Shown here: positions 1-64,000 of the stretch, in pieces
Numbering within the stretch: the stretch's first letter is position 1
Layout: every line of letters begins with the position of its first letter
From: Agrocybe praecox
Taxonomy: Eukaryota > Basidiomycota > Agaricomycetes > Agaricales > Agrocybaceae
DNA: 64,000 nucleotides
Assembly: GCA_964017145.1 (NCBI GenBank)
Contig: OZ024850.1
Coordinates: 1,465,618-1,529,617, forward strand
Reading direction: 5' to 3'
Translations under genes and position numbers: made by a program
Notes under the pieces: generated by a model
Database searches by the model: none
Told to the model about the DNA's origin: nothing
Seen by the model: the letters and a program-made list of their open reading frames with translations, nothing else

Positions 1-1
1 T

Positions 2-737
2 ATTGCCTCCGATGGCTCACTGTCTGCCGATCCCGTCAAATCCACTCCAGCATCTGGAGGATTGCTTCCATTCTCTATGACCGTCATCCCAGGAAAGAAC
101 GCAATTTTGGCCACTGACGCAGGTGTTGGATTCGATGTCTTCAACTTCAATGAGAACGGAGCGAACAGTCTGAGTGCATCGTCTACTGTGGTTCCTATCG
201 CTGGTCAACAGGCGACATGCTGGTCCAGCTTCAGCTCCAAGTCGGGAAACTTCTACCTTACCGACATCGGAACTTCGACTATTACTGAAGTCAACGTAGA
301 TAAGAACCTGAAGGGAAGCATTGTCAAGGTATATACTATTTTCCTTCAATTTATCCATGATTAACGTCACTCACCTGAATGAACAGCAATATCCCCAGAC
401 TGCTGGATCCGCCACCATCGACAATGATATCGCCACGATTGGTTCAAACAAGTAAGTGTATGTCTGCATGGCTGGAACGTTATTATTTAACCCTACTCGC
501 AGCTTCTTGTACGTTCTCGCTCCCAACGCAACGACAGTTAACGTCCTGTCCGTGAACACGCCCGGAAAGGCTGCCACCGTCCAGAACTTCAACTTCGCCT
601 CTGCAGCCAAAGCCGCTGGAGTAAAATTAAGTTAGTGTTTTTATTATTCTATCTGCTTAATAAACAGATTAGCTAAATTGAATAACTATACAGACAAGAA
701 TAACTTACAGGGAATGGCTACTTTCATCGGAAAGTAG
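2..737 (+). CDS. 3' part of a lactonase / 3-carboxymuconate cyclase-like beta-propeller protein
   Basis: The reading frame is open from base 2, so the 5' end lies outside the window. Exons read as 2-328, 387-451, 503-630 and 694-737, joined by three GT-AG introns of 52-63 bp in matching phase, ending with the peptide NNLQGMATFIGK and TAG. The protein has the repetitive Gly/Ser/Thr/Asn and beta-strand texture of fungal secreted-type lactonase family proteins (seven-bladed propellers, often annotated 3-carboxymuconate cyclase), with blades around ILATDAGVGFDVFNF and NFLYVLAPNATTVNVLSV. The family assignment is from recognition, not a search; substrate is unknown. It appears to be an ordinary host gene, intact as far as visible, at the left edge of the transposon cluster. 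Confidence 0.65.
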
Positions 738-1467
738 TGGCTGAGTTACTGAGTACTCTGAGTCATGGAGTTCGTTAATCAATTATACTCCATAAGGATT
801 CTACCAGTGTACTAGTTCAAAGTTCAATATATAGCCTGTATCAATGCTGGGAGTGTCGACTCGGGGTCTACCCACGGGGGAGGGAGGAAAGAGTATAGAG
901 TATATGCAGTAACTTTAGAGAGACGAACAAGACGAGGACGAACAACTTGAAGGCAGACAGTGCTCGAAACACCGGGGTGGAAGAATAGAATTATCCCATG
1001 GTGAAAAAAATGTACATAATCATTGCAGGATGGCTGGCTGACTACTGGCAGATATGTATATTCCTGCATGCGAGTACGTGCCTATCTATTAATATAACAT
1101 GCGGGTAATCACCAACTTGAAGTCTTCATGTTGGAAGGTAACCCAGTCGCATAATATATGCAGATGGCCCCATATCAGACAGACATGGCACCAGGCAGTC
1201 GATCGATGCGTGTATATAGTGACTCTTATACGATGTACCAGGGTTTTAGCTGATGCCGACGAACAGCCGATGGTCATCCAGATATAGTTTTCAAGTGAGA
1301 TTTCCTCCCAAAGCTCTATGAAAAAGAAAATGGTCTAGACGGACGTCCTTGTACACTGTTAGACGCTTCACCGACACGATCACTGTTCGCGGGTAAGTAC
1401 AGCACCCCACTAGCTAATCATGAAATGACTGGTGGAACATATCAACCAACAGTGCCAGTGCTGCCAA
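738..1467. repeat. Non-coding interval holding one copy of a dispersed repeat (about 838-1130)
   Basis: No convincing gene. Bases about 838-1085 (beginning TGCTGGGAGTGTCGACTC) match about 45441-45670 closely, and the similarity resumes at 1100-1130 (CACCAACTTGAAGTCTT) and 46007-46030. The second copy therefore carries about 300 extra bases. No inverted ends or target duplications were recognised. Confidence 0.6.
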
Positions 1468-1667
1468 NNNNNNNNNNNNNNNNNNNNNNNNNNNNNNNNN
1501 NNNNNNNNNNNNNNNNNNNNNNNNNNNNNNNNNNNNNNNNNNNNNNNNNNNNNNNNNNNNNNNNNNNNNNNNNNNNNNNNNNNNNNNNNNNNNNNNNNNN
1601 NNNNNNNNNNNNNNNNNNNNNNNNNNNNNNNNNNNNNNNNNNNNNNNNNNNNNNNNNNNNNNNNNNN
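1468..1667. other. Assembly gap of 200 N
   Basis: A run of exactly 200 N, lying nine bases before the left target duplication of KDZ-1. The repeat that flanks KDZ-1 on the right (7681-8080) probably continues into this gap on the left. Confidence 0.99.
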
Positions 1668-1683
1668 TCACCGCCCTCCCAGA

Positions 1684-2513
1684 GAGGTCTTTACTGTGCC
1701 CCACATATACTGATCGGAACTGATTAGAAATCATGCTTTTCTGAGCAGTTCTGATCAGAAATTTGGCTGACCTCTTACCAGTCAAATCTCTATAGAGAGC
1801 TCAGAAATTGCCTCTTAAATTCTGATCAGAACTGCTCAGAAAGGTCAGTTCTGATCGGTTCACTCGGATCCGAGTCCCCATATTTTCCGAGTAGAACTGA
1901 ATAATTCCACTCAGAAATGGGTTTGTGACACAGAATTGTAAGCAGAAATCACCTGACCACTGTCTTTACTAGTAATAAAATAAAGTGCGCAGGTCGAGAA
2001 TTGAACTCTCAACCTCACAAAAGGGTCACATGACTTATTCGGTGCAACAATCCAACTAGACCAAATGACTTTGAAAATATAAGAGATATAATTCCTCATA
2101 TAGGCCCCCTTGGCTGGGAAGAGCGAAATCAGAGAGGGAATATATTTCCTCTGCACATATTTATTTCCCTTTTAGCTGTATAAATTATTTGAATACAGAT
2201 ACATGAGCAATAGACATACAATTAAATGTATTAGGCAAGACAGAATTGAGTATTTGTATTTTTACAGTGTTTAGAGACATTTTTTTGCGATAATTTTTAG
2301 ATAGAAATATTCTACTCGTTAATCCGAATCCAACGGTATATAAAACATGTATATCCGTTGAGATTTCGTCTTAAAATCCTTGCTCGAACGTTGAGCTGCC
2401 AAATCCGGTCCGTTCGGCAACGGCCGGTCACGGCAACCGAACATCCGTTGCCACGTCGCCTACCTTTCTTCCCTCAACCACCATTGTCCCCCACCACATA
2501 CCAAACCACCCCC
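1684..2513. repeat. KDZ-1 left terminal and subterminal region
   Basis: Holds the left inverted end, then at least five copies or half copies of the palindrome-like motif TTCTGATCAGAACTG (1710-1920), which are likely transposase binding sites. The region 1985-2063 carries a tRNA-like Pol III promoter on the minus strand (listed separately). The stretch 2160-2513 is AT-rich leader to the first gene; a TATA-like TATATAAA lies at about 2336-2343. Confidence 0.6.
1990..2070 (-). promoter_or_regulatory. tRNA-like Pol III internal promoter (A and B boxes), SINE-like
   Basis: On the minus strand, TGGTCTAGTTGG (2063-2052) matches the A-box consensus TRGYNNARNNGG exactly, and GTTCAATTC (2006-1998) matches the B-box consensus GWTCRANNC exactly, 45 bases apart. 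The flanks do not fold into a paired acceptor stem, so it is not a plausible functional tRNA. It is better read as a tRNA-derived insertion or captured promoter within KDZ-1. Confidence 0.5.
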
Positions 2514-5159
2514 ATGCCCACCACCCGTTCCACCACCAGCACCACCCGTAGCGGCCGCGCTCGCGGCTCCCCACCCCCTCCCAACCGCCGCAAGAGATCG
2601 AACACCGACGAACAACCACGGAAGCGCCCCAAGACGCAACCAGTCAAGGCCAACGACGACGGAGAAAAGGAGCACGAGGGAAAGGGGAAAGCAAAGGGCG
2701 GAAGGGATGGGAAAAAAGGGAAGGAGGACAAGAAAGACAGGAAGAAGAAGGTGAAGCGGCCCAGGTAAGCACCCAACACGCCGTCCACCACCCGCTAACC
2801 CATTTCAACAGGAAAACGAGCGCCGACAAGGTGAAAGAGGACGCAGCCGCAGCCACGGCTGCCCAAACGTCGACGTAAGTCCCCCCCCTCGTCCTCCCGT
2901 TTCTTGCGAACTGACCCAATCCCGTAGAAACACAAAGCGCAAGCTAGCCGGGAGTGGGCTAGCCGTTGCGCCTCCAGGTCGCTCCCGCCCTGCCACTTCC
3001 GCAGAGCCCACCACGTCCTCCCGTGCCCCTCGTACGGATTCCGAGCACGAGGATGAATGCGAGGGCACCACCGACACCGACACCGAGGCAAGCAACGGAG
3101 ACGACGCCAGCAAGCACACCAGCACCCACACCCGCACGAACACGAACACGAACACCGACACCTACAACGGCAACGGCAACGACAACGGCAACGACACCGA
3201 CACGAGCAGCAGCAGCAGCAACGACGCCGACACGAACAGCAACAGCAACAGCAGCAGCTGCAACAGCGAAGACGCAGGCAGCAACCACCAGAGCGACGAA
3301 CCCAACGTAGGCGACAACGACGGCCCCCACCGCGACGACAACGATGACAACGATACCATGTACGTCGACGAGGAGGAAACCGCCTGCGACGACAACAACG
3401 AGGCCCCGCCCAATACGGTTGACACACCCGCGAACACGATCCCACCACCCCCAGCTGCCAAGGACGACGCCAGCCCTTCCGCGCCGATACCAAGGACCTC
3501 GACCGACGTCGACACCACCGCAGGCAACACCACCGCTCCCGCCCTCGTCGTTAACGCCAGCGCCGAAGGTTCAAAGGTCTCCACAGGTAACATTCGAGTC
3601 TCCCCCTCCTCTGTCGGCGTGGCTGCAAGGGAACCCCACCTTGTTAGCCCCGATATCACTACAATAGCCACCACCCCTCCTCCCTCCACCCAGGACCAGA
3701 TGAGTGCTGCTGTCCCTACAGCCTCAGCTGGTCTTGTTGGTCAGGCTTCTCCCTCTGTTGGTGCTCATGATCAGGTAGTCCCTGATCAAGGTACTTCATT
3801 TAATTTACATGTCATTGTATTATGTAGTATTAATTTAAATTATCAGACACCTCCATGGGCAGCCCACCTCCCCTCAGTCGACATGAGTTAGAGGGTGCAT
3901 CGCGAACTCACGGAGGTCTTTTCCGAGGTCGTGCACAGGGTAATCAGCCAAATATTGCTGATTTAAAGGCTGCTGAAGATACCCTCATCCCTATTCCTGG
4001 CAAGGTCTACATACATGTTAGCTCCAGCACCAGGCCTGAAGATTGGGTTTTGGCAGAGATGTCGCGGTCACTTTTTAGGTATTCTGTTACGACGTCTCTT
4101 AGAACTGTGTTGGAGGCCATTGCAGATAGGCATTCCCCTGTTCGCCGTGAGTATAAGTCATGATCTCTCAGTTGATACTATTTCCTCATCAAGTTTGACT
4201 TAGGTTTGAACCATCGTATTTATGCGTATGAGGAGGATGAGTGGGTGCTGAAAGGGCGTTTTGAGGTTGCTATCCACCATAACGATGAGGCTATATGGAC
4301 AAAGATTGACGGAGAGTATATTTTGTATCTTCTTTTTGTATGTATTTCTACATTATTGTTTGATGACTGAACTTATTAATTTGATACTCAGATTGATGAA
4401 GAGTCGTCAGCTCATTCATCCCGACACCCTTCTCTCCCAGTCACATCTAGTGCCCCATCTCGAAATGCCTCTGTTCCTGTTACATCTACTGGCCCTTCTG
4501 CGTTTTCGTCCGTTGCTCCATCTGTTACCGCCAATGATGATCAGCCGGAATTTGCGCAAGATATCATCAACAACCCTGTTTGGATGGGTGTTGCCATCGC
4601 CCTCAATGTTGATCCTATCCTCACTCACAGGAATGTTACCAAGGAGCTTAGGATTTGGTATCGGAAGTGGAATGCATATCAGACTGCTTGGTCTCAGATA
4701 CAGAAGCTTCGCGCTCAGGGTAAATGGCAGTTTAACGTTGGAAAGACAGAGCTCATGAATCTTTTTGGCAAGCGAGCATACTGGAACTCTCACGTCGATT
4801 CGGGAATGAAGGATATTCAGAGGTATCCGGTGATGGAAAAGTGGTTGAAAAGAGGTGATGATGAGGAGGATCCATCGGACTTGAGTGTTTGGGGTGTTGA
4901 GAAGGGTCTTTATACGTTCGCTGATCTGGCTATTTGGAAGCGGAAGAAGACTTTGTTGGATGGTGAGCTGGAAAAGAAGAAGATGAACAGGGAGAAGACA
5001 AAGAAGCGAGATAATGAGCGAAAGGAAAAGGGTCACAAGGACCATTCTGATGATAGTGGAGATGTCAAGGCAGCTGGGTCTAGTAAGGGCAAGAAGAAAG
5101 TTTCTGATAGTAAGAAGACCACATCATCCACCTCTAAACGCTTGCACCACCGAAAGTAG
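2514..5159 (+). CDS. KDZ-1 companion protein, 792 aa, unknown function
   Basis: Six exons read in consistent phase: 2514-2764, 2812-2874, 2928-3790, 3847-4146, 4204-4337 and 4392-5159. The first third is basic and disordered (Lys/Arg-rich runs such as KRSNTDEQPRKRPK), followed by an Asp/Asn/Ser/Thr-rich low-complexity stretch (about 3060-3350). A better-ordered middle lies around 3960-4320 (PGKVYIHVSSS, RPEDWVLAEMSR, RIYAYEEDEWVLKGRFEV). The C-terminal block has many Trp and aromatic residues (IWYRKWNAYQTAWSQIQKL, GKRAYWNSHVDSGMKD) and ends in a highly basic Lys-rich tail. No known domain was recognised. It lies 125 bp upstream of the transposase on the same strand within the same inverted ends. 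A DNA-binding or accessory role in transposition is inferred only. The start at 2514 is preferred because the upstream in-frame ATG (2358) gives a sequence unlike the rest. Confidence 0.72.
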
Positions 5160-5284
5160 GTTTGAAATTTGAAATGTAACATAACTTGTAATTGTATCTG
5201 ATTTATTTTGACTTGTGTAGCTTGCTGTCTCAATCTCTCTGGCAACTTTTGATTTTGATCTGGTCTATTTCGACTTCATTCACC

Positions 5285-7418
5285 ATGTCTCTTCTGGTCT
5301 TATTTCTCTGTCTGCCTGCTGTTGCTGCTATTCCTGATCAACAACCATTTCCAAATGTTACATTCAAAGTCTTTAATGACTTTGTATACCAGAATTTCAG
5401 CTCTCGCGTGTCTTTGGCTACTGTTTTATTGGTTCTTTTCAGCCTGACAGAGAACCCTGATCTTCTCAACTTGCACAGTCGCCAAAAGAATCCTAGTGTT
5501 TTAGGAGAAAGACGGCAGAGTTCCTCTGGATGGATTAAAGCATTGGCTAGAGCAATAGAGCAGCGTTTGGGAAATAATGCCAAAACCTTGCTAAAACACA
5601 GTGAACGACCAACATCCTCAGACACCTCTTTGGCTGATCCCATTGCTACTAAACTGGATGAGATGACAACACTTTTGAAGCTGGTGCCATTATATTCGAA
5701 ATCATCTGGCAGAGTCAAGCAAAAACTCACTGCAGTTTCACATCACGAAATTAAAGCTGTTCATGTTATTTGTCCAGTTTTTATGGAATGTGAAGATCCG
5801 ACCTGCAAACCACGTGCTTTATCTCAAGATATCCGATCTCGTGATGTTGCTGAGGTCACTTTAATACAGGGAACAACCATTCACAAGGATGTTCATGTTC
5901 TGGCTGGATGCTGTAGCTTCTGTGATTCCCAATACTATGCCGATCACAAAAGAGTTCACCAAGGCACAGCTCAAAAGCAAATGGTGTACTCAAACTCAGC
6001 CAAGTACATGAAGATTGGACAGTCTATATGGGTTGATCGTGTCTTTGCAAATGCAGTGGTAAATGGAATGTATAGCTTTCATGCCTCTGCTACTGCATAT
6101 TCCGACTATTGGAACAACACCTTTGGTCAGGTCAACTCAGAGCATTTGGCAATTTTGTCCCGTCGACATATCTGGCAGGCATTTGTGCAGGAATCTGTTC
6201 GGACCATTGCTACTGATCAAGACAAACAATTTGCAATGAATGATGTTCTACCAATCAATGATGTTTCTCGAGAAGCTTTTGCTGTCCTTGGGCAAGGTGG
6301 CACTATTACTGCCTCTACTGGACATGCTTGCTCTGAATGCACCCAACCTTTCAGACCAGCAGCTGATTCAGATGATATGGATGTTGATCATGCAGACGTA
6401 ACAATGCATGTTGTTGATGGAATTGTCATGGGGCCAACATATTGCGCATATCAAGGTTGTGAGAATGAGCTGCTTAACAGTCGTGGTGGTGTATTTTGTG
6501 CAGTCCATGAAAGAGAGTATGGTGATCGATGTCGGGTTGTAGATTGCGATCACTCTAAAGTTCCTTTGACACAAGCTTGTCAGCAACATCAAAGGGAATG
6601 GGAGAAACATATTCAGAGTCACAGTTCTGGTGCACTAGCTGGAGTACGGAGAATGCTTAGACATCCAGGAGAAAATCTGGAATGGCTTCCACCTGCAATT
6701 CAACACCCTCCACAACCACATGATGGTCCTGCCCCTCCTGATAGAGAAACCAAGCACTACTTCAGCCCTAATCGCTTTTACTGTGTTGAAACAGTATGTG
6801 CTCCATGTGGCACTGTTATTGCATGGACCAAGTTTGCACGATCCGAATCCCCCACCAATATTATGAAGTTCCTCAACTCCATATATCCTTCCAAAGACAC
6901 TCGCCCTGCCTATATTTGCATTGACAAGGCGTGTACTGTTTTGAAGCATATTGTTGCCAATGATACATTTGTAGAGTGGTTTGACACAACTCGGTTCATT
7001 GTCGACTCTTACCACTATTCCAATCATAAAGCAACTGACATAGTTTGTCAAACTTGGTGTAATCCTGCCCCAACTGATGGCTCAGCACCAAATCTACTTC
7101 TACCTGCTGTGGATAAAAATGGAAATCCTTGTTGGAAACGAGCTTTTAATACACAGGTAAGAAATTTAACTTCATTGCATACAAATTACTTAATATATTT
7201 CATAATAGGCCTGTGAGCAATTAAATTCTTGGCTTGGTGGCTTTGAATCAATTCTCAAGCGTATGGCACCTGGAAACTTTGATTGGTTTTTACACTCTAT
7301 GCTTTTTTATCACACTAAACATGTTCTAAGAAGGCAGGAACTTCAAAAGGAGAAGGAGAAAAGAGCAGCTGAAAGTGATAGTGATAGTGAGGAAGAAGAG
7401 TCTGATGATACATTGTAG
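5285..7418 (+). CDS. KDZ transposase with CxC5/CxC6 cysteine clusters (KDZ-1)
   Basis: Two exons (5285-7156, 7209-7418) give 693 aa. About residues 160-260 contain the CxC5-type cluster (CPVFMECEDPTCKP, CCSFCDSQYYADH). Residues about 347-440 contain the CxC6-type cluster (CSECTQPF, YCAYQGCENEL, FCAVHEREYGDRC). The C-terminal part is the RNase H-fold transposase; candidate acidic catalytic residues are D547 (YICIDKACTV), D574 (FIVDSYHYSNH) and E627 at the start of exon 2 (ACEQLNSWLGGF). It ends in an acidic Asp/Ser/Glu tail. The N-terminal residues are hydrophobic (MSLLVLFLCLPAVAAI), odd for a nuclear enzyme, so an upstream exon or later start is possible. No stop or frameshift is seen. Confidence 0.85.
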
Positions 7419-7672
7419 TTTGGGTACTTATTATTCCAATAGTCATTTATTATTTATTACATTGCATCTACAAGTGCAATATATGGCAAAGTCTGTTTGC
7501 TCAATCTTTAACAATTCTACTCAGATCTGCTTAGATCTACTCAGAAAATGTTACATTCTGCACAAGCTCTGACCTTTGAGTAGCAACTCTGATCAGCTCT
7601 GGTCAGAACTGCTCAGAAATACAAATTTCTGATCAGTTCTGAGTAGTATCTGTGGGGCACAGTAAAGTACTG
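7419..7672. repeat. KDZ-1 right terminal region
   Basis: Inverted counterpart of the left end: clustered CTGATCAG and CAGAACTGCTCAGAAA motifs, then GTGGGGCACAGTAAAG at the tip, followed by the TSD CTCCCAGA at 7673-7680. Confidence 0.8.
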
Positions 7673-7680
7673 CTCCCAGA

Positions 7681-8080
7681 CACGCCAACTGCTTGTTGGT
7701 GGGTAATATTATCACGCGCAGATTATCTCTTCCTCGTCGATATGTTCCTAATGAGCTGGCGATATCACCGAGAAAGATGAGCGGATGATTGAAATGAGAT
7801 TGGGAAAGTGTAGAGTTTCTGGAGCCGAACCGGATCAACACGTGTGCGCTATATTTATCCGAATTCAAACTCGCTGAACAGGCTTTGTTTCGAACCACCG
7901 CGACCGACAACGCCAGAGGTACCTACATAACTTCTCGGAACAGTGTGGAGAAAACAGACCTAATAGTACATACCCTTCGCGTTCTTTACCTCAAGGAAAA
8001 GCACGGCATGGACATCACCATGTCAGTAAACAACCTCAGCAACGCGTTCTAGAGATGTTCCGAGGTTTCCTCCTGTTGTT
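7681..8080 (+). repeat. Dispersed repeat copy 1, carrying an amidohydrolase exon fragment
   Basis: About 400 bp nearly collinear with 50436-50838. The last part (7960-8052) encodes VLYLKEKHGMDITMSVNNL-like sequence, homologous to the amidohydrolase pseudogene at 42400-42475 (RVPYLKEKYSVDIAMSVNNV), followed by TAG. It is bounded left by KDZ-1 and cut right by element A at 8081. No complete gene is present. Confidence 0.75.
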
Positions 8081-8480
8081 CCCAGCCATAGCAGTCACAT
8101 TTATACATGACACCTTGCTTATTACCCAGCACTAACCATATATCCTAAATGGAACCTGCCTGGTGTGGCAGTTTCCGTGGATGTCCTTTTCCGTCTGGTT
8201 GGATATACATGGACAAACAAAATATTTTTATTTTGGCCTCGGTGGTTGTTTTTTTGTGTATTTCGCTTATTTACGATGAAAACATTGATGTTTTCGGTGC
8301 GGAAAAAAGACATATTGAATCTATAAATATATTCCGACATATTGGTGTTGTTTCCCTCACAATAAAACATACAGAAAGGGTGGATTGGCGAGATGGATTT
8401 TGGATGACGTTCGAAAATAAATGAGTAAACACTATTTATAGACTGACCTCGGTCCGAATAATACACGTGGCATCAGAGCG
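8081..8480. repeat. Left terminal region of element A
   Basis: Inverted diverged counterpart of 33440-33840. Starts CCCAGCCATAGCAGTC directly after the dispersed repeat at 7681-8080. The remaining 110 bp to the KDZ-A stop codon hold no gene. Confidence 0.68.
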
Positions 8481-8645
8481 GCGGCTGTGCAACTAATATT
8501 AGTAATATTCATGAATTATTCTAGGCAGAGGGATAGAAAAAAAGCAGCACAAAAAGTGATCAGAAAAACGGCGGGAAAGGAATGGTGAAATCAGTCCTGG
8601 AGATCGTCTTCATCCAGGGCTTCTTCATGAAGGCGCTCGTACTGA

Positions 8646-8677
<32 letters not shown>

Positions 8678-11600
8678 TTCGTCGTGGTCTTCCTCGCCGT
8701 CGCCGTCGTCCCCTCTTCTGGCTGTGGTTTGCGAAAATCCATCTGGACTGCCTGTTTCATTTTCGGAAGGATCTTGTACCATTTCATGTAATGGTTTGCT
8801 CCACAGTTTCTGGAAACGAATTGACAGGGACCGTTGTATATTTGCTTGTCTCAATGCGAAGGCTTTCCTTCCTTCGATGAGCTCGGGGGATCCACCAATG
8901 TCTTGATTAGCCATCGTCTTCCATTCATTGGCTTTCCACTCGAGAAACACCAGGACTCGGCGCATTTCTTCCCTGAGTAAAAGGACCTCTTCTCGGCTTC
9001 TTGCAGCTCGTGCGCGGCTTTTCGCCCATTCGGTTCGTAGGATATCATCAGACCCATCTGAATGATCGACGTTGTTGGTTAACCATATCCACGACATCGT
9101 TCTACGTGTCTCGCCGGTGCCGTCTCGTCGACTTCGTACTTCATTGAAGAGGGAGAATGTATCACTCTCTCCCATCGCCGTATCTTCGCATGCTCGCATT
9201 GAAGAGGATGAATGAGTAGAACTTGCTGGGTCGTCGTCTTCAAAGATACCTTGTCGGCCTGGTCGCGGACGTAGACGGTTTGGGTCTTGATATGAGCGAA
9301 TGTCCCCGTCCTCCAGCAATCGAAAGTCCTTTTCCCAAGGCCCTGGACCATCTAGCAATAATCTAGCCTTTCTGGCAGTTCGATACTTCTCGGCTGCTGC
9401 TCTTGCCCGTTCATGAACACGATCGATGATAGCGCGTGATCGGGTTCCGTCTCTTTGACCACGAATGTTTTTATTTTTGAAGGAAACCATTCGGCTTTTT
9501 ATCTTGAGGATGTGGCGAACGTTATCCAAAGAATCACTGCACTGGGCGATGCGAAGACGACTTTCAATTTTTGGTAAACACTCTATGCAGACGCGGTTTC
9601 GTTCACTTGAGGGAATGTCAGAAGGAAGCCATAGTTTGATGTCCTCTGGCATAGAATCCAAGGAATTAGCAAGGGAGTTGGGTAATGTGGATTGGTAGAG
9701 TAAGAGGCCGGGCATATAGATGGGATGTAATTGCTGCCAGGCACGAATGCGAGTGCGGAGACAATTGTGTTGCTCAACGAGAGATCCTTCTGAGCTAGAC
9801 GTACTTCCTGACGTCTTACTCAGTCGCTTAAGTCTGCGTCTTGAGTGCGAATGATTAATGATGCCCAGAATTTTCGAATAAAATTACTTACTGCGAATCT
9901 TCCAAGTCCAAAGCCAAAGAAATAAAACCTGCGGCACTGGTTGTGTGCCATGAGATGCCTCCTTTGCGGATGCGCTCCTCTTCTTCATCGCCGAGCTCCT
10001 TCCTCACTTGCTTCTCAGTTATAACTGTAACGAGAAAAGATTAACCAAAAATAAAAAGTGAAGAGCGAAGAGCGAAGAGCGAAGAATGGTACACGTACGA
10101 AGATCATCATTCTGATAGGGATTTTTGGAGTTTTTTGGAAACTCCTCTGAATCCCATTGTGCACACATCATCTCCCAGTTGGCAAGCAATGCCTTATTCT
10201 TCTCCAAGTCTGCAGTGCCATTGATCGTTTGCTTGCGAATCGAGTCAGAAAGCCCGCGATGCGCTTCCACTTGTAAATTTCTTTCGGCGACTGCTATTCG
10301 GTACTTTCGCGCCAGAGTGAGTCCGATTTTTGTATATTTTTCCCAGTTCCAAAAATTGAAGTGGTCGTCCAATACGTCGTGCCTGGACCCTGGGCTTTGA
10401 GACTTCGTACAATTTCCAAGGGGGTTATGAGGGGCCCATACACGTTCTGGGCATTCGCAGTCGGACTTGCCAACACCAGGTATAAAGTTGAGGGAGTAAA
10501 CTTGATGATTCGCGGTTCCGTGCATCGGTTCGTGAAGTTTGGGGATAGCCGGTACGAGCTTGGTTGATTCAGGTATTTTGATTTCTTCGGGCCAATGTTC
10601 GGATATTCGCTTGTGTAAATTGACGAACCATTGGCATGAGATGTCGTAGCTAATCACGACGTTTGGCACAAGAACGAAGCGCATGGCTGACCCAAAAACA
10701 TAATCCATATTTGCGTATCTAATGAAATGAGTCAGGTCGATTTGCGTAACGTGAAAATTCTTTACGTACCTTTCACCCTTCTGCAAGTTTCCTACCGCTT
10801 GAGGAAGCAACATTTCTGATCGACCGCATACCGCAGCCCCAACCCCGGTGTAACGCAATCCATGGGAGAATTTCGTGTTTGCCTTTGCAAGAGCTTGAAG
10901 TCCGACACAAGTACTTATCTGAATAATAGAATTAGCAGGTAAAACAAGAAAGTTCTTCAATTATGATACACACATCGTCGTCGTTCGCCCTACTCAAAAC
11001 ATACCGCTCGTACGGCCCTCGATCTATCATGAATCCCCACCCAATTCCTAGCCCAGGATCCTGCGAGTAGTTGGAAACCAGTTGGTTCTTGAGTCGAAAG
11101 TTCGCGTCCATACATATGATAGCTCCGTACAGAAATCTAATAGGTGTGATTAGTATATTTCGAAAGCGTTGCGATGAGTAACATACCTGAGTTCTGGGCT
11201 AATTGACTGCCAGTCCACAGGTAAATTTATGAGAGGATAAGGGCAAGATGGACATCGAAGGGCCAATTCGCCATTTTGTGTGCCATTTGCGCCGGTCTTG
11301 TCATTTGCCCTCCCTCCCCGTTTCAACAGCTTCAAATGCCGCCACTGAAGGTTCATCCTCATCAAAGACTTGTATCGGTATCTTGGTTTCGATAATCCCG
11401 TATTATCCGATAGCTTTTCCAGTGCCCGATAGAAGTCGTACGTCGATGCTTTTGTCGTGAGGGAAAACATGTGAAGTAGTCGTAATAACGAGAAGGAGGC
11501 GCAGGTCCTGACTACAACCTGGGAAGCTGGGTATAGCCCGCGTCGAAGGAGCTGGAGGTGGTGAGGAATAGCGCGACTGCACCCACAGTATTGGATGGAG

Positions 11601-12265
11601 ACGTTATGAATTCCATTCGTGTGTAGGACCAGCATTTGCGAATGACAGCTGATGGGGTTTTCGCAGTGCAAGCTACCGTGGTTTAGTTGAAGCTTGAAAC
11701 CAATATCTTTCAAAGAGATCCGTTTGAACGTCTGCCCATCCCAGTGCTTCGGAGAGAGTAAGTACAGGTCACAAAAAAAAACAGGTAAAATCATACCTGA
11801 ATCCAATGCAAGGGGTGAAGTCTATGTCGTCGAACACAACACGTTGCACATAGCAGATCCGGGAGGAAGCATTCTAAGCACCTGTATTGAGGGATTCCGG
11901 GTGTCATAGCCTTTCGAGAAACACAGTCACTGCATTGGTTTGAATATAAGAAATCCCCTCGTCCGTCCATACACGTCATTTCCTCTAGATAGGACTGTCG
12001 ATGAAGCGTCTTCCAAACGACGTGAGGGCGACGCTGTAGAATCGTGAGTGGATATTTCGATGAATATTTGCGCCTGCTTACCGATAGGTGACTGTTGTGC
12101 TTCCTTTTTCTCCTTTTCGGAATCAGCTGAGGAATGGATATTTCCTCGCCAATGTTCGCCGTAACCGCTTCATCATACCACTCGCCATCTGGATCGAGAG
12201 CGTACTCCGGATCGTCAGGTGTGATCCATGTTGTGGAATTCCAAGTTGCAGCCTTGTATGGCAGA

Positions 12266-12801
12266 TTGATGTATCAAATCCGGCAAAAAGTACATTTGGT
12301 GATACATCATAGTGGGCAAGTTCCCACCCCGGCAGCGATGTATTACGCTCACAGGGTGTGCCGCAGGCCATCAGAGGCCAGAGAGTAGTGGGTCTTGGTA
12401 AATACTAACAAACAACCTCATTTTGGGCATTCCCAACCTGCAATTAAGCTCTGCAAGCGTAGTGGTTGCGTTTTGAGGGCGCTAAAGCCAGATATGTGGT
12501 CTATTAATATTTTATGATTTTTTTAGGGTCTTTGCGCGCCTAAAAACGGATGGGACGGGATGGATTGGCGCGGATGACTTTGGATGACGTCTATAAATAT
12601 TGTGCATAGGCGTAGCGTTATATTTAGCTGTCCGCTATTAATAAATGATCTTTGATTGATCTACATGGATAATCTTATCTAACAAGCTATTTATACCGGT
12701 CTGGACCTTTGCCACAGCCCATCAATTGACGTCACAATAAAACATACCTTTTTCGGTATCCCCAAATTGGGCCACTTATGTTTTCCGCAATGCTAATTAT
12801 A
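12266..12801. repeat. Element B left terminal inverted repeat
   Basis: 536 bp, inverted match of 25339-25874. Contains GGATTGG and TTTGGATGACGT blocks also found in the element A ends, so the two element families share terminal motifs. The interval to 12893 is spacer before the HMG-like stop codon. Confidence 0.92.
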
Positions 12802-12893
12802 GAGACTTATTTCGGTGATAAAAGGGGCTATAAAATGATATATTTGCATCGCGAAAAAGCAGTATATACGTAGGGGGATAGACGACAAAGATT

Positions 12894-15304
12894 TCATTCG
12901 GCGGATTGGGTGAAACAAGAAAAGATGCGAAAACAATCATCTACGTAGAAGGACCAACTGGCATGCTCGACTCCACCCAAATCCGTTGCAGCAATTCCCC
13001 AGTAGAACAAAGCCACCATAATGGTCAGGGTGCCATTAGGTCCAGATTTACGGAGCATATTCCAATCGCCCTTAGTCTCGGAAAAGTTGATATGTCCATC
13101 GATAACACGCCACGGAGGTTGAAGCAGCGTGTACCAGTCGATGAATGTCTTGGTGAACCTCTTGTAGTTGATTTTAGGGCAGTAATTGGCGTTGCGATGA
13201 CGTTTCATCCAAATTCCAACCTCCTCCGGGCGATTCTTAGCGGGTAGCGCGCTCGTTCGATCCAAGGCGTCAAAGGTTGAATGAGTGAACCATGCGTCGA
13301 GAAGTAGGCGCCACTTAGGCCCAAGGTCCACCGATTCCAACGTTTCCATGCCTTTTTGCAACCAGGGGATCGACGATGTCCTTACGAGACACAAATCGGA
13401 CGAAGGGGAAGGAACATGGGCAGCAGGCTTAGTAGAAGGTGCAGGGGTGGATGTGCGTATCGAGGCCAAAGAAGAGGGGTCGTTAGTGAGGTTCGAAGAG
13501 GGAGTGATTAATGGCTCGGGGACTCTGAGTCGCGCCCGTTTCGAAGGGTAAGAATGTTGCGATGCATCGGTTGAAATTGCGTCCGAGGTCCTCTTTGGGG
13601 CATTGATGATGGGCGGACTAGCTGACGAAGGAGAGTTCGTGGCCTGGGTACCAGATAGTTGCGTGGCCAAGGGGTTAGAATTAGGCAACGCCGTTTCTAT
13701 GCCATCATTCAAGTCCGTAGTTGTGGTAGGTGGCGAAGACAACTTTGCAATCTCTGATCCTGGGGCTTCTGTTGGCAGATTGGCAGCGACGATCCTTGGC
13801 GAGTGCATTGGGGTAACGTTCGGGGTATTAGGGCCAGACTGAAAACCGGTATGTGGTACCTTATATATGCTGGGTGGAGTTGTCATTGCCGAAGAGTCCG
13901 TTAAAGTATGCGAAGAAGATTCGGAATCCATTGAAGGCAATGAATCCTCGTCTTGGGGAATGTACGGCGGAGGTAGGGAAGCGCGGTCGTTGGCCAAGTT
14001 GGAAGGTACGTCCGTGGTTTCAGCAGGTATGGCGTCGACGTTGACATTGTTGTTGTCCAGATCCAGATCCAAAGCCAAGAGTGACAGCTCCCCTTCTCCC
14101 TGTTTCAAAGCTCGAGAACGGCATTCTTCGAGGCCTGAGTGCAACCGAAGTCAGAGTCAAAAACATCAGGAGAAAGAAAGAGAAACTTACTGTAACACTT
14201 CTGCAAGAAAGAACCAAATATGGGCACGATGAAATGTTTGTAACGATGGCGTTCTGCTGTCCCAAAATTCATCTTAATATCTCCTGGTATGGTGCCGGAG
14301 TGGATGCTTTCCCAGTAGTTAGATAAATACAAAGAAAAAAGAAAAAGAAAACATACCTGATCATGTTAAGTTTACCGTTATGCGCCGGCTCAGGGCCTCC
14401 TGCGAGCAAAGACAACTTCCAGCCTGTTGCCTCTGCCACCATGTCCAAGATAGGTTGGCAGAAGAGAACCATCCCCTGAATAGCTCTGATTCATGTCATT
14501 AGAGATTGAGATTACACATATTTAGATACAAGACATACCTTTGGCGATCTTCAGGAGAAGTCGAAACGGCCGTATTGTGTTCCTTCATCCATTTGTCCAT
14601 ATCCCTCTTGTGCTCTGCCTCAGCTTCGTTAACCCAGTGATTTTGTTCTTCTTCAGTTAAATTGCCAAACATCTCCTTCGCAAATCTATCCCGGAGCGCT
14701 GCGTAATGCTTCTTGTCGAGATTATGGGCAGAGGAGTAAGCCTTGACTCGATTTTCGATTGCCTCACGGTGGGAACGGCGCCATACGTTGGAAGCAGTCT
14801 TGCGACGAGGGCGATTCCCTTCTTTTCCGAGGTACTTCTGGAAGAGTATGCGGTAGGGGCCGTATGCCCCAGAGTCCTTTGAACTGGGATCGTGGTCTTT
14901 CATATATTGATAGTTCATCCACCGTTTGATTTGCTTGTGTAACATAAGGTAAGTCACATGATCTCTATATTTGGTAATCACAGACTTACCCCTTTCCGAA
15001 GTTGAATGAGTTTCTGACGAGAATCGTACTCGTCCATTGCTTGCTTATGTTCTTCAGGTGCTAGGCCATCTGCGTACGGAGGTGGACGTTCAGGATCCGG
15101 ATCGTCATCGTTGACAGAAGCCAAAAAGTCGGGAGTCGGCTCCTCGTCGTGTGGTAAGTCAACAGGGAACCGCTTGAAATATTTGCGCTGAATCAAAGAC
15201 AGAGCCTCGCCGGCATAATTGTCTTTAACAGCTTCAGCGTATGCATCCTTCTGGCTTAGAAGGAATTCTTTTCTAGATCCACGAAAGGTCCCCGGATTTG
15301 GCAT
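12894..15304 (-). CDS. HMG-box-like companion protein of element B, 626 aa
   Basis: Five exons on the minus strand: 14990-15304, 14539-14933, 14357-14485, 14191-14306, 12894-14134. The first four have the same lengths (315, 395, 129, 116 nt) as in the element A homologue. The N-terminus has a conserved motif (FRGSRKEFLLSQKDAYA, IQRKYFKRFPVDLPHDEEPT) seen in a large family of unnamed agaricomycete proteins. Residues about 130-215 resemble an HMG box (NVWRRSH, LRDRFAKEMFGNLTEEEQ, HWVNEAEAEHKRDMDKW). Next is a conserved block ATGWKLSLLAGGPEPAHNGK and IKMNFGTAERHRYK. A Ser/Pro/Thr-rich disordered region follows, then a C-terminal Trp-rich block (WRLLLDAWFTHSTF, FIDWYTLLQPPWRVIDG). DNA binding is inferred from the HMG-like part. 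Confidence 0.78.
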
Positions 15305-15939
15305 GGAACGCGAATTGGGAAGGCAGCAAAGATGCGACGGGATATGAAGGACAGAGGGGAAAGCGAGTCTGAACTTGGCAGAGCGTAGCCGTGAATGGAT
15401 TGGAGGGTTAACCAGAAATGGTGTGCGTACGTATTACCTCCTCATCTTCAGGATTCATGGCTTATTGAATGTATGGTTTGGGATCCTAGGATTTTTTACC
15501 ATTATGTTCGTATCCGATACGCCGTGAACGCAAAACGATGAGACATCGGCAAACGTGTACGTACAAACCTCCTTTCCCTTTCTAGAAAAATAGTACTGAA
15601 CCCCTTGTCATCGTAATATCTAGTTATTTTGAATGTGCACGCGCCTGTTCGTGCCGACAATCCATTCGCACCGCACCAGACTCGCTAAACAAGTTAGGGC
15701 ATCGTCAATGGTGCGTGAACACAGTATATGTAAGCTCCGTTATATTATGAATGTGTTGACTGAATTATATTCTCAACCCGCGGACACTATCTAGATTTAT
15801 CACCCCTCCTCAAAACAATAAATCGAGATCGCGTCCCTCTACGCGTAATCATAAAAGGTGGCTTAATCGTTTTATTTGACAGCACTTTCATACCCCAGCT
15901 CTTCATTTACACCCAACTTCACTTCATCAACCTACACTT
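15305..15939. promoter_or_regulatory. Divergent intergenic region between HMG-like and hybrid-binding-like genes (element B)
   Basis: 635 bp between two divergent start codons. No coding sequence. The same head-to-head arrangement exists in element A (29966-30502), suggesting a shared promoter. No specific factor site is assigned. Confidence 0.45.
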
Positions 15940-18209
15940 ATGGCTCATAAGAAAGGTAAGTACCTTTGTCCTTTGTTTCAATAGTCTCTTCAATTGACGA
16001 CATTTTAGATCCCAAAAACACGTCCAAAGGCCCCGGTACTAGTAAGTTATTCCATACTCTAAGTTCCTTTAATTTTGAATTTTATTGATGTTATTTTACA
16101 CAGATACCACTGCAGACGACCCCATGGACGTCGACATTTCTAACGGCAATCGCTCCGAAGGTCGTACCACCTGGGTTGTAATTGCAGACGATACCCTCAC
16201 CATCATGGAGCACGAGGAGTAAGTATTATACTCTATCTATCCGTGGCTAATAAACTAACTACTGCATGTTATCCAGACACGTTCGGCGCCTCGATGTCAT
16301 GTCGTATAGGTGTTTCTGCCTCTTGCGATTTGACACTCGTGAAGAGGCGGCTGCCTATTACGACGGCGCGCTTTTCTGCCGCATGACTCCCTCGTCCACC
16401 CGTCTCATTCCATCCGCCATGGTTCCCAACTTCCAGGTCGCCGACCGACGCCTCATCGCCTCCGATCCTCAGGACCAGGGCCAGGATGGGATACGCCAAG
16501 CAAACAAAAAGCTTGTTGCTGCACCGGGGGATCACAGAGAAAACCCCATCGTCCTCGATACCCCTGCAAAAGTTCCCTCTGCCCCATCCGTCCACGCTCG
16601 CTATCGTCGCATGCTGGCTGCGGCTCGTACCGTCAGTACACCCACTCCTGCTTCTCGTGATACAGGAACGGAGGCTTCGCGTCGCAGCCAACGACTCATT
16701 AACTTTGCGTCTGCGGCCACTTCGTCCAAGGTTGCCGACGCCTTGAATGTAAAGAAGCCCGGCGGCGGCATTGCTCCAAATGGATCAGCGCCCCCTCGTC
16801 TTCTACCTGCTCCTTCTATCTCTGCCCGTGGTCCTCGTGCTGCCCGTGGTCCTCATGCTGCTCGTCAACTCTGGCCTATTCCTGCACGCAACACCTTTGC
16901 CCCGGTATGGATCGAAAGCGACTCCGATTCTGAAATCGACTCCGAAACGGACGAAGAACTCGGAGATCCGGCCCAGGACGGACTCTGCAAGCGCTGTGCG
17001 CTTCAATCGACCCTCCCTTGCCAAAATGCAGGGACGCGATGCACTGGGTCTCGACAGGGTCCTACGAAACCAACAAAAAGAACACCGGCACCCTATTCTA
17101 CGGCAATAACAACGTCAGCAATTACACCTCGTGCAAATAAAGGAGCCGAGGAAAACGCAGCTCCAAATGGCAAGGTTTCAAACACCTCTGCCAACACTTC
17201 TGCACCGAATTTCCCATCGTCTTTGGTAGACCCAACGCTTTGGGAACCGAAGAAGGTCAACAGCCGCATCCTAGCTGCTGTCGACGCTTTGCCGCTATCT
17301 TCTCAAGCCCCCCCTGCCAGACATCCTTCTGCCCAAGCCCCACCTGCTAAACTGCCTTCTGCGTCTGTCTCCGCCCCACCTACTCGCGCTACCAAGAACC
17401 GACCAGCCAGCCACTCAACATCGCTTCGAAGGATTCAAAATGCGAGTCTCGGCAAGAAGACGAAGATCATTCGCAAGTACTACTCACCTTTGTACGAAGA
17501 CATGCCTGAAACAGCGCCGTACTCCGAGTTGGAGGTCACCGACGAGGATACTGACAACGACGATGTCGACAAGGAAAACAACGCCAACGCCAATGCCACG
17601 GACAACCAGCAAAGACAGCAAAAGGGCAAGGGCAAGGCCTCCGTAGAGGATGATGACAACACTGACGACGCTATGAACCTGCTGAAGCGCAAATCCCCAT
17701 CCACTCCTGTCAATCAACAAAAGAGACGACACGTCGACCAAAGCCCTGACATCCATGACTTCAATGCAATGCTTGAGGAGGCGACAGCGACACCCGTACC
17801 GGCCGTGCAAGCTTCTTCCACGCGTACTTTCACTGCCACAGACTTCGCCCTCGCGCCGTTTGCCTCCAGCTCTTCTGCACCTTTGTCCGTCGCACACATC
17901 ATGGCTCCCTTTGCATCCGTCTCCTGTCCATCAACCACAGGCTCTTCTCACAACCCACCACTCCTGCCATCCCCATTGTCACCTGCTCTTCAGCCCGCCC
18001 TTCCTCCTCCACCTTCGACGCTCCTGTTTATTCCACCCCCACCTCCCCTCCCAACTTCTCAGCCGCCTGCGTACGGTTCTGCACCCCCACCTCCGTACAC
18101 CATTCTCGCAAACCAGGCGGATAGCATGATGCTCGATATTGGCAGCGATTTCGGTGATCTATCAGACATCGACCCCTCTTACTTCGACGATATCGCCGAG
18201 TTAAACTGA
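15940..18209 (+). CDS. Disordered companion with possible RNase H1-N (hybrid-binding) module, element B, 698 aa
   Basis: Four exons in consistent phase: 15940-15955, 16009-16041, 16104-16218, 16277-18209. Residues about 35-85 read TTWVVIADD ... VRRLDVMSYRCFCLLRFDTREEAAAYYDGALF. The pattern W-V-V, then V-...-F-x-T-x-E-E-A-x-x-Y-Y is like the small N-terminal RNA/DNA hybrid-binding domain of RNase H1 (also called Cauli_VI), and the element A homologue shows it better. The rest is disordered: Ala/Pro/Ser-rich, an acidic patch (SDSDSEIDSETDEE), basic patches (KRKSPSTPVNQQKRRH) and a proline-rich C-terminus. Divergent from the HMG-like gene, tail-to-tail with the 99-aa gene. The domain call is a hypothesis. 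Confidence 0.68.
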
Positions 18210-18473
18210 GACGCCTCAGAGTTCCTCAATTCTACATTTTCCGGTTCATTGTCTGCCCACTTTCCATCTCTATGCATTATGTTTAGAATATGCCCTACGT
18301 CGTCGTCCTATATGCTATACCTTACAATACATTATATCTAACCTAATTACAGTTGAGGCGATGTTTTTTTACATTTTATTTAGTTCTCAATGGAATGTTT
18401 TTTGCGCCTCTATATGTCATATGAGTCATTTATTGTTTAATATTTGACATGCAAAACACGAAGGTGAAGTTAT

Positions 18474-18984
18474 TTAGTCCGAGTCATCCTCCAGAGACAT
18501 GAGCCGCTGGTACTCTGCCTCATCTCTTAAGATTTCAACTTCCTTTTTCTTCTTTATTCTGCCCGTACAAAAAAACATAGATTTAGGGAGAATGGCATTA
18601 TGTCGATAGTAGTAGTACTTACCTGTATTCCACCTCCTTTATTTGCAGCCTTACTCGATTTGCCTCGCAGTATTTGGCTTGTGCCTGACGATGATGCTCG
18701 CGTTTGGCAGCTAAGTATTCCCCTGAGTATTGCTCGATCGCTTTCCTGTAGTTTACACAATTTTTACAAGCAGTCTGTCATGATTCAGTGTATTGTAGTT
18801 AATATAACGCGCTTGTTTGCTCGAATCCTTGCGCACCTATGTTCTTCGTATAAGTGGCTAGTAAATATCGCACTATGTTATTAACCGTACTGCGTGAAAG
18901 AAGAAATGCTTACTCGTAGTAATACTGACGACGCCTATTGTTACGAATGCTACGACGAGCTTCTTCATGATGATTTGACTGCAT
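18474..18984 (-). CDS. 99-aa charged coiled-coil-like protein, four exons, element B only
   Basis: Exons 18914-18984 (71 nt), 18837-18857 (21 nt), 18623-18745 (123 nt) and 18474-18558 (85 nt) join in phase into 100 codons ending TAA. The product begins MQSNHHEEARRSIRNNRRRQ and is rich in Arg, Lys, Glu and Tyr, with heptad-like helices (EYLAAKREHHRQAQAKY, VEILRDEAEYQRLMSLEDD). All three introns have GT and AG ends. It is too fragmented to appear as a single open frame. It sits between the hybrid-binding-like gene and TET-B; no counterpart is visible at the equivalent place in element A (28204-28598). Function unknown. Confidence 0.62.
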
Positions 18985-19344
18985 GGTTTCTTTTGGAAAT
19001 GATAGAAGTCGGGTGGAAGTGAGAAATCGAAGTTGAAATTAAGTTCAACTGCGTTCCAATTAAGGAATTTGAACTTGCACGCAATTTCAACTCGTGAGTA
19101 AATTGGGGGTCATTGCAAGGTCATTGCACCAATACTATGCTCTTTAAATTATAACAGATGATAAGCTTACATGCACGAAAAATTATTTATCAAATCATTT
19201 GAGGCGAAAGTAGGGGATTTATATGTCTTTTTTGAGTAGAAATACTTCGATGCCGCCACGAAATCACCACGGAACACTATCAATTTATTTTTAGACACAA
19301 GGTAGTATATGAAATTCTAAGTCACAAGAACAATACGACATATT
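18985..19344. other. Intergenic spacer upstream of the 99-aa gene
   Basis: 360 bp between the start of the 99-aa gene and the TET-B stop codon. I see no gene or repeat in it. Confidence 0.4.
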
Positions 19345-21040
19345 TTACGGGATGATAGGGAGCAGAGAAAGTCCACGAACCCAACGCTCAGCTTCCTTCT
19401 TCAAAACCTCTTCTAAGCGCTCGTGGCCAACAGATTTGTAGTATATTTCGGAGGTCTTGAAGTCGTGCTCCACCCATCTGAATATTCCTCCGGCAGTATA
19501 TTGAGCGAACGAGTAACGCGATTCATTCTCGAGGATGGATGTGTTGGAGTGGGTGATGACGGCGGATGCGATCAGGATGGTTGAGCCTGGAGGGAATTCG
19601 ATGACCAGGCGGCATTCCCACAGAATAAGGTGGCCACCTCGTGTCGGGTCGTAGTTGCCAAAGGCTGTTATTGCGCACATTCCGTAGGGCAAGTTGCCAA
19701 AATCTTTGTGTGGATAGCATACTGTTTGAGGACCAAAGTTGTAGCTAAATGCAGATAGGATGCTATTGTCGAATACGCGGTCCAGCTCAGGGTGTGCATC
19801 GTGAAGCTGTCGTAAAGCTTGTGCGTAGTGCGCATGGAGGTCGGGTGCCCATGTAGCGATCGCAGCTAGTGTTACAAGGGACTTTAGAGACGACAAAATA
19901 AACAGCCAGTGATACTCACCAGACACGAAGCCCGTCAATCTTTTGAAGATAGGAATATGGGATAATTCCCTCAAAACCTGAGCGTTGGGTCCATTTTTGT
20001 TGGAACCATCCGGGTGTAGTTTTCCTGGCTTTTCTTGGCCACCGCCGTGTGAGATACCGCAAGTGAGAGCGATAAAGTTTCCGCGTCGGTTGGGAGGTTT
20101 GTTAGGCTTAGGCTTAGGAGGAACGCAGCGAGACCGGAGGGATTCCATAGCTGTAGCTGCTTCCTTGTGTAGCTCTATCCAGTCCTGGGCCGCAGGATGT
20201 CCAGCAAGAAGCCCTACAAATCGCCTGTGCTGATCAATAATCGGTGCAGGTGTCCTACGCGGCAATTAGTTAACGACAAGGGAGATCGTACGAGGCTCAC
20301 TTTCCGTCCCACTTCTGCAATTTAAACCCTAAATCCCCTGTTATCTCCTCGATGGAATGAGCGTTCTTGGTACGAGAGCGATCGTCTTTTGCAATGAACG
20401 CCGCCTTGGTGACTTTGCTGCTGGAAAAGTCAAAAGGACTTGCAATGGGCTCCGCTTTCTCTACGATGCGCTTCAAAATGTCTTCGCGAACCTCGTATTC
20501 GCCTATCTTTTGCTCGGCTTTCTTCTCCTCCTTTCTTCTCTTGCATGCGGCGCGACTGTGTTCTTTATTTTTTCGTTTCCTCTTCTGCTTCGCACTTGTA
20601 TTGCTTGGGGAATCAAAATCTTGCCGAGTAGTGGGGTTGTCAGCTCCAGACCGAGTATCCGAGTTGGGTAGAGTAGACTTTGGTAATGCCAAGTTTGGAA
20701 TGACGTTTGTACAAGCATTCATCGTGTTCAACAAAGGTGAAGGAAGGACAACGTCATCGATGCATCCATCAGAATGGTTGCTGATGGAAGACATGGGTGA
20801 AAGACTGAAGAATGGGCCCAGCTCAACGTCGTCTTGCAAGTGACTGGTCGAACTTGTTAGCAAAGTAGGTGGGAGAGTAAGATGTTCCATAACATCCTCG
20901 GCGTCTTCGTCCGAAATTGAGGACATAGGGGAAAGACTAAATAGAGTTGAGTCGAGTTCGTTTTGGTCCTGTAACTTGGAGGTAATACGGAGTAAAGAGG
21001 CAAAGTCGCACTCTGGGTCGAATGGCGCTAGGATTTCCAT
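19345..21040 (-). CDS. TET-B: TET/JBP-family 2-oxoglutarate/Fe(II) dioxygenase, 531 aa
   Basis: Three exons, minus strand: 20301-21040, 19920-20254, 19345-19865. The first about 245 residues are disordered with repeated SLSPMSSIS motifs and a basic patch (KQKRKRKNKEHSRAACKRRK, nuclear-localisation-like). The catalytic domain follows: YPHKDFGNLPYGM gives the metal ligands H411 and D413, VITHSN the second His (464) and ESRYSFAQY the 2-oxoglutarate-binding Arg (475). Between them lie GGHLILWECRLVIEFPPGST strands of the double-stranded beta-helix. This is the arrangement of the fungal TET/JBP branch, known to be expanded in basidiomycetes next to KDZ transposons. Likely reaction: oxidation of methylated bases in DNA. 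Divergent from KDZ-B with 319 bp between starts. All key residues are present. Confidence 0.88.
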
Positions 21041-21359
21041 TTTGAGAAGGGTGAGGCGTCGAGAGTTCGTGGGTTTAGCAGAAGAGATATAGAGATAGTA
21101 GAATGATTCTGGTTAACGATTTAAGCAGGAGAGAGAGTTCCCGGGCTGGGGCACAACCAATCTCCAGCTTGATGTTGAACCAGATCAAGAAATTTGGGCA
21201 TATAAAAATGACTCCAAGCTCGGAACGAATTCAAACTTGGTATGTCATGTCATGTGATCGTTTCGGCGCCCAAATACCTACTAAGTTATACTTACCTCTA
21301 AGTACACTGGCTCTTGACATCTTGCTCTATCGCTTCTTACTTCATAAACTGCCCCAAAA
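21041..21359. promoter_or_regulatory. Divergent TET-B / KDZ-B intergenic promoter region
   Basis: 319 bp between the two start codons. The same divergent layout recurs for A (26065-26559) and C (34771-35195), so transposase and dioxygenase are probably co-expressed. No specific sites identified. Confidence 0.5.
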
Positions 21360-24300
21360 ATGTCAGCACGGGCAAAGAAGAAGCCCAGGAAAGCAACTAA
21401 CCAGATCTTTCATGACGAAGTGCCGGTTTTCGGGGAATACGATACGATACATGTCCGGGAGACGAAGTCACGACGAGTAGGGAACACTACTCTGGCGGCG
21501 CCTATGGCTCGAGAGGCCACTCTACCAGCTACTCTCTGGGAAAACGCATCCAGCTGGGAGCCACCGGATAGCGAAGATTTTGCTCTCGATCGCACGGCTG
21601 ACCTGTATGAGTCTGTACTAAGCAGCGAGGTTATGGCCGACACCCCGAGAGAGTTGAAGAGGAAGAGAATTCGGACTGAAGTATCGGTAGGTCGCGGTCA
21701 GCTTTCTATACCCAAGCATATCCTAAAACTTATATGTCTCAGAAACGCCCTCATGTGGTATGGAAAAAACAATATCGTCAAACATACTTACAGGAACTCT
21801 TGCGTTGGTCTGGCCGTGGAGACTTTGGGACGTCTCAGTCTTGTCCAGATTGCATTTCAAGACGGAATTCCCCTCCTGGTTCCCCAATTTATCGCTGTGA
21901 CGAGTGTTTTATCCCCGACCTCTGCTGTGCTCCATGCTGCGTGAAGCGGCATCGCCAACTTCCTTTTCATAGAATCAAGGTATGTCGCTTTCAGAAATTA
22001 CCTCTTCAGACTCATTCAAATCTCGCTCAGAAATGGAACGGCACTCATTTCGAAAGTACGACTCTCAAATCGTTAGGCCTGAAAATCCAACTCAACCATT
22101 CTGGGATGAATTGCGAGAACCCGGTGCCATGTCACTCCAAGCTTCTTATCCTACACACCAATGGATTCCACGACGTATCTATCATGTACTGTGGATGTAC
22201 TCGGTCCATACCCTACCACCTCCAACTACTTCGCCGACGCATGTACCCCTCGACCCAGCTCAATCCAAAGGCTTGCGCAACTTTTGAGCTACTGAATCAG
22301 CTACACAAATATTCACTTACTACCAAGGCATCGACCTACGACTTTTACCGTGCACTCGAAAAGCTAAGCGACAGCACAGGCCTCAATCCCCAACGATCGC
22401 GATACCGAGCTTTATTCCGTATGATAATGCAATGGCGTCATCTGAAAATGCTAAAGTGGGCAGGTCGGGCTCACGATCCCTCTGGAGTTGATGCAACCAA
22501 ACCAGGTGAATTAGCCGTCAGGTGTCCTTCCTGTCCCTACCCTGGTATCAATTTGCCTGATGGATGGGAGGACGTGCCGGAAGGAATGAAGTGAGTCGAT
22601 GATTCTTTTATGGTTATAAGTCCGTGTCTCATCGATATTTTTATCAAGATTTCTTTACATGGTTATAATCTGCATGGATGCCAATTTTCGTTTGAAGAAC
22701 CAACTCGTTTCGAACTACTCGCAGGATCCTGGTCTGGGTATAGGGTGGGGTTATATGGTACCACGTCAAGCATACGAAACGTATGTTTTAAGCAGAGCCG
22801 ATGATGACGATGTAGGTATCTTTATTTTCCGTAAATCTTTCATTCCATTGACGTCAACTTCAGATCAGTACGTGTGTGGGATTTCAAGCGCTGGCCAAAG
22901 CCAATACGAAATTTTCGCGAGGCCTTCGTTACACCGGTGTCAATATGACCGTATGTGGGCGTTCGGAAATGATAATGCCTATCGGCGTGGGCAATCTTCA
23001 TAAAGGAGAGAGGTATGTCTGCCACATTCCTTGTTGTATCATTCTGAGCAATGCTAATGGTTGTCTAGGCATGCTAACATGGACTATATCTTCGGTTCGG
23101 CCCTACAAAACGTTCTCGTTTCACTCGTTCTAATCAGCTACGACGTCGCCTGCCAATGGTTTACTAATCTATTCAAGCGAATCGACGAACACTGGCCACA
23201 AGAAATCAAACCTCGATCAACTATTCAACTCACTCCTGCTATTCCGAAACTCCACGAGCCAATGCACCAAACTACTGGGCATCAAATATATTCCCTCAAT
23301 TACCTACGTGGCGTAGGATTGACGGATTGCGAATGTCCAGAGCGCGTCTGGAGTCCTCACAACGCCTTAGGGAACTCAACAAAAACGCAGGCACCTGGCT
23401 CAAGGCACGACGTCCTAGACGACCATTTCGGATTCTGGAATTGGGAAAAATACATAGGACAAGGAAAAACTCTTGCGCGTCGCTACCGAGGAGCAGTAGC
23501 GGACAGAAACGTTCTTACTGAAAGCCATCGAAGCTTAACGTCAACGCTACGCCAGAAGACCGTAATTAAGTGGGAACGACTATGTGATGAGTGGGAGTCT
23601 GCTCCGTTTCCGAAGAAGGTGTTCAACCCTTACCACACGGATGGCAAATGTGAGTATCTTTCTAGCTTTTCTTTCCGTGTTGATATAGAACTTGATTATA
23701 CAGCTATCTCTGAGGCCTCCGTCAGGAAGCAATTTGCAGAGGAAGAAAAGCAACACATTGACTCGGGAGCCCCTCAGGTTCATCAAACGTCGCCGTCTGC
23801 CTTTATCCTCATGGCCCTTGAGCTCGAACATGCGCAGTACGTTCTATTTACACTAATTATAGATTCATACCTTGTACTCATACATACTCATGCGTTAAGA
23901 CGTCGCCTTCGTTGTGTCGTCAACGCCCCTCTAGCATCATCCACCCTACAAAAGGAGGGATCGATTGCCGAGCAACGCAATACATTGCGCACACGAATTC
24001 GCGCCTGGGAGTTACTTGTGCCCATCTACATGCCCGGGTTTTTGCAATATCAAAACGACTGCAGCTGCTCATTCACTGCTAGTCCATTCGTTCCCAAATC
24101 CGACCATCCCGAGGACGCAGTAATCGTCCTGCCATCGCACATCCCCAAACTTCTCAGATCGACAATTTGCCACCCTGGTTTGCCGGAGATGGAAGCCAAA
24201 ATGCGGACTGCACAGTGCGCCGATGCCTTGGATGAGCTGCGACGTACGTTGAAGCTTAAGCAACGCATGATTCTATTCAAGAATAGGAATGTACGGGGGC

Positions 24301-25157
24301 AACGCGAGGGTACCCGCTCGAGGGCCCTGATAGATGCTGTTCATCTCCGAGCTCGACGATCTGTTGACAAATATCGCGTAGCAAGGCAGGCAAAGGTGGC
24401 TCTTGAAGGACCGGGTGACTGGGAGAACGTCTATCGACCTCTCCTAGACAATGATGTTCGAAGTTATCAAGACCCAGCGAAGCTTCCAAAGAGAGTCGGT
24501 CGCCCCGGAACACTCGAGGATGGCCAGAACAGGAGCAGCATTGTTGAAGAGGAGGAGTTCTCTCTCTTCAATGAACCACGGAGTCGTCGGGACGGTACTG
24601 GAGAAACACGTAGGACCCTTTCGTGGATTTGGACGACCCCTGGCGCAATCACAGCAGAGGACGAAAATGACGCCATTGTATTATCTGAATGGGCAAAGAG
24701 CAGAGCACGCGCATGCAGGGCAAAGGAGGAGGTGATGCTTCTGAAGGAAGAGATGCGCCGAGTTTTGGACTATCTTCGATAGAAGGCTAAACAATGGCGG
24801 GATAAAATCAGCATCCACACGAACACATCCCCACAATTAGTAGAGGGTCTCAATGCTTACGCAGCAACGCAATCCCAAAGGCAAGAGGCTCTTGCCAAAC
24901 TCTTCACTGATTTATGGAAGAAGTCGCTGCAAGTCTCTCACCTCGAGCAAGCTATTTCGGCGGTGGACACCGATGTTCCTGGTGCCCACACTGATCAAAC
25001 ATCAGCAGAAGAGGGCCTCGATGACGAAGAAGATGAATATGAGGATGTGGAAGACGACGACGACGACGAAGACGACGACGACGAAAGCCTCCTCCGTCAG
25101 GAGCAGGACGCTCTTGGCATCGATGACTATGACATGGACGATTTAGCAGACGTCTGA
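21360..25157 (+). pseudogene. KDZ-B transposase (CxC2 type), intact except for one nonsense codon
   Basis: Exons 21360-21686, 21743-21979, 22031-22590, 22649-22811, 22864-23012, 23069-23649, 23704-23836, 23900-25157, all in phase. The CxC2 cluster is CPDCISRR, YRCDECFIPDLCCAPCC, then CGCTRSIPYHLQLLRR. The transposase core has ICMDANFRLKNQL, SYDVACQW and HDVLDDHFGFWNWEKY, which hold candidate catalytic acidic residues. A TAG at 24780-24782 replaces the Trp codon found in KDZ-A (FLEWKAN) and KDZ-C (FLKWKSE). The frame then stays open for 125 codons to TGA at 25157, through an acidic DDDDDEDDDDE tail. The truncated form keeps the whole catalytic core, so activity is not excluded; an assembly error or readthrough is also possible. 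Confidence 0.87.
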
Positions 25158-25338
25158 GGTATTCCGTGCACATATGTACTATGTTTTTTTTTTGCAAGTT
25201 TGTAGCCCTCGTCTTTTTTACACCTTTACATCACCTTCATCTTGGTATCTTCCTCCTCTTCGTACCGTATTTGTTGTTCTCGTGCTTGGTACAGCCTGTT
25301 CTGCTATTTAGAATAAATGTGTATGATATGTTTTGTGT

Positions 25339-25874
25339 TATAATTAGCATTGCGGAAAACATAAGTGGCCCAATTTGGGGATACCGAAAAAGGTATGTTT
25401 TATTGTGACGTCAATTGATGGGCTGTGGCAAAGGTCCAGACCGGTATAAATAGCTTGTTAGATAAGATTATCCATGTAGATCAATCAAAGATCATTTATT
25501 AATAGCGGACAGCTAAATATAACGCTACGCCTATGCACAATATTTATAGACGTCATCCAAAGTCATCCGCGCCAATCCATCCCGTCCCATCCGTTTTTAG
25601 GCGCGCAAAGACCCTAAAAAAATCATAAAATATTAATAGACCACATATCTGGCTTTAGCGCCCTCAAAACGCAACCACTACGCTTGCAGAGCTTAATTGC
25701 AGGTTGGGAATGCCCAAAATGAGGTTGTTTGTTAGTATTTACCAAGACCCACTACTCTCTGGCCTCTGATGGCCTGCGGCACACCCTGTGAGCGTAATAC
25801 ATCGTTGCCGGGGTGGGAACTTGCCCACTATGATGTATCACCAAATGTACTTTTTGCCGGATTTGATACATCAA
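25339..25874. repeat. Element B right terminal inverted repeat
   Basis: 536-bp inverted counterpart of 12266-12801. Its outer edge (ending GATACATCAA) abuts the stranded first part of KDZ-A exon 1. Confidence 0.92.
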
Positions 25875-26064
25875 GTTGGCTTCAAAGGGTGCAAGTTGTG
25901 CTGCGCTGCGGCGACCGTTCCGTACGAGAAACATGACCTGTACTGAGTGTAGTTGCTTCGCTAGCATGCACCAGTCCGTAGTCATCCTGGGATATTGGTA
26001 CAGAGTCGCGGTACGCATGTGTTATTTCTTCAACTCGACGGCGTTTCTGACGCACTTGGGACAT

Positions 26065-26559
26065 GGCAGAATGATGGTATCAAGTCAGATGGTATCAAGT
26101 CGTGACGCGTGAATTCCAATCGAAGTCAATCAATCTGTTAATAGAAACAGAGGTCATGTGCGTGACGCGTATGGATTTTTCAAATATTCAAAGTTCAAAT
26201 GTGTTCCGTTCAACGTTCAGCGTTCAACGCTCGACATTGACTGCTCAATCTAACTCAATCTTACTTGGTCTTTCTTCTTAATCCTTACTATTCTTGACTC
26301 TTGACCTTCGAGAGTACGCGACTTTGGCCGCTCGATCTAAACTTGGTAAGTAAACAAATTCCTGTTATTCCATCATCCTTGGCTGTACAGTTCTGGCCGA
26401 AGCATCCTTTCTTCAAGGTGTTGGATTGCATTTAGCAGGGCTAAGAAATATCCGAGCCCGGAAATACGCTAGGTTCTCCTACTTGCAACCAACATTCTTT
26501 GGAGGGGATGCCACCTTTCTAAATTTAAACATTCCTCTCTTATCGAGATAAACATACTG
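26065..26559. promoter_or_regulatory. Divergent KDZ-A / TET-A intergenic region
   Basis: About 495 bp between the KDZ-A start (26064, minus) and the TET-A start (26560, or 26590 if the second Met is used). It contains repeated GTTCAACGTTCAGCGTTCAACG-like stretches (26207-26232) and a possible leader intron (donor near 26345). No gene is visible in it. Confidence 0.45.
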
Positions 26560-28203
26560 ATGCACTCTGTTCAACAGAGACAATTCGCTATGGCGTTCAG
26601 GCTTGCCGTAGCTGGCTGTGCAACTGTCCCTATCTCGAACCCAGGTTTCGACCTTGAAACTTCGTTAAGAAACTGTCTCTGTCAGGAAAACGCGACTCTT
26701 ACCTCAGGAACTGATTCGTCGGACGAGTACGAAGCCTTGTTTGGGCTTTCCCCACTCTCCTCGCCCGAGTTATCGCCCGTCCTACCATGCACATCGCTCG
26801 CTCCGTTGGAATTTTCCCTCTCTCCCTTGACATCGCCTGAACCTAGCCCCCCACCATTACCCCTACCCTCGGCCCTCTCGACATCACAACCCGATAATGG
26901 TTCTTCTGATTTTCATCCTCCACGAACCGCAGCACAGAAGAAAGCCGAGCGTAAGAAAGAGAAAAAAGCAAAAAGCAAAGCAAATCGCCGAAAAGCGCGT
27001 GAAACGGAACGGAGCATGGAATACGGCCACTACGTAGTGCGTGAAGAAGTGAGGAAGAAATACGCAACGAGTGAAAGCGCGATCAAGACGAGCGCAAAAG
27101 CCATTGATGGCTTCGTTACCAGCACCGGATTTGTTGCCCGTGACGACGGCGACGTGGACGAGACAGAATACTCCCTGGACGACGTTGTAGGACCAGATTC
27201 AAAGTTGAAATTCAGGCTACAGAGATGGGATGGAAAGTAAGCCTCTTTCTTTCTTCTCTTTCTTTCCTATATTTACCAAAGCCTCCCAGACAGACCAAGC
27301 CCATTATCGACGCTGAGGATCACGTCGTAGGTATTCTAGCTGGCCGTCCAGACGATGCCGCTTGGCCAGAGTTACATCGACAGGCTGCAGAGGTGCTTGA
27401 AGCAATGCGAGGGCGGTGCAAGATCCCAACAAGTAAAAAGGAACACAGACGCGGGGCATTCACTGCATTGCGCTGTGGTGTATCGCATGGTGGTGGGCAG
27501 AAGAACCCGAGAAATCTGAACAACAACGTAGCCAACTCGGCTATCATTGACGAACTAAACGGGATGCCTTTTTTCAAGCGAACTGCCGGTTTTGCCTCTG
27601 GTGTGTGTATTGAATTACACTGATTTTCCTTCAATTGTGGTATTGACTGTGTACTCGAATTAAGCGGTACTGGCATGTTGGCAGCCAAAATTATACGACT
27701 ATTATGTCGAGAAATTAGGCGCGCTGTTTGCTCAAGATCCATCTTTGAAGAGACTTTTTACTTCGAGCGTATTCGCTGCTGCATCCTATAATCTCGGGCG
27801 TCGCACTATTTGCTACAAGCATCGTGATTTTGCTAACCTACCCTTTGGCATGTGTGCAATAACGGCGCTAGGTTCTTTTGACCCCACCAAGGGCGGGCAT
27901 ATCATCTTATGGGATTACCACTTGGTAATCGAGTTCCCCCCCGGCTCTACCATCCTCATACCATCAGTAATTATTGCTCACTCTAACGTTCGTGTTGCCT
28001 CCGATGAATCAAGGTATTCCTTTACCCAATACACGGCCGGGGCTCTTTTTCGATGGGTGGATAATAATTTCATGACTGCAGAGAAGTATTATGCTTCTCT
28101 TTCTTCTCAGGAATACGAATCTGTTATGAAAAAGCATCATGAAAGATACCGTTTCGGCGTTTCTCTTTTTACAACTATTACAGATCTTCACCCGCATACA
28201 TAA
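26560..28203 (+). CDS. TET-A: TET/JBP-family 2-oxoglutarate/Fe(II) dioxygenase, 508 aa
   Basis: Three exons: 26560-27236, 27290-27600, 27665-28203, with the same intron positions as TET-B. The N-terminus is disordered with SPLSSPE and SPLTSPEPS repeats, then a basic stretch (KKAERKKEKKAKSKANRRKA). The catalytic domain has CYKHRDFANLPFGM (H382, D384), IIAHSN (H435) and ESRYSFTQY (R446), plus GGHIILWDYHLVIEFPPGST. A conserved SHGGG motif lies at the exon 2 centre. All ligands are intact even though its partner transposase KDZ-A is broken. Possible start at 26590 (MAFRL) instead. Probable role is oxidation of methylated DNA bases; which base and target cannot be told from sequence. Confidence 0.88.
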
Positions 28204-28598
28204 GTCACATAAGTATTAAATTGTCTTGTACTTCAATATGAAATTATCTTCTTGACTTGACTTATGTTTTCGTGAGCATTCAAATCAAACATATGTATGT
28301 TTTCCAAATTTCGAAACATACATTATGGTACATAAAAAGGGGGTCTAGTACATCATTCTAATTAAAATCAAGATCACTGTAGGTTACTTATACAACGGAT
28401 CCCACATATCTCTAGCTCAAACAGGAGGCTCTCAACTTGTCCGATCAATTTTTTCACGCATGGCATACAGCCACGGCAACAAGATTAATTTGGAGTCTAC
28501 GTAACAAAAATAGGGCGCTAAGATTAGGTTAAAGTATGTAAAAAATGAAGATCGGCAAGAATCATAATAGGCGAGAGTCCAAAATAAAGCGAGCGATA
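28204..28598. other. Spacer between TET-A and the hybrid-binding-like gene
   Basis: No gene. A hairpin-forming inverted repeat (TATGTATGTTT / AAACATACATTA) lies at about 28293-28325, shortly after the TET-A stop, and could sit in a 3' untranslated region. The 99-aa gene found at the equivalent position in element B is absent here. Confidence 0.4.
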
Positions 28599-29965
28599 CT
28601 AAAATGAGAGTTGATACCTAGACTTCTTACTCATAACTTTACGAACATAGAGAGCTTCGCGAGAGCTAGCTTCATCATCGGAATCCATCCCAGGATCTTC
28701 TTCAGGAGCCGTTCGCTTGCCTAAAAGAGAAGCGGCCTTTGAGGATGTTTCACGACGACGCATTCTGTCACGGACAATGAGCAAGGGTTTGCTGGCTGCA
28801 GGAAGGTGTGAATCGGAATCAGATTCTTCGGAAACATCCTGCACTCTCTTGACAGAGGGGGATTTAGGGCGAAGAAACAACCGACGGACGAGGGGAGGGC
28901 TGGTGGTCATGAAGGTTGTCAAGGGGGGTTTACGAAAGACAGGCGATTGGAGGGGAAATGGTCTGATTGAGGAGCCAACCAGAGAGCGTTTCGGGTCCGG
29001 GGCATTGGCAGGAACGGGGAATGGATCCATGTTCGAGCCTACGTGGGATCGGTACCGAGATTGCCTTACGGGGAGAAGAAGAGTGTCGACACGAGCAGGC
29101 GGTGGAAGAATTTCTACGTAACTAATGAGGAATGCCATATCGTAATATTCATAAGCTTCAAGCCAGGTGCAAAACATGCCGAAACGAGACCCTTTTACAT
29201 GAGCACTTTGCCGAGCTTTCAGCCTAAATATCAAAAAGGAAAAAATGAGAATTTCGAAAGAAGGAGTTGGGGCTGAAACATACCACACGTTATGAATCCC
29301 AACGCTTAACCCTCTTGTTACTACATAGTAGTAGTGGCCACGGTACTGACGTTCAGGTTCTTTCAGGGTAGATGGATGAGGTGGGGTAATTGAAGAAGTA
29401 TTGATGTGGTGCGAGTTGTCGAGGGGGTCCCTGAGATAATCATTGTCAAAGCTTTCCAGCTCATCTATGAAAATCGTACGATCAGAATATGCATAGAAAA
29501 TTAGGCGAGAAAAGTTGACTGACCAATAAGAGGCTCATTTTCCCAGTCAAGATCCATGGTGCCAGTAGGTGGGCTGGTTAGATAGAGCGAACTTGGGCTG
29601 TTTAGATCAAGCGGACTTGGGCTGCTTAGATCAAGCGGACTTGGGCTCCGAAGGTCATCATCTTGGGCATGAATAAATGGTGATCTGAGATTTGAATGAT
29701 CGGCGAAGTTGCTATTGGCGCTAGGACATTCTAAACGGCGAAAGGGAATTGAAGCCTTCGGAGTGTGCACCATAGGATCATCGCGAACGTCCCCAACAAA
29801 AGGCGGACCCGACAGGGAAGTGCGATGTCTGGGGGTGCGGGGAACAGCATCCAGACCCCCGTCAGCAACGGCAGCAGGTGCCGCTAGAGCTGCAGGGGGG
29901 GTACGTGCAGAGGCCGATCGGTTGAGAGGGAAATGTTGAGAGGTGTAACGAAAAGAGAAGCACAT
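28599..29965 (-). CDS. Disordered companion with RNase H1-N-like (hybrid-binding) module, element A, 415 aa
   Basis: Minus-strand exons 29524-29965, 29284-29464, 28599-29223 join in phase. Residues about 188-245 read GHYYYVVTRGLSVGIHNVW, then SAHVKGSRFGMFCTWLEAYEYYDMAF. This fits the RNase H1 N-terminal hybrid-binding pattern: YYVV-x-x-G-x-x-x-GI-x-x-x-W, V-x-G-x-x-x-x-x-F-x-T-x-x-EA. A splice junction sits inside the module. The flanks are low complexity, with tandem LRSPSPLDLSSPSPLDL repeats near residue 110 and a basic/acidic C-terminus. It corresponds in position and orientation to the element B gene at 15940-18209. The start is uncertain; an upstream exon may exist. Function is inferred only. 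Confidence 0.65.
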
Positions 29966-30502
29966 ATTTGCTGGAAAAAAGATTGTGAGTGTGCTCCCTA
30001 TTTATTTATTTTCTAGAGTCAGGGTAGACGTACCGGTTAAGTTGTCCGTTCCAGAAAGTTTTTCCGATGGTAGTATAGTGCGATCCGTGTATATGGTCCC
30101 CGTCGGATTTGATTTGACGTACGCGTTCCCCGTTGTACTTGATCTAACGTACACGGTCCCCGTTGTGCTTGATCTAATGTGTGGGTCCAATGTTGGTATA
30201 GTGCGATCCACGTATGTGGTCCCCGTTGTGTTTGATTTAACGTACTCGGTCGCCGTTGTGTTTGAGTTAACGTATGGGTGTGGGTGGACCGACATTGGAG
30301 AACGGCAATGTCCGACATGATAGGCGTATGCTCTGTAAAAAAAGATCATAATGAATATATATCTCATACGTTGGTCATACCTGAGCTTGAGCGAGTGAGG
30401 ATAACCCATTCTCGTGAACCAATCCCTCCCTAATTCCAACCCAACCCATCCAACCCAGCGGCCCATCCCGTCCAATCGCTTGTTGATTCTGCAAAATAAA
30501 CA
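29966..30502. repeat. Divergent intergenic region with a 30-bp minisatellite (about 30085-30285)
   Basis: Several imperfect tandem units of about 30 bp built on GGTCCCCGTTGTGCTTGATC followed by TAACGTA. The repeat lies between the divergent hybrid-binding-like and HMG-like genes of element A. It keeps an open frame on the minus strand (SSTTGTVYVR-type decapeptides), so it could alternatively be a 5' coding exon of the minus-strand gene. Confidence 0.55.
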
Positions 30503-33161
30503 ATGGTCAATCCGGGGTCTTTCAGAGGAATGAGGAAGGAGTTCCTATTGAATGAGAAATCGGGATACGCACGCGCTGTCCAGGAAGGTTACGCCGCCGA
30601 CGCCTTGGCCAGCATCCAACGTCGTTACTTCAAACGATTTCCTGTCGATTTGCCACACGATCAGGATCTAACGGCGGATTTTCTTGCGAATATCAACGAG
30701 AGTGCGGCAGACCCTGAGCCCCAAGTCCCAGATCCGAATGCTTTACCAGCGGAGGAATATGTTGCAGCGATGAAGAAGTTGGACGATAGACGCAAGACGA
30801 TAATCTATCGCAAAGCTGTGAGTGTCACGTCACCATATGTAACAAAAGCACGTGCTTACCGTAAATCAATAGCAAATCAAAAGGTGGCTGGCTTACCAGT
30901 ACACGAAGGATCGCGACCTCGACCCTAAGGAATCTGGGTCTGAGAATCCATACCGAATTATCATCCATAAACTCACTGGCGTTGGCATCAAGAAACCTCG
31001 ACAACGAAGTGCGGCCAATACTTGGCGCAAGACCCAGGCTGATATCATCAACACGGAAACCAGGCGGATCGCAAAGTTGGCGAATACCAGACGTCAGGAC
31101 TTGGCTGCTTTGCGAGACAAAATCGCGCGTCAGTTGTTCGAAAAGCTCGACAAGGAGGAAAAGGAATATTGGGATGCTCAAGCCAAGGAAGACCATCAAG
31201 AGTTGATGGCCAAGTGGGAGCATGATACCACCCTTCCGCCATCCACAGAACCTGCTGATCGTCAACGGTGAGTTTGTCGTCTATTTTATAAAAGATTTTT
31301 TCTAAATTTCTCCTTGTTAAGATGTATTCAGGGCTTAGCTGGCTTTGCAAAGCCCATCCTCGACCTAATCTGCGAGGCGACTGGGTGGAAGGCAACACTT
31401 ATTGCTGGAGGGCCGGAACCTGCTCACGAGGGGCGACTCAACGTCATTAGGTACGTATTTAGTATGCACCCTCGTCATGATACATGTTTTAACGATACTC
31501 GTAATTGAAGCGTTCATTCAGGAATGACGTTAGGCGATATGAAGATGAATTTTGGCAAATGCGAACGCGCGCGTTACAAGAAACACATCATACCAACTTT
31601 TGGATCTTTTTTACAGCTTTGTTACAGTGAGTATGCTACTTTAAATATAAAAAATCATTTCTCATGTACATTGACAGCCCCGTCCGAATGCAAGTCCCGT
31701 GCTCTACCCCGGGAAGATGGATTTGACCCCATGATTACAATGGAGACAACGGAGGATGAAGGTGTCTTTATTGACATGTTCGAATCCGTTCCCGCCAGTT
31801 CACCCGGCCATCGTTCACCGACTCCAACTTCAGCTACATCTCAACATGCTCCTCAAGGCGACGTTTCGTCTTCATCAACAGTCATGGCGCTTCCGAAACC
31901 AACCGTATCGCCATCGCCAAGCCCAAGTCAAATGCCACCGTCATCCTCACACGACACCTCTATCGTCAACTCATCCCCAATGATCATCGCGGACAGCAAC
32001 TCACCATTACAACAGACTATCTCGGAAACTCAGTCAGGCGGCCCCATAATTCGCACTCGATCCCCATCGCTGCATTCAAGTCGGCCTCCGTCACCTCGTT
32101 CACCACCGCGTCCCCTAGCATCTATTTCTTTCACCCCAACCCACCCTTCATCCCCCCTCGAACAAGGCTCGTTTCACACCGATGCGCGTTCAATTCGCAC
32201 TCGATCCCCATCGTTGCATTCAAGTCGGCCTCCGTCACCTCGTTCACCACCGCGTCCCCCAGCATCTATTTCTTTCAGCCCAACCCACCCTTCATCTTCC
32301 CTCGAAAAAAGCTCGTTGCACACCGATGCGCGTTCATCACACCCTTCCCACCCTTCATCTTCCCTCGAACAAAGTTCGGTGCACACCGATGCACGTTCAT
32401 CACTCCCTTCCTCACCTTCTCGTAAGCGCAAACTGGATGCTTCCACGTCATCTTCCGTACAAGCTACAAAGCGTGCTCGTAGCGACTCGCGTTTGGGATC
32501 GGTGCCAGCATCGAACGCCGTCATTGTGCCGCCCTCTCTGCCAATTCCTCCAGCAAACCCTCCGAAATCTTCATCGACACCCTGCTCTCCAACCCAGCCC
32601 GCTGTCAATTCTACCACATCACTGGTTGACTCTGGTTCGAGCTCGGTTTCCTTACCCACACCTGCAAAACCTACAGTCGAAGCTCCTCTGTGGTTTCAAT
32701 CGGCTCTTTCATTGCTCAAGGAGGAGGAGATTCGCCTCGGACAGGAATGGACGGACCTTGTGAGCCTTTGGTGCGCTTTCGAAGAGATGCATTCGTATCA
32801 AGAAACCAGCCGCTTGAAAGCTCAACACCGGCCTGTTGCTCTCAAGGATTGGATACAACGAGCACGGCCAGGACTTTCTTCGTGGACGCCCACTATCACA
32901 AATCCAAAGAAGTACGAGGATGACTTCCTGCGATGGTATCATGCCTTACAGCCAGAATGGAGGTTAGCGAAGGGGGGTAATATTATTCCCGCGTTGGATG
33001 GCGATTGGGAACCCCTGAAAAGACCAGGGCTTAACGGCCTTCTTACTGTCGTAGTCGGTTTGCTTTACTGGGGCTCGGTTCTCAAGAAGAAGGACACAAA
33101 GAAGTGGAAAAAAACTGTATTAGATTTCACCTTTATTTTGCAGAAATTGACCACAGCTTAA
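30503..33161 (+). CDS. HMG-box-like companion protein of element A, 812 aa
   Basis: Five exons in phase: 30503-30817, 30873-31267, 31322-31450, 31511-31626, 31678-33161; the first four match the element B gene in length. Conserved parts: FRGMRKEFLLNEKSGYARAV, IQRRYFKRFPVDLPHD, an HMG-like segment (NTWRKTQADI, LRDKIARQLFEKLDKEEK, YWDAQAKEDHQELMAKW), ATGWKATLIAGGPEPAHEGR and DMKMNFGKCERARYKKH. Two acceptors use AAG rather than CAG/TAG. The long Ser/Pro-rich linker contains a 144-bp direct duplication (near 32050-32195 and 32194-32340). The C-terminal Trp-rich block (WYHALQPEWRLAKGG) is shared with B. The gene appears intact. DNA binding is inferred. Confidence 0.78.
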
Positions 33162-33840
33162 TTCGTCGTGATTTCTTTTCTTCGCTGTCTTTTGTCATCT
33201 TTTTTTAATTTTCATTTATCTTTTGGTACGCGTTACTTTGTTAAAGTACATTATATATAGGTCTAATTAGTCTACATCTTGGACTACTTTTTGGAGCTCC
33301 CATAAGGTGTATATTCTTGTCCCTAATATATGATATTTTTACTGTGAAACCGTGTATATTTAAATGTCATGAGTTGCCAAATATGGCAGTCTCGACCAAT
33401 AGACGTGGACATATCCGAGATACCCGAGGTCACGCCGCTAAAAGAACTGAGACTTAGGCCACGCTAAAAATAATTTGGACATCTGAATAAAAATAGATTG
33501 TAACCGGCATGTTTTCGAACGTCATCCAAAGTTGGGACGTTCAATCCACCCAATAATCACCTCCTATGCTGGGGCAAACATATCAGATATGTTTCAATAT
33601 ATTAATAGATGCCATTTGAGTTTTTTCGTGGCCGAAAACAATCATTCAGACATATAATGGCAGAAATTTCAACGAAACGGCCCAATGTGAGGTTGCACGT
33701 CTATATTTGGTATAAATTCCAAAGATAAGATAAGATAAGCCGTTGGGCAGTTTGCACACTTGGTAGGCTCCATCCTGGATATATCATAGTGTACGGCAGG
33801 TACCAAGGTATGATATATGTAAGGGACTGCTATAGGTGGG
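33162..33840. repeat. Spacer and right terminal region of element A
   Basis: About 33440-33840 is the inverted, diverged match of 8081-8480 (shared TTTTCGAACGTCATCCAAA, CAATCCACCC, AATATATTAATAGATGCC and terminal GGGACTGCTATAGGTGGG). The rest (33162-33440) is AT-rich with no gene. Confidence 0.68.
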
Positions 33841-33918
33841 TGCGTCCGTGGTATAGGTTCCCAGGTTTCTACAGTGTAGGGATAAGATGAAGAAAAAAAA
33901 GCATGGCGAACTGCTCAC

Positions 33919-34770
33919 CTTTGTTCCACCGCCGTGTGATATACCCATACTCATAGCTGGAAACTGACCACGCCGATGTTCTTGTGCTTTCTTTGGAAAT
34001 TTACAACGTGCGGCCGACCTGTGAACAGCCTCAAATGCACCCTCCGTGACCTCATCCCAGTCTGTGTCCTTTGGTTTCCCGAGTAATGCGACAACAACCC
34101 TCGATTCACCGTCGAGAATTGGAAAGGAATTTCTGTGCAGGTGGGTGAGTTCAATGGTTGCAATGCTGTTATAAAAAGCAACTTACTTGCTGTCCCATTT
34201 GATGAGCTTAAATCTGCGCTTTCCCAGAAGTTCCTTTAGCCCACAGACGGGACCCTCTTCGTCGTGTTTAGCCACAAAACCCGACGATGCAATTGGTATT
34301 TTAGCTGTATCAAATTCGGTTTTTATTGGTATAGCGGCTGAGATGTGATTTTTGAAGGCCGATGAACTGCCAGGATATTTTTCTTCGCGTTCTCTCTGCC
34401 GTTTCAAGTGACGAAGCTCGTGACTTTTTTTTCGCTTTCGAATTTGCTGGTTGGTCTTAGATTTAGACGGCTCTGGAGGTGGCTGAATGGAGGTACTGGG
34501 AGTGCCATTTGAAGGCGTTGGCAGACGCACAGGTGAGGCGGACCTCGAACGTGTAGGAGATGTCGGTACAGAGGAAAGGGGGGAGGATCCATAGAAGAAA
34601 CAGTATTCCTCCTGTAATTGATCCTGAGCAATGGAGTCCGTAGGACCTAGGTCGAGGGACGCTAGCAGTCTTTCGTTAAGAATACTTTGATGCAGGTCAT
34701 CTTGAAAGGAGAAACTTGGATCGTTCGAGCTCAGAGCATTGGAGGGATCGAATTCAAAATTAGAAGGCAT
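33919..34770 (-). pseudogene. TET-C: N-terminal fragment of a TET/JBP dioxygenase
   Basis: Two exons, 34187-34770 and 33919-34132, give 266 residues ending at the donor after the SHGGGTK motif. They match the N-terminal and linker parts of TET-A and TET-B (SPLSSVPTSP, basic RKRKKSHELRHLKRQRER, GRR-FKLIKWDSK, HRRGQFPAMSMGISHGGG). Everything carrying the metal ligands is missing: within the following intron the sequence runs into the end of element A at 33840. No C-terminal half was found to the left of element A, so this is a deletion or rearrangement rather than a clean insertion. Confidence 0.8.
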
Positions 34771-35195
34771 GATACGGCGGGTATCAGCATCTACAAAAAA
34801 GATAAACGGCGAACGTTAGCATCCATAGAAAATGCAGAAAAGGAGAAAGAAAAAAGAAAGAACAAAAACTCCGCCAGTCCTACCAATGCAATAGCTCGTA
34901 TCCCCGGGGTGCCAAGTATTCGAGCCATCACATAGGTGAAGATGTAGGGAGGAGCATCAAGGAAAAGAGGGAGGGTTAACGTTAATTACTCACATGAAAG
35001 CCTCCAGTGCAAACGATCAACAGATGGCGCCCAGTAGTATGTTCAACTTGTTGTGTAAAATCTAAAAATATTATGTAATCATGTCACATGCTCAATAATG
35101 ACGTCAATTAACCGTTGTGCTGCTGGAAGTTGAACGTTTCTTACCGGTAACTAATACTTGATAAATATTCCTTTCACTTCCATCCTTGCACTTCC
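34771..35195. promoter_or_regulatory. Divergent TET-C / KDZ-C intergenic region
   Basis: 425 bp between start codons, same layout as in elements A and B. No coding sequence seen. Confidence 0.45.
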
Positions 35196-38192
35196 ATGTC
35201 TTTGAGGCCAAAAAAGCGTGCCAAAACTGTGTATTATGACCGCATACCCCTCGTAGATGACTATGAAATCGTTCAAGCCCGTTCCTCCAGGTTGGATAGT
35301 CAAAACGTAACGAAGAATTCCGCTCGTTCTCCTTTAAAAGGACGAACTACGTGGTCGATTGGGGATGATTGGGCGCCAGTAGATGACTACGAGTTATCTC
35401 TTGACGAGTCTGGTGACTGGTATGACGAGGAAATCCAGGCAGACGTATGTGATAGTAGGGTCGGTCAGGCTCAGCAGAAGCGACCCAAAAAGATTCGCGT
35501 CCGAAGCAGGGTATCGGTGAGTCTCAGAGTCCTAATTCAAATGAAGTATACTGACCACACCTCCGTGTTATTAGATGAGACCACACATCGTTTGGAAGCA
35601 GCAATATCGAAGTCAATATCTCGACGAGAACCTGCGATGGGAGGGCAGAGGTGATTTCATGAAGGATGATGTTTGCCCCAATTGTGTATCAAGGGGCAGC
35701 ACAAATCCTCAAGATGCGGAATATCGGTGCCAGGAATGCTTTGTCCCCGATCTCGTTTGCCAGGAGTGTTGTATTAGGAGACATCGGCAGAGTCCTTTTC
35801 ACATCATCGAGGTAGGTGTGATACGAATGTGATATATCTGTCTGGATGCTCATTTTTTGCTAGCATTGGGTGGGGACCACATTCATTAAAGTCTCATTGA
35901 AGTCTCTCGGGCTCAAAATCCACCTCAACCACGCGAGTATGCGCTGCCCAGCTCCAATCGAATGCCACCGCAATTTCAAGGTTATACATACAAACGGCAT
36001 ACACGAAATTGGTATTAGCTACTGCGGCTGCACTCGAGCTATACCCAAACACCTTCAGCTCCTCCGACGCGGCCTGTATCCTGCATCACAACGCGTCATA
36101 CGGACGTGCGTCACCTTCCCTCTACTTCGATTTCTTCACCTCTTATGCCTATGCTCTAAGGTATCCATGTATGACATATACGATACTCTCGAGCGTCTAT
36201 CCAACAACGTCCCAACGAAGTCATCGACATCAAGATATCGGTCTTTGATGCGGATTAGCCTACAGTGGCGGCATCTCAAGCTTCTCAAGAGAGCAGGGAG
36301 AGGACACGACGATTCGGGGGTCGATGGTACCAAAGACGGCGAACTTGCGATCCTGTGCCCAACATGCCCGCACCCTAACATCAACCTCCCCGATTCCTGG
36401 ACGAATACGTCACCTGAGGATGAGTAAGTACTACATTTCCGATACCTTGCTAAATTCTATATGTTGACCAACTGCATTAGATTTCTATACCAATCCATAG
36501 TATGCATGGACGCCAATTTTAGATTGAAAAACCAACTGGTGTCAAATTATTCCGCAGACCCCGGCTTGGGAATTGGCTGGGCATACATGATTAGAAGGGA
36601 GCCGTATGAGGCCTACGTTATCAGTCGGGCTGATGACGCCGACGTAAGTTTGATTTTCACTTTTGAGACACTGCTCAATCGCGTTGCAGATTAGTACGTG
36701 TGTGGGCTTTCAGGCACTGGCCAAAGCTTTGACGTGTTTCAGTCGAGGCCTTCGTTATACCGGTGTCGGAGGGACGTTTTGTGGCAGAGGCGAAATGTTT
36801 TTGGCAAATGGCGTAGGGAATTTGCAGAAGGGTGAACGGTAAGAGGCATTTGTTTAGCCCCCTTCTCTCTCGAAATTTACTTTAATTGGTAGCTACGCAA
36901 ATATGGACTACATTCTTGGGTCTGCTCTACGCAATACCCAGCTGAAATCCATTCTCATCAGCTATGATATTGCGTGTCAGTGGTACAAGAATTTCGCCGA
37001 GCGTATGGAGACTCAGTGGCCAGAGGACTTGCGCCTCAATTCGAACGTCAAAACTCGCCCTGTCATTTCGAAATTTCACGAACCCGCTCACAACAAGAAA
37101 GATCACCAGCAATACTCCTTCAATCTAATCGATGGTGTCGGAAAAACGGATGGCGAGGTTCCTGAGAGAGGTTGGGCTGGGCATAGCGGTCTTGGAGGCT
37201 CTACTGCAACTTTGTCACTGGGCTCGAGGCACGATCTTCTCGACGACCATTTCGGTTTTTGGAACTGGAAGAAATACTGCCTTATGGGTGCGTCACACGT
37301 ATCTTGTAAATGTGCTCTTTTCTAAATCGTTTATTTACACCAGGTCTTACTCTTATTCAAAAACTCAAGGACGCCATAAGCGAACGAAACCGCCAGTCGG
37401 AAGCGCATCGAGGATTCACCAACGACATCAGAAAATCCTCCATCAAAATCTGGGAAAAGATGTGCAGGGACTGGGATAACGCCCCCTACCCTAAGTCATG
37501 TACTAACCCATACAACGTTGAGGGCGCGCGAATCACCGAAGCGAAAGTTAGGGAGTCGTTGGCTTGTGAGGAAAAGGATCTGCTGTCAAACGGGCAACTG
37601 ATGCTCCATGCAACTGGCCCATCCGAATTTATTTCAATGGGTTTGGACCTGGAGGACTCTCAGTAAGTCTTTTGTCACTGTAAATTACTTCAACACATTC
37701 GCTAATTACTTATTTAGACGTCGTCTTCGAAAGCTGGTTAACCAACAAGGGAAGGTCCCTACTACCTTGCAAGACACCTCCGTCAGCGACCAGAGAAAGA
37801 TCCTTGCAGCCAAGATTAAGGCCTGGGAACTCGTCCGTGCCGTATACCAGCCTGGTATTCTCCAACTCCAGCTTGAATCTAACGGCAGTGGGCCCACAAA
37901 CTGGGATAATCACCCAAACCCCAAGGAAATCGAACTGTGGCTACCCTCGCAAATTCCAGAAAGTCGTCGAAGCAGCTCATGCGCTGCTGGTCTCGTTGGC
38001 GTTGAAGAGAAGCTACGCGTCGCTCAGTGTTACGACGCTCTCGATGCTCTTCGCAGAGCCCTCCGCATAAAGACAAGAATGGTTTATTTCCGGAACAAAA
38101 ACATTCGCGGTGAAAGACGATTTTTCTGTCGGTGATTTATGCTTTGACAATCACACAAAACACAACCAACAACAAAATCCAGAGAAAGAGTG

Positions 38193-38243
38193 TGTCAGGG
38201 CAACACTAAGATCAGTGTGACAAGGCCACCAACAAAGACAAAG

Positions 38244-38279
<36 letters not shown>

Positions 38280-38668
38280 AAAGAGAAAGAGACACTCAAT
38301 GGTTCTAAGAGATCACACCAATGATAGTGGATATCCTAAGAGATTGAAGCTGGGGCTACAGCTACCTACATGTCCAGTATATATACCCTACAACTATTCT
38401 AGAATATTCCTCTATGACATCATAGAAAGGAATGATGAATAAGGCAATGATATCATAAAGAAAGTAAAAGAATGATGTGGAATGATGTAGAATGGATGAG
38501 GCTATGCTCATGGGAAATTAAAGTGATAAGTATCTAATCAAATGATAATCAAGAGATAATCAAGAGATAATCAAAGATATGAAACAGATAAGATATCTAC
38601 ACATCTACAAAAGGGAAAAATGCGAAATAAATATAGAAAAATAAGGAAAAATAGGGGAAACCCTGACA
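38193..38668. mobile_element. Solo LTR (476 bp) with 5-bp TSD GAGTG
   Basis: Begins TGTCAGGG and ends CCCTGACA (8-bp inverted tips of the TG...CA type) and is flanked by GAGTG at 38188-38192 and 38669-38673. A (GA)n microsatellite lies inside at about 38245-38276. Typical of an LTR left after recombination between the two LTRs of a retrotransposon. It is nested within the insertion in KDZ-C, making it one of the latest events in the stack. Confidence 0.85.
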
Positions 38669-39532
38669 GAGTGGGCTAGACCTAGATAAGACGACTCTCT
38701 CCCTGTGAGTTCAGGGGTGGGAATAAAGTTACTTCGTTCCTAAGAAAGGTTTGTTAGTGTAAAGATCGTATAGGTTTGTGATGAGCTTTTGTCCTAGACA
38801 AAAGTTTGAGATCGAATAAGAGAGTAGAAATCAAAGTGAACGTGTTCCACTTTGAAATCAGAGCAAACGTCGAAAAAGAAGAGAATAATCGAAGCTTGGA
38901 ACATTTTCCAAGCTATAGAATTGACTGCCGAGACTGAGAATTGACTGAATGAATACTGAACTGAAAAATAGCTGCTTGAATCGGTACAATTGTCCTATGA
39001 TAGGGGTGTACTTCTTGTCTACTTTACAGGATCTAACTAGCTTTTATACTACAAATCCTGCAAGGCATGAGTAATCAATGACAAGTAAGGTTGAAACGAA
39101 TGACAAAGAATAAGGGGTTAAATGAATAGGCTGACTGAGCGAGTGAGTCAGTAATGACAAAGGAATGGGCTGAAACGATGGAAAAGAAGGAGAAAACTGT
39201 CCATCGCTCGATGAAATGACTAAGAAATGAATAAGAATGAGTAATAAATAAAAAAGTTGACTAATGCGCAGCAAAGAATGACCAAGCACATCTTCTTGAA
39301 TGATAAATCGATCATAGTTGACTTGACGATTAGTGAAATCGACGGATGGAAGGAATCGAGCTATTTCCAGCTGATGGATTGCTATATTTGGTGAATGTAA
39401 CCTTAGCGTAGCCGCGTTGTTGATGTATCAGTTCCCGTGACTCATAGTGACTCGTGATAGGCATGTGACATCGAATCATGTGTTTGGAATGATGGTTGCA
39501 CAGCCGCTTGATGGCCTGGGCTTTGCATGATG

Positions 39533-40093
39533 TCATCGAAGTCTTTTAATAGAGTAGATGGGATGCGACGGATTTAGATAAGTGGTGAATATGCTGTGCC
39601 GTTGTATGATGTAAGCGTAGGCATATCTTATCTTCTGTGTGATGCTGAGGGACACTTGTGATCGTGGAATAGCAATGCGTGGCCTTGTGAATAATGCTGG
39701 TGCCGAACTTCTGGTTGTTGATACTGCGAAAACTATGATTCCTCGTTCGTAATGCATAATTTCCTCGAGGCGAATGATTTTGGGCGTGTCGTCCGGCTGA
39801 ATTCTGTATGTGAAACTGACGGTATCTCCTTCTTGAAAAATATAATCCTCCGTGTAATGTGTCGCTAACCAATTTTCGCAATTTTCGCTTGCATCAAAAA
39901 CTCCGGCAATTTGAATGAATGGATATATTGACGCTTTATTGATTTTTCGAGGTCCGGAAGAATTGACGACATCCTTGGATTGTTGAACAAAGGAAACAAA
40001 GGAAGTGGAAGACATTTGGTAGATTTGAACGCGTAAGACGATGAACGTTGAGAGGAAGGAGTGATTTGTCTTGGATCGTGGCGACGGTTTCAT
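39533..40093 (-). CDS. Unrecognised open reading frame inside the KDZ-C insertion
   Basis: 186 codons; a more likely start is the internal Met of MSSTSFVSFVQQSKDVV, giving about 160 aa. The central part (NWLATHYTEDYIFQEGDTVSFTYRI) is fairly well formed. No family recognised. It may belong to the inserted element. Low confidence that it is expressed. Confidence 0.3.
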   Translation of the reverse strand: MKPSPRSKTNHSFLSTFIVLRVQIYQMSSTSFVSFVQQSKDVVNSSGPRKINKASIYPFIQIAGVFDASENCENWLATHYTEDYIFQEGDTVSFTYRIQPDDTPKIIRLEEIMHYERGIIVFAVSTTRSSAPALFTRPRIAIPRSQVSLSITQKIRYAYAYIIQRHSIFTTYLNPSHPIYSIKRLR

Positions 40094-41303
40094 GACTTTA
40101 GCCTAGACTGAATAGATTTCGGAAGAATTGGTGCCTTAATGTTGCGATAGAGCCGTGATGGGAAATTAAAATGGAGAATACAAAAAAGGAAATATTGAAA
40201 TTTAAAAATAAACGAATGATCTCTTATGCAATTTCAGGTTCGTTCATGTTCAATCAAATATGATGCATGACAGCGGTCAAACTCAAAGTACGTGATCCCG
40301 TGCTTTAATAGATAAGGTACATACTCGCGCCCTAGCAGCAGTCGACAAATACCGTGCTGCAAGGGATGCGAAACTCCGACTTTCGGGACCAGGAGAATGG
40401 GAGGATGTTCTGAGACCACTGCTCAACGCCGACGTCAGAAGTTACGCGGATCCTGAACGAAAGAAAACTGGTCCAGGAAGACGGGGGATTTGGGAAGATG
40501 GACAAGTGCAACAAACCACCGTGCAGGAGACTGTAGAAGAAGAGCAAGGCGCGTCCGATGCCCATGATGAAGAGGGCCACGAGGACCACGAGGACCACCC
40601 GTCTGACGAAATTCCAGTCATCGAGGCTGCACGCAGCCGTTGTGACGGTACAGGCAGGACCACTCAAGTAATATCGTGGATTTGGATGAGTTTGGGGAAA
40701 AATAGCAACAACGTACGAGCTGAAGCTTCGGCTGGAGCTTTGGACAACAGCATCTCAAATATGTCAACTGCCCACCTGACCGAAGAGTCCGCGCCGGACC
40801 AAGAAGACGACATACTGCGGGCTGAATGGGCAAGGAGTAGGGCTCGAGTGCAACGATGTGAGGAGGAAGTCAGGTTGTTGAAGGAGGAAATGAGGCGTCT
40901 CCTTGAGTTCCTGAAGTGGAAGAGTGAATGGTGGGATGCCCGAGCAACTCTGCGACATACGGAAGATGCTGCCTTGCAAGAGGGGTTAATTTCATATGCA
41001 GAGGGGCAGGCTTCACTCCAACGTTTCTTATCAGCAGACTTCAGAAGGGTTTGGAGGACACTGCTGCGCAACATTCGTGATTCAAAGTCACAGAGGACTG
41101 AACTGCCAGGTGGTGCTGCTGTGAATACCCAATTGAACAACGGTGGCGACAACGATAACGACAGTGACGGCGACGACAACGACGATGATGATGACGACAA
41201 CGACAACGACGATGAGCAAGATAGGGCAACCGGCAGGGTTCAAGACTCTCACCCTTCATTTACAAACAATTATTTTTTCATTCACATATTCACGGGACGG
41301 TGA

Positions 41304-41640
41304 TGTTTTTATGTAACTGAATGTTTTTCCTATGTTTTTATCTCATCCATTTATAAATTTATTCCTGTCTGCTAATTAAAGAGAATGCATTAGAATAGAC
41401 ACAGATATTTGTGGACGCGAGGTATTGGCAAGGTACTGATGTTTCAACATAAATATGAACCATGTCACATGACACTACCAGAGGTAAATAAAAATAAAAT
41501 AAAAACAAAAGTGACTAAAATAACATTACTGGAGGTAAATAAATAAAAAACAACAAAAGCGACTAAAAAAAACATTGTTGTCCGAACCTACATGCCGAGG
41601 CAGGCATACCTTTCTGGTGAGTCACGTGGTGACCATGATG
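41304..41640. other. Spacer after KDZ-C with a short tandem duplication
   Basis: No gene. Two copies of a unit of about 52 bp (CTGGAGGTAAATAAATAAAA-like, followed by AACAAAAGCGACTAAAA-like sequence) lie at about 41470-41575. Confidence 0.4.
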
Positions 41641-41739
41641 CATTGTTTTGGGCAGTTGGGTAGTTACCCATGTGGATGCATACTTTTTGTTCGGCAACTA
41701 CTGGTACTTCATGTATAATATTGACAGCACTGGCTGGTG
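41630..41739. repeat. Relative of the 111-bp repeat found in the hAT element
   Basis: The segment ending GACAGCACTGGCTGG is about 75% similar over some 55 bp to the 3' part of the 111-bp insertion at 62565-62675 (CGGCAACTACTGG versus GGGCAACTATG; shared GACAGCACTGGCTG end). It ends exactly where amidohydrolase similarity starts. Its left limit is uncertain. Confidence 0.4.
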
Positions 41740-42569
41740 CACGGCTCATTCTCGAGAGTGTAGAGTCTGGGGTGACGTGCATGCGTGCGTTCATGGAGGT
41801 GGACGAGCAAGTCGGGTTCGCGTATTTGGATGTGGGGCTCAGGCTGAAAGAGGAGTTTGAAGGCATATGTGAGGTGCAGATCGCTGGTAAGTGCGTCTTG
41901 GTTTATTCACTATAGGAAGTCATGCTAATGATTCTACTAGTGTTCGCACAAGAGCGACTCTTCTCGGCGGGGGATGATGCACTCCCTGGACGTAACTTGG
42001 AGCTCCTAAGGGAGGCGGCTGCTTGTCCCGGTGTCACCGTCGTTGGTTCTGCACCGTACATCGAGCCTACCGTCGATCATGCAAAGCGAAACATAGGTTT
42101 TATCTTCGATATTGCAGAAACGCACAGTCTGGCTATCGATTTCCACCTGGACTATAACCTGGACCCGAACTCCGAGCCTCTTATCTATGAGGTCATCAAG
42201 CATGCCAATTCGAAGGAAAAATGTCCACGGATCACAATCTGACATGCGACCCGCCTGCAGCTCTTTTCCCCAACAGAATAGGACGCCCTCCTATCCTCGA
42301 TCACATCCCTCCCCATCACTTTTGTCTCACTCCCCCAATCCGACATATATATGCAAGGCCGTGCACACTCCCATGAACCCCTTGGTGCTCCCCGTGGTAC
42401 CATTCGCGTTCCTTACCTCAAGGAAAAGTACAGCGTGGACATTGCCATGTCAGTGAACAATGTCGACAACGCATTCACCCCTCAGGGGTCTCTCGATCCG
42501 CTCATCCTGTGCACATTTGGAGTGGGAATTTTCCAGAGTGCGAGAGAGGACGATTTGAGGACCCTCCTG
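41740..42569 (+). pseudogene. Amidohydrolase (cytosine deaminase-like) pseudogene, partial
   Basis: Coding similarity begins at about 41740 (ARLILESVESGVTCMRAF, EVDEQVGFAYLDVGLRLKEE). After a clean intron (about 41887-41940) it continues FAQERLFSAGDDALPGRNLE, VTVVGSAPYIEPT, FIFDIAETHSLAIDFHLDY. The HxD-like IDFHLDY part fits fungal amidohydrolases. Two in-frame nonsense codons follow (TGA at 42241-42243 and TAG shortly after at about 42281), after which the same frame resumes through RVPYLKEKYSVDIAMSVNNV and ends at an intact-looking donor (GTGAGT at 42570) with no following exon. The 5' exons are missing and a repeat abuts the left edge. Confidence 0.7.
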
Positions 42570-42949
42570 GTGAGTGGCTGTATATAGTAGGTCGACTACT
42601 TATTCGGGAGTGCTATCATTTATTTTTGGCATCGAGATTCTCGACAGTGTACGGAGCGCGGTGTTTAATCCGCTAAGGTGCTTGCTGCGGGGTTGAGTGT
42701 GTATGTACGATTTGTACTTTGTATATACTCCGAAACAAAACCCAATCAATGTGATTAGTTCTTTCGTGGGAGGGATACGCGATACGCGTCGTTAATTATG
42801 TTTTCTCTCTAAAGATACGCTCTCTAATGCAACAGAACGTTTCCTAGGATCGAAGATCACAAGTGTTTGAGTAGCTTACGCACAAAGCGAAGTTCCTCGG
42901 AAAGTGTAAACATAGATTTAATGTGTTTCCACAAGATGTAGTGTGTAGG

Positions 42950-43140
42950 TAATTCGCCACTTAGGCTGGATACTTAATCCAAAGTCTTTTAATCACTTAG
43001 AAAGGGGACTCAATCCTAAACGGGCCACTTAGGCGTCACTTAGACTATTTGCCACTTAGGCAGGGAACTTATCCCTCGGAACGGGCCACTTAGGCGTCAC
43101 TCAGACAATTCTTGCCACTTAGGCGGGTATTAAGCTTTAT
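42950..43140. repeat. Imperfect tandem cluster of GCCACTTAGGC / GTCACTTAGAC motifs
   Basis: GCCACTTAGGC occurs five times and related (G/T)CACTTAG words several more times within 190 bp. A larger unit (GGGCCACTTAGGCGTCACT) is repeated at about 43020 and 43083. Confidence 0.65.
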
Positions 43141-45435
43141 GTCACTTAAGACAGAGGAAACTTTATCCCAATACATTTATTTAGGTTCCTCGAGAACTCT
43201 ACAAGTTAACTCAAGTCGCTCAACTAACGCCAAGATGCTCAAATGACACGGTAGGTAGTCTGTTCAATAAAACCAACTCTCGCGGAGATTTATTAGGTAC
43301 CAAAGGTCGATCCTAGGAGTTTGCAACTCAATGCGCGTTCCTCAAATGTGGACAACTGGGTTCTAGTTTATCTGGGGTGCTACGGTAATTTACAGGCTGT
43401 TTATATAGTGCTAGATCTCGGAAAATACAGGAATACTTGGAACGGATCGGAAATGCTCGGAAAATACAGGAAATAATATTATTGGTTAACGCTGAGTAGC
43501 TCCACTCGATGCATAAGCAACCAGTAGGTACCATGCGTGTTTTTGTATACCCTCGGAAGGGTTCGTATGGTTGGGCAAGTCGCTGACTCGAGCGTGACGC
43601 TCCGAGGGCGCTTATTCGCATTAGCCGACGATCATTGATCGACGTCGTAGGGTCCGAAGCATCGGAGTACCGTGGTATCGTATGGATCTACAATCCTCGG
43701 CTCCACAACTGCCGTTTAAGGTAACTGCGCATATCCGAGGGTCTTAAGACCATGTGTAAGTGTTCCTAGGAACTTCTCCTTTTAGGTTTATCGGCAATCT
43801 GACTCGAGCAGACGTCGGCAAGTTCTAATTGACATTACTAGTGCTTGTCTCGTCGTTTGCATAGTGCCCACTATGTTCCTAGGGACCAGTAATGTACTTT
43901 GTTAATGCTAGGATCAGTCCTACTGCCTTGAGTTAGCGTTCCTAGGAACGTTGGCAGTAGTTTACATGTACTTTCATATGGTGGGAACTTTCCGTTTCCA
44001 TATTAGGTAGATGTGGACGCATCGCGCACTGCGTAATAATAAGTGGCTATAGCGCCGTTTAAGCTTATTATCAGCAGGCTCTAGCTTACATTCCTGATGG
44101 TTGAATATTATCCTAGGAGCCTTCGATCCTGCTGCATCGCTGTTAAAGCGTTCCACGCATTTCCGAGGAACTACTATAACTAACTCTAGCATTCGTAAGG
44201 TTCGTCCTAGGGTTCGTAGAATGGTTTCCCCTAGCCAAACATGTAGCTATCCTCGCTCTGTAATTATGTAGACTTAATAATAAACGTGTTTATTATGCCG
44301 AAAATTAAGTAGGATAGATACTTGGTTAAAGTTCAGTCACAGCCGAACACCGGTTGTATCACCGCCTTTCGACAGGACGACGATCAAGAACGGGAGAATC
44401 GTGGCTTCCAGGAAAAGCACCACCTGGACGGCCCATGTGTCGGTAGGTGCTATTTAAATTTCACGCACATAAAGCTACGAATATGATAATAGAGAATTTT
44501 CATTAATTATCACATTGCGTGAACGGTGAGATATGATATCTGCTCGCGCGATATCCTGCCCGGCTAATTGTTTGTTGTTTGAGAGAAAAGGAGTATGTGC
44601 AGTGCTGCTTCTACTACTTTCCGCCTTGCAACCGCCCATTCGAATTCATTTATTCAGTCGACGGCGGGTGAGTGCACGACCATTCCCATATGGCTGACTA
44701 TCCACAAATAGGTATACAACCTAGGTAAGTAGCACACAGACCTGCTATATCACTCTCCTTAAGAACAACGAACAAGGCAAAAAAAAACCATAATCAACTA
44801 TTCATTCACTACAGGGCCACGATTGCGTAGAGTCAGAAAAGGACAGTGTATTACGCATGCATAGTATCTTTTGTGCTAGACTAGTGCATACATATACTGG
44901 CACTAGTACTGCTGCACCTGCATCATGCATGCTGGAGGTACAAACTCCCGATTCTGACTCTCAGCGCATTTCACGGTACCAGCCTGACCTGGCCAGCAGC
45001 CGCGCATCAGTCGAGATATATTACAGTCAGCTTCGGTGCATGTGTGCTTCAAGCTCTCGAGTATAGACACTCGAAGACGAAGATCGTCGTCGTCGTATAT
45101 ATTACTGATTCCAAGTGGCAAAAGACAAGACAAGACAAAGAAAGGTGACCCAGTTCGAATCGGATACCAGCTCTCGGGCTTGCTCGTTTGTTCAAGTGTG
45201 AAACAAACAAACAAATTACCCACTGCACAGTAATCAGAAGTTAAGCAGGCCTAGATAGTAACTGTGCGAGTTAAAAAGTTTCTCGTATACAACTTTCAGC
45301 TGCAGCAGCTCTTGTGTGGATTCCAGGTAAAACTAGAACGCCACCCCCAGCGGGATTCCCATGCCTTAAAATTGAATGAAGCTTAGAGGACTGCAGATAC
45401 GAAGACAAGAAGAAAGAAGGGTGACTCGTAAGTAT

Positions 45436-46030
45436 TATGCTGGGAGTGTTGACTCGAAGTCTACCCATGTGGGGGGGAAGAGTATAGAGTATATGCAGTA
45501 ATAGACAGATGAACAAGACCAAGACGAGGACGAACAACCAACTTGAAGGTAGACAGTGCTTTAAACTTCACCGGGATGGAAATGGTAATGAGCCCATGGT
45601 GGAAGTGATGGCTGACTGACCACTGGCAAATATGTAGATTCCTGGATGTGACCTATATAGTAGGTCTACATGCCTATGTACGTATTGAACCACTGCCCCA
45701 AGACCAATGAGCGAGGCATTAATGTCATGCCGCATGACCACAAATCTACATTCATTCCATTTGTATTTGTTATTGAACAATCATGTAGTAATGTCAGAGA
45801 AAGACAACATATATGCAGAGAAAGGCGGGAGAAAGAGAAACCACAGTTGAAACATTGGGTGCGAAAATGGTACAGTGTAAAGCAAGTGTAAAGTCGGATT
45901 GCATTATCATGATGGGATCAGGGAATATGCATATACAACCCAACTGTGTCATTGATGCCAATGCTAGGTCTTTACAGAATGGTGAATATAACATGTGCCA
46001 GGTACTAACCACCAACTTGAAGTCTTTAAT
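45436..46030. repeat. Dispersed repeat copy 2 (partner of 838-1130)
   Basis: Shares GTATAGAGTATATGCAGTAA, GACGAGGACGAACAAC and CATGGTG blocks with 838-1085. The match then breaks at about 45680 and resumes at about 45985-46030 (AATATAACATG, CACCAACTTGAAGTCTT). Confidence 0.6.
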
Positions 46031-46528
46031 TAAATCTTGTCTCCCTCTGCATACACCCCCAATATACCCCTAGCTGCTGACTCTTGCTTACCTACCTGCT
46101 ATCCCCCCCTACCATCTGCCTATTCCAATAAGGTAAAACTTTACTGGAGGGGCCCAATGGGCCCAGTGAGCCTATATCATACACTACAACCTTGTATTTA
46201 CTCATTCAGCATTATCATGCACTACAGCGTAACTGCCCTACCTGATGTGTGTGTTTAGCTCCAAGGATGTTTCTTTGCAGTCTCACAGTTCTGCTTATGT
46301 GCTTCAACATTGAGGACAAATTACTGAGGCACATGTTAGCTTGTCTTATACTTATGTCTCTTCTTATGCTAAATATGACATGTATGTACAAATGCATTTT
46401 TATTTTCCCTGCATGCTATTTTTGATATATTTTACAAAAATCTGAAACTATAAATGCAATCTATTAACTAAATAATAGAAGAATTTATTAGTAAATATAT
46501 ATATTTATTTAGTCAAAAAGTTCTCACC

Positions 46529-49500
46529 TTATGCTGCATCAAGCTTGTGCTTAATTTTTTCAATCTTCTCTTCAAGAGCTTCAGCTTCACTAATATTATC
46601 CAATTTTTTGTATATGAATGCAAGAGCCTTCATGCTCATCAGTGTATCTGGGTGGGTTTCTCCCAGTACTTGAAGGCATTTTTCTGTGACTTGTACTTGA
46701 AGTGACTGTGCTTTTTTCCAGAAGCTTTGTTCTTGATATGTAAGTGCTAAATTTGACATACTGATAAGAGTATCAGGATGATTCTCTCCAAGAATTTCCT
46801 TCCTCTTTTCCATGACTACAATGTCCAGTGCTTCTGACTTTTGCAAAAGGCCTTGCATTTGATATGTAACTGCCAAATTTGACATACTGCCAAGAGTATC
46901 AGGATGATTCTCTCCAATAATTTCCTTCCTCTTTTCCATGACTGCAATGTCCAGTGCTTCTGATTTTTGCAAAAGGCCTTGCATTCGATATGTAAGTGCC
47001 AAATTTGACATACTGCCAAGAGTATCAGGATGATTCTCTCCAAGAATTTCCTTCGTCTTTTCTATGACTACAATGTCCAGTGCTTCTGATTTTTGCAAAA
47101 GGCCTTGGTTTCGATATGTAACTGCCAAATTTGACATACTGGCAAGAGTATCAGGATGATTCTCTCCAAGAATTTCCTTCCTCTTTTCTATGACTACAAT
47201 GTCCAGTGCTTCTGATTTTTGCAGAAGGCCTTGCATTCGATATGTAAGTGCCAAATTTGACATACTGGCAAGAGTATCAGGATGATTCTCTCCAAGAATT
47301 TCCTTCCTCTTTTCCATGACTGCAATGTCCAGTGCTTCTGATTTTTGCAAAAGGCCTTGCATTCGATATGTAAGTGCCAAATTTGACATACTGCCAAGAG
47401 TATCAGGATGATTCTCTCCAAGAATTTCCTTCGTCTTTTCTATGACTACAATGTCCAGTGCTTCTGATTTTTGCAAAAGGCCTTGCATTCGATATGTAAT
47501 TGCCAAATTTGACATACTGGCAAGAGTATCAGGATGATTCTCTCCAAGAATTTTCATCTTCTTGTATAATGCTGTTTTATGGAATAACACAGCCTCTTTG
47601 TAGCTCCCTTGATCTTCAGCAAGAGATCCAATCTTATCCAAAACTTGAACATCAACTTTTTCCAAATGTTTTGCAACCTTCAAATATAGTTGTTGAATAT
47701 GTGGCCACAAATTGTGTTGATATTTATGAATATGTTCATTATATTTCTTCGGAATTGATAAACCAAGAATGGCAAGAACACATTTCTGCATGAATATCTC
47801 ATCTTTTCCCATTATGGCCCTTCCCCATTGCTGTACAAGTGGATGCATTCTGTATATGCTTTTTTGTCTCTGTTCAAAATGGAATTCAATGAAAGAATAA
47901 GCTTGAAGTTTCAAAATAATTTCCTGGAATGCTTGAGGGCTCCAAGATATTTCTTCTCCTTTAAAATGGTTCATAAGATGCTCTATCTTTTTTTGAATAG
48001 TGGTGTCATCTATTTTGATCTGTGCTAATGCAGCTCTTTCAAATATTTCCTCTGAAATCCCTTCATGTTGCAAAATTGAGCAGATTTGCAAAAAGCACTT
48101 TGCAGAATCATCCAGCTTATCATAGCTCATTTTCCAAGTGGTATAAATTGCAATATCTTTATGTTGGATTGTTTCCATGTGGAGAATGTAATTCTGCTGC
48201 TGTTGATGAAATGCATAATACTTTGATAATGAGAAATTGGTTCTAAAAATATAAGAACCAGCATGGGAAATTGCCAAAGCAAGGTAACCAAGTTCCTAGA
48301 ATATAAAAAATTAGATCATAAATTAGATTTCTATAAGGATTTCAAAAATCACCTGAACAATTTGTTTGGCTTGAATCTGATTTTCTGCATTTGCTTCTTT
48401 TTTAGCCAAATTCAACAGAAGGTTTACAGCTTCATTTTCAATCAGATTTCCAACAGGTACCCCTCCATTCTTGGTAGCAGAAACAGCAGAAACCTCATGA
48501 TTACGTGTTGTGATAATGATGTTTCCTTTTGCAGGTAAAAATGACTGCAGATTCAAAGTAGCATCATCTGCATTATCAATCACAAGAAGCCACCTGTTTG
48601 CAGTGTGGCTTGTAAGCCATCTGGGAATTTGCTCTGCAGACAATTTTAAACCTTCTGGGGCAAGAGATTCAAGATCTGCTTTGAGAGTAGCCTTATTGCT
48701 CCCATCAACATAAAACACTTCAGAAAAGCTATAATATAAAATAAAAATGAAATCAGAATAAACACAATATATAAAAAATGAAACCATACAGATTTGACCC
48801 CTCTACAAATTGGAAGACAATCTGGCTCTTTCCAGAACCACCAAGGCCTTCCAAAACAAATATATGCTGTCCAACAATGGCATTCTCAAAAAAATCTGCT
48901 ATCTTGTCCAAAATATCTCTTCTACCTGTGAAAGATGGTACAGGAGAAGGACAAGGCTTCATTCTAATGTTTACAGGTTGAACTTGTGTGTTTGGCAAGG
49001 CAGCTCTTGGAGCAGCTGCATTTAAGAAATAGAAATAAAAAAAAGTATTCAAAAACATGAAAAAAATACACTATACCTAATTGCTCAACAGTGGGCTGCA
49101 CTCTGTGAGACCTGAGCACAGAAACCACATTTGACAATTTGTCTTGAGTCTCCTGCTTTTTCATATACTGTGTTGTGTGAGCTTGGATGATGCTCAAGCT
49201 TTCCCATTGAGACAGCTGCCTGCTTTGCAAGCCTTGATCAACATTGAAACGGAAATAAGTCTCTGGGGTATTTGCAAAGCGACGCAACATCTCCTGATGT
49301 GTGCGCTCACAGTCCATAGCCATAGACTTCAGCATATCAACAACATTCTGTGGAATCATTCTCCCCAGGAATCCAGATTTCTCAATGTTGATCACAGCAG
49401 GCAGGCCAGTCCCAATGCTTACCAAGCACTGCAAAGGACGGTTTGGAAAAATAGAGTTAGCCTCATCAAGCACCAAGAGACAAGGGTTGTTGTGACCCAT

Positions 49501-50293
49501 CCCACCATCTACATACGCCTGGTTCCGTCCAATCTCAATGGACTTAAACATAGTAAGGGTGGCAGATGTTGCCCGAGCAGCTTCCCAGATGGTGCAGGTC
49601 AAAGAGGTCTCACGAGGGGACTCATAGGATCTGAAGAGCACCGGAATATCCATGTTGGTTGCATTCCGAGCACACACAAAGCTATGACATGTATGATTCA
49701 GTTTAAAATATACTTGGCAGGGTAGGATTAGGCAACTCACGTTCGACATGTCCTAGATTCATTGATTTCTATCAAAGAAGCATTGACATCATTAGTTGCC
49801 CCATGCACCATGAGCTTGACCGCATTCTCGAGGGCGGTTGCCTTGAATGCTCCATCTCCAACCATCTTTGTCTGGGAGAAAACACTTTTAATCAACGTAT
49901 CGTACTGGGTAATTGCCTCGTCGAGGTCCATGCGAAGGCGCCCGAGCATTAACGCGATGATCCTATGATGTTTGTGAGTCCAATTAGAAGATGCTATCAA
50001 CGTATTACGACGCACCCTCCAGTACTAGTCCCACCGATTATATCAAAATATTCGCTTGGCTTCGGTATGTCTTTGAGACTCTCCAAACCGTTTCTTGCTC
50101 GTTGCGCGTTCTCCTCGATCTTCAGCTTATGCATGATCTCCTTCAAGATGAGGAGCTCGGAAAGCCCGCGTATTCCGCCGCCGTCTATTTAGTTTTGAGA
50201 CGATCTATTTAGTACAACATATCATCAATCGAAAAGAGCCATCTTACCTAGCGCGAGGAGCCTCAAGGGTGCTTCGTTGATTGGGGTAGTCAT
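46529..50293 (-). CDS. Patatin-NB-ARC-TPR protein (NLR-like STAND), 1136 aa
   Basis: Seven exons on the minus strand, all in phase: 50248-50293, 50016-50184, 49962-49741, 49681-49077, 49015-48790, 48728-48353, 48295-46529. The N-terminal patatin phospholipase has DGGGIRG (16-22, oxyanion loop), GTSTGG (67-72, nucleophile Ser69) and DGGMGHNNP (catalytic Asp204). The NB-ARC nucleotide switch has GLGGSGKS (P-loop, about 404-411), WLLVIDNADD (Walker B) and GNIIITTRNH. Residues about 790-1120 are eight 42-residue kinesin-light-chain-type TPR units (GENHPDTLASMSNLALTYRM). This is the known fungal NLR-like architecture, linked to non-self recognition and regulated cell death: a nucleotide-gated receptor with a lipid-cleaving effector and a ligand-sensing TPR end. 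No defect seen; probably a host gene. Confidence 0.9.
46690..47575 (-). repeat. 126-bp coding tandem repeat (TPR units)
   Basis: Seven consecutive 126-bp units encode the TPRs; the middle six are almost identical at DNA level (ILGENHPDTL, MQGLLQKSEALDI). Differences are clustered in a few positions (A/G after TL, V/A/L in the helix, T/R at the unit end). Confidence 0.9.
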
Positions 50294-50435
50294 GGTTCAG
50301 ATGCAGAAAAGTCGCTTCGCTGATCCTCGACACTGACAGTGCGAGGACTCTCACACGGAAGCCCCGTGGTAGACGGGCTTGTCACCCAATATTAATAAAC
50401 TCGGCACAATTCGCCGCCCTCCGCCCTCCCAAACA
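50294..50435. promoter_or_regulatory. Upstream region of the patatin-NB-ARC-TPR gene
   Basis: About 140 bp between the start codon (50293, minus) and the dispersed repeat copy 2. Contains CGCCCTCCGCCCTCCC next to the repeat boundary, the empty relative of the KDZ-1 target. No gene. Confidence 0.4.
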
Positions 50436-50825
50436 CGCCGATTGCTTGTTGGTGGGTAATATTATAACGCGCAGCTTATCTCCTCCTCGTCGACATGCTC
50501 CTAATGAGCTTGCAAAATTACCGAGAAAGACGAGCGGAAGATTGAAATGCGATTGGGAAAGCGCAGAGTTGCTGGAGCCGAACCGGATCAACACATGTGC
50601 GCTATATTTATCGGAATTCAAACTCGCTGAACAGGCTTTGTTTCGAACGACCGCGACCGCGACCGACAACGCCAGCAGTACCTACATAACTACTCGGAAC
50701 AGTGTGGAGAAAACAGACCTAATAGTACATACCCTTCGCGTTCTTCACCTCAAGAAAAAGCACGGCGTGGACATCGCCATGTCAGTAAACAACGTCGACA
50801 ACGCGTTCTAGGGATGTTCTGAGGT
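50436..50825 (+). repeat. Dispersed repeat copy with amidohydrolase exon fragment (partner of 7681-8080)
   Basis: Begins ACACGCCGATTGCTTGTTGG and ends with coding-like VLHLKKKHGVDIAMSVNNVD and TAG at 50809-50811. It lies immediately upstream of the patatin gene, pointing away from it. Sequence just before it (CCCTCCCAAACACGCC) is the uninterrupted version of the KDZ-1 insertion site. Confidence 0.75.
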
Positions 50826-51125
50826 TTCCTCCTGTTGTTGTTCCTGCTGCTGCTGCTGATACGGAGACGACGGATGGAGAATCGTCTCAACGTCTTCCTG
50901 CTGCTGTAGAGGAAGTACCATCTAAGACGACGACGACGACGACGGTTCAGCAGCCCAAACAAAAGCATCACCAGCATCACCAGCATCACCAGCACAACTG
51001 TTACACCGAATCGAAATATTCCGCCTCGTTCAATTCCAGCACCTCTACCTCATCGTCCTCGTTATCCTCATCAAAATACTCGTCTTCATCTTCCTAGAGC
51101 TCGTATTCCTACGATAACGCGCCTC
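50820..51125 (+). repeat. Partial duplicate of 52215-52524 (RGS-like gene segment)
   Basis: Shares GAGGAAGTACCA, ACGACGGTTCAGCAGCCCAA, CATCACCAGCA/CACCATCAC, TACACCG and the run TCTACCTCATCGTCCTCG with 52215-52524, ending at CGTATTNCTACGATAACGCGCC in both. It is a broken extra copy lying upstream of the main copy. Confidence 0.6.
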
Positions 51126-51459
51126 AATTGGAGGAGTCTCCGAGGGAGGAAGTGATCCTGGTCCATTCTGGTCAAATTGGGGGCTCGATGGCTCAATGAC
51201 GACCGTTGGAGCAAGATTGCTTGGTCTTTTGACAGGCCTGTCCACCAATGAGTAACGTTTTACAGTTGCTGGAATGGGTGGTGGCGAGGAAGGAGGGGTT
51301 GGGGGTGAGGATAGGGAGAGGGAGAGGGGAGGGGTGAGCAACATAACGACAGCACTGAGGGCATCGAAATGGAACCTCAACGTTCAACGCCAACGGAGAA
51401 AGTCGAAATCCAAAGGCCCAGCACCCCCATTACCCCCCTTGAGCTTGCACCTGCACACG

Positions 51460-53614
51460 GCCCGCCCCCACCTCGCGATTTTCTACGCGCGCGCGAAGCA
51501 GACGTTCTTCACGCCCGGTGCAGAGTTTGACGAATTCGCTGTTGGCGCCATTTTTGGACCTGCCTGGGGCGCCTGGGTTTGGGAACGGGGCTGGGGGGCG
51601 ATTCGAGGTCAATGAGACCCATGAGCAGCAGCACCACACCCACCACGAGCACGAACAGCATGACTAACCCACGCACACGCATACATCCTACCCGCCCCCA
51701 CCATACCCCTCACCCTCGCTCTTCGCCGAGATCGAGCAGGAGACGTTTCGCACGCTCGAGGCGTCCCTCCGGCGCTTCGTCAACGCGCAGCTCAACAACG
51801 TAGGCAACAGACGCGTCCTGTGCTGCATCGTAGCTGGTATCGTGTTGTGCGTCGTGAGACTTGTCTCCGTATTGGGCGCTTCGTTCTCGAGGGGGGCGTT
51901 TGTTGATTCGCCTTCCCACTCATCTTTCACTTCCTCCCCACACCGCCAATGGAGCCCAGCTCGCAGCTCTCCCAGGGCTCTGGCTCGGCCTAACGATCCT
52001 CATCGTCTCCCTCGACGGAATATGTCTAGGCGTATATGTCTTTGGCGACCTCAGGCAGCTGCGCAATTTTCAGTTGGCGAGGCCGGCGAATAGTAGGCGT
52101 TGGCGCTCTCGGATGTAGGGGAGTATGTGAGGGAGAGGGAGAGAGGGGAAGGAGCGGGAGGAGGGAGGGAAGGGAAGGGAGAGGAGAGGAAGAAAGGGGG
52201 TTCGACGAAGGGAGAATCGTCGCAACCTCCTCCTCCTGCTCCTCCTGCTGAGGACGCTATAGAGGAAGTACCACCTATGACGACGATAACGACGATGGTT
52301 CAGCAGCCCAATTATCATCACCACCATCACTTGAGCAAGCACGAGCACGACAATTACACCGCGTCGACATACTCTGCCTCGTCCAATTCCATCTCATCCT
52401 CCTCCTTCCCCAACGGCAGGCGGGCCGGGGGCAGAAGCGGCAGGAGCACCTCATCCTCGTCCTCATCAACGTACTCGTTTTCGTCTTCCATTCCTCGAGC
52501 TCGTATTGCTACGATAACGCGCCGGCACGGATACATATCCCCTGGGCGTATTATGATGAAGAGGTGTTTGGGGTTGGGGATACTGTGGGGATGTATGGGT
52601 ATGGTGGATATGAGGGGGGTTGTGAGTATGGATATGGCGTTGGGGTGAGGAGAGGGAGAGAGGAGGGGATAGGGACGAGTGTCGGTTCCCGCCTTCGAGG
52701 AGTCGGACTGGGTAGAGCGAGCACGGCTACAGCGACGTTCATACGTCCCTTTGAGCCAATCTCGTATGTCGAGGAGGACCTGCAAAGGAGTTGTGGGTTA
52801 CCCGAGAGACATCAGCGGATGGGCGCGTTTGATTTTGAAGGGTTGCCTCCTCCGCTGGTCAGGCCGATGTCGTTTATCCCGAAGCCAGCTTTGGAGCTGT
52901 TTCCCCCGCCTCCTCCAGCGCATACACCGCTCCTCCGGATCCAAATCCCATTCATCACCCCGCACGCGGCGTCATCTTCGGCATCCTCTCTTTCTTTGCC
53001 TACAGCCTACACTGTTCCACCTATACCCTTCTCAATCTCAATCCTACTCTTCTCCATTCCACACCTCGCCCATTTCCAATGCCCCGGGCAACACAATGTT
53101 CTCACCGACCACAGCAGGCTCGATGGTGTTCTCGCCTGCTACTGCTATGCCCGCTCCGTTATTCCCAGGCCCGATGTCGACGCCGACCCCGATTTCGATG
53201 TTTGGACCCATGTCGCCCCATCTAACGTCTTTCGCCTTTGCTTCGTCGCAGTCTCCTTCACACCCAAATCCTCATTTTCATTCACATTTAAATTCGGGAT
53301 CAGGACACACGGAGTCGTCATCGGTGGCTGGGCGCTTTACGGCGCTAATAGGGCGCATACAGGAGCGGTGGTGTATTATCCCAAAGTGGAGGTTGCAGAC
53401 GGGGTATTTGGAGGAGCCGGATAGTGAGCTAAGGAGGGGCGCAGGCGGAGGGAGGAGCCCGAGGACGTTGACGAATGCGATGATCGCGTCGACTACGACT
53501 TGTGAACCTGAAGTCGCGTTCGGCAACGTCAATGCGGGTTTTTTGTTGATGACGACGACGGCGCTTTTATTAGATATCACTCTCCCTCTCTCTCTGCCCT
53601 TTTTTGGAGGATGA
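51460..53614 (+). pseudogene. Decayed RGS-family-like membrane protein region
   Basis: Pieces in different frames follow the order of basidiomycete RGS-domain membrane proteins: LAIFYARAKQTFFTPGAEF (51475-51535), SLFAEIEQETFRTLEASLRR ... NAQLNNVGNRRVLCCIVAGI (51715-51850), then LPGLWLGLTILIVSLDGICL and GVYVFGDLRQLRNFQLARPA (51975-52095, a membrane segment). Disordered parts include AYYDEEVFGVGD (52545-52580), PAFEESDWVERARLQRRSY (52688-52745) and GAFDFEGLPPP (52820-52855). Stops and frame changes separate them (TAA at about 51663, a shift near 51880). The N-terminal RGS domain is not visible. Either a pseudogene or a gene with sequence errors. Confidence 0.5.
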
Positions 53615-55291
53615 TACCTTTCATTTTATACCTCGCTCAAACTCGATATTCATTCAGTACTTTGTTCTTTGGTTCGTTTGCTTTTTTCTATATTGTATCA
53701 TCATCCACTGCATTTGCGTCTTTCCCTTCCACTCCCTCGCACAATATGCATTTCTTTCCATCATCGACGTTAGCAACAACAATGTCTGCACGTTCGTTCG
53801 TTCGAGGCCCCTCGTACCACCTCTCCTTTAGCATCACCATCACCATCATTCTCCTTATCAGCATCGCCGTCTTCTCGGCACATATGTTCCCTTCCTCCCT
53901 CTTTCCCTCCCTTCCTTTCCCTCTTCTTTCTTCATCCCACTTTCGAACTACACCAGAATGTAAATTACATCCATACCTACATACACCCATCGCCTAACAT
54001 AACATAACACAACTTAACTCCTTCCCTCATTTTCGTAATTTCGTAACTAGCATAGCATAGGATGTATTATTTTCTTGTGCCCGGCCGTGGGCTCAAATTA
54101 GATAACTTGTGATTTATGTATGTGCATACTCGCTTGAAGGGCTCATATTTTAAGCGGGGTGGATGGATAGAATGTACATAGTAGGGTAGGGTTGGATTAA
54201 TCACCCTTCCCTCCTTCCTTCAATTCCTTCCTTCGAATATCCTCGCTAGCTTGCAAGGATAAGTAGTACATAACATATCCCCCACATACATACATCATAA
54301 TTCATCCATTCATCCAGACGATATGGATATGAATCCCAAACCCCTTCCGAATCCGGTACGTCTGGTTCTTTGTGATTTTTCTAGTTTCCTCCAAGTTGAA
54401 GAGTTTCTTAATTAAATGATGGTCATCGAACTGATGTTCATGATATGGTATGTACTATGTATTGATGATAAATATCTATAGCCGTGAGTTCCGTTCTGTC
54501 ATAAGCACGCGATGCGACTTGGGTGGGGCGTTCTTCGAGGTTTTTCTTTCCATTTGGGAAAGGAGGAGATGGATAGTCTTCGAGGATGGAGATATCATGA
54601 AGATGAAGTGGAAGCGAACAAGAAAAAGACGCTCATCTTACTGATACTTATGATAGCGTGATATGACATGGTAAGATTGTCGATGCTAACCTCAAGGATC
54701 AACAGCTGAACAATGTGATTACGACCTATCTATGTACTTAATCTATGTACGCGAAGCTTCTTGTTTATGCTAACGATATGAGTTGTTCCTTCTATTAACT
54801 CTGCCTGGTGAGTGTGAGCATGTGTGCTTCCCGCAACGGAACGAGAGAGCCTTGACGTTGGTGCTGAAGGAAGCCGGAGTCGTCGAGACAAACCTATATC
54901 CATATTTAGATTATTGTGCTTTATTTTTGGTTCTTTTGATTTAAATTTGGAATTGCCAGCGGCTGGTACTAGAATGAGTAATACTAATAGTGGTGCCTAA
55001 ACTCTTTAGATGATCACGATCATTTCGGCCTGTCTCTCAATCATATCATTGTTAAATCCTGATCCTAGTGACTTATCTGATGTATCACGCCGAAACCAGT
55101 GCCCGTACAGGTGATTGACCTCTTTTTATAATTTCAAACGTCCTGGGCTATCTGACCAGTCTTAGTCTATATTTCCAATACTTTGAGAATACTTGAAACC
55201 ATTTCATTGTTCGTCCGTAACCATCTCGTTTTTTTTTTTCAGCAGCTGACACGGTCACTAGGGAAATCCGACGTACCCGAAAGTTCATCTA

Positions 55292-55974
55292 CAGTCATTC
55301 ACCGGTCAATGAGACACCCAAATGAAGATTGGCCTGGGAAATTTTAAATAAGAGGGATATATACATTATGAGCTGAGAGAAGTGTGCATATGTATCATAC
55401 TCTATGTAATATCTGGTTTAAAACTCAAATTTCATTTGTTGAACACTTTATCGCATGTTATCAGTGCCAAAAACGAAGATCAGTTCGAAACCAGTCAATG
55501 AGCCAGTTGTCACGTTGTCTTAATTTAGGCATTTCGCTAGTCTCTTTCCCTCCACTCCACTGACAGCTGACGAAAGTGGCAAGTGTGATGGAATGTGACA
55601 TTCCTTATCTGCTCATTTTCAAGTGGGATTTGGTCCTTTCAGTGGTTGTTGGTTCACTGGAGTACTAACTCAGCTCAGAAATTCTGTAAATACATACTTG
55701 TTGAATGCCTTATGATATTCCCCTCCAAAAAATAGCTCTTTTCCGCAATTTAACGCCAGGATCACTTAAATAATATTCAGCTTTTTGGTTATTGAGCACC
55801 TATTTGCACATATCAAAAGATCGAAACATGCCAGATCTTAGACAATTGGGATTGATATAGAGACTACATATGCGCGCACAATACACAAAAAAGTAAAGAA
55901 ATAGCTCAAGAACTGACCCCGGAAAAGTGTTTTGTCTCATTGACTAGTGTGTCTCATTGACCGGTGAATGACTG
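55292..55974. mobile_element. Non-autonomous Tc1/mariner-type element, 683 bp, perfect 26-bp TIRs, TA target
   Basis: The tips 55292-55317 and 55949-55974 are exact inverted repeats starting CAGTCATTCACCGGTCAA. Each is flanked by TA (55290-55291 and 55975-55976), the typical target of Tc1/mariner/pogo elements. Degenerate internal copies of the tip (TTTTGTCTCATTGACTAG at about 55930; ACCAGTCAATGAGCC at about 55490) suggest subterminal binding sites. No transposase inside. Confidence 0.85.
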
Positions 55975-56399
55975 TAACAGACGCCCAAGAATAATATGGA
56001 AGATAGTCTGAAGCCCTTGACTCTCGTGTGTACTATTGTGAATTATAATTTGTTGGACGTTCATCTGGCAGATCGCAGGCACAGCGACAACAGAATATCA
56101 TTCATGAAAGATATATTTAGGCAGGACGGTGAATTGTATTCTTACCTTCGGTCTGTTGCTTGAGTATACCTATACCCGCCTAATAACTTAAAGGTGGCAT
56201 CCTTCATTGTTTCCACCCTTGACGATGAAGACAATGCGTTTTATCCCGTATGTCCCTGTTTCTGTGCTGCTGTCCATTCAGCTAAGGGGGCAACAATGTC
56301 TCGCAAGTTGTGATTCAAAGGTTTATCCACTGTATCGGATGACACGGCTCCAAAGGACCCTTTGGACCATTCGAGCAGGTTGGCTTCAATAGAACGGCG

Positions 56400-59300
56400 C
56401 AGTTGCGGCACAACATGAGAGGATAATACAAAATATTTACATTATCACTAGAAATGTGATTAGAATCCTTTCACTAATGGTGTGCAGGCAAATATTAAAA
56501 TAGACGCGGCGCAACATTTGAGAGCCATCACGGTGCACCATCAAATAGTGTGGCACTTGTTGCGCTGTCCTACATTTGAACACCCAAGGTTATTGAACTT
56601 TGGCTAATGGGCTTACTGCCTGATGGGCTTAGGTATAAATGGGTTTAATTCTAGGTAAGCACACCTTAAATAGGTATGTGGGAGACTTGAAAAGGGCAAT
56701 ATCCGATTGGCTGTGAATTATAGTAGCACAAAAATTGTATGCAATGCGCCGCCAGCATCACTGCAACATTGGTAGAAATGCTAAATTTTGTATACTCTAT
56801 ATTCTGTATTTATTGTAAATTAAAGAATACACAAAATAGGTACCCAGATGATCAGTAGTGAGTATATATCCATTGGAATATCACGCATCGGCGCATTGAC
56901 CAGCGCAGTTCAGAAATTGAAAATATGTTGTTGGGCAATAAATAAATAGCCACGCCGTATCATGCGCCACCCACACAAATAAAGGCATTATATTTTATAT
57001 GAAATTATCTTGGTTGTTGCGCCGACCTTTGCGCCATAGAAAATAGCTCATGAATATGTACAAAAATATATAATGCATTGCTAGCACACATGTGGCACAT
57101 ACTACGGCGCTATGTAATACATGCACTGCTTCACAGCAATAAAATACGTTAAGGTGGCGCACCTTGCGCCACCTAGTAGGATCAATAAATGTAAAATTGT
57201 GCTGCATTCAACACCACCATTGAGAGGTATAATTGGAAATGTGTGCATACACATTGTAGTAGAGTACTGTATGTTGTACATGTATCAGAAGTGTTTTATT
57301 TCTTTATCCCGTTGTGCGACGTGCTAGGCGCCGCATGGAAGCTGTAATGATATAGGACTGTATTTAACACTCTGCTGCCTAATGCGCCGCATAAGGAATA
57401 AAATGATAAAAACATGTTAGAGCTGTTAAGTGCTCCGCAATTTGCGCTGGACAATCTTTATCATTGACTGTGCACAAAATAAATAGCTCATATTGCGGCG
57501 AAAAACGCGCCGCGTCTGGCAGCATAATACATGCAATTCAATAATGTATCTACATTGAGTGTCAATGTGTTTACCGATCCCTAAGGGCCTTGAGAAGAGC
57601 ATTGTGTCAATAGTACCACTTGGACTGGTCACATACCTAGTAGTTTCCAACTGTAACAGGGATAGGTGCCAGTAAAATCAATTCCAAGCACGCAATAGTA
57701 GTCGCAATAGTAGTACACAACACATGTATTAGGGTATTACGATGCTGGGCTCTCATTTTAATGATTGTCAAACATAGGAAGGTTTGATCAACATTTTACA
57801 GACACTTTATGAAGTAAATTGAACTAGAAATACTATATCAAGGATGATAAGTCTTGAGCAAGCTTTCTTCTCAACTGTAGACCAACTAAAATTGTTTATA
57901 TAACAGCTCTTTTGTATAATGAACAAGTGCCCATAAAATTGAGTACCATATTTGTCTAATGTAGGAGACTTGGCATAGCATGCAGACATATTCAGATTGC
58001 TCAATGATATAGCTGTAATTATATGAGTCTTTCTTGGTACTCGCAGTTTAACTGTGCTTATCCATTCAAAGTTTGAGGCAAGAACATATATAAATGATAT
58101 AAAATCTATCCAGAATCCAAACATCTTATGTCTCTGTATGAGGCTTCGGTATATCCAATGATACACTGTTGAGTATTCTAGGTGCAAAACAACACAACAA
58201 AAATATTGAGAGGTCATAAACAAAGGTTAATTAATGTAGATAGTGTAGATAAATGCGAGCATGCTTCCCAGACTTCAAAACCAGTGTGAAACAAAGTACC
58301 AGAGTATAAGTGCAGAAAGGCACTTTGAACTACTCTGGGGCAATATCACAAGATGTAAAGAGAGTCCTAGAGACCTAGGACTGTAGAAGATGTAGAGAGG
58401 ACGAGTACGAGACCGATTTTGAGTTGTACAACACATTGTATTGTTATCTAGAATATATACAAGCCATTTTATACTACTGTAAAGTAATAACAAAGCGTGT
58501 AAAATGGGCTTACAATACATACAAAAAATGGAGGAATCAGCGGGGGAATCAGATGTATGTGACCTCACTATAGCGAGCACATTTTCAATGCGTCTGATGC
58601 GCGCATCCAAATCCGGAAGTGGCTGTGCCACAAACGCGGACTTAGTCGAAAAACACATTCAAAGCTGTGGTATACTCATCACCAAATTAAAATTTGTGTA
58701 GTTATTTAGGTATGGTTCTAAGAATGTAAAACAGAAAATTTACAGTTAATATAATATCATGGAACCATCGAAAATGAGTGCTAAATACAATTACTCTTAA
58801 TTAAGCGCCCATAGTATCTACTTCAATCTAACACATTTCTAAAAATACCAATATCTCACTGACTAAGCAAGCATGCAATACATTGTAGAAAATATGTTCT
58901 ACACACAGCCAAACAGAGGCAGTGCGATGAAGCAACCCACGGAAATTACCCTGCCAGAGAACTAATTATATAAAGGTATATAATGACAAAAAATGTGGCG
59001 CTCTAAGCGCCTCATTTTTTGAATATTTATCCAGATATGCTCAGGAGTCAGTTGTCATGCGGCACCCATGCCGGCACATCTCAGGTACCTTATAATGCAA
59101 ATTAAAATTTATATAACAGTTTAATAACAGTGGCACAATGTAGAGTATCTCCAGCAATGATACATATTTACTCTACATATATTGAATATGCTATGTTATA
59201 CATCAGCGGAAAAATGCGCCGCATTTGATGTGCAGGACATCTGTATATATCGCCGCAGTGCGCTGACAGGCATTGACCAGCCAACCAGAATGCAGGATTC
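56400..59300. repeat. AT-rich region with recurrent GCGCC-centred words
   Basis: At least fifteen GCGCC/GGCGC occurrences in otherwise AT-rich DNA, several as short inverted repeats (GGTGGCGCACCTTGCGCCACC at about 57153; GGCGCTCTAAGCGCC at about 58995). No regular period. Confidence 0.4.
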
Positions 59301-59587
59301 AGTGTCCATATTGGGACACCTCTATCGAGCAGTTCAGCGAACACATTGGTTCCGCATCATACGATACAGTGCATATGCGCGCTCTATCGTATGTTACGGT
59401 ACAGTGTTGTCGCTATATGTGGTCCATTAGCACCGCAGCTGCTACTGACAGCAGTGACCTGGTCTTTCTGACATCGGAAACATTCACAAATACAAGCAAG
59501 TTCACGCCTACGAGCATAGCCACATCAGGAAGCACATTGACACTCGTCACGGTGTAACTAAATCGCTTTACTTTATTTATCTATTAG

Positions 59588-59761
59588 GTCTTTCTTTCTA
59601 ATCCTATGCACATCTAGCTCAGGCGTGCCATCCCCCACCTCGCCATCAAACAAATTCATGCCTACGAGCATAGTCATGCCAGGAAGCGTCACAATACTTG
59701 AACTTCCAGGAATCGTGATCACGGTTACAGGCTTTGTAATTGATAGCGGAATAACAGTGAC
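59588..59761 (+). other. Coding-like fragment interrupted by the hAT element (left part)
   Basis: An open frame FMPTSIVMPGSVTILELPG ... VIDSGITVT runs into the hAT insertion. If the element and one copy of its 8-bp duplication are removed, the frame continues ATKMATVPFANQLGSNFG (63944-64000). A related stretch (TSKFTPTSIATSGSTLTLV) lies just upstream at 59490-59555. No family recognised; Ser/Thr/Val-rich. Confidence 0.35.
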
Positions 59762-60083
59762 TAGTGATGTGCAAGCTTTGGCTTGAGCCAGAAAGCCCGG
59801 CCAAGCCAAGCCCCAAATGGGCCAAGCCAAGCCGGGCCAAATAAACGGCCTGGTAGGGCTTTTGGCCGGGCTTTGAAAATTAAAAGCCCCCGGCCCTTGG
59901 CCTGGGCCGGGGCTTATGGTAATTAGATCGGAGCTTAAAATAGAAATTTTCGATGCAGGGAAACTGCATAGTTCCTGCATTTAAGTTTAAACGGCAAGTA
60001 CGGCATTATTCGATCCAAATTCCGTCATTAACATTATAAATTTTTGTAACATAAAAACCTTCGAGTTCATCCAAATTATCTCA

Positions 60084-63000
60084 ATGCTTGAACAAACCGG
60101 CAGTCGTCCAAAGCGAGTTTCACAGCCCTCGGCGAAATTGACAGATGCTTCCAATGTTGCTGAGCCTGAAACACGGTCCCACCAAGAAGTCCGTGACCGT
60201 GTTAAAGATATTAATAGTGTGCAGGCTTCTGGCAACCACATTGTTGCTGACATCGCACCTGTCATCCCACTTGCCAATAACCATGACACCTCTGCTGTCG
60301 AAAACCCACCTCTACCAGTGCTCTCACCTCTCCCACCTTGTACCCCTCCTCGAATTCTATCCCCGCCTTTTGAAGACAGTCCCACCCCATCTTTACCTGT
60401 GAAAAAGCGGAAAAAACAAAATAAAACTGTGATTCCTGTCTCAAGTGATGATGAGGAAACAGTTCCGAGCACCTGTATGCAAATTTAATATCCCTAGATC
60501 ATTCGTTCGGAGCACTCACTCAACTTTCATATTTCACAGAGTCATCCCCTCCAAAAACATACAAAAAACGGAGATTAGATAGAGCCACCGCCTTATCTGA
60601 CGCTAATGCGAGTGACAGCAACAGTGACATAGGAGTTGTCGAGACGATGTTGAAGAGAACGAGAGATGTGGATGAGTTTTTCAAGCCATCGGAGAAGATT
60701 GGAGGTAAACCTAAGAGGTGTTGCGAGTATTGTCGGTACGTTTTATAACCAATGTTTTCCTGCATGGTACTTACTTCCGATGTTTGTCACTGTGTTTAGA
60801 AAAAAAAACGGTAAAATTATATACATCGTTCAAGAGGCTACAACGTTACGTCGCCATATTGAGGCACATCACAAGGTATTAATTCATTTTTTGCTTAAAT
60901 TTACATGTAATCTCACAAGTACGAAATAGCATGAATACGATACATGGTGCGAGAAGAATAGCTTCAAGTCAAAGCTACCGAAGACTCTCAAAAGTGAGAA
61001 GGAGGAGAAGAAGGCTCAGGATCGTGCTAAGCAGAGCACACTGGACCCTCACCTAAGGGAGCGTGCTCCACGAGAGACGGTTGTGAAGTACTCCGATGAG
61101 GATTTCCAACAGGCAGCCGTCGAATGGCTTATTGCGACAGACCAGGTAATTGATGTGTTATATTTCCTATGTTGTGATGTATAGTTATTGATTTATTTTC
61201 AGCCGATCCAAGCCCTACAGCATGAATCCTTCCAGAATATGATCAACATTGCGGCTCGTGCAACAAATGGAGTTCGCATCCCCGATCGTAAGGCTACTCG
61301 TAAGCATATCATGGATTTGTTCAAGAGTAATATGACGGACCTTCGTAAAAGGCTATCAGTACGTTTCTCTCTTACTTTTGACCACTCTGAAGCACATAAC
61401 TAAACTTTGAACAGAGCGACAAGACTGGTGTTGTCAGCCTTACATGTGATGCGTGGCAGGCAAGCACCACCGACGCCTACTTTGCGGTGACCGGTCATTG
61501 GAACGAGAAGATGGGTGATGGAAGTTGGCAGCAGCAGAGTGCATTACTAGGTTTTACGCAGTTAAACCGCGCACACGATGGTGTGAACCTTGGACGATCA
61601 CTATTCCAGATCGTTAAGAGGCTTCACTTTGGCCACAAGGTACGTCAACAAATGTTCTCTGCTCTTCTATAACTCATAAACTTCTAGGTGGGGTGGATTA
61701 CTTGCGATAATGCTTCAAACAACATCACGATGATGCAAAATTTTGGCAATATCCTTAACTCATCAAAAATGCGACGTGACTGCAAGCGACGTTGGGACTG
61801 GAAGTCATATCATATTCGGTTCGTTTTTCTACTTCTGTCTGTGTTATCATATGTAATCTGATCGTGCCATGCAGATGTCTAGCACACATCATCAACTTAG
61901 CAACGCAGGCCCTCATCGGAACGTACAGCAAATCCGCTCACTTTGATCCTCACGCGTCGACAGAACATGAACTGGATATAAGCACTGAGCGGGGTGAGGA
62001 ATTACGAGATGAGGTTGGGCTAGTGCGTGCGGTGGCTGTAAAGGTACGTTTAGTATCTCTGATATGTATCGTACTGATATATTGTACATGTAGGCACGGT
62101 CTTCAGCGAAGCGGAAAGGATTTTTAAAGGAGATACAGGAGAAGGAGAACCAGAAGCCATTGACTCTGATCCTTGACATGAAGGTTAGATGGTCATCGAC
62201 GCTGGCGATGCTCAAGCGAGCCTGAGACTTATCTGATGTAAGTACCCATATGCTAGTATTTGTTTGTGTGATCTAACATTATTTCTTTAGTTGTTTGGAG
62301 CCTTTATCAAGAGGATGTCAAAAGATGAAGCAGATAAAGGCAAACGTTCAAAGATCAAGGCGCTGGAACTTAGTGATGAAGAATGGGATTGAGTGGATAC
62401 ATTTATAGAGCTATTAGAGGTGAGTTTATTTGGCGATGTATTCTTGCACCCTTCTGAATCGATAGTGGCGACCAAAGCATGCAGATAACTCCCAACAGGC
62501 ATTTTCGTATGACGCGACACCTTCCCTACATAACACTTTGCCAGCACTTGAAGCCCTGCACACACCTGTTACTGGCAGATGTATGCATGACCCAACCTAA
62601 GTTGCCCCACATAAAGTATGCATCCACAGGGGCAACTATGCATCACTCATACATAAATTTGACAGCACTGGCTGCTGCACACAGTTTGGAGTCGCTGCCT
62701 CGAGCAAGTCACAGAAAAGGGGAAGGATCACCACAAGTACGAGCCATTTGCAGATGCGCTCGAGGCTGCTATTGCGAAAGTCGAAGACTATTACAGCAAA
62801 AGTGCAATGTCGCAGGCATATACCTTTGTTATGCGTAAGTTTAGGTACCTTTATTGTTGTCGCTACTCGCTAATATGTTCGCTTCTTAGTTCTAAATGCC
62901 GACACAAAGATGGATCATTTTAAAAAGTATTGGGCGGCTGATCTCCAAGCTGAAGTCCGTCAGTCAGCTGAGGCCATTGTACGTTTACCCTCTTTTTATA

Positions 63001-63662
63001 AGTTGCTTTATATAATTTTGTCTCTAGTTCAAGGAGCGTTATCTGGATATGTACAGTAACAGCGGCCCTCCAAAGGTAACTTCTAAGGGAAATAAGAAGC
63101 TCGCAAAGCTTTTGGCGCAGCTTGATGAAGGTAGTGAACACCAGCCAGCATCGTCTCCTGCCCTCGAATCAAGCCCATGGTTGCGAGAATTCGACCAGTA
63201 TCTCGATACAGAGGATGAAGTCCCGGAGGGTATGCCCCTTATACAGTGGTGGGGTGTAAGTCCCTTTATTTCTCACTTGTGATATTTCTACTAATTCATT
63301 CGTTAATTTTCAAGATAAATTCTACACGCTATCCTGTCTGGTCATCGCTCGCCCTTGACTACCTCTCTATTATGGGTTCATCAGTTTCAAGTGAACGCGC
63401 TTTTTCGTCAGCGGGAATAACAATCAGTAAGCGTCGCAATAGGCTTGGAGCTGATATCATTGAGGCGCTCCAAATTATCAAGTGTCTCCTACGGTCAGAT
63501 CTCCTGTACCGTGAGCCTGCACCCTGCTCAATCCTCGAAGAGTCATTAGAGGTTCTGGAAGATGATGGTAATGCTGATTGGATAGATGTTGAAGAGCGCT
63601 CATCAAGCTGGGATGATCTGATAGTTGACATAGATGCAGTAGATAGTGATAATGATAATTAA
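60084..63662 (+). pseudogene. hAT transposase, multi-exon, inactivated
   Basis: Recognisable parts in order: a BED-type zinc finger split by an intron (CCEYC at about 60720, LRRHIEAHH at 60850-60875), SLTCDAWQASTTDAYFAVTG (61437-61495) and ITCDNASNN (61699-61725) with catalytic-type Asp residues, CLAHIINLATQALIG (61873-61920), and the C-terminal dimerisation domain WSSLALDYLSIMGSSVSSER, AFSSAGITISKRRNRL (63331-63445). Defects: TGA at 62223-62225 and at 62390-62392, and a 111-bp insertion at 62565-62675 in the segment ALEALHT/VWSRCLEQ. Another in-frame stop may occur at the first splice junction (about 60470/60540). It cannot make a full transposase. Confidence 0.85.
62565..62675. mobile_element. 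111-bp MITE-like insertion inside the hAT transposase, TSD TGCACACA
   Basis: Flanked by TGCACACA at 62557-62564 and 62676-62683. Deleting the insert plus one repeat restores the frame ALHTVWSRCLEQ. It contains the inverted pair GTTGCCCC / GGGGCAAC. The 8-bp duplication suggests movement by a hAT-type enzyme. Confidence 0.75.
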
Positions 63663-63943
63663 CTTCAACGTACATATGTTAATGACAGTCAATAGGGCAT
63701 ATTAACACTGGCTAATTACATGACGTGGCATGGATAGGTACCTATCCATTCTGATTGCACAGCCATGTCACAGATAAGATTAGATAACAAAATGCCGGGG
63801 CTCAAGCCAAAGCCAGGCCCAGCCAAGCCCGGTTTTTTGGCTTTTGGCCTGGCTCAGATTTTTTTCAGGCCAAAGCCCGGTCAAGCCAAGCCAAAGCCGG
63901 GGCTTTCAGGCCAAGCCCGGGCCGGCACATCACTAACAGTGAC

Positions 63944-64000
63944 GGCAACCAAAATGGCAACCGTACCCTTCGCAAACCAGCTCGGGTCGAATTTTGGTCC
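63944..64000 (+). other. Coding-like fragment interrupted by the hAT element (right part)
   Basis: Continues the frame of 59588-59761 (ATKMATVPFANQLGSNFG) and runs off the window. Confidence 0.35.

Follow-up and report, generated by a model that had tools for sequence, protein, structure and literature searches.

Gene content and stacking of the elements

The analysed window comprises 64 kb (G000:C11:1465618-1529617) of the 59.2-Mb genome assembly (347 contigs) of Agrocybe praecox. Six-frame self-comparison of the window revealed three genes each for KDZ and TET (one TET gene being a fragment) and two HMG-like genes, distributed over three cassettes designated A, B and C:

8083-33838, minus strand: Kyakuja-type element A, split by B (12249-25891); from identity to a copy on contig C2 and end motifs
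8591-12248, minus strand: KDZ gene of A, main part (CxC2 and KDZ); KDZ match C11:1475963-1476364, CxC2 match, homology to B and C
12242-12248, no strand: left target-site duplication (TSD) of B, CAAGTTG; site present once in the C2 copy of A
12249-25891, plus strand: element B, complete; CA..TG ends, inverted ends of ~540 bp
12894-15304, minus strand: HMG-like gene of B; five exons of 315, 395, 129, 116 and 1241 nt, 731 aa, open
15940-18209, plus strand: slot gene of B; 698 aa, resemblance to hybrid-binding genes limited to a motif and an intron position
18474-18984, minus strand: small basic gene of B; three exons, 92 aa
19345-21040, minus strand: TET/JBP dioxygenase gene of B; HxD..H..R kept, 449-aa model starting at 20794, 5' end approximate
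21360-25157, plus strand: KDZ gene of B (CxC2 and KDZ); compared exon stretches open, 947 codons
25892-25898, no strand: right TSD of B, CAAGTTG; from the sequence of B's flank and the C2 copy
26590-28203, plus strand: TET gene of A; three exons, 498 aa, open
28629-30000, minus strand: hybrid-binding-like gene of A; outer limits approximate
30503-33161, plus strand: HMG-like gene of A; five exons of 315, 395, 129, 116 and 1484 nt, 812 aa, open
33839-41736, plus strand: element C, truncated on the HMG side; from homology, KDZ-side end GGCTG at 41736
33919-34815, minus strand: TET fragment of C; homology to A and B
35205-41129, plus strand: KDZ gene of C; homology to A and B
38118-40312, no strand: insert of about 2.2 kb in the KDZ gene of C, boundaries approximate; from a break in KDZ homology

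All three cassettes were confirmed, and the gene order and strands given in the initial annotation were reproduced, including the divergent TET and KDZ genes of C, though C is truncated in TET. The cassettes are stacked as described there, except that A and B are not adjacent: B is nested in the first KDZ exon of A, the rest of which, judged by eye, is located at about 25899-26064 beyond the right end of B. A near-identical, uninterrupted copy of A on contig C2 (G000:C2:382657-394752) matches the two halves of A at 99.7 % and 99.5 % identity. This copy carries a single CAAGTTG, and the two half-alignments overlap by exactly 7 bases; the insertion of B into this KDZ exon therefore duplicated 7 bp, and one member of the family has jumped into the transposase gene of another. 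B starts with CA and ends with TG directly inside the two CAAGTTG 7-mers, and its inverted pair (12242-12801 and 25339-25898) matches at 551 of 560 nt, the duplication and imperfect outermost bases included.

Element A ends with CAGCC at 8083 (KDZ side) and GGTG at 33838 (HMG side). A matching target duplication is absent for A in the window and for the C2 copy, though both end points are common to the two. The left neighbour of A is a host-gene fragment that recurs at 50426-50839 and the right neighbour is the TET gene of C, which makes a rearrangement at the borders of A in the window likely. C is cut off inside its TET gene at the right end of A, and 100 nt at its other end (41736) share 81 % identity with the KDZ-side end of a different, complete element. 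Host-gene fragments (amidohydrolase-like by eye) flank the stack at 7673-8082, 41.7-42.6 kb and 50426-50839, two of which share one stretch up to the start of A.

In the KDZ genes, PF18758 was found in B and C, and the genome search located PF18758 together with PF18803 at all three places; a KDZ transposase domain with a CxC cluster, as in Kyakuja, is thus present. The identical KDZ exon lengths initially reported hold for four internal exons of B and C (237, 560, 163 and 149 nt); those of A measure 237, 545, 163 and 149 nt, the 545 hinging on an ambiguous acceptor. For the HMG-like gene, the shared exon lengths of 315, 395, 129 and 116 nt were seen as reported in A (30503-31626) and B (15304-14191). 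The TET/JBP residues H53, D55, H106 and R117 are common to A and B and invariant in 24 homologues, corresponding to the HxD..H and R signature of 2OG-Fe(II) oxygenases. Pfam Tet_JBP matched the TET protein of B below the cut-off (E=0.007) and 8 of the 24 homologues at E<=0.05 (best 1.2e-6); the Pfam search gave no match with the TET exon of A alone, nor did comparison of TET with solved structures yield one.

Structure prediction supports the presence of an HMG box in the HMG-like protein: a three-helix fold is found in the predicted structure of a homologue, and the predicted fold of residues 139-226 resembles TFAM/Abf2-type HMG boxes. Unlike these, the HMG-like protein is longer around the box and lacks a Pfam HMG match, none of 65 homologues matching this family at E<=0.05.

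Two further regions of the window were noted. A separate stretch at 1689-7667 with 43-nt inverted ends (88 %) carries an open frame of 674 aa that includes CxC5 and CxC6 domains, representing another KDZ-associated gene type. At 46515-48295 and 48964-49752, 126-nt tandem repeats occur in a TPR gene beside a patatin-like fragment (seven register copies, 60-84 % to the reference), possibly an NLR-type gene.

Element ends and miniature elements

Ends were defined by an exact 7-bp duplication, CA..TG termini, CAC at one end and CAGCC at the other, and a match at 7 or more of 14 end bases. This rule was satisfied in 6 of 13 oriented loci (C11_2581, C13_2117, C282_8, C5_2462, B and C278_25) versus 1 of 156 mismatched left-right pairs, the end motifs having been learned from the same elements and CA..TG being a search condition. 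When the CAC/CAGCC condition is dropped, the test becomes weak (8 of 13 versus 36 of 156). Locus C2_3461 has a duplication with one mismatch. In the seven elements with ends, the matches of the HMG, CxC2, KDZ-core and KDZ C-terminal queries all lie between the ends, and those of TET do so in six; C278 has full ends and no TET match. In these elements HMG and TET were thus not encountered outside the ends, a finding which would have spoken against the cassette reading of the initial annotation.

Within clade-B elements the inverted ends are near-identical (C5, 99.8 % over 481 nt; C159, 99.6 % over 536 nt), and those of B and C5 differ from each other by 14-18 %. Other elements have short, imperfect inverted ends, and none were detected in 4 of 12 loci compared. 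The 7-bp TSD and the CA..TG ends agree with Kyakuja; the absence of terminal inverted repeats (TIRs), which applies to two Laccaria families and is not treated as defining, does not extend to B (about 540 bp) and C5 (481 bp). Judged from their transposase domain, CA..TG ends and, for B, the 7-bp TSD, A and B are classed as Kyakuja-type.

The same end motifs delimit a miniature element:

62563-62674 (62556-62681 with TSDs), plus strand: miniature element of 112 bp with the same end motifs, TSD CTGCACA

A second 112-bp copy (L046) has the TSD CGCGGCA. Searching the genome with the 112-bp element retrieved twelve paired ends, eleven of which are 0.78-0.82 kb and one 1.37 kb apart. TSDs were read in 12 stretches (eleven pairs and one further 112-bp copy): 8 are exact 7-bp duplications and 1 differs at a single base; in 1, which is partly masked, the five readable bases agree, and 2 are unreadable. 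Seven long copies (~800 bp) with exact end motifs are 94-98 % identical. From these miniature elements, the ends alone would evidently be enough for movement in trans.

Linkage and constraint of the companion genes

The arrangement HMG(-), slot gene(+), small gene(-), TET(-), KDZ(+) is repeated across the genome, and the listing of clusters shows it many times, with exceptions. The searches yielded 129 CxC2 matches (98 of them above 100 bits, termed strong), 61 TET matches (59 merged), 91 matches of HMG exon 1 (88 merged), 99 of the HMG C-terminal region, 31 of the B-type slot gene (22 merged) and 8 of the A-type. These counts are lower bounds, only the best candidates having been scored, and some contig ends that look like mirrored duplicates (e.g., C1 and C4) are counted twice.

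An HMG-like gene lies within 12 kb (either query) of 69 of the 98 strong CxC2-KDZ genes; in 62 cases the nearest one lies 5' of the CxC2-KDZ gene on the other strand, in 7 it is arranged otherwise, and in 29 there is none. The nearest TET gene within 12 kb has the expected layout in 41, another in 7 and is absent in 50, and the corresponding figures for the hybrid-binding-like gene (5' side and same strand) are 22, 4 and 72. Upstream of these 98 genes, both HMG and TET are found in 35, HMG only in 32, TET only in 10 and neither in 21, HMG thus being commoner than TET (67 versus 45). The claim that the companions travel as a fixed set therefore stands for order and strands, which recur, and less strictly for membership: no TET was found upstream of 53 of the 98 CxC2 genes, and the slot is variable. 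TET is missing from two elements read, C159 and C278; its detection relied on one query, so that TET losses may be over-counted.

Viewed from the companions, 67 of 88 HMG-like loci are located within 15 kb of a strong CxC2 match, where about 3.9 would be expected by chance; the stack in the window is thus no chance arrangement, and the companions do not occur mostly away from KDZ-TET elements. Among the 12 TET loci without CxC2, 4 have HMG near. The companions could nonetheless be passengers, i.e., host or other mobile genes that cluster with KDZ in repeat-rich islands, and both the 21 HMG loci farther than 15 kb from any strong CxC2 match and the nested copies, which show that elements pile up, would suit this explanation. 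It is rendered very improbable by the fixed order and strand, the position of the companions inside duplicated ends, and the weak-CxC class of KDZ genes (n=31), which has hardly any such neighbours (HMG near 3, TET near 0). Moreover, 13 of the 21 distant HMG loci still have TET, the hybrid-binding-like, slot or small gene within 12 kb (8 have none), and the dN/dS values of the HMG and hybrid-binding-like genes (0.16-0.26) indicate constraint.

Pairwise dN/dS values (Nei-Gojobori, bootstrap intervals with all upper bounds <0.4) were as follows:

B and C159: KDZ 0.13, hybrid-binding-like 0.26, HMG 0.21
B and C5: KDZ 0.08, TET 0.12, hybrid-binding-like 0.23, HMG 0.19, small gene 0.20 (0.08-0.39)
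A and C282: KDZ 0.04 (dS saturated), TET 0.20, hybrid-binding-like 0.24, HMG 0.16

In-frame stops in the compared targets number 1 in C5 HMG, 2 in C282 KDZ and 3 in C282 TET. Where measurable, the KDZ, TET, HMG, hybrid-binding-like slot and small genes are accordingly under purifying selection (dN/dS 0.04-0.26). Since selection keeps the companions intact, they are very probably parts of the transposon rather than passengers, and the proposal of the initial annotation that they function in it gains support from order, ends and purifying selection. Protein constraint would look alike if the companions served the host, e.g., as domesticated epigenetic regulators retained for that reason. Such a service is hardly to be expected of genes that exist in dozens of diverged copies at scattered sites, with a near-identical pair for A, strong matches for B on contig C12, and copies broken by nested insertion.

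The gene occupying the slot differs among elements. In A, an RNase H1 N-terminal-like domain is encoded on exons at about 28629-29234 and 29297-29465 and matches Cauli_VI with E=0.001 and 19.7 bits (cut-off 21) over profile positions 2-44 of 44; C2_3461 matches with E=0.014, from a peptide with an uncertain exon joint. No Pfam hybrid-binding domain was detected in B-clade slot exons, B included, and the slot gene of B has an intron position similar to that of A and a TREEA-AYY stretch. The hybrid-binding assignment is hence weaker than that of the HMG box and would hold for part of the copies. In another clade the slot contains different plus-strand genes, and the version queried from C278 is, at 11 of 11 loci, separated by 824-973 bp from HMG exon 1, which is on the other strand. 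BLAST groups C278 with C10_2381, and C1_1267 with C13_2117 and C11_178, and found no link between these two groups or from either to the hybrid-binding-like gene. By these comparisons, the hybrid-binding domain appears as one of several slot occupants. The small gene, initially described as an extra 99-aa gene of B, is present, but comprises 92 aa in the present model and is not extra: it occurs at 17 loci. At 15 of them a same-strand TET gene is no more than 6 kb away (at 14, no more than 0.9 kb); the remaining 2 (C159 and C24) adjoin the hybrid-binding-like gene in elements without TET match. It is a recurrent fifth gene.

Such variability raises the possibility of a loose modular assembly, in which KDZ and HMG would form the actual core, the TET, slot and small genes being cargo swapped between elements by recombination. 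The predominance of HMG over TET upstream of CxC2, the full ends of TET-less C278 and the slot versions unlinked by BLAST point in this direction, as does the comparison of A with C282, where dS amounts to 2.8 for KDZ and 1.5 for HMG versus 0.34 for TET and 0.21 for the hybrid-binding-like gene. TET and hybrid-binding-like genes being far more alike than KDZ and HMG in this pair, A and C282 have exchanged the TET-hybrid-binding-like middle. Across 12 elements, however, the distances of KDZ, TET and HMG show correlations of 0.91, 0.92 and 0.95, in each case higher than in any of 5000 permutations, so that exchange is exceptional; TET and slot genes are also constrained, and TET losses may be inflated by the single query. 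Modular assembly is therefore regarded as possible, though clearly the less favoured explanation.

Taken together, fixed order and strands, 7-bp duplicated CA..TG ends, selection, co-diversification and near-identical copies elsewhere indicate with good confidence that A and B belong to the Kyakuja-type KDZ DNA transposons, move by cut and paste, measure 12-14 kb and carry a conserved companion set.

Possible functions and relation to known systems

In such a transposon, the KDZ protein would cut and join the element ends. The HMG-box protein might bend DNA, thereby pairing the distant ends or opening element promoters, and TET would oxidise 5-methylcytosine on the element, countering silencing. 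The slot protein, in copies keeping the domain, may bind RNA-DNA hybrids or double-stranded RNA and perhaps mark transcribed copies; the small basic protein is perhaps an adaptor or nucleic-acid binder. As HMG is present where TET is absent, HMG is probably nearer than TET to transposition proper. That all five proteins form one transposition and anti-silencing apparatus, in which the slot protein recognises nascent element transcripts and, with HMG, recruits TET in cis, is a speculative and rather unlikely extension; if true, demethylation would be targeted to the element's copies in cis rather than genome-wide.

DNA transposons that bring along a demethylase provide a natural setting in which to study how mobile DNA evades methylation. 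TET, a constrained HMG-box protein and two recurrent genes constitute defined parts that are testable singly, and the results suggest that the transposase is accompanied more constantly by HMG than by TET. For a mobility assay, the miniature elements of 112 and 800 bp could serve as minimal substrates.

The nearest public relatives of the HMG-like protein are from Galerina, Agrocybe and Pholiota. Pairing of HMG and TET in other fungi was read off plainly from species, contig and locus tags shared by the tables of public homologues (104 for HMG-like, the best 120 of 476 for TET). The agaricomycete-wide survey suggested in the initial annotation thus covers HMG and TET only, for which, among the best 120 of 476 TET matches, at least seven small contigs (<=50 kb) carry both genes: three of Gymnopilus dilepis (13,032, 13,760 and 13,665 bp; neighbouring tags CVT26_006140/1, 001499/500 and 000663/4), and those of Pholiota molesta (35,850 bp), Pholiota conissans (30,090 bp), Agrocybe pediades (11,105 bp) and Galerina marginata (46,208 bp; tags 148715/148719). 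Both genes also share a large contig in Hypsizygus marmoreus (tags 015378 and 015383) and one of 135,913 bp in Panaeolus papilionaceus (tags 1535568 and 1535577).

The linkage of KDZ and TET is already published. Iyer et al., in PNAS in 2014, reportedly described it and KDZ elements encoding additional proteins, among them one with a divergent HMG domain; the HMG linkage is therefore not claimed as new. In the parts of PMC12477816 available, the same study is cited on the accessory genes that fungal KDZ elements carry; HMG occurs in the reference list only. The word HMG does not occur in the main text of the description of TET-carrying Kyakuja (Kojima 2025, PMC12730594), and the literature searched contained no other descriptions tying KDZ, Kyakuja or JBP to HMG.

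Among known systems, KDZ1-3 of Cryptococcus neoformans are likewise mobile KDZ elements (9-11 kb, TIRs of 139-241 bp, TSDs of 4-8 bp), but possess CxC1 instead of CxC2, and the transposase gene alone is named in the portions consulted (PMC12810828). Closer are the TET-carrying Kyakuja of Agaricomycetes, which according to the sections seen share the KDZ gene beside a TET/JBP gene, the 7-bp TSD and the CA..TG ends, are of the AG type, and for which TET is also argued to counter methylation (Kojima 2025, PMC12730594). The two Laccaria families reported there are without TIRs, whereas the TIRs of the present elements measure 481-560 bp in clade B and are shorter in other elements. Compared with these systems, and as far as checked, the five-gene order, the slot and small genes, selection on the companions, module exchange and miniatures with the same ends are new.
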